Origin: a virus
IMG/VR virus record: IMGVR_UViG_3300042924_007440
Coordinates: 1-26,676 of that record
DNA: 26,676 bases
Direction: 5' to 3' (one strand)
In this document: in pieces, positions 1 through 26,676 of the stretch
How the letters are laid out: each line of letters begins with the position of its first letter
Position numbering within the stretch: the first letter of the stretch is position 1
Program-made: the position numbers and the translations under genes
The notes under the pieces: model-generated
What the model was told of the DNA's origin: nothing
What the model saw: only the letters and a program-made list of their open reading frames with translations
Databases searched by the model: none

Positions 1-55
1 CTTGGTTCTCGAGCCACGGTGCCGTGACGTACTCCATCCCATCGGGACCCTTCAT
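1..55 (-). CDS. Truncated gene at left edge, unknown (structural region)
   Basis: The ATG at 53-55 (minus) opens a frame that reads MKGPDGMEYVTAPWLENQ and runs off the left edge without a stop. A Shine-Dalgarno-like AAGGGAG lies 7 bases upstream, so the start is well supported even though only 18 residues are visible. It follows the portal-MuF gene and the small gene at 223-600 on the same strand, where tailed phages usually carry scaffold, protease, decoration or capsid genes. The visible residues do not identify a family, so no function is assigned. Confidence 0.55.
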   Translation of the reverse strand, partial: MKGPDGMEYVTAPWLENQ

Positions 56-222
56 TGCTGTGCTCCCTTGAACGCCGGCGTCAGCCGGGGGGAGCTCCAT
101 GTGAGCGCCCCGCGCCGGGCCCGTTCGGGCCGAGTGCTGGAGGCTCACCGCCTCGGTTGTCGTGTTCCATACAGTCTGCGGCTTGGGACCGATCGCAACT
201 TGGCTGTCAGCTACTTGCCAGG
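56..222. other. Non-coding gap of 167 bp ahead of the left-edge gene
   Basis: No convincing gene is seen here. Read on the minus strand it is the leader of the gene starting at 55. It contains a short GGCCCG/CGGGCC inverted repeat (about 117-130) and a second GC-rich inverted repeat near 74-92. These could form a weak terminator or a leader hairpin. No clear -35/-10 pair was found. Confidence 0.4.
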
Positions 223-600
223 TCAGAACGGCGCGTCGCCGTCGCGCCCGTCGTCGATGCGGCCCTCGGCGAGCGCACGCTCGACCACGTCCCCCAAGCT
301 GTTGGTCCACGGTTCGGGCTGCTCGGTCACCCACACCTGCCGCGCCTCGTCCGGGGCCACCCGCGCCAGGATGCCGAGCGCCAGGTCCCGGACGATGAGC
401 GCCTCCTCGAGCTCTACGAGGATGAAGGCCAGCGCATCGTGGGCGGCCACCACCCATCTCGCCGCCGCCTCGGTGTAGAAGTAGCCCACCGTTATGCCGT
501 CGGCCACGAGCTCCCACAGGCCCTCGACCTCCCGGCAACTCATCAGCTGTGGCACCGGCGGTGTGAGCAGGCGCCACCAGGCATCGAGTGGAATAGGCAC
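223..600 (-). CDS. Hypothetical phage protein, 125 aa
   Basis: This GTG-started frame (598-600) encodes 125 residues beginning MPIPLDAWWRLL and ending GRDGDAPF. It is mixed hydrophobic and acidic, with an apparent helical middle (about residues 45-80), and has no signal peptide or recognisable motif. It lies 42 bp downstream of the portal-MuF gene on the same strand, separated by a 24-bp perfect palindrome, and has only a weak ribosome binding site. Position suggests a head-region accessory protein, but I do not recognise the family. The long plus-strand frame across this region is a GC-driven antisense shadow. Confidence 0.6.
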   Translation of the reverse strand: MPIPLDAWWRLLTPPVPQLMSCREVEGLWELVADGITVGYFYTEAAARWVVAAHDALAFILVELEEALIVRDLALGILARVAPDEARQVWVTEQPEPWTNSLGDVVERALAEGRIDDGRDGDAPF

Positions 601-607
601 GAGGCGA

Positions 608-631
608 CCGTGCCCGCCGCGGCGGGCACGG
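608..631. repeat. 24-bp perfect palindrome between portal-MuF and the next gene
   Basis: CCGTGCCCGCCG is followed directly by its reverse complement CGGCGGGCACGG. In minus-strand RNA this gives a roughly 10-bp GC-rich hairpin placed 12 bases after the portal-MuF stop (643-645) and 7 bases before the GTG start of the next gene (600). There is no U-tract, so it could be a weak terminator, an RNA-stability element or an occluder of the downstream start. Confidence 0.6.
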
Positions 632-642
632 CACTCGGCGCG

Positions 643-2880
643 TCAGACGATGGGGATGAGGCGGCAGCGGCAGTTCACGCACTCCGACGCGGGGAGGCGC
701 GGATCGTGCGGGCGGGCCGCGGGGTAGCCGCCGATGCTGAAGTCGACGCCAATGTCTCGCTCCTCGCCGTTCGCCTCGGCGTGGCTATCGCGCGTCCTGA
801 CATCGGCGACGGAGTACCACTTCACCCGACGGACCACGCCGCTCTCGACCATCTGCGTGTAGGCGCTGTTGTTCGCCACGCTGTTTGCCTCGGTGCGGGC
901 GATGGTGCGGGCCCGCCACGCCGGGGGCTCATCGGCGCCGGTCGCGGCGAACGCGTCGCGCACGCGGGCGGCGAGCTGCGGCACGCCGTCGCCAGCCTCG
1001 TAGCCGGCGCGCAAAGCCCGGCCCACGTCGTCGGCCAGGTTGGCGTTGATGCCCTCGAGCCCCGTCAGGGTGCCGACGCGTTCGGTCAGGGCCGCGGTGA
1101 GCCGCCGGCGCGCCGCATTCAGCGAGCTCTCCCAGGCCTCGGTGTCACCGCCTGCTTGACGCACTGCATCACCAAGTGCGTCAAGCACCTGCTCCACCTC
1201 TGCCTCGAGCACTGCGGGGAGGTCCGCGGCCAACTCGGCGTCACGCTTGCCCACGTCGAGGAGCTCATCCGCGGCGACGGCTGGAACCTCGTCCCCCTCG
1301 GCGCGGTCCAGGCCGAGCCGCCGACGGAGGGCGCCTTGAGCGTTGCGCTCAATCCGGTTGATGTAGTCCTGGAACCACTCGGCGAGGCGGTCCTCGCCGT
1401 CCCGCACCGCGCGCTCGTACGCCGTCTCCCACAGCGCCGGGAGGCGGCGGGCCCGCTCGGCGAGCTCAGGCGCCGCCCGGTCGAAAGGGGCGGCATCATC
1501 CTCCCGCGTAGGCGCTGGGGTGGCAGGTGTGGGCACGACACCGGGCGCAAGATCGGCGCCGTAGCCGTTCAGGATGGCGCGGGCCTCCTCCGCCGTCAGG
1601 ACTGTGCCGACGCCCAGGTAGACCTTCTGCACGGCCTCGACGAGCTCGAGGCGCTCGGCGGCGGCTGCCCCGCGGAGTTCGTCGCCCTCGGGGCCCGCCA
1701 GCGGCGGCAGGCCCGCCAGCGCGCGAAATTCGTTGGTGGTGATGACACCCGCCTGGAACAGAGCCGCGCCGCGCTGCGCGCCTTTGTCGTAGTCGCCGGC
1801 GAGCACCTCGAGGCCCGAGGTGTCCCACGCGACCTCAAACCCCTCGCGCCGCGCCGCCTTGTTGAGCGCCGCGGCGATGAGGTCCAGGCGGGGGAGGAGG
1901 AAGCCGCGCGTCCACTGCGCCAACTCCACACGCTGGTTCTCAAAGGTTCGGGCGCCACCGCGGCCCAGCATCGACGGCGGCATCCGCCACACCGCGAGGA
2001 TGTCATCGGTCGCGCGGTCCGCCACCGCGTCCCACTGGCCGCCCACCACCTGCGGGGACAGTTGTGTCGCGGTCGTGGCCGCGTTGACCACGAGCCACTC
2101 ACCGCGGCGAGCGCGCAGCGCCGCGTTGAGCCGGCGCTCCACGGCGTCGAGGCTCTCTTGGTCGACCCCCTCGTCGTCGATGGCCAGCACGCCGCCGACG
2201 GCGCCGGCGTTCTCGAGCACGGTGCGGGTGTAGACGCGGGCGCGGTGGAGGACGTCGATGGGCAACCCCGCGCGCTGGACGAGGCTATCGGCCCGCCACG
2301 GGTTGAGCGGGTGGGGCTCAAAGATGCGCACGACCCGCCCGGGTCCGCCGCGCTCCAGGCCGTTCTCGTCGAAGCGGGCGATGAGGCGGCCCCCGTCGTC
2401 CTCGAGCCGGTAGCCCGCGACCGTCGCCGGGGCGCCGAGCTCGTCTACGACATCGCCAGCGGTCAGCACGACCATCCGCCCGCCGACGATGGGGGTGACC
2501 GCGTTCGCGGTGATGTAGAGGTAGCACTCTCCGGCGTAGTCCAGGCCGTAGCTCACCCACATCCGCAGCTCGGTGGCGCTCACGGACGCCGACGCGACGG
2601 TGTTGAACGCGCGGAGGATGGGGTGATCCTCGACGGGGGTGCCGGTGCCGGTGCGCGCGCCCGTCAGCCGGATCGTCGGGTCCGCGAGGTGTGCGGCGGC
2701 GACCCGGGCGACGGAGGCGACGAGCGGCTCCCGGTCGTGGCCTGCGGCGATGGTGCCGGCGCGGTCGACGGGCTGGCGGTACTCGGCGGTGCCGCCGAAC
2801 ACGCCGGAGGGTGAGGCGACGACGGCGACGTTAGCGCGCTCCTCCACGGGAGGCGCGGGGGTGCGGCGAAAGAGAGGCAT
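643..2880 (-). CDS. Portal protein fused to a MuF-type head morphogenesis domain
   Basis: The 745-aa product starts at ATG 2880 (MPLFRRTPAPP), fixed by the upstream motif GCCAACGGT. The N-terminal about 420 residues look like an HK97-type portal: regions with PHPLNPWRADSL, VLENAGAVGGVLAIDDEG and MPPSMLGRGGARTFENQRV resemble conserved portal core segments. The protein continues without a stop through a proline-rich linker (about 475-490) and long helices into a C-terminal MuF/SPP1 gp7-like domain, with IARTEANSVANNSAY, RDSHAEANGEERDIGVDF and the closing ECVNCRCRLIPIV (about 635-745). Portal forms the packaging vertex and MuF proteins act in head morphogenesis; these are usually separate genes. 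The reading frame is open further upstream inside terL, but in the wrong composition for a gene. Confidence 0.88.
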   Translation of the reverse strand: MPLFRRTPAPPVEERANVAVVASPSGVFGGTAEYRQPVDRAGTIAAGHDREPLVASVARVAAAHLADPTIRLTGARTGTGTPVEDHPILRAFNTVASASVSATELRMWVSYGLDYAGECYLYITANAVTPIVGGRMVVLTAGDVVDELGAPATVAGYRLEDDGGRLIARFDENGLERGGPGRVVRIFEPHPLNPWRADSLVQRAGLPIDVLHRARVYTRTVLENAGAVGGVLAIDDEGVDQESLDAVERRLNAALRARRGEWLVVNAATTATQLSPQVVGGQWDAVADRATDDILAVWRMPPSMLGRGGARTFENQRVELAQWTRGFLLPRLDLIAAALNKAARREGFEVAWDTSGLEVLAGDYDKGAQRGAALFQAGVITTNEFRALAGLPPLAGPEGDELRGAAAAERLELVEAVQKVYLGVGTVLTAEEARAILNGYGADLAPGVVPTPATPAPTREDDAAPFDRAAPELAERARRLPALWETAYERAVRDGEDRLAEWFQDYINRIERNAQGALRRRLGLDRAEGDEVPAVAADELLDVGKRDAELAADLPAVLEAEVEQVLDALGDAVRQAGGDTEAWESSLNAARRRLTAALTERVGTLTGLEGINANLADDVGRALRAGYEAGDGVPQLAARVRDAFAATGADEPPAWRARTIARTEANSVANNSAYTQMVESGVVRRVKWYSVADVRTRDSHAEANGEERDIGVDFSIGGYPAARPHDPRLPASECVNCRCRLIPIV

Positions 2881-2888
2881 CGGGCCCG

Positions 2889-2898
2889 ACCGTTGGCG
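2889..2898 (-). promoter_or_regulatory. Start-linked motif CGCCAACGGT, portal gene
   Basis: On the minus strand the motif reads CGCCAACGGT, followed by an 8-base spacer CGGGCCCG and the portal ATG. It lies in the 28-bp gap after the terL stop. This is the only copy with an 8-base rather than 7-base spacer. Confidence 0.7.
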
Positions 2899-2908
2899 CC
2901 CTGGGGCC

Positions 2909-4240
2909 TCACCCGCCAGCGACGAGGAGGCGGCGGGGCCGGCGGGGCCCGGACATGTAGAGCGCGTACCGCAGCGCGTCGAGCGCGTGGTCGTCCTTCT
3001 TGACCGGGCGCTCGGGGACGAGCGGGGATCCATCGCGTGCGGTCTGCCAGCGGTAGCCGCGCATCTCCCGCCAGAGCATCGGGCACGCGGCGTCGTCCAC
3101 CAGGAGCGTCCCGCGGTGGAGGTGGGCCTGGAGCTCGCGGATCCCGTCCGCCACGCTGTCGGCCCCCTTGTCGGCGAGGACGATGGGCAGGCCGCGCTCG
3201 CGTCGCTGCGTGTTAGTCGTCTGCGGGAAGTTCCGGTCGGAGTAGATGCGGGCCGGCCTCCACCGCTCGAGCAGGGGCCGGATGCGGTCCCACCACTCCG
3301 CCTCCGTCGCCGCCGGCGCGTGGGCCTCGGCGACGGCGCACCACCGCTCGCCGACGCGGGCGAGGATGACGAGCGCGCTGGGGTTCTCCGCCCCGAGGTC
3401 CTGGCCAGCGATGACCTCATCCGCGCCTTCCGGCCCGTCCGGCCACGCGAGGCCGTCGACGGCGGCGCGCAGGTGACGCGCCGGGGTGAGCTCACGGAAC
3501 ACCGCGCCGCGGAAGCTGATGAACGAGCCGCGGAGTTCCTGCTCGCCGAGGTCCGTCCCGTCGTACACCGCGCGCAGCGCCTCGACCACGACGGCGTCCA
3601 GGTGGGGGTTGTCGAAGGTGCTCGGCGGGCGCTCGGGCGGTAGGGGGCTGCCGCCGATGAACACGACCCCGGGCACGGGCGCGGCGTCGATGAAGTCGTC
3701 CCAGAGCCAGTTCTGCCCGTTCGGCGTCGTGGCGGCCACGATCCGCGCGGGCGCCCCGTCGGGGAGCGAGAGCCGGGTCGCGAAGCGCAAGTTGCTGTAC
3801 GCCTCCCGGTCCCAGAACGCGAGCTCGTCGGCGATGGCACCGTGGTAGTTGCCGCCCCGCAGGCTGTCCGGGCGCTCGGCGCTCCCGAGTCGGATGACGC
3901 TGCCGTTGGCGAAATGAATGGCCGCGTCGCCGGGGGTGCGGGTGTAGGCGGTCGCCCACTCGCCGCCGCGTAGCTGGTTCGTCAGACCGTGCGTCTCGAG
4001 GTAGGCCCGGATACCCGACGGCCCCTCGGCCAGGATGTCCCGCGCCTCGGACCAGGTGCGGCCCACGGCGCGCCAGCTGGTGCCGGGATAGGCGAGGGCG
4101 CGCGGCGTGAGCCAGCTCGTCAAGCGCCAGGTCTTGCCGAGACCGCGGCCGCCGGTGAGAAGCCACAGCGTCCAGGCGCCTGCGGGGACGACCTGGTGGG
4201 AGAGGATGGGAACGCGGACGGAGTTGTCAAGGCTTGCCAT
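2909..4240 (-). CDS. terL: Terminase large subunit (ATPase and nuclease)
   Basis: The 443-aa product has the two TerL modules. The ATPase has a Walker A GGRGLGKT (residues 30-37) and a Walker B HGAIADEL with acidic D138/E139. The RNase H-like nuclease shows candidate acidic residues in AGQDLGAEN (about 281), IYSDRN (335) and the C-terminal KKDDHALDALRYAL (about 414-427), a typical TerL ending. It pumps DNA into the prohead through the portal and cuts it. The ATG at 4240 (MASLDNSVRV) overlaps the end of terS by 14 bp. One of the six 13-bp operator-like sites covers this start codon and the terS stop. Confidence 0.92.
   Translation of the reverse strand: MASLDNSVRVPILSHQVVPAGAWTLWLLTGGRGLGKTWRLTSWLTPRALAYPGTSWRAVGRTWSEARDILAEGPSGIRAYLETHGLTNQLRGGEWATAYTRTPGDAAIHFANGSVIRLGSAERPDSLRGGNYHGAIADELAFWDREAYSNLRFATRLSLPDGAPARIVAATTPNGQNWLWDDFIDAAPVPGVVFIGGSPLPPERPPSTFDNPHLDAVVVEALRAVYDGTDLGEQELRGSFISFRGAVFRELTPARHLRAAVDGLAWPDGPEGADEVIAGQDLGAENPSALVILARVGERWCAVAEAHAPAATEAEWWDRIRPLLERWRPARIYSDRNFPQTTNTQRRERGLPIVLADKGADSVADGIRELQAHLHRGTLLVDDAACPMLWREMRGYRWQTARDGSPLVPERPVKKDDHALDALRYALYMSGPRRPRRLLVAGG
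4226..4238 (-). promoter_or_regulatory. Operator/stoperator-like site, terS-terL junction
   Basis: The plus strand reads GTCAAGGCTTGCC, and the minus (sense) strand reads CAAGCCTTGACA. It is one of six copies of a near-palindrome with invariant core TGTCAAGGCTTG. It sits over the terL start and terS stop, inside transcribed DNA, where a bound repressor could block elongation. Confidence 0.65.
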
Positions 4241-4733
4241 CGGCTGGCCTCAGCTCGTGCTCCACGACCACGGCGTCGATGACCTCGGCCTCTACTACCT
4301 CGGCGATGGTCACCTGCGCGACGGCAACGACACCCGAGTGCTCGACACGTTGAACTTCAACGCCTTCGAGCTTGGCGATGTCCATCAGAGCCTGGCGCTC
4401 GAGCGCCAAGTAGCGCGCCGCTGCGGCGTCGTCCTCTCGGTCCAGGGCGTGGGTGGCGTTGCGCCGAGCGTCCTCTGCGATGCGGGTAAGCCGGACGACG
4501 GCCTCGGCGCGGTGGCGCTCGGTGCGTCCCACGCGCTCGCGGGCGATGGCGTCCAGGTGCTTGTGCCAGTGGCGCAGCACCGTCTTGCGGTCGCAGCCGA
4601 TGGCGGCGGCAACCCCGTTGACGCTATGCCCACTGAGGCGGAGCTCGATGAGCTCGTCCACCTGCTCGGGCGCCAGCCGGCGCGCGCTCAGGCGCCGATG
4701 CTCAGACGTGACAGGGGCAGGCAGGCGGTCCAC
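4227..4733 (-). CDS. terS: Terminase small subunit-like DNA-binding protein
   Basis: The GTG at 4731-4733 gives 168 aa beginning MDRLPAPVTSEHRRLS. This start is chosen because CGCCAACGGT lies exactly 7 bases upstream; a longer frame begins at 4778 within a hairpin and is disfavoured. A helix-turn-helix is visible at about residues 35-58 (SVNGVAAAIGCDRKTVLRHW), followed by a helical, Arg/Glu-rich middle and a beta-like, Val/Glu-rich tail. The architecture and the position directly upstream of terL, with a 14-bp overlap, fit a TerS that recognises the packaging site. The sequence alone does not exclude another phage DNA-binding protein. Confidence 0.75.
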   Translation of the reverse strand: MDRLPAPVTSEHRRLSARRLAPEQVDELIELRLSGHSVNGVAAAIGCDRKTVLRHWHKHLDAIARERVGRTERHRAEAVVRLTRIAEDARRNATHALDREDDAAAARYLALERQALMDIAKLEGVEVQRVEHSGVVAVAQVTIAEVVEAEVIDAVVVEHELRPADGKP

Positions 4734-4740
4734 GTCCCGG

Positions 4741-4750
4741 ACCGTTGGCG
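4741..4750 (-). promoter_or_regulatory. Start-linked motif CGCCAACGGT, terS
   Basis: The minus strand reads CGCCAACGGT, then the 7-base spacer CCGGGAC, then GTG. No separate strong Shine-Dalgarno sequence is visible. It decides the terS start at 4733. Confidence 0.75.
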
Positions 4751-4765
4751 TCCGGACACGACGAA

Positions 4766-4788
4766 GCCCCCGCCACACGGGCGGGGGC
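4766..4788 (-). terminator. Hairpin terminator between the small-gene cluster and terS
   Basis: GCCCCCGCC and GGCGGGGGC form a perfect 9-bp stem around a 5-base loop. On the minus strand it is followed by TTCGTCG, a weak T-containing tail typical of high-GC genomes. It sits 25 bp after the stop at 4813 and 16 bp before the start-linked motif of terS, so it probably insulates the packaging operon from upstream transcription. Confidence 0.6.
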
Positions 4789-4812
4789 AGGTCGGAAGTG
4801 CTTTCGGAGGCG

Positions 4813-5187
4813 TCAGCGTGAGGCGGCGACTACGCGCTGGAAGTCCTCAAGCGGGGCGACCCACCCGGCATCGGCGTCGACCAGCACTAGCTCGCCGCCG
4901 GGCTGGCCAGCGAGGATATTCCAGGTGTCACCAACCGGGCCTCGGTACGGGATGCCGATCGCATACAACGCGATTCTCAACGACGCGGCGCGCGCCGTGG
5001 CCGCGGTGTGGGCACCGTACACGGCGTCTGCGAGCCGCTCGAGGCTGGGCAAGACGTCATCATTGGGCGTGCGTGCAGTGGCGGCCCAGGCGTCCTCGAG
5101 GCGATCGAGTTCTCGCACGGCCTCGGCGTAGATCCTGGCCAGCCGGTGAAGCTCGGTGGCGGTGGTGGTGTCAGTGGTGGTGTCCAT
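4813..5187 (-). CDS. Hypothetical protein, 124 aa
   Basis: The start ATG (5185-5187) has a good ribosome binding site (AAGGAG, 7 bases upstream), so I prefer it to a longer frame beginning at 5319. The product begins with a Thr/Asp-rich MDTTTDTTTATEL, has a helical segment with heptad-like Leu/Ala spacing (about 10-70), then a compact region containing GIPYRGPVGDTWNILAG. No transmembrane segment or catalytic motif is evident. It lies between the RecT-like operon and the terminase genes and is followed by a hairpin terminator. I do not recognise the family. Confidence 0.65.
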   Translation of the reverse strand: MDTTTDTTTATELHRLARIYAEAVRELDRLEDAWAATARTPNDDVLPSLERLADAVYGAHTAATARAASLRIALYAIGIPYRGPVGDTWNILAGQPGGELVLVDADAGWVAPLEDFQRVVAASR

Positions 5188-5345
5188 CGGGGGTCTCCTT
5201 GTGCCGGGGGCCGTTCCTCCGGTCACACTTAGGACTGTGCGCCGCCGTTCGCCGCAGGCAAGTATCTGGCGGAGGTTTTCCAGCCCCCTTGTTGCCCCGC
5301 GGCGGCGGGGCCGGTTCACGGTTCGGCGATGGCGTCCATCCCCAG
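5188..5345. other. Gap with inverted repeat between 5346-5477 and 4813-5187 genes
   Basis: The gap contains GCCCCGC/GCGGGGC (5294-5300 and 5305-5311) with a 4-base loop, a possible terminator for the RecT-like operon on the minus strand. Frames crossing this gap lack supporting starts. No convincing promoter pair was found for the gene at 5187. Confidence 0.4.
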
Positions 5346-5477
5346 CTATTCCGGGGGATCGGCGCCGCCCAGGGTTGCCGGCACCGGGGCGCGGTCCATG
5401 AGCGGGGCTTCATCCTCCGCGGCAACCACGATCCACAGCAGCATCCGCACTACTCCGCGGATCTCCTCCGGCTTCAT
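5346..5477 (-). CDS. Small hypothetical protein, 43 aa
   Basis: A short frame begins at ATG 5477, overlapping the preceding stop as ATGA, and ends at TAG 5346-5348. The product begins MKPEEIRGVVRMLLWIVVAAEDE, with a short hydrophobic stretch (about residues 9-20), then a Pro/Ala/Gly-rich acidic tail. It is supported mainly by the stop-start coupling that also joins the three genes upstream. The function is unknown; the hydrophobic stretch is short for a transmembrane helix. Confidence 0.5.
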   Translation of the reverse strand: MKPEEIRGVVRMLLWIVVAAEDEAPLMDRAPVPATLGGADPPE

Positions 5478-5683
5478 GGCCATAGCTCCCGGTCCTCAAT
5501 CGCCACGAGGACGGCCCCGTGGGATGCGGCGGTGGCGTGCGCGGCGCGGATGGCTTGCCGGCGTGTGAGGGTGAATCCCTGGGCGATGAAGTTCCCGCGG
5601 GGCGGGACCATGCGCACGATCCATCCCCACTGAGCGAAACCCAGCCGGCGAACGCGGGCGGTGAATGGTGGCGGGGTGCTCAC
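5474..5683 (-). CDS. Small basic hypothetical protein, 69 aa
   Basis: The GTG at 5683 overlaps the preceding stop as GTGA and gives 69 residues beginning MSTPPPFTARVRRLG and ending VAIEDRELWP. Longer in-frame starts upstream lie inside the neighbouring gene and produce an Arg-rich shadow sequence, so they are rejected. The protein is basic with a helical segment TRRQAIRAAHATAASHG. It is the third gene of the coupled RecT-like operon. No family is recognised. Confidence 0.6.
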   Translation of the reverse strand: MSTPPPFTARVRRLGFAQWGWIVRMVPPRGNFIAQGFTLTRRQAIRAAHATAASHGAVLVAIEDRELWP

Positions 5684-6063
5684 AGCTGCACACCTCCCCG
5701 GCGGTAGTGGCTCCGATCGATGCGCTCGAGCAGCTCGGCGCCTGTGTGGTGGGCGCCCCAGGGTGTGGCGCTGGTGCCCGCGGCGACCGCCGCCCGCGCG
5801 CCGGCGGCGGCCCACGGTAGGAGGTCCTCCACGCGGCGCTCCTGCCGTGTGACCGCACCCACGAGAGCAGTCACGAGCTCGCGCTCGGTCGCAAGCTGGC
5901 GCTCAAGGCGGGCACACCGGGCGGCGAGGGCGTCCCGCTCGCCCTCAAGCTCGGCCGCCTCGTCGCCGAGGCGGTCGGCCTCCTCTGCGGCGTGCTGCAC
6001 GAGCGCGACGTTGTGGGCGAGGGCGGTCTCGACCTCCGGGAGGGGTACGGCGTGAACGCTCAC
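5680..6063 (-). CDS. Coiled-coil protein, 127 aa
   Basis: The GTG at 6063 overlaps the RecT-like stop as GTGA. Residues of about 20-75 are rich in Glu, Arg, Ala and Leu with heptad-like spacing (EAAELEGERDALAARCARLE), indicating a coiled coil. The C-terminal part is Gly/Ala-rich and ends RSHYRRGGVQL. Its coupling to the RecT-like gene suggests a role in, or co-regulation with, phage recombination. Phage single-strand annealing genes are often next to an exonuclease, but this protein shows no nuclease motif, so it is not a RecE or alpha-exonuclease equivalent. Confidence 0.65.
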   Translation of the reverse strand: MSVHAVPLPEVETALAHNVALVQHAAEEADRLGDEAAELEGERDALAARCARLERQLATERELVTALVGAVTRQERRVEDLLPWAAAGARAAVAAGTSATPWGAHHTGAELLERIDRSHYRRGGVQL

Positions 6064-6845
6064 GATTCCACCTCCTCATCCAGGTCCACGAGCTCGGTGT
6101 CCTCGGCCTCGATGCCGGCCAGCAGCTCATCCAGCTCGTCGGTGGGTACGTACGCCGAGGCGTCGGGAAAGATGCTGTTCCAGAGCTCCAGCGCACGCGC
6201 CTTGTCACCGCCGCAAGCGTCGAGCACCTGGCGCTTGGCATCGGGCACGGGCACCAGCTCCTTGGCCTCGGCAGCGATGGCCTCGGCAGCGAGCGGATCG
6301 GGCAGCTCCGACGGGCCCAACGGCTCCGGCTCGGTGCCATCGCCAGCGAAGCTGGTCACTTCCTCGTGGGTGTAGCTCAGCCCGGCGATTGCATCGGCGG
6401 CACCGGCACGGCCCAGCATCGAAGTGCAGCGAGCCAGGTACATGGCCTTCGGGTAGGACTTCCATTGCCCCTTGCCGAGCAGCCCGGCACGCTTGGCATC
6501 CTCCTCGAGGAAGGACACCTCCATGACGGCGTTGGTGTCGGCGCGGGTCAAGCGCATCTCACAGCCGCGATCGTCCAGCCGAGGCACCTCGAGCTTGTGG
6601 CCGGCGCGTGCGATGAGAGCACGCATCAGCTCAGGCGATGCGTCCGGGTTGCCCTGGATCACATTGATGCCGTACACGGACTGGAGCGGGCCGATGCCGG
6701 CCTCTGCTCCCCAGAGGATGATCATTGCCGCGTCGATGGGCTTCCCGCGCAGGTGCTGCGGGCACACGCTGGACCGCACGAGCGCCTCAGCGAAGCGGAG
6801 TGCGGCGTCGAGATCGCCGGGTTGTATGGCTAGGTGTGTGCTCAT
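6060..6845 (-). CDS. recT: RecT-family single-strand annealing protein
   Basis: The 261-aa product starts at ATG 6845 with a ribosome binding site ACGGAGG. The N-terminal about 165 residues fit the RecT/Redbeta annealing family: a helical start, ILWGAEAGIGPLQSVYGINV (about 43-62), a beta-rich middle and the characteristic GQWKSYPKAMYLARCTSMLG (about 126-145) followed by a helix. The C-terminal about 75 residues are acidic and variable, as in other RecT proteins. RecT binds single-stranded DNA and anneals it to a complementary strand. It is the first gene of a leftward operon whose leader carries one copy of the 74-bp repeat. Confidence 0.8.
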   Translation of the reverse strand: MSTHLAIQPGDLDAALRFAEALVRSSVCPQHLRGKPIDAAMIILWGAEAGIGPLQSVYGINVIQGNPDASPELMRALIARAGHKLEVPRLDDRGCEMRLTRADTNAVMEVSFLEEDAKRAGLLGKGQWKSYPKAMYLARCTSMLGRAGAADAIAGLSYTHEEVTSFAGDGTEPEPLGPSELPDPLAAEAIAAEAKELVPVPDAKRQVLDACGGDKARALELWNSIFPDASAYVPTDELDELLAGIEAEDTELVDLDEEVES

Positions 6846-6893
6846 TGTGTACCTCCGTGTTGGTACAGCCGGGCGGTCCGGCTCCTATTCGAT
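6846..6893 (-). promoter_or_regulatory. Leader of the RecT-like operon with two small hairpins
   Basis: Between the 74-bp repeat and the start codon, the minus strand can form AGCCGG/CCGGCT around a 5-base loop. It can also form TGTACC/GGTACA, whose right arm and loop include part of the GGAGG ribosome binding site. The second hairpin could modulate access to the start. No transcript data support this; it is read from sequence symmetry. Confidence 0.4.
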
Positions 6894-6967
6894 GGTGCGC
6901 CGGTGTTTGCGAGGCGCAACCCCTAACGCGCCCACTCACAGCCAGGTATCAGGTGGTGCCAGCCGCC
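6894..6967 (-). repeat. 74-bp repeated control element, copy A (RecT operon)
   Basis: This segment matches the reverse complement of 10216-10289 at 70 of 74 positions with no gaps. Both copies are oriented so that the same end points toward the downstream gene: leftward to the RecT-like gene here. It includes the dyad TTGCG-CCT-CGCAA (about 6907-6919) and the conserved run GCGTTAGGGG. Its distal part overlaps the last 6 codons of the gene at 6949-7344. It is most simply a duplicated promoter/operator region for two early operons. Confidence 0.75.
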
Positions 6968-7344
6968 CGCAGCACGAAACCGAGCAGGTGCTCCGGGCTC
7001 ACCCCTGCCGGGTCGTCGAGAACATCGAGCAGCAGGAGCAGCGCGCCCTCCTCGGCCTGCGTCCAGGGCCGGCCCAGCTCGATGGCGAGCGACGCCGCGA
7101 CGATGGTCTCAAGGCGCGCGGTGGTCGGGCAGCGCGCGCCGTGGAGGAGGCAAGGGTCTGGGCCCGCTGGTGCCACGATGCGCCCACACCACGCACACCT
7201 GGCACACCACTGCCGCCGTGCCTGGATCGCCGCTGGCCGGGGTATGGCGAGGGTTTCAAGCTCAATTGCGATGAGGTGTGCGTGCTCGACGCAGCAGGCT
7301 GCGAAGCCGGCGCCGCCGGCGCCCTCGATCATCCAAGGCGTCAC
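6949..7344 (-). CDS. Cys-rich small protein, probable zinc-binding, 131 aa
   Basis: The GTG at 7344 overlaps the RusA-like stop as GTGA. The product has a cluster CARCAWCG (about residues 43-50) and a later CLLHGARC (about 61-68), with further Cys and His near the N-terminus (CCVEHAH). This pattern suggests a zinc-binding knuckle. The C-terminal half is helical. It is co-expressed with the RusA-like resolvase and lies downstream of the divergent control region. It may bind nucleic acid, but there is no HNH catalytic core I can identify. Confidence 0.6.
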   Translation of the reverse strand: MTPWMIEGAGGAGFAACCVEHAHLIAIELETLAIPRPAAIQARRQWCARCAWCGRIVAPAGPDPCLLHGARCPTTARLETIVAASLAIELGRPWTQAEEGALLLLLDVLDDPAGVSPEHLLGFVLRAAGTT

Positions 7345-7736
7345 GGGCCCACCTCCCGAAGCTCGATGACGAGCGCGGCGCCGTCGCCGTAGACCGGCGC
7401 GAGGAACACGATCCGGGGGAACCGCCCGGGCCCGTCGTCGGGGGTGCCGTGCGGCGTCAGCCACCCGGCCCCATCGCAGACGCCGTCGACAGCCGCCTTC
7501 ACCGCCGGGACGCAGGCGGCGGTGTCCTGCTGGCCGCGGCGGTCGGGGAGGTGCGGTCTTGCCACCACCTCGACGGGACCGGCGTCGGCGGGCAGGTCCG
7601 CGGCCTTGGCGAGCTCGGCGAAGGCGGTCCGCCACCGGCGCGTCCGCGCGGCGTTCGCGGTCCAGTGCCGTGCGCTCCGCAGGGCGTTGTAGGTCCACGG
7701 TCGTTCTTCGTGCCGTAGGACCCATGTCCGTGCCAT
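7341..7736 (-). CDS. rusA-like: RusA-like Holliday junction resolvase
   Basis: The ATG at 7736 is chosen because CGCCAACGGT lies exactly 7 bases upstream; a frame extending to 7793 is disfavoured. The 131-aa length fits RusA (about 120 aa). A conserved-looking block with D71 in RGQQDTAACVPAVKAAVDGV, lysine K80, D84 and the later DD (about 100-101) matches the pattern of acidic residues and lysine used by RusA to cut branched DNA. In phages such enzymes resolve recombination or replication intermediates before packaging. Identity rests on this pattern, and overall similarity is weak by eye. Confidence 0.65.
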   Translation of the reverse strand: MARTWVLRHEERPWTYNALRSARHWTANAARTRRWRTAFAELAKAADLPADAGPVEVVARPHLPDRRGQQDTAACVPAVKAAVDGVCDGAGWLTPHGTPDDGPGRFPRIVFLAPVYGDGAALVIELREVGP

Positions 7737-7743
7737 AGCCCGG

Positions 7744-7753
7744 ACCGTTGGCG
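7744..7753 (-). promoter_or_regulatory. Start-linked motif CGCCAACGGT, RusA-like gene
   Basis: The minus strand reads CGCCAACGGT, then the 7-base spacer CCGGGCT, then ATG. The spacer has no canonical ribosome binding site. Confidence 0.75.
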
Positions 7754-7792
7754 GGTGCCGTGGGGCGGTGTTCGGGCTCGTGTGGGTAGCCA

Positions 7793-7833
7793 CTTAGCTA
7801 CGCACATAGCTAAGCAATGCGTTGCTATGTGCG
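7793..7833. repeat. Overlapping inverted repeats in the divergent control region
   Basis: CTTAGCTA (7793-7800) pairs with TAGCTAAG (7807-7814). CGCACATAGC (7801-7810) pairs with GCTATGTGCG (7824-7833), and the latter arms extend to 15 bp at 13/15 identity around a 3-base centre. The two structures share bases and exclude each other. The segment is locally AT-rich compared with its surroundings. It may be a dimer-binding operator or part of an origin. Confidence 0.55.
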
Positions 7834-7845
7834 TTTGCTACATGC

Positions 7846-7871
7846 AAGGAGAGGAGAGGAAGGAGAGGAAG
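7846..7871 (+). other. 26-base polypurine tract
   Basis: An uninterrupted purine run made of GGAGA-like units (AAGGAGAGGAGAGG and similar) follows the inverted repeats. No start codon at ribosome-binding distance opens a credible gene, so it is not an ordinary Shine-Dalgarno site. Purine tracts of this type occur near origins and as triplex-forming or strand-asymmetric elements; the role here is unknown. Confidence 0.45.
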
Positions 7872-8063
7872 TAGACAGCTACACGAGCACGATGGCGTGC
7901 GTTTGTTGAGCCTTCCGAGGAGCCGTGGCGCTCACGGCCTACCAGGGCACTGCACGATAGGTCCGCAGACGCACGCGGGGGAGTGCGGTGGGTCGTTGGG
8001 GCCGGGCGGTGGTTGCGTCCGTGAATAGTGCGAACGTGTGGTGCGGGGAGTTCCGTGGTCGTT

Positions 8064-8076
8064 GGCAAGCCTTGAC
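8064..8076 (+). promoter_or_regulatory. Operator-like site 1 with embedded TTGACA
   Basis: The plus strand reads GGCAAGCCTTGAC, followed by A, so the site contains a perfect -35 hexamer TTGACA (8072-8077). A candidate but poor -10 (TGTGAC, 8095-8100) lies 17 bases downstream. In L5-like phages the repressor site overlaps the -35 of the early promoter in the same way. The rightward orientation would serve the methyltransferase gene. Confidence 0.65.
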
Positions 8077-8097
8077 ACGGACCTGCACGCCCGTTGT

Positions 8098-8110
8098 GAC
8101 AAGCCTTGAC
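8098..8110 (+). promoter_or_regulatory. Operator-like site 2 with embedded TTGACA
   Basis: The plus strand reads GACAAGCCTTGAC followed by A, with TTGACA at 8106-8111. Its centre is 34 bp from that of site 1, in the same orientation. A clear -10 at 16-18 bases is not seen, so this copy may act as an operator for the first promoter. Confidence 0.6.
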
Positions 8111-8155
8111 ACGAACCGCCCCGCCCCGCTGGGGCATCATCCCAGGGCCGGCACC

Positions 8156-8165
8156 CGCCAACGGT
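8156..8165 (+). promoter_or_regulatory. Start-linked motif CGCCAACGGT, methyltransferase 1
   Basis: CGCCAACGGT is followed by the 7-base spacer GCGCGGT and the ATG at 8173. It rules out the GTG at 8164, which lies inside the motif. Confidence 0.75.
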
Positions 8166-8172
8166 GCGCGGT

Positions 8173-9618
8173 ATGGCCGCGCCCATCACCCCACGGTTCA
8201 TTTTGGGCAACGCCCTTGCCCTGCCCCTGCCCGACGCCTCGGTCGACCTGGTGGTGACCAGCCCGCCGTACTTCGGCCTGCGTGACTACAACGCCGGCGA
8301 GCACGAGGTCGGTTCCGAGGCCACACCCGCCGAGTTCCTCGACGCGCTGGTCGCCGCCACCCGTGAAATGGTCCGGGTGCTCCGCCCGTCCGGGTCTATC
8401 TGGGTGAACCTCGGCGACAAGTACTCCCAGCGCACCCAGACCCGCCGGTCGTCGCACCAGCCCGGTATGCACGAGGGCAAGTTCGAGGAGTTCGAGGAAA
8501 CCTGGGCCCAGCGTGCCGCGGCGGGTGCCGTGCGAATGCCGCACCAAAACGTCCCGGCTCCCGGCGTGACGCACATCCCAGAGAAGTCGTTGATGGGCCT
8601 GCCGTGGCGCTACGCCATCCGGTGCGTCGATGAGCTGGGCCTGGTGCTGCGTGAGGAAGTCATCTGGGCCAAGCCCAACGGCCTGCCCGAGAGCGTGAAG
8701 GACCGGTGCGCCCGCAAGCACGAGCAGTGGTTCCACTTCACCGTGTCGCCCCGCTACTTCGCTGCGATGGACCCGATCCGGGAGCCGCACCAAGGCCGAG
8801 ACCCCGGCGGCGGTGGCAAGACCGCCGCGGCCAGAGATGTCGCGCCGGGCGGCAAGGACACCAACCTTGGCAACGCCTCGCCCAACCCCCTCGGCAAGCT
8901 GCCCGGCTCAGTGTGGACTGTGGCGACCGAGCCGCTGCCGGCGAAGGCCATCCGTGAGGCCGGGCACACCGCCCACTTCGCCGCGTTCCCGTCTGAATGG
9001 CCGCGGCGCATCGTGCTGGGCTGGGCGCCAACGCACGGCATCTGCACCGTGTGCGGCGAAGGGCTGCGGCCTGTGGCTGGTAGCTGGTGCGCCTGCAACG
9101 AGCCCATTGCCTCACCTACTGGAAGCCGCACCGCCGAGGATCCCTCAAAGCGAACCGGGCGTGCCGGCTTCAACAGGCCGCGCGGCGAAGGCGAAGGCGT
9201 TCGGGTGGTCACCCGCTGGGAGCAGCGCCACGAGGCCGAGCAGCTGCGCACCAGCCAGCACCGCGCCGCGATGGAGGCCGAGGCCGGGCCTGCGTTCGGT
9301 CACTACATCCGCACCGACCGCTCTGGGGCGCGTCCGATCCCCGAGGCGCTGCGCACCCAGTGGCAGGAGCGCGGCTGGCTCACCCCGGCGCCGCCGTTCG
9401 TGCAGCCGGCGACGCGCCGTGCCGTTGTGCTCGATCCCTTCTCAGGCACCGGAACCACCGCCATCGTCGCCTCGGCGCTCGGGTGCCAGGGCATCGGTGT
9501 GGAACTGAACCCCGAGTACATCCGGCTGGCCCAGTGGCGGCACGAGGACGGCCGCTTGGCCCGCAAGGTGAGGGAGCGGACTGCGCAGGGTCACTCGCCC
9601 CAGTCGCGCATCCCGTAG
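8173..9618 (+). CDS. DNA methyltransferase (N4-cytosine or N6-adenine type)
   Basis: The 481-aa product begins MAAPITPRFILGN. The catalytic motif TSPPYFGLRDY (about 29-39) comes first and the AdoMet-binding motif DPFSGTGTTAIVASALG (about 420-436) last, the beta-class order. SPPY favours N4-cytosine methylation but does not prove it. A Cys cluster (CTVCGE...WCAC, about residues 291-309) suggests a zinc-binding insertion in the target-recognition part. No cognate restriction enzyme is adjacent, so it is probably a solitary phage methylase, for example for protection from host restriction. It overlaps the convergent gene at its 3' end by 28 bp. Two operators in its leader suggest repressor control. 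Confidence 0.85.
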   Translation: MAAPITPRFILGNALALPLPDASVDLVVTSPPYFGLRDYNAGEHEVGSEATPAEFLDALVAATREMVRVLRPSGSIWVNLGDKYSQRTQTRRSSHQPGMHEGKFEEFEETWAQRAAAGAVRMPHQNVPAPGVTHIPEKSLMGLPWRYAIRCVDELGLVLREEVIWAKPNGLPESVKDRCARKHEQWFHFTVSPRYFAAMDPIREPHQGRDPGGGGKTAAARDVAPGGKDTNLGNASPNPLGKLPGSVWTVATEPLPAKAIREAGHTAHFAAFPSEWPRRIVLGWAPTHGICTVCGEGLRPVAGSWCACNEPIASPTGSRTAEDPSKRTGRAGFNRPRGEGEGVRVVTRWEQRHEAEQLRTSQHRAAMEAEAGPAFGHYIRTDRSGARPIPEALRTQWQERGWLTPAPPFVQPATRRAVVLDPFSGTGTTAIVASALGCQGIGVELNPEYIRLAQWRHEDGRLARKVRERTAQGHSPQSRIP

Positions 9619-10202
9619 CAGGCTCGCAGCAGCTCCGCCGGTGACGTCTCGTCGTCGGCCTGGCCCTCCCGCCCAAGTTCGACGCCGACCGCCGCGCGGA
9701 CGACCCGCCGCACGGCGCCGGAGCAGATGACGCGACCGTCGCCGTCGCGCACCAGCCGGTGCGTCACCCACGCCACGGCGTCGGCGGTCCAGGTGAGCGG
9801 CGCGGCGAGCACGCGGCCCACCCGGGTCCGCGGCTGGACCCGCCCGAGGATGGCCGTCGCGAACCGGGCGATCGCGGACCAGTCGTAGCCGAGGCCGGCG
9901 CGTGTGAGCGCGAGCGCCTCGGCAGCGATGGCGGCGCGCACCTCGGGACCGCCGGGACGCACCACATACGCGACCGGCGCGGGCTTGCGGCACACGACGA
10001 ACCCGTCGGCGTTCGCCTCGGCGACGAGCCAGTGCCCGTCGGGGAGCGCGAGCAGGATGACCGCGGCGTGGTTCACCGCGTCGCCGGTGCCGAGGCGGAT
10101 CAGGCCCGACTGCCACCCCGTGCCGCGCTCAAACGCGAGGTCGCCCACGCCCGGTAGCTCGTCAGGGCGAAGCGGTCGCGGTTCCCAAGCGTGCGGTGTC
10201 AT
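9591..10202 (-). CDS. Permuted papain-like (NlpC/P60 or YiiX-type) protein
   Basis: The 203-aa product starts at ATG 10202, 7 bases from CGCCAACGGT. The order of candidate catalytic residues is His before Cys: H45 in AVNHAAVIL, E62 in LVAEAN and C160 in RVICSGAVRR. This is the circularly permuted papain-like arrangement of YiiX/LRAT-type NlpC/P60 relatives, which cleave or transfer amide or thioester bonds. There is no signal peptide, although a hydrophobic stretch occurs at about 131-147. It stands alone on the minus strand between a methyltransferase and the replication operon, so a lysogeny-expressed or accessory (moron-like) role is possible. Substrate is unknown. Confidence 0.6.
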   Translation of the reverse strand: MTPHAWEPRPLRPDELPGVGDLAFERGTGWQSGLIRLGTGDAVNHAAVILLALPDGHWLVAEANADGFVVCRKPAPVAYVVRPGGPEVRAAIAAEALALTRAGLGYDWSAIARFATAILGRVQPRTRVGRVLAAPLTWTADAVAWVTHRLVRDGDGRVICSGAVRRVVRAAVGVELGREGQADDETSPAELLRACYGMRDWGE

Positions 10203-10209
10203 AGGCCCG

Positions 10210-10219
10210 ACCGTTGGCG
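10210..10219 (-). promoter_or_regulatory. Start-linked motif CGCCAACGGT, papain-like gene
   Basis: The minus strand reads CGCCAACGGT, then the 7-base spacer CGGGCCT, then ATG. It overlaps the edge of copy B of the 74-bp element by 4 bases. Confidence 0.75.
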
Positions 10220-10289
10220 GCTGGCACCACCTGATAGCCGGCTGTGAGTAGGTGCGTTAGGGGTTGCGCCTCGCAAACACCGGCGCACC
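10216..10289 (+). repeat. 74-bp repeated control element, copy B (replication operon)
   Basis: This is the inverted partner of 6894-6967 (70/74 identical, 4 substitutions, no gaps). It reads rightward into the replication operon, as copy A reads leftward into the RecT operon. It contains the dyad TTGCG-CCT-CGCAA (about 10264-10276) within GGGGTTGCG and CGCAAACACC arms, a likely protein-binding site. No consensus -35/-10 is clear to the eye, so the promoter may need a regulator or an alternative sigma factor. Confidence 0.75.
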
Positions 10290-10291
10290 TT

Positions 10292-10330
10292 CTCACTTGC
10301 CGGCGGAGAACCTCCCCGCCGGCAAGTGAG
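10292..10330 (+). promoter_or_regulatory. Strong 15-bp hairpin in the replication operon leader
   Basis: CTCACTTGCCGGCGG (10292-10306) and its exact complement (10316-10330) form a perfect 15-bp stem around the 9-base loop AGAACCTCC. The loop CCTCC is complementary to the ribosome binding site GGAGG (10334-10338) just beyond the stem. There is no U-tract, so it is unlikely to be a simple terminator. A translation-control or RNA-protection role is plausible. Confidence 0.65.
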
Positions 10331-10344
10331 CGAGGAGGCCCACG

Positions 10345-10608
10345 GTGAGCACTCAGACCCAGACCCCACGGCGGCGCGCGGAGAGCTTGTATGCGCTGCT
10401 CAGCCACATGCCACCGGATGCGGTGGCCACGATGACGAACCAAGACATCGCCGATGCGCTCGGTACGAGCCCGCGGCACGCGTCGCGGATGCTGGCGCAG
10501 CTCGTCGAGGCGGGCCTCATCCGCCTGACCTACGGCCCGCCGAACAGGTGGGGCATCGGCTCCGCGCCGTCGGGCCGCACCATCGAGGTCGTGGAGGTGC
10601 CTCGATGA
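10345..10608 (+). CDS. Winged helix-turn-helix DNA-binding protein, 87 aa
   Basis: The GTG start at 10345 has a strong ribosome binding site (GGAGG, 6 bases upstream). A helix-turn-helix is visible in MTNQDIADALGTSPRHASRM (about residues 30-49), followed by a second helix (LAQLVEAGLI) and a wing with RLTYGPPNRWGIG. It is the first gene of the replication operon and is coupled to the next by ATGA. It could be an early transcription regulator, a replication origin-binding factor or the phage repressor. Its size is small for an L5-type repressor, and binding to the 13-bp operator is not shown. Confidence 0.7.
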   Translation: MSTQTQTPRRRAESLYALLSHMPPDAVATMTNQDIADALGTSPRHASRMLAQLVEAGLIRLTYGPPNRWGIGSAPSGRTIEVVEVPR

Positions 10609-11405
10609 GCGCCGCCGACCCCCTCACGTTCGTCCAGCTCCCGGTCGCCCTGCTGCTCGATGACCGCGCGGCGGGGCTCTCCGATGCGGCCTGGCGCCTC
10701 TACACCCGCGGCCTGCTGAAGGCCGCCGCCCACAGCGCCCACGAGGGCGTCCTCTGGACCGACAGCGACCGGGCCGTCGACCGGTGGGCCGCCCTCGACG
10801 GCGGACCCGCCGCCGTGGGACCGGCCACCGCCGAGCTCATCGCCGCGGGGCTGTGGGCCGAGGGCCCCAGGGCCGGGCGCACCGTCGTCGTTGGGTTCGC
10901 CGAGCGCCACGACCGCGCGGTCTCGGCTCGCCGGCGGGGGAGCAAAGGGGCGCACCAGCGCCACCACGCCGCGCGGGGCATCACCTCGCCGTCGTGCGAG
11001 TGGTGCCAGGGCGACGACGCGCCTGCGGCACCCGTGCCCGCGGATCCCGAGCCCGCCGCGCCGGACGGCCTGGCCGAGCTCCGAGCCGCACTTGACGCCG
11101 CGACTGTCGAGACCGCCACGCCCGAGGCGTACGCCGAGATCGCCGCAGTCCTGCCCGAGATCGCCGCCGGACTGGCCGACGCCGGGCTCAGCGAGGACCG
11201 GGCGCGTCAGGAGCTCCTGCTCCACGCCTGCCGGGCCTGGGGCATCGAGGTGGAGGGCCGGTCCATCGGGCGGGTGACGAGCCTCGGCAAGCGCCACGGC
11301 ACGGCGCCTGTGCTCCGTGCGCTGGCCCACGCCGCCGCAGCCGCAAACGGTGATCCCATCGCCTACGCGACCGCGATCCTGAAGCGTGAGGGGGAGGGCC
11401 GATGA
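10605..11405 (+). CDS. Phage replication protein (helicase-loader or initiator-like)
   Basis: The ATG at 10605 overlaps the preceding stop (ATGA) and gives 266 aa. The N-terminal part (about 1-115) resembles a phage replisome-organiser winged-helix region: PLTFVQLPVALLLDD, SDAAWRLYTRGLLKAA and TAELIAAGLWAEG. A basic stretch with SARRRGSKGAHQRHHAARG and a CEWCQG motif follows, then a Pro/Ala linker and a helical C-terminal domain ending YATAILKREGEGR. Its place between a DNA-binding protein and a DnaB-like helicase, with stop-start overlap on both sides, supports an initiator or loader role. Family assignment is by context and gross architecture. Confidence 0.6.
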   Translation: MSAADPLTFVQLPVALLLDDRAAGLSDAAWRLYTRGLLKAAAHSAHEGVLWTDSDRAVDRWAALDGGPAAVGPATAELIAAGLWAEGPRAGRTVVVGFAERHDRAVSARRRGSKGAHQRHHAARGITSPSCEWCQGDDAPAAPVPADPEPAAPDGLAELRAALDAATVETATPEAYAEIAAVLPEIAAGLADAGLSEDRARQELLLHACRAWGIEVEGRSIGRVTSLGKRHGTAPVLRALAHAAAAANGDPIAYATAILKREGEGR

Positions 11406-12541
11406 ACGCCAACGACGCCCTCTACCACCTCGAGCCGCCCGTCGAGGAAGAGTACATCGGCGAGTGGGACCCCGACCAGGCGTCCGACCCCGCGCCAGCT
11501 GGCCCGCGCCAGCCGCACGTCGCCCAGCCGGGCGAGGTGCCCGGGTTCCAGGGCTGCCGGGCCTCGACGCTCGCCGGGCTCGTGGAGCCGATGGCCGAGC
11601 GCCTCGAGATCGCCGCCCGCTACCCGGGCGCCGGTATCGAGACCACGGGTCTCGGACCGCTCGACGAGGTGGTGCGCGTCACGCCGGGCGATGTGGTCGT
11701 TATCGGCGGGCGGGAGGGCGCGGGGAAGTCCGCGCTCGCCCTCCAGGTCGCGCGCTGGATGGCTGGCCGCGGGCCCGTGCTCTATGTGCTGACGGAAATG
11801 ACGCTCGAGAGCGTCGCCGAGCGTCTCGTCGCGCAGGCCGCGCACATCGACCTCTGGAAACTCCAGCGGTCGCCGACCGTCGAGCAGCGCCGCCAGGCGC
11901 GGGAGGCGATGGTGTGGCTCGCCGAGCACGCGGACCTCACGATCGTCGAGCCGACGGGCGAGCCGTGGACCGTCCTCCGGAAGCGGATCAACGCCTGGGC
12001 CGCGGCCCACCGCGCCGAGGGTAGGCACCCGCGCGCGGTGTTCATCGACAACTTGTGGGGCCTCTCGCACGGCTCCCGCGTCGACGGCGACAGCGCCCAG
12101 GTGTCGCGGAGGCTCGGCGGCATCGTGTCGGAACTGACGCACCTCGCCAAGCCCGGCGAGGTGGATGCGCCGGTGTTCCTCGTCCACCACCTGAACCGGG
12201 GCGCCGCCCCCGGCGCCCCCGGCGGGCGTCCCGAAACCGCCAATCTCGGCGGGTCCGACCACATCGGCTACTGGGCCTCGTCGGTCTGGCTCCTCGCCAA
12301 GAACCGGGACGCGACCGAGGCCACCCACACCCTCACGGTGAGCAAGAACCGGACAGGCCGCAACGACGTGGACATCCCCGTCGAGTTCCACGGTTCGCAG
12401 ATGCGCTTTGTCGCCGCCGGGCCGGGCGAGGTCACACCACGCCCGTTCGAGGTCCCCGAGGCACCCGACGCCGCCGCGGAAAACGCAGTCCGGACCCTTC
12501 GTTCGAAATTCGCACAAGCACAGGAGAGGAGCAGTGAGTGA
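11402..12541 (+). CDS. DnaB-like replicative helicase (RecA-fold ATPase)
   Basis: The 379-aa product starts at an ATGA overlap (11402). An N-terminal Pro-rich segment of about 80 residues precedes a RecA-fold core. Visible motifs are the Walker A GREGAGKS (about residues 102-109), LYVLTEMTLESVAERL (about 127-142), a Walker B AVFIDNLWGL (about 213-222), FLVHHLNRG (about 259-267) and KNRTGRNDVDIPVEF near the C-terminus (about 315-329), matching the DnaB/KaiC pattern. It would unwind the phage replication fork. It lacks the canonical DnaB N-terminal domain, so it is shorter than bacterial DnaB. Confidence 0.82.
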   Translation: MNANDALYHLEPPVEEEYIGEWDPDQASDPAPAGPRQPHVAQPGEVPGFQGCRASTLAGLVEPMAERLEIAARYPGAGIETTGLGPLDEVVRVTPGDVVVIGGREGAGKSALALQVARWMAGRGPVLYVLTEMTLESVAERLVAQAAHIDLWKLQRSPTVEQRRQAREAMVWLAEHADLTIVEPTGEPWTVLRKRINAWAAAHRAEGRHPRAVFIDNLWGLSHGSRVDGDSAQVSRRLGGIVSELTHLAKPGEVDAPVFLVHHLNRGAAPGAPGGRPETANLGGSDHIGYWASSVWLLAKNRDATEATHTLTVSKNRTGRNDVDIPVEFHGSQMRFVAAGPGEVTPRPFEVPEAPDAAAENAVRTLRSKFAQAQERSSE

Positions 12542-13379
12542 TTATCGACCCCGCCGAACCGCCGGCTACCGGGAGAGCGGAGACGATGCCGCCCTCTGGG
12601 CTGCCTACTGGGCAGCTCCCGACCCCGACCGCCCCAAGGCCGCCGCCGCCATCGTCGCCCACCACGCCGCAGGATTGCGGGCCGTGGCGCGGGATATCTC
12701 CTTCCGTGGCTTCACCACCGAGGATCGGGAGGACCTGGCGCAGGAGGTGGCCGCCGTCGCGCTCGAGCGTGTGGTGTCCTGGGATCCCGCGGGCGGCGCT
12801 TCATTCCTGACGTGGGTCCGCCGCGGCTGTCAGGAGCTCCCGTGGATGGTCCAGGGCGAACGGTGCGCCATCCGAGTGGGCCGCCAGACGGCCCGCCTCC
12901 GCTCGCTCGTGCGCGGCGAGGGCGACCGCCGCGGTCGCGCGCTCACACCGGAGGAGGCACAGAGCTACCTCGCCACCCGCGGCAAGCGCGTCGGGCTCGC
13001 GCAGGCATCCCGCCTCGTCGCGCACCGCGAGCCGGCGCAGCTGGACGCGCCGGGCGAGGACGGCGGACGCCGCATCGACCCCGCGGACCCCGCGGTCGAC
13101 GTCGAGCGCGAGGCGCTGCCGACGCGGGCCGTCGAGCTCCTCGACGCCGCGGGCCTGACGCCCGTCCAGCGGCGGGTCGTCGAGCTCCGCATCCTCGCCG
13201 ACCCCCCGCTGACCGTCGCCGAGGTCGCCGAGGTCATCGGCGTTGAGGAGCTGGCCGAGCTGCTGCCACTGGGCGGTCCCCACGAGCCCAGCGCACTCCG
13301 CCGGGCGTGCGAGCGTGTGGCCGAGGCCGAGGCCGGGGCGCTGGCCCGCCTCCGGGAGGCGGCGGAGCGCCTGCGATGA
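12534..13379 (+). CDS. Sigma-70-like RNA polymerase sigma factor
   Basis: The GTG at 12534 has a good ribosome binding site (AGGAGAGGAGCA). The 281-aa protein has sigma-like order. Region 2 is at about 38-105 (DLAQEVAAVALERVVSWDP, then FLTWVRRGCQELPWMVQ), a basic 2.4/3-like part at about 108-125 (ERCAIRVGRQTARLRS) and an acidic linker. Region 4 starts with GLTPVQRRVVELRIL (about 207-221). In region 4 the helix-turn-helix contains about 17 extra residues (ELAELLPLGGPHEPSA) before RACERVAEAEAGALARLR. It could redirect host polymerase to phage promoters. A more distant use of the fold, as in some phage DNA-binding proteins, is possible. Confidence 0.7.
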   Translation: MSDYRPRRTAGYRESGDDAALWAAYWAAPDPDRPKAAAAIVAHHAAGLRAVARDISFRGFTTEDREDLAQEVAAVALERVVSWDPAGGASFLTWVRRGCQELPWMVQGERCAIRVGRQTARLRSLVRGEGDRRGRALTPEEAQSYLATRGKRVGLAQASRLVAHREPAQLDAPGEDGGRRIDPADPAVDVEREALPTRAVELLDAAGLTPVQRRVVELRILADPPLTVAEVAEVIGVEELAELLPLGGPHEPSALRRACERVAEAEAGALARLREAAERLR

Positions 13380-13648
13380 CCGGGCGTATGGCCTGGTGGG
13401 CGCACGACCTGGCGCGGGGGATGGTGAGGGACGGCTTGGAGCCACCGCTCGCCATCTCCGCAGCTGCGTTCGCCACCGGCGTCGAGGAGTCCGAGATCCT
13501 CGCCGTAGAGGCCGAGGTCCGGCGGCAGGGCCCGCCCGGGTCGGCGTCTTCCATCGAGCTCACGCGCCAGGTCGTCCTGCTCGCTCAGGCGATGGGCCTG
13601 CCCGTGAGGTGGCGGAACCAGGGGCACGGCTACAGCGTCGGGCACTGA
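13376..13648 (+). CDS. Small hypothetical protein, 90 aa
   Basis: The ATG at 13376 overlaps the sigma-like stop as ATGA. The product begins MTGRMAWWAHDLARGMV, has a helix-turn-like segment ISAAAFATGVEESEILAVEAEV (about 30-51), and ends RNQGHGYSVGH. The start at 13307 in the same frame gives a Gly/Arg-rich shadow peptide and is rejected. The helix-turn-like segment might bind DNA or a partner such as the sigma-like protein, but I do not recognise a family. Confidence 0.6.
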   Translation: MTGRMAWWAHDLARGMVRDGLEPPLAISAAAFATGVEESEILAVEAEVRRQGPPGSASSIELTRQVVLLAQAMGLPVRWRNQGHGYSVGH

Positions 13649-13652
13649 CGAG

Positions 13653-13662
13653 CGCCAACGGT
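13653..13662 (+). promoter_or_regulatory. Start-linked motif CGCCAACGGT, methyltransferase 2
   Basis: CGCCAACGGT, then the 7-base spacer GCCGCGG, then GTG at 13670. The motif follows the preceding stop by four bases and shows that the GTG at 13661, inside the motif, is not the start. Confidence 0.75.
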
Positions 13663-13669
13663 GCCGCGG

Positions 13670-15070
13670 GTGATTACGGACCACGGCGAGCCCCCATCCG
13701 AGCTCTCGTTCTCGTCTGGCCGTGTCCTGGTGGGCGAATGCCTCGAGCGCCTGAAGAGGCTGCCGGACGCCAGCGCCGACGCCATCGTCACCGACCCGCC
13801 CTACGAGCTGGGGTTCATGGGCAAGAAGTGGGACGCCTCGGGCATCGCCTACAACACCGAGCTGTGGAAGCACTGCCTTCGGGTGCTGAAGCCCGGCGGC
13901 CACCTCCTGGCGTTCGGCGGGTCCCGCACCTACCACCGGATGGCGTGTGCGATCGAGGACGCCGGGTTCGAGGTGCGGGACTCGATTCACTGGGTGTACG
14001 GCAGCGGGTTCCCGAAGTCGCTCGACGTGAGCAAGGCGATCGACAAGGCGGCGGGCGCGGAGCGGGAAGTCGTCGGCACGGACGGCAGGAGCGCCAACGA
14101 ATCATGGCTCGGGACCGCCAAGCGTGGTGAAACCGGATTTGGAATCGGGGAATGGAACCTCACCGCCCCGGCGACGCCCGAGGCGGCCACCTGGGAGGGG
14201 TGGGGCACGGCGCTCAAGCCCGCACACGAACCGATCGTCGTCGCCCGCAAGCCGCTGGCCGGCACGGTCGCCGCGACGGTGCTGGCCCACGGCACCGGCG
14301 CCCTGAACATCGACGGGTGCCGGGTGGGCAACGAGGTGCGCCACAACCCGGCATGTCGCACCCCCGACGGCACGCCTTCCCTCGGTGGCGGCCCAACCGC
14401 CACCGAGGGAACCACCGCAACCGGCCGCTGGCCCGCCAACTTCTTGCTCACTCACGCCGCCGGATGCCGCCAGGTTGGCACGACCACCGACGCGTTCAGC
14501 GTCGTCAGCGGCCTCCGTGACTACCCCCAGAACAGCAACTTCGGGGCCCGCGCCCAGGTCGAGCAGACCGCCCAGGAAGTGACGGTGCCCGTGTGGTCCT
14601 GCGCCCCCGGGTGCCCCGTGGCCGAGCTCGACGCGCAGAGCGAGGGCGCCTCGCGGTTCTTCACCGTCACCGAGTGGGACCCCATCGCTGACGCGCCGCC
14701 GTTCCGCTACCAGGCCAAGCCGTCCAAGAAGGAGCGCAACTCCGGGCTGGACGGGTTGCCGCTGCGGGCGGTTCCGGTCGGCACGCCCACCAACGACGGA
14801 TCCGGACAAGTGGTTACGGCCAACGTCCACCCCACGGTCAAGCCCGTGGCCCTGATGCGGTGGCTCGTCCGCCTCGTCACGCCACCCGGCGGCACGGTGT
14901 TGGACCCGTTCCTCGGCTCGGGCACCACCGCGGTCGCCGCCGTGCTGGAGGGGTTCTCGTGGGTCGGGTGCGAGATGACCGCGGAGTACCTGCCGATCAT
15001 CCGCGGCCGCGTCGAGTGGGCTGAGGACCAGCTGGCAACGCCGGAGCAGCTGACGCTGGGCGGTCCCTGA
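13670..15070 (+). CDS. DNA methyltransferase (beta class, DPPY motif)
   Basis: From GTG 13670 the product is 466 aa beginning MITDHGEPPSELSF. It has the catalytic motif VTDPPYELGFMGKKWD (about 40-55) and the AdoMet-binding motif VLDPFLGSGTTAVAAVLEGF (about 409-428) near the C-terminus, beta-class order. DPPY favours N6-adenine methylation. The middle part (about 130-350) is the likely target-recognition insert and includes Cys residues (RVGNEVRHNPACR, WSCAPGCPVAELD). There is no adjacent restriction enzyme. It closes the replication-side rightward gene group and is followed by the short prepilin-like frame. It is distinct from the methyltransferase at 8173. Confidence 0.87.
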   Translation: MITDHGEPPSELSFSSGRVLVGECLERLKRLPDASADAIVTDPPYELGFMGKKWDASGIAYNTELWKHCLRVLKPGGHLLAFGGSRTYHRMACAIEDAGFEVRDSIHWVYGSGFPKSLDVSKAIDKAAGAEREVVGTDGRSANESWLGTAKRGETGFGIGEWNLTAPATPEAATWEGWGTALKPAHEPIVVARKPLAGTVAATVLAHGTGALNIDGCRVGNEVRHNPACRTPDGTPSLGGGPTATEGTTATGRWPANFLLTHAAGCRQVGTTTDAFSVVSGLRDYPQNSNFGARAQVEQTAQEVTVPVWSCAPGCPVAELDAQSEGASRFFTVTEWDPIADAPPFRYQAKPSKKERNSGLDGLPLRAVPVGTPTNDGSGQVVTANVHPTVKPVALMRWLVRLVTPPGGTVLDPFLGSGTTAVAAVLEGFSWVGCEMTAEYLPIIRGRVEWAEDQLATPEQLTLGGP

Positions 15071-15071
15071 C

Positions 15072-15081
15072 CGCCAACAGT
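15072..15081 (+). promoter_or_regulatory. Variant start-linked motif CGCCAACAGT, 58-aa gene
   Basis: CGCCAACAGT differs from the consensus at one base, with the usual 7-base spacer (CGGGGGT) before ATG 15089. It lies directly after the methyltransferase stop, as other copies do. Confidence 0.65.
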
Positions 15082-15088
15082 CGGGGGT

Positions 15089-15265
15089 ATGACACGGACA
15101 CGGCCCCGCGGCTTCGCCCTCCTCGAGCTGGCTATCGCCCTCATCATCGTCATCCTGCTCGCCGTGCTGACGGCCTCGACGCTCACTCCAGCTCTGATGG
15201 CGGCGCAGCAGACGGCGACCCGGGCGTCCTGCCCGCCGGCCCTGCCGTACTCGCCAGGCCCGTAG
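15089..15265 (+). CDS. 58-aa membrane peptide with a type IV prepilin-like N-terminus
   Basis: This short frame starts 7 bases after a start-linked motif variant, which argues that it is a real gene. The N-terminus is basic (MTRTRPRG), followed by FALLELAIALIIVILLAVLT. That matches the prepilin signature of a Gly, then a hydrophobic helix starting with F and carrying E at position 5, cleaved after the Gly by prepilin peptidase. The rest is a 30-residue Ala/Pro-rich tail with one Cys, far shorter than a real pilin. It could alternatively be a small holin/antiholin or another single-pass membrane peptide. It ends at TAG 15263-15265, touching the first integrase arm repeat. Confidence 0.5.
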   Translation: MTRTRPRGFALLELAIALIIVILLAVLTASTLTPALMAAQQTATRASCPPALPYSPGP

Positions 15266-15286
15266 TTCCTTACGAGTTCCATACGG
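15265..15286 (+). repeat. Integrase arm-type repeats, left pair
   Basis: Two tandem 11-bp units lie here: GTTCCTTACGA and GTTCCATACGG (9/11 identical to each other). The same pair, identical in all 22 bases, recurs at 15428-15449. Tandem, same-orientation short repeats on both sides of a core next to a tyrosine integrase fit arm-type binding sites. Confidence 0.7.
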
Positions 15287-15540
15287 GGGTCGGTTGTCGA
15301 CGCTCCGCGGTCGGCGGCGAGGCTCAGGAGAAGGCGTTTAGCCCAGTAATGGCCTGGCCGAGGATGAGCGTGTGGATCTCGTTCATCCCGCCGTATCCCC
15401 CATTTCTCCACGGATTTAGCGGACTTTGTTCCTTACGAGTTCCATACGGCCCTCAGATATCACGCTCCGTGGTCAACTGCGGCCCAAAAAATGGCCCGAG
15501 GTCGGTTGGCGTCAGCGTACCGGCGGGGACCGTCGTGGCT
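15266..15540. other. attP: Probable attP: arm repeats flanking a host-gene-like core
   Basis: The gap between the prepilin-like gene and xis has 11-bp repeat pairs on both sides of a 141-bp core. Read on the minus strand, 15324-15400 encodes GYGGMNEIHTLILG...TGLNAFS followed by a stop, closely resembling the extreme C-terminus of acyl-CoA dehydrogenases (where G-x-NEI followed by a hydrophobic run is typical). The frame has no start here and is not a phage gene. A phage that integrates into the 3' end of a host gene carries such a copy in its attP core to restore the gene. The core boundaries cannot be set without the host sequence. Confidence 0.6.
15428..15449 (+). repeat. Integrase arm-type repeats, right pair
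   Basis: This is an exact second copy of the tandem GTTCCTTACGA / GTTCCATACGG pair, in the same orientation as the left pair, 141 bp away. It lies upstream of the excisionase-like gene. Confidence 0.7.
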
Positions 15541-15792
15541 ATGGAAAGCAACACCGCCTCCATCACCGCCCAGGCCGACGAGGCCTGGTCCCAGCACCAG
15601 GTTGCTAAGTACTTGGGACTGACCGTCCGCCGAGTCCGAGACCTCGTGGGCACCGACGGGTTCCCGGCCCCCCGGGTGCTCGGTCCCCGCACCCTCCGGT
15701 GGAGCGCCAACGCCGTCCGGGCGTGGCTCGCCGAGGGCGACACCGTGGTCAAGGCGGCCCGGCCCGCCCGGGCGGTGGTACACCGGGTGTGA
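15541..15792 (+). CDS. xis: Excisionase-like helix-turn-helix protein, 83 aa
   Basis: The ATG at 15541 begins MESNTASITAQADEAW. The compact domain WSQHQVAKYLGLTVRRVRDL with following FPAPRVLGPRTLRWSANAVRAWLAE (about 16-68) is the MerR/AlpA-type winged helix used by small phage excisionases: a helix-turn-helix, a Pro-containing wing and a final Trp-containing helix. It overlaps the integrase start by 3 bases (TGATG). Such proteins bend attachment-site DNA to favour excision. The longer frame from 15349 runs through attP and is rejected. A regulatory role alone is also possible. Confidence 0.75.
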   Translation: MESNTASITAQADEAWSQHQVAKYLGLTVRRVRDLVGTDGFPAPRVLGPRTLRWSANAVRAWLAEGDTVVKAARPARAVVHRV

Positions 15793-17000
15793 TGGGAGAA
15801 CTGAGAGACCGGACCCCGGACCCCGTGCGGGTACACCGCTCGGGGTCCGGCTGGCTCGTGCGCTACTGGGCCGCGGGCACGCCCGGCCTGGGTGAGCGGC
15901 GCAGCGAGCGCCTCCCGACCAAGCGAGCCGCCGAGGACCGGGCCGCCGAGGTGCGCCGGGCGCTCGAGGGCGCCAGCGGCGTTGTGCCGCCCGCCGGCTA
16001 CACCGTGGGCGAACTGGCCCGGGACTGGGTGGAGGGCGCTGGGCCAGCGTGGCCCGCCGGCACCCGCAAGGCGTACCGCCGGGACCTCAACTGCTACATC
16101 CTCCCCGCCATCGGCACCTGGCGGACCGACGCCCTGGGCACGCGGGCACTGGCAGCCGTCGTCGACCGGATCGTTGCCGCTGGCCTCTCGGCCTCGACGC
16201 TCGACGGCGCCGTGCGCACGCTGACGGCGCTCGGGAAGTGGGGCGCCCTCCGCCAGCTCCTCCCAAGTCAGCCGTGGGGCGGGCAGGAGCACCGGCAGGC
16301 AGTGGTAGCCACCGCGCGCCGTGCGCTCCGGGACGGCGGGGCCCGTGACCTCCGCCTTGACCAGGTGCCAACGTGGGTAGATGTGCTCGCCCTCGCCGAT
16401 GCGCTCGAGGAGCAGTGGCCGGGACGGGGATCCGTGTTCGTTCGCCTTCTGGCCGTCACCGGCCTCCGGATCGGCGAGGCGCTAGGTCTGCGGGCCGACG
16501 ACATCGACGCCGAAAAGGGCACGATCCGGGTGGAGCGCCAAGCCGACCGGTTGGCACCGTGGCCAGCGATGAGTGACGTCAAGAGCCGCCGCCGCGGCCA
16601 GCCGGCACCCCGCACCGCCTGGGCATGGGCATGGGCCAAGCCGGTCCTAGCCGAGGCGGTCGGCGAGCGGACCGGTGACGCCTGGCTGTTCCCACCAGAC
16701 GTTGAGCCGTATCGAGGCGGTGGCATCTGGTGGACGAACCGCGTTACGGAGCGCCTTGCCGGCGCGCGGGAGTCCGTGGGATGGGTGTGGACGACGCATT
16801 ACCTCCGGCACCACTTCGCGTCCGTCAGCTTGGCGCCTTCACCTGTGGGTCAAGGACTCGACGTGGAGGTGGTAGCCGAGCTCCTCGGCCACGCTTCCTC
16901 GACCACGACCAGCGCCATCTATCGCCACGGCGTCGAGACGGTGGCCGATGCGATGGCCCGCACGACGAAGGGCCCGGGGCGGCGCAGAAAATCCCGCTGA
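15792..17000 (+). CDS. int: Tyrosine integrase (site-specific recombinase)
   Basis: The ATG at 15792, coupled to xis, gives 402 aa. The protein has an N-terminal arm-binding-type region (about 1-65), a core-binding domain (about 70-165: TVGELARDWVEGAGPAW, RKAYRRDLNCYILPAIG) and a catalytic domain. All key residues are visible: R226 in TGLRIGEAL, K264 in SDVKSRRRG, H336 and R339 in THYLRHHFAS, H367 in LLGHASS and the nucleophile Y377 in IYRHG. The basic tail is GRRRKSR. It would integrate and excise the phage at attP, probably the repeat-flanked region just upstream. The GTG-led extension at 15699 lies inside xis and is rejected. Confidence 0.93.
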   Translation: MGELRDRTPDPVRVHRSGSGWLVRYWAAGTPGLGERRSERLPTKRAAEDRAAEVRRALEGASGVVPPAGYTVGELARDWVEGAGPAWPAGTRKAYRRDLNCYILPAIGTWRTDALGTRALAAVVDRIVAAGLSASTLDGAVRTLTALGKWGALRQLLPSQPWGGQEHRQAVVATARRALRDGGARDLRLDQVPTWVDVLALADALEEQWPGRGSVFVRLLAVTGLRIGEALGLRADDIDAEKGTIRVERQADRLAPWPAMSDVKSRRRGQPAPRTAWAWAWAKPVLAEAVGERTGDAWLFPPDVEPYRGGGIWWTNRVTERLAGARESVGWVWTTHYLRHHFASVSLAPSPVGQGLDVEVVAELLGHASSTTTSAIYRHGVETVADAMARTTKGPGRRRKSR

Positions 17001-17042
17001 AATGCTTGCGCCAGGGGCCGCCCGGCGCACTGTCCTGTATAT

Positions 17043-17085
17043 GGAAGTCGGGGGACTTCCGGGATGGCCACCCCTACCGGGGTGG
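17043..17085. terminator. Bidirectional terminator between int and the lysis-side gene
   Basis: Two hairpins occur in the gap between convergent genes: GAAGTC/GACTTC around GGGG, and CCACCCC/GGGGTGG around TACC (17068-17085). The second overlaps the stop of the minus-strand gene (17074-17076) and can act in both directions. Neither has a long T-tract. Confidence 0.55.
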
Positions 17086-18027
17086 TCGTTCCGCGTTCAG
17101 GGCCGCGACGGCGCCGGCGGCGAGGACCGCGGGGTCGGCGTCGAGTAGGCGGCCAGCTAGCACCCCCCTCGCGTGTGGCGTGAGACCAGCACCCGCCTGG
17201 GCCCACACGGTGAGCCGTAGATCACCACCGCGGCGCCCGAGATGCCACGCCAGCTCCTCGCGGATCCGGTAGCTCGGCGGGATGAGATCGCCGGCGTCTA
17301 GCAACATCACCACGTCCCGAGATGAGTGCCGCTGTAGTGCAAGACCACCTCCGCGCTGCCGCATCCGGCTCAGTGCCCCGCGCGCCTCTATGCGCCCCAC
17401 GCCCTCGTCCGTTACCGCCACCTGCAGCGCGTAGTAATCGCGCCCGGGCAGGAGGTCGACGCGACCGGCTGCCAGACGGAGGATCTCATCAGAGGACGGC
17501 GCCCCCTTCGCGGGGCGCGAGTAGTCCACGGAGGGATCGGTGAGCGCCGCAAGGAGGTTCCGCGTCGAGCAGAGATCAGAGCGCCGCCACGACTCGGCGC
17601 TCCTCATCGCCTTGACGTTCACCGCCATGACCGCGGGCCGTCCCGAAACCGTCCACGCCCACACCTGGTCGGCCATCCCGCCGCCGCGGTGTGCCGTGAT
17701 GGCAAGGCCCGCCGCCGCCGGTACCGCCGCCTGACCCGCGGCGAGGATCCCGTCCGTGATTCGGCCGTCGGTGTCCTCCTCGAGCACGTCCGCTAGCGCG
17801 TGCTCGAAGTGATGCCCAAAGGAGCGATCACGCGCGCCCGTCTCATCGTGGCGTGCCGCCCGCCGCGCCGCCTCCTCACACGCCGCTCGTAGCTCGGGTG
17901 CGGTGGCCGCAGCCTCCATCAGGCGCGCGTGAAGCTCGAGCCAGCGCCCGCGTGGTCCGGTGTCAAGGCTTGACGCCGCCGGTGTGGTGAAGGGGAGCGC
18001 CAGCTGGCCGGCGCCCCCGGTTCTCAC
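17074..18027 (-). CDS. Unknown protein, possible PD-(D/E)XK-like nuclease, 317 aa
   Basis: The GTG at 18027 overlaps the endolysin stop as GTGA. A possible nuclease core is seen at about residues 70-141: E75 in FGHHFEHALADVL, D120 in GGGMADQVWAW and a strand with VNVK (N137, K139), which would be a non-standard PD-(D/E)XK signature with Asn in place of the acidic residue. The C-terminal half has no motif. An operator/stoperator-like site covers codons of about 18-22. Its lysis-cassette position is unusual for a nuclease. It could act in DNA degradation, superinfection defence or restriction, or be an unrelated tail-region protein. The nuclease call is weak. Confidence 0.55.
   Translation of the reverse strand: MRTGGAGQLALPFTTPAASSLDTGPRGRWLELHARLMEAAATAPELRAACEEAARRAARHDETGARDRSFGHHFEHALADVLEEDTDGRITDGILAAGQAAVPAAAGLAITAHRGGGMADQVWAWTVSGRPAVMAVNVKAMRSAESWRRSDLCSTRNLLAALTDPSVDYSRPAKGAPSSDEILRLAAGRVDLLPGRDYYALQVAVTDEGVGRIEARGALSRMRQRGGGLALQRHSSRDVVMLLDAGDLIPPSYRIREELAWHLGRRGGDLRLTVWAQAGAGLTPHARGVLAGRLLDADPAVLAAGAVAALNAERPPR
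17962..17974 (-). promoter_or_regulatory. Operator/stoperator-like site inside the 17074-18027 gene
   Basis: The plus strand is GTCAAGGCTTGAC, a perfect palindrome except for its central base. The sense (minus) strand reads CAAGCCTTGACA, the same orientation relative to transcription as all other copies. Confidence 0.65.
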
Positions 18028-18860
18028 ACCTTGCCGTCCCGTGCCAGAGCCAGCAGGTACACGGCCAGATCGCGCGTCTTGGGACCGAAGATCCCGTCCG
18101 CATCGAGCTGGAAATAGCGCTGAAAGCGCACCGTCGCGTCGCTCGTCGCAGGCCCGAACGAACCATCCTCGGCCAGCTTGGCGTTGCTGAGAAGGTTCAG
18201 CGCCCGCTGCCAGGTGATGACCTCCTGCCCGGAGAAGCCGGCGCGCAACGTGCCAAGGCGGCGCACGGGTTCGAGCAGCTGCGCCGCCACCAGCCGCCGT
18301 AGCGCGGCCCAGTCAACGTTGGCCGGTGGTGCGGTGGGAGCGGCGGAGCCCGCGTCGGTCCCCACGTTGAACGCCCCCGCGCGGATGAGCGCCATCAACG
18401 GCCCACCCGGACACGACGTCGCGTTGCCCGGCGCCTGCTGGTGCCCGCGGACGTAGCCCACGCCGTAGCGCCGGTTGTGCTCGGCAATGACTTGCCGCAC
18501 CGCCTCGACCTGCGCCGGCGAGGGCTCCTGCCCGTCGCCGATGACGACGTAGACCGCGTGCGAGCTGCTGTTGAAGCCGTTGGTGTGCGCGCCCGCGACG
18601 CCCCAGCCGCGCCCCTCCCAGATGCGTCCCACGCGGTCGACGAAGAACGAGTACCCGATGTCCGCCCACCCGCGCTGCGGACCCATGTGGAAGCTCTGCA
18701 CGCCACGGAGGAATGAGCGCACGGCGTCCCAGTCGCCGGCGTACACCGCCGCCGAAACAGCCGGCCCGTTGTAGTGGATGTGCACGCCCTGGCTGTGGCC
18801 CATGCGCTTGACGGCGTGCGGAGCGCGGGCGCCCCACTCGGAGCGGGAATGCATGTTCAT
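18024..18860 (-). CDS. Endolysin: N-acetylmuramoyl-L-alanine amidase with peptidoglycan-binding domain
   Basis: The ATG at 18860 overlaps the preceding stop (ATGA). The 278-aa product starts with an Amidase_2/PGRP-type domain (about 1-165): RSEWGARAP, HIHYNGPAV, the substrate-cleft segment DIGYSFFVDRVGRIWEGRGW and the HQQAPGNATSCPGG region carrying zinc-ligand candidates (H28 or H30, H141, C150). After a Pro/Ala linker (about 170-190), the C-terminal part is a PG_binding_1 domain: SGQEVITWQRALNLLSNAKL, EDGSFGPATSDATVRFQ and DGIFGPKTRDLAVYLL. It hydrolyses peptidoglycan at lysis. There is no signal peptide, so it probably depends on a holin. Confidence 0.9.
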   Translation of the reverse strand: MNMHSRSEWGARAPHAVKRMGHSQGVHIHYNGPAVSAAVYAGDWDAVRSFLRGVQSFHMGPQRGWADIGYSFFVDRVGRIWEGRGWGVAGAHTNGFNSSSHAVYVVIGDGQEPSPAQVEAVRQVIAEHNRRYGVGYVRGHQQAPGNATSCPGGPLMALIRAGAFNVGTDAGSAAPTAPPANVDWAALRRLVAAQLLEPVRRLGTLRAGFSGQEVITWQRALNLLSNAKLAEDGSFGPATSDATVRFQRYFQLDADGIFGPKTRDLAVYLLALARDGKV

Positions 18861-19183
18861 GAAACCTCCGGACGCTGGCCCGTCAGGCGGACAAGCAGCT
18901 GGCTTAGGACCTCGATCTGCGCGCGCAGGCGCTCGACCTCGCCGGTGGCGACGGTGAGCTCGTGGCTCAGGCGCTGGATCTGTGCGGACGCCGCATCCCG
19001 CTCGCCGCGGAGCTCGTGGACCTCGGCCTCAAGGGCACCCAGGCGCGCAACGACCGCCGCCTCGACGCCCGCGGCGTCAGTGGCCTCCCCGAGCTGGCGG
19101 CGGAGCTTCTGTGTGTAGACGCCAAGCACGCTCGCCCCAGCGGTAGCGAGCGCAATCAGGGCGGCAGTCAGTGCGGGGTCCAC
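18857..19183 (-). CDS. Holin-like membrane protein with coiled coil, 108 aa
   Basis: The GTG at 19183, fixed by the start-linked motif 7 bases upstream, gives MDPALTAALIALATAGASV. The N-terminal about 25 residues form one hydrophobic segment, followed by a charged coiled coil (about 30-98: LGALEAEVHELRGERDA and LRAQIEVLSQLLVRL). It lies immediately upstream of the endolysin with ATGA overlap, the usual holin position. Single-pass proteins with cytoplasmic coiled coils can also be membrane accessory proteins. The start at 19192 lies inside the motif and is rejected. The holin role is inferred from location and topology. Confidence 0.6.
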   Translation of the reverse strand: MDPALTAALIALATAGASVLGVYTQKLRRQLGEATDAAGVEAAVVARLGALEAEVHELRGERDAASAQIQRLSHELTVATGEVERLRAQIEVLSQLLVRLTGQRPEVS

Positions 19184-19190
19184 GGCTCCC

Positions 19191-19200
19191 ACCGTTGGCG
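19191..19200 (-). promoter_or_regulatory. Start-linked motif CGCCAACGGT, holin-like gene
   Basis: The minus strand reads CGCCAACGGT, then the 7-base spacer GGGAGCC, then GTG. The spacer also contains GGAG, the only copy with a Shine-Dalgarno-like core in this position. Confidence 0.75.
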
Positions 19201-19215
19201 CCCCTCAAGAGGCCA

Positions 19216-22200
19216 TCAAGGAAGGCGGCGGTATAGATCGGAGAGCTGGTCCCACACGTCCGGGTTGTGCCGGCCCCTGGGCGCCTGCGGCGTGTCCTCA
19301 GGACCCAGCACCTCGAGCTCGAGGTCGTCCTCGACGATGCCGCCCGGCGCTCCCGCGGTAACGGTGCGGTTGATGATGCGCGCCTCGATGCGCACGACCC
19401 CGCGGCGCGTCTCCACCTCGACGCTGATGAGATCCCCGGCGACGTAGTCGTACCACCGCCGACCGACCGGTGTACGAGCGTCGGTGAGCGCCGTCAGGCG
19501 GATGACGCGGCCCGCAAGGGAGCGCGCGGCCACAAGCTCCTCCGCCAGGTCCTCCGCGACGCCCGCGTCCGTCACGGCGCGCGCCGTCCGCTGCCCGCTC
19601 ACGCGCCCGTAGCGCGCAAGCGTCGTCGAGTCGGCTTGGGCCGCGCCGGTGACCGCGTCGCCGACGACGCGGGCGACGGTCGTAATGGTCTCCCACTCGT
19701 CCACGATGGTGAGCCGCTGCGCCTGCCCGGTGGTGATCAGGCAGCCGGCGCGGCGGTCGGTGCCGACCCACGTGTCCGCCAGGAACTCGCGGTCCGGGGT
19801 GATGCGGTACTCCGCGCCGTCGAGGCCGCGCCGGAGCTCCTCGAGCGCAGCGGACACGGTGGTCCCCACCTCGAACTCAATGCTGGGGATAGTCACGCCG
19901 GTGTTCGTCACGCCCGCGGTGTCGATGTCCAGCGCGCCGTAGGGCAGCGCTTGGGTCGCGTCCACCAGGTCGGCCATGATCTCTGTCTGCTCGTCAGCGG
20001 TGAAGGTCACGGTCGTCTCCACCGCGCGCCGCTCGAGGTAGCTGAGAAGGCCGCGGCACGAGAGGCGCCAGGACAGACCGTCCATCTCCTCCTCGTAGCT
20101 CACCAGCGGCCCGGCGAACGCCAGAACCTCGTTGGCGTAGACGTGGAGCTCGCACGTCCCGGGCGCGACGAGCTCATCTACGGCCTCGCCCTGGGCCTCG
20201 GCGCGCGCGATGAGCTGCGCCACCGGGACGCGGACCTCGGCGCTGCCCGGGCCGGTCACCGCTTCGGTGATGCGCACGGCGGTGGGGGACAGCGGCCCGA
20301 GGCTGGCGAGGGTGACCGACCCCGCCGAGCGCGTCACGCGCATCAGCTCGACGGCCACGCCCTCATCACTCACCCAGCCGGTCACCTCGGCCCACGCGCC
20401 CGCCGTCGTGCCGCTCTTGGCGCGGAGGTAGAAGCGGTAGGGGCCGGACGTCCCGGGGTCCGGCGTGTACCGCACCTCACAGGCGCCGTCGGCGAGGCCC
20501 TGATCGACTGTGGCCGTGCCCGCGGCGAGCGCGGCGGAGGTCTCGCTCCACGACCCGGACGGCGCTGCGGTGACCTCGAAGGTCAGCTCCTCGTTGTCGA
20601 CGTCCGTTGCGGTGAAGCGCTGGACGGACACGCCGCCGGGCGCAACCGTTGGCATCCGCGTCGGCGTCGGGCGAGACGGCGCGTCGTCGACCGGCGTCAC
20701 GGTGCCACCGACAAGGGTGGCGGGGGAGTAGACGGTCCCGCCGCCGTGGTCCTTCTTGACGCGCAGGTAGAAGGAGTAGGACCCGTACCAGTTGCCGTCG
20801 GGGGTGGTAGTGATGCCCACGACGAGGTCGTCCCGACCGCCCGGGTCCTCCTCGGATGCGTCCACCTGCACCAGGACGGTGCCAGTGTCCACGCCCTCCT
20901 CGTCCCAGGTCGTGCCGTCCACGCTCACCTGCCACGTGTAGGTAGAGCCGGGGTCGGTCAGGAAGTCGGGATCGGTCGTGGTGAAGGTCTCGCTGGCGAA
21001 GCTGTCTTCGGCAATGGTGGGCATGGTCGCCGGGGACGGCGCCGTCGGGATGTCCACGACGGCCTCGACTGTCATGGGGAGCCACGCCCACTCGCCCAGA
21101 CCGGAGTTCTCGGCGACGCGCACACTTACACCCGTGGACCCGTGCCAGTTAGCCGCCGCCTCGTAGCGCAGAGTCGCGGACGTCGTCCCCTGACCGGCGT
21201 GAACCGTCACGGTGCCGGCCACCGTCACGCCGTCGCCCTGGTCGTACACCGTGACCATCCCGGAGCTGTCCGGCGTGTACGGCGCTTCGTCCACGGGCGA
21301 TAGGCGCCAGGTCCAGGCGTCCTCGGTATCGGGGTCCTCGACGCTCACCTCGGCGTCCGCCGTGCCGTCCTCGAGGATCGTGGCGGGAAACGCACCCTCG
21401 ACGGGTCCCGGCTGGTCGGCCTCTCCGATCCAGTCGGTGGTGATGTCCACCGTATTTGAGTACAGGGTCCTGGAAGCGGTGGTAGCAACGGCCCGCGCGC
21501 TGAACAGGACCTCGCCGTCGAAGTCGGGATCGGGGGTGAGGTCCACGGACACGCCGCCCACCCCGTCGTTCGTCACCGTGAGCGTGCCACCCGCGGCGGC
21601 GACGGTGCCCGAGGTGCGCCACGCCTGCGTTGTGCTGTCGTAGATGGCGATGGTGAGCGAGGTGAACGGTTCGGGGTGACTGGCGTAGCCCGCGTTGGGA
21701 TCGGTAGTGGACAGTGTCGCGGTGAGTGTTCCGCCCTCGGCGACCGTCGCGGGCCAGGTGCCGACGGGATCCGTCGGCGGGACGGCCACGAGCGGATCAG
21801 GTGGGACGCCTGCCCCGCCGCTTGACGTGTTCCAGTTGCCGTCTGTGTCAAGGCTTGCCACCATCCACCGGTCGTCGGTGCTGCCGGGCGCCACCGTGTC
21901 CCCGGGCGGGTCGAAGGTGACGGCGGTAGTGCTGCCAGATGCCCGCACGATGGCCCACCCGCCACCGACCGCCGCGTAGTCCTCGCCCCACTGGGCGCCA
22001 ATAGCAACCGGGCGCTCTGCAGTACTTGTGCCGAGCCTTGCCGCAACAGCGACAGGCAAGATGCCGGACCCGTCGAACCGCAGGACAACGGCGTCCTCAC
22101 CACCTTGATGGGTGAAGCCCAGTGCCGTCGCGTCGGCCGATGTGCTGACAGGCGCGGACCAGTGACCGACCGACCCGGCAACAAACGCGGGCGGTAGTGA

Positions 22201-23631
22201 GTAGGCAGTCAGGCCCGTGACGCCGAGTGCGCTCGTTGCGAGCACGGCGTCACCGCTGGCGCTTGTGGAGATCCACACCAGCTCGGTGCCGGACGCAAGC
22301 GTGCCGGTGACCGTCGTTCCCGCCCATGCCCTAGCTGTCCCGGTCACACTCAACGTCGCGAGCCAGTACAGCGCCCCATCGATCCAGAATGGCGCCTGCA
22401 CGTCCAGGCTCGAACCGACTTCAAACTTGGTGTTGTAGGCGGTGCCGGTCATGTTGAACAGGCGGCGGGTGTTGCTGCCCTTGCTCGATGTGTGAAGGAC
22501 CGTCGATCCGCTGGCGTTCCACCACACCAAATCGTCTGATCCACTCGATGCGGAGTTGCCACGTAGCCACCAGCTGTCGCCACCCGCGTTGTTCTGAATG
22601 ATCGTTGGCGAGTTCCACGTAGCGCCCAGGCGCGTAGCCCAGAAGCCCTGCCAGGTTCCGGCGCTGTTGATCCTGTGGGCTACGGAAACCGCGATGCCAG
22701 GCATCCCGGCGAGTGATGGTGCCATTGCGCCCGCTACACCGATGCGCTGGGCATCGCGCCGGCAATTGGCAAAGATGAAATCACCAGCTGCGGTGATCCT
22801 GATCTCTCCACCACCACCAAGGCGGCCAGCCACTCCCCACTCTGGCACCAAGTCGGCATCGAGAGCCCAGAGGACGCCAGACGATGTCGCAGTGTGGGAG
22901 CCAATGGTCACCTCGCTCGCGCCGCCGTGCTTGCGGTAGTACCAGGTGGCGGTCCCACTGATTGCTGCACCGAGGCCGAACCGGTCGCCCTCAGGCGCGG
23001 TGACCAGCTGAACAGACAACGGGTCGACCTGCCCGGCGCTTGCCCTGAGTGCGACAGCCTCCTGCGCCACGCCGGCACCCGAGTAGCGCACGACGATGAC
23101 GAACGGCTGTGCTGAGGCGCTCCGGCTGCCCAGAGCGAATGTCACCCCGTTCCCAAAATCAAGATCTCCACTGGAGCTGACGCTGCCGCGGTAGGAGTAG
23201 GCCACGAGGAAGCCGGTACCATCTCCGGCGCCGGTCACTGAGCCCGGCTGCAAGATATCGCCGTGCGGCAGGAGCCCCGCCAAGCCCACGATTGCGCCCT
23301 GGGCCTCGAAAACCATCACGGCCAGCTCGACCGTTGCGCCAGGGCCGTCCCCGTTGATGCCGCGCACAAGGTAGGCCTGGTCACCCGGTGTCGTGGGACC
23401 GGTGATGGTGATGTCCGCGCGGTTCTCATGTTCCGCGTTGAGCGCAATCTGGATTGTCCCACCGGTCACGGCCAGCGTCTGCGGCGCGTCGGCAGTGTCA
23501 AACCAGGTCGTGCCCCCGTCGAGCGAGTACTCGGCGCCGGTCAGCGCACGGTCGAAGTAGACGATGGCCGCCGCCGTGCCCGCCATTGGCACGGACACAA
23601 ACGCGTTGGTCAGTGGGGTGGGTGCCGCCAT
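19216..23631 (-). CDS. Large tail-tip/fibre protein with cadherin-like repeats
   Basis: The ATG at 23631 overlaps the distal tail stop (ATGA) and gives 1471 aa. The N-terminal about 600 residues are rich in Ser/Thr/Gly/Trp and resemble beta-propeller or fibre sequence (VIVVRYSGAGVAQEAVALRA, DDRWMVASLDTDGNWN). From about 615 to 1090 there are tandem Ig/cadherin-like repeats, each opening with a theme such as WPATVAEGGTLTATL, FPATILEDGTADAEV, TMPTIAEDSFASETF and RMPTVAPGGVSVQRF. The C-terminal about 380 residues look like a baseplate minor tail protein (similar to the ReqiPepy6 Gp37-like class). It probably sits at the tail tip and contacts the host. The part at about 22,100-23,200 is visibly less GC-rich. 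Confidence 0.8.
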   Translation of the reverse strand: MAAPTPLTNAFVSVPMAGTAAAIVYFDRALTGAEYSLDGGTTWFDTADAPQTLAVTGGTIQIALNAEHENRADITITGPTTPGDQAYLVRGINGDGPGATVELAVMVFEAQGAIVGLAGLLPHGDILQPGSVTGAGDGTGFLVAYSYRGSVSSSGDLDFGNGVTFALGSRSASAQPFVIVVRYSGAGVAQEAVALRASAGQVDPLSVQLVTAPEGDRFGLGAAISGTATWYYRKHGGASEVTIGSHTATSSGVLWALDADLVPEWGVAGRLGGGGEIRITAAGDFIFANCRRDAQRIGVAGAMAPSLAGMPGIAVSVAHRINSAGTWQGFWATRLGATWNSPTIIQNNAGGDSWWLRGNSASSGSDDLVWWNASGSTVLHTSSKGSNTRRLFNMTGTAYNTKFEVGSSLDVQAPFWIDGALYWLATLSVTGTARAWAGTTVTGTLASGTELVWISTSASGDAVLATSALGVTGLTAYSLPPAFVAGSVGHWSAPVSTSADATALGFTHQGGEDAVVLRFDGSGILPVAVAARLGTSTAERPVAIGAQWGEDYAAVGGGWAIVRASGSTTAVTFDPPGDTVAPGSTDDRWMVASLDTDGNWNTSSGGAGVPPDPLVAVPPTDPVGTWPATVAEGGTLTATLSTTDPNAGYASHPEPFTSLTIAIYDSTTQAWRTSGTVAAAGGTLTVTNDGVGGVSVDLTPDPDFDGEVLFSARAVATTASRTLYSNTVDITTDWIGEADQPGPVEGAFPATILEDGTADAEVSVEDPDTEDAWTWRLSPVDEAPYTPDSSGMVTVYDQGDGVTVAGTVTVHAGQGTTSATLRYEAAANWHGSTGVSVRVAENSGLGEWAWLPMTVEAVVDIPTAPSPATMPTIAEDSFASETFTTTDPDFLTDPGSTYTWQVSVDGTTWDEEGVDTGTVLVQVDASEEDPGGRDDLVVGITTTPDGNWYGSYSFYLRVKKDHGGGTVYSPATLVGGTVTPVDDAPSRPTPTRMPTVAPGGVSVQRFTATDVDNEELTFEVTAAPSGSWSETSAALAAGTATVDQGLADGACEVRYTPDPGTSGPYRFYLRAKSGTTAGAWAEVTGWVSDEGVAVELMRVTRSAGSVTLASLGPLSPTAVRITEAVTGPGSAEVRVPVAQLIARAEAQGEAVDELVAPGTCELHVYANEVLAFAGPLVSYEEEMDGLSWRLSCRGLLSYLERRAVETTVTFTADEQTEIMADLVDATQALPYGALDIDTAGVTNTGVTIPSIEFEVGTTVSAALEELRRGLDGAEYRITPDREFLADTWVGTDRRAGCLITTGQAQRLTIVDEWETITTVARVVGDAVTGAAQADSTTLARYGRVSGQRTARAVTDAGVAEDLAEELVAARSLAGRVIRLTALTDARTPVGRRWYDYVAGDLISVEVETRRGVVRIEARIINRTVTAGAPGGIVEDDLELEVLGPEDTPQAPRGRHNPDVWDQLSDLYRRLP
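21847..21859 (-). promoter_or_regulatory. Operator/stoperator-like site inside the tail-tip gene
   Basis: The plus strand reads GTCAAGGCTTGCC and the sense strand CAAGCCTTGACA. It lies mid-gene in codons for ASLDTDG, far from any intergenic region, as expected for a transcription-blocking stoperator. Confidence 0.6.
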
Positions 23632-24467
23632 CAGAGGACCCACCCGGCGCGCCAGCTCACCCACACCGCCGAAGGCTCATCCCCGACGTACTCGTAGCTG
23701 ACCAGGTTGGCGCCGGGCCGGAGCCCCCAGAACCGCGACGCCGCGACCTTCTTGTTCATCCGCGGTGCGCCGTCCTCGGTGATGCTCTCGTACCCGGGTG
23801 TCATTACGACTTCGAGCGTCTCACCGGGGACGAGCGCCAGACCGGCGAGCTCGATGTTCCGGCCCGTCGTGACGTTGGTGACGGTGACGCCGGTAGTGGT
23901 GCCCGAGAGCGGTCCCGACACGGTGACGACCGGGTAGGCGGTGACGTTCCCGCCGACCGCCGCCGTCGCCGGCGTCGGGTCCGGTCCAGCGGCCACCTGG
24001 TCATCCTCGGACTCGTACGCAGCCGCGTCCGGGGCAAGGAGGGTCACGGCGAAGTCGGCGGCGTTGGCGGCAAGATTGCTCCACCGCACCGGCTCAGCGT
24101 CCGCGTGCGCGTCCCACACGAGCTCTCCGAGGCTCGGGTGATCGACGGTTACCGTGATCGGGTCCGCGCCGTGGTCGTTCACGGCGGCGACGAGCGCGGC
24201 CCGCAGCGTCCAGAACTCGGCCTCGTCGCGCCCGACGAGTGTGCCGCGTAGCGTCAGGGTTGCGGCGCCCCACCGCCCGGGCCCGACGGCTTCGCCGCGG
24301 GTGAATGGCAGCACCTCGCGCGCCAGCGCCCGCCGGGGCTCCGCCGAGAAGCCGGTGAGGAGGTAGCCGTAGGACCCCCACGACGAGCGCGTGAGGGTCC
24401 GGGCCACCGTGACGGGATCGAGGGTCCCGTCCGGCGGCGTCAGCGTGACGGAGGCGACGGGCAGCAC
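23631..24467 (-). CDS. Distal tail protein (Dit-like), 278 aa
   Basis: The GTG at 24467 is supported by the start-linked motif exactly 7 bases upstream. The product begins MLPVASVTLTPPDG. The ring-forming type N-terminal part (about 1-150) has GYLLTGFSAEPRRALAREVLPF, RWGAATLTLRGTLVGRD and FAVTLLAPDAAAYES, typical of siphovirus distal tail proteins. The rest (about 165-278) is a jelly-roll-like part with NVTTGRNIELAGLALVPGE and ends in PSAVWVSWRAGWVL. It sits between the tape measure and tail-tip genes, the usual order. It would form the hub connecting tail tube to tail tip. Confidence 0.75.
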   Translation of the reverse strand: MLPVASVTLTPPDGTLDPVTVARTLTRSSWGSYGYLLTGFSAEPRRALAREVLPFTRGEAVGPGRWGAATLTLRGTLVGRDEAEFWTLRAALVAAVNDHGADPITVTVDHPSLGELVWDAHADAEPVRWSNLAANAADFAVTLLAPDAAAYESEDDQVAAGPDPTPATAAVGGNVTAYPVVTVSGPLSGTTTGVTVTNVTTGRNIELAGLALVPGETLEVVMTPGYESITEDGAPRMNKKVAASRFWGLRPGANLVSYEYVGDEPSAVWVSWRAGWVL

Positions 24468-24474
24468 CTCCGCG

Positions 24475-24484
24475 ACCGTTGGCG
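24475..24484 (-). promoter_or_regulatory. Start-linked motif CGCCAACGGT, distal tail gene
   Basis: The minus strand reads CGCCAACGGT, then the 7-base spacer CGCGGAG, then GTG 24467. It sits in a 24-bp gap after the tape measure stop. Confidence 0.75.
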
Positions 24485-24491
24485 CCCTGGC

Positions 24492-26171
24492 TCAGATGGC
24501 GGCGACGGCGGTGCGCGTGACGCGGGCCTGTTGGCCGCGGCTCATGGCATCGAGCTCGGCGGCGAGCACGCGGACGTCCATCCCCGCCGGCGGGTACACG
24601 TTGATGGTGGTCGCGTAGGTGTCGCCGACCGGCGCGCCGACGTGGTTCAGCGCGTCCCGCAGGCCCATTTTGTGAGTCGGCAGGACAAGCTCTCCGCCAG
24701 CCACCGCGGCCAGCGAGTGGCGGCCGCGGGGTCCGGGGTGAAGGCCGCCGTCCTCGTACCGTCCGGTGATGCGGCCCGCGATGTTGTCCGAAATGCGGTG
24801 CGAGGAGCCCCACAGCTTGGGGAGGTTGTTGAGCGCCGTCCCGATGCCCCAGCCTGCGAGGAGCGAGCCCGCGGCCACTGCACCTGTGGTACCCGCGCCC
24901 GCGGCAAGTGGTGAGGCACGCAAGATGCCACCCATCCGTCCCGCGCCAGCGGCGCCGCCAGCTGCGCCACCTGCGCCCGCCACCGTCTGCGCGGCGGCGA
25001 ACCCGCGCAGCGCCGCGGTCCCGCGCGTCAACATCGCAATCAGCCGGGACACGGCGCCGGTCATCGTGGCGACGGGGCCACCGAACAAGGCCATCGCCAT
25101 AACGGCGCTCTGCACGCCGGAGGGCATGGCGGTGAACATCTCGAGAGCCTTAGCCAGAACCGTTGCCAGCTTCTCGATTGCGGGGATGAGCCGGTCGAAC
25201 ACGCCCTGCTGCTGGAGCTTGGTGATGAGCTCGGCGAACTTCGGCGCCAGCTCGCCCACCACTGGAAGGAGCTGCGTACCAAGGGTGAGCATCAGGTCCT
25301 GCCACTTCTGACGCGCGTCCTCGAGCTTGTTCGCCGTGCTGTCGGAGGTGCGCTCCACGTCGCCGGCGGCGGCGGCTGTCTGCTCGTAGAACAGGGCAAG
25401 TGTGGCCTGAATGCGCTGCTGGTCAGTGAGTTCCGTCGAGTTCTTGGCGTTGATGCCGTACAGCTCGTTGGCCTTTTGCACCACGCGCTCGACGCTCATC
25501 GCCACGCCCGGGAACGCCGTCTCGAGGCTATCGAACTCGCCGCGCATCGCCGCCGAGACAGCCAGCATCTTGTCCTGCACGTTGCCGCCGTAGAACGACC
25601 GCGAGTCGGCGATCCGCTCCATCAGCTTGGTGAGCTGCGCCGGCCCCTCCTCGCCGAGCTTGGTCAAGTAGCCGCTGAACCCCTGACTCATCTCCGCGAC
25701 GGTCGTCTGTGAGAGGTTGAGCGCATCGGCGTTCGCCTTGGCCCAGGCGTCGATAGCGCCCTTCCCCCGCGCGCCCCACAGCACCTCGTTTGCCGCCTGG
25801 GCGTCCTCGTAGGCGATGGCCGCCTCCGCCGCGGCCTTGCCCATCATCGCCATTGGCAGTGTCATGCCGACGGTGGCGACGGCACCAGCCGTCATCATCC
25901 GGTTACCGATGTTCGTCAGCTTGGCGCTGGCACGCTGGGCGCCCGATCCCACCTCGCGCTCAATGTGGTCACCGGCCTTTCTGGCCCCCTTGCGCGCACC
26001 CTCCTCGACGCCGCGGCCCACCTCTTGCCCGGCCTTCTTGCCCGCCTCCTTGCCGGCGCCGTCCATCTCGCGCTCGACGGCATCCGCCGCGCGCTTGGCG
26101 CCGCGCTTGCTCTCGCGAACCAGTCCCTCCACATCCGGACGGAGCTCAACGACGGCCTCCAACATGCTCAT
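24492..26171 (-). CDS. Tape measure protein, 559 aa
   Basis: The ATG at 26171 overlaps the tail chaperone stop. The N-terminal part is charged and helical (about 1-80: VREMKRG-like repeats of Lys/Glu/Gly such as GKEAGKKAGQEVGRG), followed by a hydrophobic stretch with MTAGAVATVGMTLPMAMMG (about 92-110). The middle is long alpha-helical with a Gly/Ala-rich hydrophobic region (about 350-450), and the C-terminus contains YEDGGLHPGPRGRHSLAAVAGGELVLP, a typical phage tape measure ending. At roughly 1.5 angstrom per residue it predicts a tail of about 80-90 nm. It is encoded next to the chaperones, as is usual. Confidence 0.88.
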   Translation of the reverse strand: MSMLEAVVELRPDVEGLVRESKRGAKRAADAVEREMDGAGKEAGKKAGQEVGRGVEEGARKGARKAGDHIEREVGSGAQRASAKLTNIGNRMMTAGAVATVGMTLPMAMMGKAAAEAAIAYEDAQAANEVLWGARGKGAIDAWAKANADALNLSQTTVAEMSQGFSGYLTKLGEEGPAQLTKLMERIADSRSFYGGNVQDKMLAVSAAMRGEFDSLETAFPGVAMSVERVVQKANELYGINAKNSTELTDQQRIQATLALFYEQTAAAAGDVERTSDSTANKLEDARQKWQDLMLTLGTQLLPVVGELAPKFAELITKLQQQGVFDRLIPAIEKLATVLAKALEMFTAMPSGVQSAVMAMALFGGPVATMTGAVSRLIAMLTRGTAALRGFAAAQTVAGAGGAAGGAAGAGRMGGILRASPLAAGAGTTGAVAAGSLLAGWGIGTALNNLPKLWGSSHRISDNIAGRITGRYEDGGLHPGPRGRHSLAAVAGGELVLPTHKMGLRDALNHVGAPVGDTYATTINVYPPAGMDVRVLAAELDAMSRGQQARVTRTAVAAI

Positions 26172-26461
26172 TGTGACGTCACCCGCAGGGTTGTGAAATG
26201 GGACAGGTCAGCCGCGTCGCCATCGACCGTTGGCGCACGGCGGGCCGCCGCGGCCTGCTCGCTCGTCACCTCGGCGCGGAGCCGGGACCCGTCGCTGAGG
26301 CCGACGAGGAGCGCGGCCAGGTACGCGGGTGTCAAGGCTTGACCGTCGCTGAGCTCCGCGGGGCCGATGCCGTACTCGCGCCGCAGGTCGGCCAGCGTGA
26401 GCGGCAGGTGGGCCGCCGCCTCCCTCAGGACGCCGATGGTGCGGACGGCTCGCCGGGCCCG
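26168..26461 (-). CDS. Tail assembly chaperone T part, expressed by -1 frameshift
   Basis: A frame overlapping the upstream chaperone in the -1 register continues as RARRAVRTIGVLREAAAHLPLTLADLRREYG... to LRVTSQ, with the stop overlapping the tape measure start. It has no good start of its own; the ATG at 26524 has an Arg/Pro-rich lead that looks like a shadow. It would be made as a fusion to the upstream G-like product after a slip at 26461-26467, in the arrangement of lambda G/GT. The 98 codons downstream of the slip and the frame relation fit this model. An operator-like site (26331-26343) lies inside. Confidence 0.68.
   Translation of the reverse strand, partial: RARRAVRTIGVLREAAAHLPLTLADLRREYGIGPAELSDGQALTPAYLAALLVGLSDGSRLRAEVTSEQAAAARRAPTVDGDAADLSHFTTLRVTSQ
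26331..26343 (-). promoter_or_regulatory. Operator/stoperator-like site in the tail chaperone gene
   Basis: The plus strand is GTCAAGGCTTGAC, a perfect palindrome except for its central base. The sense strand reads CAAGCCTTGACA, matching the orientation of the other copies. Confidence 0.65.
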
Positions 26462-26676
26462 AAAGGGGCGGCATCCGCCTCCGCGCCGTACAGGCGGTCC
26501 AGGCCGAGGACGCCGACGAGCCACTCGAGGTAGTTCAGGAAGTCGGCGGCGTCGACCGTCGGGTCCGACGCGACGGGCATCACGAGACCCGGGGCGAACA
26601 ACTCCACCAGGTCCACGAACCCCAGCAGGCCGCGCTCCGCGGCTGCGGCGGCCATCTCGCCGGTGACCTCCCCGGC
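26425..26676 (-). CDS. Tail assembly chaperone G part, truncated at right edge
   Basis: The frame reads in from the window edge (no start is certain; ATG 26655 is internal to a plausible longer frame) and ends at TGA 26425-26427. It encodes a helical, acidic protein with ERGLLGFVDLVELFAPGLV and DAADFLNYLEWLVGVLGLD, and a Pro-rich end (PFGPGEPSAPSAS). Position directly before the T part and the tape measure supports a tail assembly chaperone. The slippery site lies 36 bases before its stop codon. Confidence 0.65.
   Translation of the reverse strand, partial: AGEVTGEMAAAAAERGLLGFVDLVELFAPGLVMPVASDPTVDAADFLNYLEWLVGVLGLDRLYGAEADAAPFGPGEPSAPSAS
26461..26467 (-). promoter_or_regulatory. Candidate -1 frameshift heptamer CCCTTTC
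   Basis: On the minus strand the zero frame reads GCC CCT TTC; the heptamer C CCT TTC has the X XXY YYZ form. A -1 slip gives CCC TTT and then continues in the T frame (CGG GCC CGG). The frame relation was checked against both ORF ends. Confidence 0.6.

Follow-up and report, generated by a model that had tools for sequence, protein, structure and literature searches.

The ten-base motif CGCCAACGGT recurs just upstream of start codons in a 26,676-bp IMG/VR virus record with a GC content of 71% (the whole stretch analyzed, termed the window). It is very probably the core of a phage-specific promoter giving leaderless mRNAs, and not a ribosome signal. The motif would mark a way of expressing genes that is common to a group of uncultivated phages with a sigma factor of their own. 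As judged from the sequence, the hexamer AACGGT (AACNGT) would be the −10 element, keeping from TANNNT the A in the second and the T in the sixth position, and CGCC would be an upstream extension that replaces the −35 element, as in promoters of the extended −10 type. The RNA is predicted to start approximately 7–8 nt past the motif: a start codon located there would yield a leaderless mRNA, and a start codon further down would be preceded by a leader with a Shine-Dalgarno (SD) sequence. A second type of promoter with a −35 element, TTGC-N18-NACNGT (class B; the motif and its diverged forms are termed class A), would in related phages drive the gene of the sigma factor as well as those of RecT and a methyltransferase, and in the window phage a few genes. 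The most likely reader would be the sigma-70-family protein encoded at 12534–13379, acting on the host core polymerase. The sequence itself shows the motif with its spacing and conservation, the switch to SD, the bipartite class, the hairpins ahead of the motif, and the homology of the sigma factor. We infer where transcripts begin, that translation is leaderless, that the sigma factor recognizes the sites, and which genes are late or early.

Copies of the motif in the window

The window features nine exact copies of CGCCAACGGT—0.12 are expected from dinucleotide shuffles, and none of 100 shuffles reached nine. Eight exact copies and one copy with a single mismatch (CGCCAACAGT) end 7 nt before a start codon, or 8 nt in the case of the portal gene. 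A k-mer scan without any assumed motif ranked CCAACGGT at a gap of 7 nt first among all 8-mers (7 of 10 copies, p 3e-9). On the − strand, the motif precedes the genes of the portal (2889–2898; 8 nt to the ATG at 2880), terS (4741–4750; 7 nt to the GTG at 4733), a RusA-like protein of PHROG 34 (7744–7753; 7 nt to the ATG at 7736), a protein termed papain-like in the preliminary description (10210–10219; 7 nt to the ATG at 10202; conserved in the close relative L141), a holin-like protein (19191–19200; 7 nt to the GTG at 19183), and the distal tail protein Dit (24475–24484; 7 nt to the GTG at 24467). On the + strand, it precedes at the same distance of 7 nt two methyltransferase genes of PHROG 67, namely mt1 (8156–8165; ATG at 8173) and mt2 (13653–13662; GTG at 13670), and, with the mismatch, a 58-aa ORF (15072–15081; ATG at 15089). 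All nine sites had been located correctly in the preliminary description. The fixed distance given there, 7 bp with 8 bp for the portal, holds for most copies and not for all: a further exact copy had been missed, at 26226–26235 (−), which is separated by 54 nt from the ATG of the tape-measure gene (26171) downstream and hence does not lie at a start. The motif was also said to lie mostly right after the upstream stop codon, which is the case for five of the nine (portal, mt2, 58-aa gene, holin-like, and Dit). The RusA-like, mt1, and papain-like genes are instead the first genes of divergent units, and the terS motif follows a hairpin.

The lack of a ribosome binding site, described before for most motif genes, extends to all nine: SD is absent at every one of them and present at 11 of the 17 other curated starts in the window. 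The contigs are incomplete and the gene calls home-made, and a false call at 4155–5633 (+) hides terS and an ORF at 5187; those starts were curated by hand. The tight 7-nt gap and the mutual exclusion with SD in the window phage would suit a start-associated translation signal, that is, a motif in the mRNA recruiting the ribosome or a phage protein in place of SD, like the role proposed for the Cluster K repeats. The many copies within gene clusters with short intergenic gaps fit such a signal as well.

The motif has a single orientation relative to its gene, with copies on both strands, and is not palindromic. A near-invariant 10-mer repeated on both strands could be the operator of a phage repressor or activator that lies near starts by coincidence. 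The single orientation and the lack of a palindrome argue against an operator, as does the presence of a separate palindromic operator-like repeat, and this explanation is very improbable.

The gene content of the window is that of a tailed temperate phage: terminase, RecT, a RusA-like protein, two DNA methyltransferases, a DnaB-like helicase, an integrase, an endolysin, and tail genes. The portal is fused to a head-morphogenesis domain. Rfam yielded no match in the window at the gathering threshold, and no classical TTGACA/TATAAT promoter occurs at positions 1–19999. On inspection, the motif has no obvious counterpart in the 3′ end of the 16S rRNA, and base pairing with the 16S anti-SD was dismissed.

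Related phages and orthologous late genes

Relatives were collected by TerL searches of IMG/VR. The record L140 is 99.99% identical to the window, extends it by 1456 bp, and adds motif copies upstream of the genes of the prohead protease (7 nt) and the major capsid protein (145 nt). L141 is 94–98% identical to the window phage over most of the shared DNA. Nine further phages have a TerL 50–57% identical and a GC content of 60–65%. The 10-mer of the window was not found in the first two of these distant relatives tested, which carry the diverged form CAGCAACCGT; others carry CAGCAACGGT. The diverged form CAGCAACNGT of the phages with 50–57% identical TerL lies at the same distance from starts as the 10-mer of the window. 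Position 8 of the class A motif is variable in the relatives also (compare the mismatch at 15072–15081). For G011, the k-mer scan recovered GCAACGGT at a gap of 7 nt (6 of 7 copies), again with no motif assumed. The core ACGGT peaks at gaps of 6–8 nt before starts in the window phage, G011, G007, G004, and G012. The preliminary description had proposed to scan relatives for the motif relative to start codons: compared with shuffled motifs, class A is clearly enriched near starts in the window phage, G011, G007, and G004, less so in G012, and not in G010; one of the class A copies found in G010 lies upstream of an SD-led gene. The gap-7 motif TCGGGCGT, which the k-mer scan returned for G012 and G008, was dismissed as a chance match inside coding sequence. 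Motif-only scans of viral contigs gave mostly chance single copies and real matches in two closely related contigs only. Searches with the tape-measure protein, TerL, and the sigma factor found no close cultured phage and no prophage, and pointed to no host.

Comparison of orthologous late genes separates the motif from the start codon. The terS gap is 7 nt in all five phages (window phage, L141, G011, G007, and G004), with SD in none, and the protease gap is 7, 8, 7, and 7 nt, again without SD. Before the portal gene, the gap is 8 and 8 nt without SD, and 69, 69, and 53 nt with SD (AGGAG). Before Dit, it is 7 nt without SD in the window phage and 18 nt with SD in both G011 and G007. SD is present throughout for the major capsid gene (145, 167, 167, 151, and 151 nt) and the major tail protein gene (37, 48, 31, 31, and 29 nt). 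The capsid value of 167 nt for G007 comes from direct reading, the automatic table having given none, and the tail protein value of 31 nt for G004 refers to the copy CAGCAACTGT, the automatic value of 95 being a loose anchor. In sum, a gap of 7–8 nt goes with no SD, and a gap of 18–167 nt goes with an SD leader in nearly every case. Summed counts give SD at 2 of 43 motif genes and at 122 of 212 other genes. The motif is kept, its distance is not, and SD appears nearly always once the gap exceeds 8 nt, which is the behavior of a transcription start signal: an mRNA starting 7–8 nt past the motif would be leaderless if the start codon is there and would otherwise need SD. A point against the promoter is the Dit gene of G004, which has a gap of 41 nt without a clear SD.

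Of the two functions considered in the preliminary description, translation initiation is thereby disfavored, and a promoter element giving leaderless mRNAs is supported by the variable gap at a constant motif, the SD at longer gaps, the −35-like TTGC, the hairpins, and the membership of the sigma-like gene in the sigma-70 family. Since copies are conserved 18–167 nt upstream of orthologous SD-led genes, a translation signal is improbable. The distant copies before the major capsid gene, and before the portal gene in G011 and G007, lie inside coding sequence, where they encode the peptide AATV or APTV, and selection on the protein could account for some of their conservation. The codons at the protease tail are the window phage's own 10-mer (APTV) versus CAGCAACNGT in the others (AATV)—in each genome its own promoter form.

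The protease promoter of L140 and L141 has an identical 10-mer between unrelated upstream DNA and an unrelated spacer. Between portal and protease, accessory genes are swapped up to the motif in L140 versus L141, the spacer of rusA in L141 equals that of mt1, and a RecT gene is present. These features would be in line with a recombination boundary, where a short sequence common to gene starts helps the RecT annealing protein of the phage to exchange genes. Such a boundary predicts neither the 7-nt gap, the exclusion of SD, the −35 partner, nor the SD-led distant copies, and a need to retain the promoter would equally lead to exchange at promoters. Recombination as the function of the motif is exceedingly improbable.

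Proposed promoter elements, hairpins, and the sigma factor

Class A has no −35 element and is extended upstream by a conserved C[ACG][GC]C; it fits the extended −10 subtype only. Both of the −10 bases expected of a sigma-70 promoter, A at −11 and T at −7, are contained in the 10-mer, which the k-mer scan had returned with no motif assumed; the conservation counts arise partly by selection with the AC.GT pattern. The lack of a −35 element and the GC-rich sequence, which is unusual for a −10 element that melts, count against the promoter.

Class B is bipartite. TTGC-N18-NACNGT occurs at 38 sites with the spacing of 18, compared with a mean of approximately 7 at other spacings from 8 to 31. An RTG lies 6–8 nt downstream of 17 of these 38 sites, compared with approximately 1. 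Start-linked sites with GACGGT or CACGGT carry TTGC at a fixed position. Counted from TTGCNN, the spacer to NACNGT is 16 bp, in agreement with the sigma-70 −35/−10 criterion of 16–18 bp. Class B sites are found both at leaderless starts and, in several cases, upstream of SD-led genes. The fixed spacing of the −35-like TTGC, at leadered genes also, is again at odds with a translation signal. The genes of relatives located behind class B are those of the sigma factor (7–8 nt), RecT, a methyltransferase, and a conserved protein of unknown function. A position weight matrix (PWM) was trained on the relatives and then scanned over the window, where three candidates stand out. TTGG-N18-GACCGT at 15506–15533 (+; 12.4 bits) would be leaderless, with a gap of 7 nt to the ATG at 15541 of an HTH/Xis-like ORF before the integrase. 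TTGC-N18-CACAGT at 5234–5261 (−), from the same scan, would give a 46-nt leader with AAGGAG before the ORF 5187–4813. The best-scoring candidate of the window, TTGC-N18-GACTGT at 171–198 (−; 15.8 bits), lies 115 nt upstream of an ATG at 55 (−), the ORF of which continues in L140.

Hairpins are located 10–25 nt upstream of the motif at terS, the L140 protease gene, and two genes of G011. At terS, the GC hairpin GCCCCCGCCCGTGTGGCGGGGGC (4766–4788, −) lies 15 nt upstream of the motif; it is terminator-like, with a 9-bp stem, −24.8 kcal/mol, and a z of −2.9. The hairpin at the L140 protease gene has −29.8 kcal/mol, and those of the two G011 genes have T-rich tails, with −22.6 and −27.2 kcal/mol. 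If the hairpins are terminators, transcription must restart at the motif. Copies directly behind strong hairpins are likewise unfavorable to a translation signal. Stems of at least 8 bp occur at 19% of class A sites and at 7% of other starts, a modest excess. A simple U-tract terminator scan did not call the GC hairpins, so these were assessed directly.

The ORF at 12534–13379 (+) is a candidate promoter reader and encodes a sigma-70-family factor with regions 2, 3, and 4, as judged by Pfam, a family profile, and Foldseek. The Pfam matches to Sigma70_r2 (3.5e-5) and r4 (1e-3) are just under the curated cut-offs. A family profile built from seven phage homologues finds SigB, SigA, and RpoS chains (to 2.9e-7), the similarity extending through regions 2–4; the full seven-sequence alignment is too diverged for scanning. 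AlphaFold gave a model of moderate confidence (pLDDT 72, pTM 0.40), the top Foldseek matches of which are sigma factors. Homologues occur in 8 of 11 records, the three without being fragments of 9.6–23 kb. All near-complete relatives searched carry one, further IMG/VR scans found it in this phage group only, and there was no match among 50,697 phage records. Class A is tied to the sigma factor by co-occurrence, which supports the recognition of both class A and class B without proving it. The preliminary description had named a phage sigma-like factor as the possible reader: the gene truly belongs to the sigma-70 family, and recognition is plausible on correlative evidence. With slightly better than even chances, the phage sigma factor (12534–13379) reads these promoters.

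The promoter could also be read by the host polymerase with a phage activator or by an alternative sigma factor of the host. The sigma gene of the relatives lies behind class B, so class B must be readable before sigma accumulates, and another factor could read class A; other regulators are present, such as a winged-HTH protein at 10345–10608. The retention of the sigma homologue in all near-complete relatives, its confinement to this group, its lack of matches among the phage records, and a −10 element that departs from TANNNT at the first base speak against reading by the host. This explanation is possible, though rather unlikely; it shares the promoter claim, and the confidence attached to it and to the phage sigma factor is not exclusive. 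As for the phage sigma factor, a broader proposal stands at even chances: a small group of temperate phages would carry a complete sigma factor with a changed −10 preference (A and T of TANNNT kept, first T lost, GC-rich), which would read two types of promoters—the −35-dependent type with TTGC for regulatory and recombination genes, and the extended −10 type for late genes. Start codons would be fused to the transcription start, and much of the regulon would be leaderless, including inside structural operons.

Comparison with known systems

The late promoters of T4 phage are not known to be fused to start codons. Late transcription of T4 uses a diverged sigma-70-family protein, gp55, with simple late promoters, which resembles the system proposed here on the basis of predicted recognition; gp55 resembles sigma domain 2 only and acts together with gp33 and the sliding clamp, whereas the protein of the window phage spans regions 2–4 (PMC2988020). 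The middle and late promoters of the Thermus phage P23-45 belong to the extended −10 class and lack a −35 element, similar to class A. However, they are discussed in connection with the host sigma-A RNA polymerase, with gp39 inhibiting −10/−35 promoters, whereas the window phage has a full sigma-70-family protein of its own and another −10 element (PMC7403470).

Many genes of mycobacteria are leaderless with RTG starts: the transcription start is at the ATG or GTG, as predicted here, SD is lacking, and the −10 element lies directly upstream; this is a host −10 element, whereas here the hexamer is another one and the regulon is that of a phage (PMC4633059). In Deinococcus, a TANNNT motif 6–7 bp before approximately one-third of ORFs was shown to act as the −10 element of leaderless genes. 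The likeness of this Deinococcus-Thermus arrangement lies in the −10-like element 6–7 bp before start codons, the lack of SD, and the optional −35 element. The difference lies in the host housekeeping TANNNT versus a phage-specific, GC-rich NACNGT with a CNSC extension that diverges between lineages (PMC12340547).

The novelty would lie in phage-specific promoters that are GC-rich, start-fused, and accompanied by their own sigma factor; no earlier report of the motif or the system was found in the open-licence papers searched. A start-associated repeat is turned into a testable promoter code, which predicts transcript starts gene by gene, from uncultivated phage genomes alone. The sigma factor and promoter would form a pair that diverges between lineages at a fixed geometry, and the phage would be a strong case of leaderless late genes alongside its own sigma factor. 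Where other repeats linked to start codons are concerned, for example in Cluster K phages, a search for orthologues in which the repeat moves off the start codon would separate a promoter from a ribosome signal. The Cluster K sequences (SAS/ESAS) are similarly short repeats a few base pairs before the start codons of many genes of one phage cluster. As the preliminary description had pointed out, their sequence is different: the 13-bp GGGATAGGAGCCC contains an SD core, which the motif lacks, lies 3–7 bp away from the start codon, is accompanied in half of the cases by paired 17-bp inverted repeats, and is of unknown function (PMC3203893).

Repeats around the 3.2-kb segment and dispersed palindromes

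A 3.2-kb segment of the window is bounded by the two arms of an inverted repeat of 77 nt (94%; 6891–6967 and 10216–10292), which contains TTGCGCCTCGCAA. One arm lies upstream of the RecT gene (−) and the other upstream of the winged-HTH/replication genes (+), and the similarity of the arms ends inside the class A motif (the conserved promoter-like 10-mer) of the papain-like gene. The repeat is probably an early promoter/operator in duplicate. The window also carries six copies of a 15-bp palindrome that resembles TGTCAAGGCTTGACA (4225–4239, 8063–8077, 8097–8111, 17961–17975, 21846–21860, and 26330–26344), giving 12 strand matches compared with 0.3 expected. These palindromes, some of which lie within genes, resemble phage repressor sites of the operator or stoperator type.

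Upstream region of methyltransferase 1 in L141

In the close relative L141, methyltransferase 1 is preceded at 3890–4005 (−) by two class A copies, the first of them CGCCAACAGT, and between the two stands a strong hairpin (−29.5 kcal/mol) with a T-rich tail. This arrangement could be a promoter–terminator–promoter cassette, with a short RNA as its candidate product.

Integrase region and further reading frames

The 58-aa ORF (15089–15265, +), downstream of the single-mismatch class A copy, weakly matches the prepilin-type N_methyl family (PF07963, E 0.02). A direct repeat of 22 bp, GTTCCTTACGAGTTCCATACGG (15264–15285 and 15430–15451), precedes the Xis-like and integrase genes and may correspond to attP or to integrase arm sites. 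Two overlapping frames that precede the tape measure gene (26168–26676, −) resemble tail assembly chaperones made by way of a frameshift. The conserved 317-aa protein (17074–18027, −) has no match in PHROG or Pfam; in larger relatives, its orthologues are mostly preceded by class B sites, the bipartite promoter candidates.

Follow-up and report, generated by a model that had tools for sequence, protein, structure and literature searches.

We examined if two matching, mutually inverted sequences, lying between recT and a replication operon in a phage genome, could be one early control region present in duplicate, and how such an arrangement may have arisen. The window, i.e., the whole stretch of DNA analysed (26,676 nt), is a genome fragment of a phage with 71% GC.

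The inverted repeat and the genes beside it

Copy A of the element occupies 6894-6967 on the minus strand, upstream of recT; copy B occupies 10216-10289 on the plus strand, upstream of an operon with winged-helix, rep, helicase and sigma genes, and also directly upstream of a leftward papain-like gene. Pairwise comparison of this 74-bp core gave 70 identities with zero gaps, and a repeat search of the window extended the inverted arms to 6891-6967 and 10216-10292 (77 nt, 94%). Blastn of copy A against copy B returned an E value of ~1e-27, the central 28-mer occurs exactly twice in the window (0.00 expected in shuffles), and the window holds no third copy of the element. The differences between the copies fall in element columns 22, 24, 35 and 38, all outside the dyad TTGCG-N3-CGCAA, which in exact form is present in the window only at 6907-6919 and 10264-10276, once per copy. 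The original prediction, of an ungapped 70/74 inverted repeat placed in the same orientation before two outward operons, with the dyad conserved in both copies and all four differences outside it, is in full agreement with the repeat search, the identity count and the gene contexts; the repeat is real and far beyond chance.

The recT gene (6060-6845, minus strand) encodes a RecT-like ssDNA annealing protein (PHROG 561, E 1e-31; tblastn matches to RecT-like proteins of Propionibacterium phages). Its specific leader (6846-6893, minus strand) includes the segment ATCGAATAGGAGCCGG, which resembles the recT leader of one relative, two small hairpins and the Shine-Dalgarno sequence GGAGGT. On the other side, the leader of the winged-helix gene (10290-10344, plus strand) carries a strong 15-bp hairpin and then the Shine-Dalgarno sequence GAGGAGG. 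The rightward operon begins with an 87-aa winged-helix protein (10345-10608; Pfam HTH_Crp_2, E 1e-9), followed on the same strand by a replication initiation-like protein, rep (10605-11405; PHROG 3926, E 4e-4; homologues in L009-L011), a DnaB-type helicase (11402-12541; Pfam DnaB_C, E 2e-22) and, directly 3' of it, a sigma-70-like protein (12534-13379; Pfam Sigma70_r2 3.6e-5 and r4 1e-3, each narrowly missing the curated cut-off, with same-place homologues in relatives). The distance from copy to start codon is 48 nt for copy A and recT and 55 nt for copy B and the winged-helix gene, and the Shine-Dalgarno duplex energies of these two operon-heading genes are -10.8 and -11.6, respectively. The hairpin (10292-10330, DNA z -8.1) stands directly 5' of the winged-helix Shine-Dalgarno sequence.

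Between the copies lie a leftward ORF (6949-7335, minus strand) 3' of a RusA-like gene (7341-7793, minus strand; PHROG 34, E 1e-6), a methyltransferase gene (about 8173-9618, plus strand) and the papain-like ORF (9591-10202, minus strand, start at 10202; no Pfam support). Copy A is intergenic only in part, since the 19 nt at its distal end (6949-6967) form the final codons and stop of ORF 6949-7335. Copy A thus lies behind a leftward gene, and read-through may therefore also reach recT, so that the recT transcript may not come from copy A alone. Homologues of this ORF were sought to see if copy A had truncated it, and none was found.

Relatives and the history of the operons

Further copies of the element and further relatives were sought in viral sequences, a genome collection and phage records. 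Only two contigs besides the window carry the element: L004, which is the same virus (99.99%), and L003, 97.6% identical over the longest aligned part; each retains two copies in the same orientation as in the window. Copy B of L003 is identical to copy B of the window, dyad included. Copy A of L003 differs from its counterpart at 4 positions, 3 of them within one dyad arm, and the dyad is broken. Three of the four differences between copies A and B are common to the window and L003; hence the duplication predates the split of these two phages, and conversion has not erased the differences since then. The near identity of the copies had been ascribed to recent duplication, gene conversion or strong selection. 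The shared differences rule out a recent duplication or continuing gene conversion, and the changes at three bases of the L003 dyad arm speak against that account as well.

Distant relatives are arranged otherwise. The 36-kb contigs G003, G004 and G005, whose helicases are 49-52% identical to that of the window, carry a single rightward operon in which recT, helicase and sigma follow one another on the same strand; in G003 and G005, where the ORFs were read, recT and helicase are separated by a winged-helix ORF and rep. The 74-bp element has no recognisable copy in the distant relatives, these three included, which precludes an alignment of the ancestral control region. The single-operon layout makes a duplicated control region likely here, and the simplest history would be that the duplicated element accompanied the splitting of the operon.

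The ATCGAATAGGAGCCGG segment, 3' of copy A, aligns with the recT leader of L011 over 18 columns, a match equalled by 9 of 1000 shuffles; the resemblance is to one of three relatives, with a value of about 0.03 after allowing for three tests. It looks as if recT had kept its old leader, which is suggestive only. Homology of the element itself to the recT control regions of relatives was considered and dropped, as this short match to the L011 leader was all that was found and it lies outside the element. The recT leaders of L010 (8216-8252), L011 (8147-8186) and L012 (8164-8198) share a fold of outer stem, 4-5 nt 5' bulge, inner stem and small loop; their outer stems differ, which suggests a conserved leader RNA, with no Rfam match.

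A proposed duplicated control region and its alternatives

We put at about an even chance the reading that the two copies represent one early control region in duplicate (promoter/operator and leader start), functionally like lambda pL/pR, in which the promoter activity is read from position. In an ancestor, one control region would have driven a single operon of recT, winged helix, rep, helicase and sigma. In the lineage of the window, recT would have flipped to the leftward side, a cassette (RusA-like, ORF 6949, methyltransferase and papain-like genes) would have ended up between recT and the replication genes, and duplication of the control region, with the new copy inverted, would have left the two halves subject to common regulation. 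RNA polymerase would initiate within or next to each copy and transcribe outward, and a DNA-binding protein, perhaps the winged-helix protein of the operon, may sit on the dyad. We infer the promoter activity, the dyad-binding protein, the co-regulation and the order of events. In favor are the same orientation and similar distances (48 and 55 nt) of the copies relative to starts led by Shine-Dalgarno sequences, and the persistence of both copies in L003. Against are the broken dyad of copy A in L003, the position of copy A behind a leftward gene, and the weakness of the leader resemblance. A simple consensus scan of 6600-10600 found no sigma-70 promoter; promoters of high-GC hosts may differ, and in a phage of 71% GC the absence of a consensus promoter says little for or against.

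In lambda, pL/OL and pR/OR are matching, mutually inverted control regions a few kb apart, one placed before a recombination unit read leftward and the other before a replication operon read rightward, and Red beta is the functional counterpart of RecT. The separation of OL and OR is put at roughly 2.3-kbp in a passage of PMC5880393. The window resembles lambda in placement and identity, with matching sequences before outward recombination and replication operons, and by analogy the control function could be alike. Multiple tandem operators per region were not found in the window fragment; each copy has one 13-bp dyad, whereas lambda has three operator sites, and no repressor gene was recognised between the copies in this genome fragment. 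Repeated upstream elements with inverted repeats are also known as ESAS in cluster K mycobacteriophages, where the authors thought them DNA-binding sites (PMC3203893); those are 17-bp imperfect inverted repeats, mostly with a 4-13 bp spacer, present in many copies per genome beside a 13-bp SAS (PMC3203893). The upstream placement and the contained inverted repeat are common to both, whereas the present element occurs as two 74-bp copies with a 13-bp dyad, and no SAS adjoins the start codon. The cluster K SAS is a 13-bp GGGATAGGAGCCC located 3-7 bp before start codons; the window has a single ATAGGAGCC, over 30 nt before recT.

The element could instead act as RNA, as an antitermination site near the 5' end of both early transcripts, which we think rather unlikely. 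The putL and putR sites of HK022, about 70 nt, mutually similar and located downstream of PL and PR (PMC9378689), fit it in size and placement; like them and lambda nutL/nutR, it is a matching element of about 70 nt in both early operons, and two stem-loops are predicted for copy B (-34.3 kcal/mol). That fold is only slightly better than those of shuffles (z -1.26), however, and copy A folds differently and worse than shuffles (z +1.19), with copy A of L003 at chance (z +0.34). No RNA fold is conserved in copy A and no pair shows compensating changes, the changes being one-sided or pair-breaking in copy A; the element has no Rfam match, and the Rfam scan had no hits in the window and none other than tRNAs in relatives. 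Folding the copies and counting pairs thus lent no support to a put-like element, and since no pairs are kept by compensation and the two copies fold unlike each other, recognition at the DNA level is more likely. The copies might instead have no role in control and be passive, an old duplication in inverted form that the operon-splitting rearrangement left behind. Its confinement to the window virus and the 97.6% relative, the loss of three bases of the dyad arm in L003 copy A, and the end of the duplicate at the start box of the papain-like gene are all consistent with this. We find it rather improbable, given that both copies are sense-oriented before genes led by Shine-Dalgarno sequences at near-equal distance, and that copy B and its surroundings are unchanged between the window and L003 over 772 bp where neighbours differ 4-9%, though the latter may reflect recent exchange.

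Copies that serve recombination, either as a switch inverting the 3.2-kb segment or as linkers for cassette exchange between phages, appear quite improbable to us. Compared base by base with L003, the window is divergent over ~1-1490, has four differences over 1491-6907, is divergent again over 6908-10047 (4-5%, much more in the methyltransferase), is identical over 10048-10819, and is about 9% divergent beyond. The near-identical tract therefore ends within copy A, with the divergent cassette beyond it, as a recombination site there could produce. The opposite boundary of the cassette, however, lies outside copy B, about 170 bp before it, and two more boundaries (about 1490 and 10820) lie inside genes; the mosaic is accordingly not taken as evidence for recombination sites, and the boundary in copy A may be chance. 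As in invertible DNA segments, inverted repeats flank a segment that bears genes; unlike those, no recombinase was recognised in the segment and all contigs show one orientation. An inverted arrangement was not found among the window, L003 and L004, and no invertase was recognised among the Pfam-scanned proteins, of which a tyrosine integrase (15699-17000) is the sole recombinase recognised in this incomplete genome. The proposal that the segment can invert finds no support in these contigs. Highly improbable, lastly, is a role of the dyads as replication or initiator-binding sites rather than in transcription control: a dyad and the strong hairpin adjoin rep, but the hairpin lies outside the repeat, copy A adjoins recT and not rep, no iterons were seen, and GC skew has no clear switch there.

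What stands of the earlier interpretation is the like placement before outward operons and, from the relatives, a likely duplicated control region; recent duplication and segment inversion do not. The duplicated control region would make this locus a clear example, at the sequence level, of a control region duplicated along with the splitting of its operon, with a lambda-like divergent layout as the result; the other members of the group, which keep one operon, are available for comparison. Should the element prove to be a promoter, early transcription in these uncultured high-GC phages could be approached through it.

The start box and other repeated sequences

A 10-base box, CGCCAACGGT, lies ahead of nine start codons, in each case of a gene with no strong Shine-Dalgarno sequence, and we regard it as a more surprising feature of the window than the repeat. 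It has the form CGCCAAC(G/A)GT, then exactly seven (once eight) bases, then the start codon (2880, 4733, 7736, 8173, 10202, 13670, 15089, 19183 and 24467). The genes are those for portal, terminase small subunit, RusA-like, methyltransferase, papain-like and second methyltransferase proteins, and three others. Their Shine-Dalgarno energies are weak (-2.2 to -5.6) compared with -7.4 to -11.6 for recT, winged helix, rep, helicase and sigma; several boxless genes are also weak, and their start codons are less certain. Two further 8-mer copies of the box in the window are both inside genes, and there is no conserved -35-like block upstream of it. The box is also present in L003 and L004, and was not found as a start-linked repeat in G003-G006. 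It is like the cluster K SAS (PMC3203893) in placement and unlike it in sequence.

The phage might have two DNA-marked expression classes: the element-led recT and replication operons with Shine-Dalgarno sequences (early), and at least nine box genes switched on by the sigma-like protein of the copy B operon, with the box as a -10-type site and leaderless mRNAs. We much doubt this; the link between sigma-like gene and box is counted against by relatives that have the sigma gene without the box.

Most of the 355-bp stretch 7744-8098 lies between the divergent RusA-like and methyltransferase genes, with no substitution in L003 and two single-base gaps, where neighbouring coding DNA is 4-5% different. 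L003 (9880-10000) has about 115 extra bp relative to position 8150 of the window, with repeats of GCCGGCACCCGCCAAC on either side, which looks like the loss or gain of a small piece through recombination between start boxes. Six palindrome copies near GTGTCAAGGCTTGACAC are present at 4224, 8062, 8096, 17960, 21845 and 26329 (11 two-strand matches to this type vs 0.04 expected); two lie between the same divergent genes and the others apparently inside genes, like a dispersed operator/stoperator set.

Follow-up and report, generated by a model that had tools for sequence, protein, structure and literature searches.

A putative phage attachment site with a core that would restore the 3′ end of an Acidimicrobiales glutaryl-CoA dehydrogenase gene

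Why does a virus carry, between two pairs of direct repeats and just upstream of its integration genes, the last codons of a bacterial metabolic gene? The question is raised by a 141-bp segment within the window, the 26,676-nucleotide stretch of IMG/VR record IMGVR_UViG_3300042924_007440 analyzed here. We are confident that this segment represents the attachment site (attP) of a temperate tyrosine-integrase phage, the core of which would restore the 3′ end of a host glutaryl-CoA dehydrogenase (GCDH) gene.

Arm repeats and neighboring genes

The segment is bounded on both sides by an exact 22-bp repeat, GTTCCTTACGAGTTCCATACGG, with a start-to-start spacing of 163 bp (Table 1). Each copy is a tandem pair of the 11-mers GTTCCTTACGA and GTTCCATACGG; the first-pass annotation had described two identical tandem 11-bp pairs around a 141-bp segment beside xis-int, and its coordinates are exact. 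Save for one chance 18-mer at distant places, the window has no other exact repeat of ≥ 18 bp. Moreover, only four sites in the window match GTTCCWTACGR perfectly; all four are located within the two 22-bp copies, and the number of matches with two mismatches allowed equals the chance expectation. Alignment of the arms reveals a further common 13-mer, ACGCTCCGYGGTC, 12 of whose 13 positions are identical between the two copies. By sequence, these direct repeats flanking the core are putative integrase arm-type sites. The G+C content of the att region is 59.7%, compared with 71.4% for the window. Within the core, the best inverted repeat (GGCCAG-GCCATTA-CTGGGC) is at chance level, being equalled by 46% of shuffles, and thus does not locate the crossover point.

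A tyrosine recombinase gene and an excisionase-like gene adjoin the site, the stop codon of the latter overlapping the int start. In the integrase, whose 402-aa frame is intact, the R, HxxR, H, and Y motifs are readable. On the other side, a 58-aa frame resembling a type IV prepilin N-terminus (MTRTRPRGFALLELAIALIIVILLAVLTAS..., 15089–15265, plus strand) ends with a stop codon extending into the first base of the P1 repeat. Upstream of this frame lies a DNA methyltransferase gene (PF01555; 13661–15070, plus strand) with at least 595 relatives among viral contigs, which makes it far more widespread than the remainder of the phage. Convergent with int lies the gene of a 317-aa protein (17074–18027, minus strand) matching neither Pfam nor PHROGs.

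Table 1. Features of the attachment region, with the corresponding site of the sister phage in the last line.
Feature	Position	Strand	Evidence
Putative integrase arm-type sites P1 + P2, tandem 11-mers	15265..15286	+	Exact 22-bp repeat; layout as in sister phage and Cluster J mycobacteriophages
Second arm motif ACGCTCCGCGGTC	15300..15312	+	Arm alignment; 13 bp past first 22-mer
141-bp segment between arm pairs, contains core	15287..15427		Repeat coordinates
Putative phage-supplied target-gene end: last base of Leu codon, Asn-Ala-Phe-Ser-stop	15324..15339	−	Diverged from host DNA, frame restored
Putative attP common core, 45 bp identical to 3′ end of Acidimicrobiales GCDH gene	15340..15384	−	DNA comparison with G001
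Putative arm-type sites P′1 + P′2, identical tandem pair	15428..15449	+	Exact 22-bp repeat
Second arm motif ACGCTCCGTGGTC	15462..15474	+	Arm alignment; 12 bp past second 22-mer
Excisionase-like HTH_17 protein, 83 aa	15541..15792	+	phrog_66 excisionase, E 3.9e-8; PF12728, 22.3 bits (a modest match, below the Pfam cut-off of 27)
Tyrosine integrase, 402 aa	15792..17000	+	PF00589, E 4e-16; phrog_1, E 3e-38
Putative attP of sister phage, core = tRNA-Gly(CCC) 5′ half ending in anticodon loop region	L196 12787–13051

Origin of the core

Between the arm repeats, a minus-strand frame ending at 15324 reads GPYGTRKEQSPLNPWRNGGYGGMNEIHTLILGQAITGLNAFS from stop to stop, with the terminus ...NGGYGGMNEIHTLILGQAITGLNAFS-stop and the end ...NEIHTLILGQAITGLNAFS-stop. 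In a PDB search with this peptide, all ten matches align at their C-terminus; nine of them carry the name GCDH and the tenth acyl-CoA dehydrogenase, with E-values of 0.0007–0.04 for nine of the ten. Together with the PDB matches of the host gene described below, this identifies the target, judged from sequence, as GCDH, which replaces the generic acyl-CoA dehydrogenase. The superfamily given earlier for the C-terminus was right and is narrowed accordingly. That annotation had also called the terminus in-frame and devoid of a start in the phage; the terminus stands, yet an in-frame ATG is present at 15387–15385, bordering the host-like block; the host gene reads ACG there. The ATG would open merely 20 codons, and nothing in the analysis indicates that it is used or that the 20-codon frame is a gene. 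A tRNA-targeting attP was considered and rejected: no tRNA was found in the window and no Rfam match at 15000–15800, so the core is not part of a tRNA or tmRNA gene.

The Y-x-G-T motif of GCDH enzymes (YEGT in actinobacterial ones) is YGGM in the phage, suggesting that similarity to the host starts just past this motif. A first genome scan with the query GGMNEIHTLILG gave no match, because its GGM comes from the phage and corresponds to EGT in the host. Scanning 84,980 genomes, one per species, for EIHTLILGQA returned 68 places, mostly in Acidimicrobiia. At one of them (locus L004 of genome G001, an uncultured actinobacterium MAG), 45 bases, GAACGAGATCCACACGCTCATCCTCGGCCAGGCCATTACTGGGCT, are identical to the phage, while the next-longest identical runs among the 68 places comprise 38, 36, and 33 bases and most fall below 22. 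The block takes in the rare synonymous codons ATT, ACT, and GGG, whose third bases occur in 14%, 6%, and 30% of 66 other GCDH ends, and multiplying the column frequencies across the block gives about 10^−6.3.

In a DNA search with the core against 397 genomes, which like G001 we infer to be Acidimicrobiales, the G001 GCDH gene is the best match (E 1.2e-18 in this 2.7-Mb genome), followed by the next genome at 1.7e-14. All 32 best matches examined in these genomes are GCDH 3′ ends, with no tRNA and no intergenic site among them. The first-pass annotation had predicted an attB in the 3′ end of a host acyl-CoA dehydrogenase gene and had named best matches in tRNA genes or intergenic DNA as counting against it; the 45 identical bases at the Acidimicrobiales GCDH end bear the prediction out. 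The G001 gene is full length and retrieves GCDH in a PDB search (3sf6, E 5e-161); an NCBIfam search with it gave no match above a cut-off. Taken by itself, the core thus points to a phage host in Acidimicrobiales, in a freshwater-type lineage close to G001.

These data bear on the view that the core mimics the gene by chance or encodes a phage peptide of 20 codons from the ATG at 15387. The in-frame ATG speaks for a peptide, but the frame shows no sign of being a gene, and 45 identical bases with rare synonymous codons at the above E-value refute a chance likeness. We consider this view close to negligible.

Divergence from the host is immediate at the 5′ edge of the block, where host YTYEGT faces phage NGGYGGM, and resumes at its 3′ edge, where frame and stop are nevertheless kept. 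Joining the host 5′ part, the block, and the phage 3′ part in silico yields a full 401-residue GCDH ending in NEIHTLILGQAITGLNAFS, which differs from the host protein by one substitution, Gln to Asn (LNAFS versus LQAFS). Divergence and in-silico joint together are the behavior expected of a gene-restoring attP.

Sister phage, lysogen searches, and integration model

A sister phage, IMGVR_UViG_3300006111_000003 (contig G418, 36,450 bp), has a terminase 51% identical to that of the present phage. In the same genome position, between a regulator and xis-int and just upstream of the latter, G418 likewise carries tandem pairs on both sides of a core, CTGCACAACCGCTGCACAACTTC and CTGCACAACCACTGCACAACATC (CTGCACAACC..), 242 bp apart. 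In contrast to the present phage, however, the arms differ and the core is the 5′ half of tRNA-Gly(CCC). The intervening DNA scores 22.6 bits (E 0.027) as an Rfam tRNA, below the gathering score of 29, as expected because only half a tRNA is present. Over 37–43 bp, this core shares 93–95% identity with Acidimicrobiales tRNA-Gly(CCC) genes from the same host family, which agrees weakly with a shared host family, since tRNA is conserved. Tblastn does not align the integrase of G418 with that of the present phage (best E 1.5), which fits an exchange of the whole integration module. Same slot and architecture thus appear to hold an ordinary tRNA attP in G418 and a GCDH attP in the present phage. 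At the place of the 317-aa protein, the sister encodes a 309-aa protein (L196 14838–15767, minus strand) with similar motifs (HSSR-D/E-VV).

The collections searched, among them the 397 Acidimicrobiales genomes, yielded neither a prophage encoding this integrase nor any attL or attR. In these genomes, integrase and terminase searches gave nothing reaching E 1e-20, and the best integrase relative in the host family is 28% identical; the other fetched GCDH loci contain no integrase near GCDH. Viral contigs scanned with the integrase, the core, and the arm repeats returned no relatives. The terminase search retrieved near-identical fragments of the same phage (L110 and L113, 99.97–99.99% identical), both stopping short of the att region. 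The window itself is a fragment: a 99.99% identical contig extends 1456 bp beyond base 1 (L110 13860–15315), with frames resembling a prohead protease gene and the beginning of a capsid gene. The G001 contig ends within 0.45 kb downstream of the putative attB, a stretch holding part of a frame only (L198 9350–9791), so that this MAG cannot tell an empty site from one occupied by another element.

The absence of a prophage at GCDH from the 397 genomes and the fetched GCDH loci would suit a scrap that is passenger DNA from imprecise excision or illegitimate recombination, the real attP core lying elsewhere. Against this, the scrap occupies the middle of the interval between the tandem arm pairs, which are the only ones in the window, it lies beside xis-int, it holds just the gene end with its conserved stop, and the sister has a tRNA half in the same slot; we regard passenger DNA as improbable. 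Slightly less credible still is a former GCDH attP whose site or integrase is decaying, or whose phage now uses another attB. It draws on the lack of a known lysogen and on an integrase isolated in sequence space, but the 45-bp identity is unbroken, the two arm repeats match exactly, and int retains an intact frame.

We therefore return to the gene-restoring attP, for which the repeats, the core identity, the restored frame, the adjacent int and xis genes, and the sister's like layout around a tRNA core can all be read directly from the DNA. What we infer goes beyond this: integrase binding, the precise point of crossover, and the integration event, as follows. The integrase would bind to the 45-bp core and to the tandem 11-bp arm repeats flanking it, and the core would recombine with the identical attB at the 3′ end of the GCDH gene of an Acidimicrobiales lineage close to G001. 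Strand exchange within the block would detach the final codons of the host gene; in their place the phage would supply its own (LNAFS-stop instead of LQAFS-stop), leaving the enzyme intact. The P arm, on the methyltransferase side, would then border the restored gene, and the P′ arm, on the int side, the displaced 3′ scrap. The predicted junctions are the GCDH body, block, AAACGCCTTCTCCTGA, and phage P arm on one side, and the phage GGYGGM side, block, and host CCAGGCCTTCAGTTAG on the other. Thus, this freshwater-type phage can probably insert at GCDH without breaking the gene.

Relation to known sites and significance

Gene-restoring attB sites in the 3′ ends of protein genes are known, e.g., icd for phage 21 and e14. 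These icd sites likewise combine a tyrosine integrase with a phage-supplied replacement 3′ end, but they involve another gene and another host phylum. The arrangement of the arms resembles that of the Cluster J mycobacteriophages (Omega, BAKA), in which a tyrosine integrase acts with a 44-bp common core flanked on each side by a pair of 10-bp imperfect direct-repeat arm sites (PMC3706429). There, however, tRNA-Leu forms the core and attP is situated 3′ of int, whereas here the core is a protein-gene 3′ end and attP lies upstream of xis-int. Among the tyrosine-integrase attB sites of M. abscessus, 16 of 23 are in tRNA or tmRNA genes and seven elsewhere (PMC10654092), and with many islands, insertion leaves the target gene restored (PMC12884075). 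An acyl-CoA dehydrogenase gene is also the target at attB-21 in fadE (MAB_1851) of Mycobacterium abscessus, used by prophiT49-3; that element differs in having a serine integrase and in inserting near base 280 of 1140, with probable loss of gene function (PMC9934374). We found no report of GCDH as attB in the open-access literature. The layout is thus of a known kind, and GCDH apparently is an unreported target gene.

A more far-reaching reading is that lysogeny, by swapping the GCDH end and everything downstream, alters the expression or operon context of the enzyme and acts as a metabolic switch, with the integration module exchanged between tRNA and metabolic-gene targets within one phage lineage. 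It would concern GCDH as an enzyme of amino-acid and aromatic breakdown, and we consider it unlikely, if somewhat less so than the competing explanations of the scrap given above.

For an otherwise unassigned viral contig, the putative attP provides a testable host, a freshwater-type Acidimicrobiales lineage, and narrows the insertion point to 45 bases. An attB of this kind, located in a conserved metabolic gene, could be exploited by integration vectors in a bacterial class with few genetic tools. Further, with the sister carrying a tRNA core in the same slot, nature would provide a case in which tRNA targeting and protein-gene targeting can be compared cleanly within one lineage.
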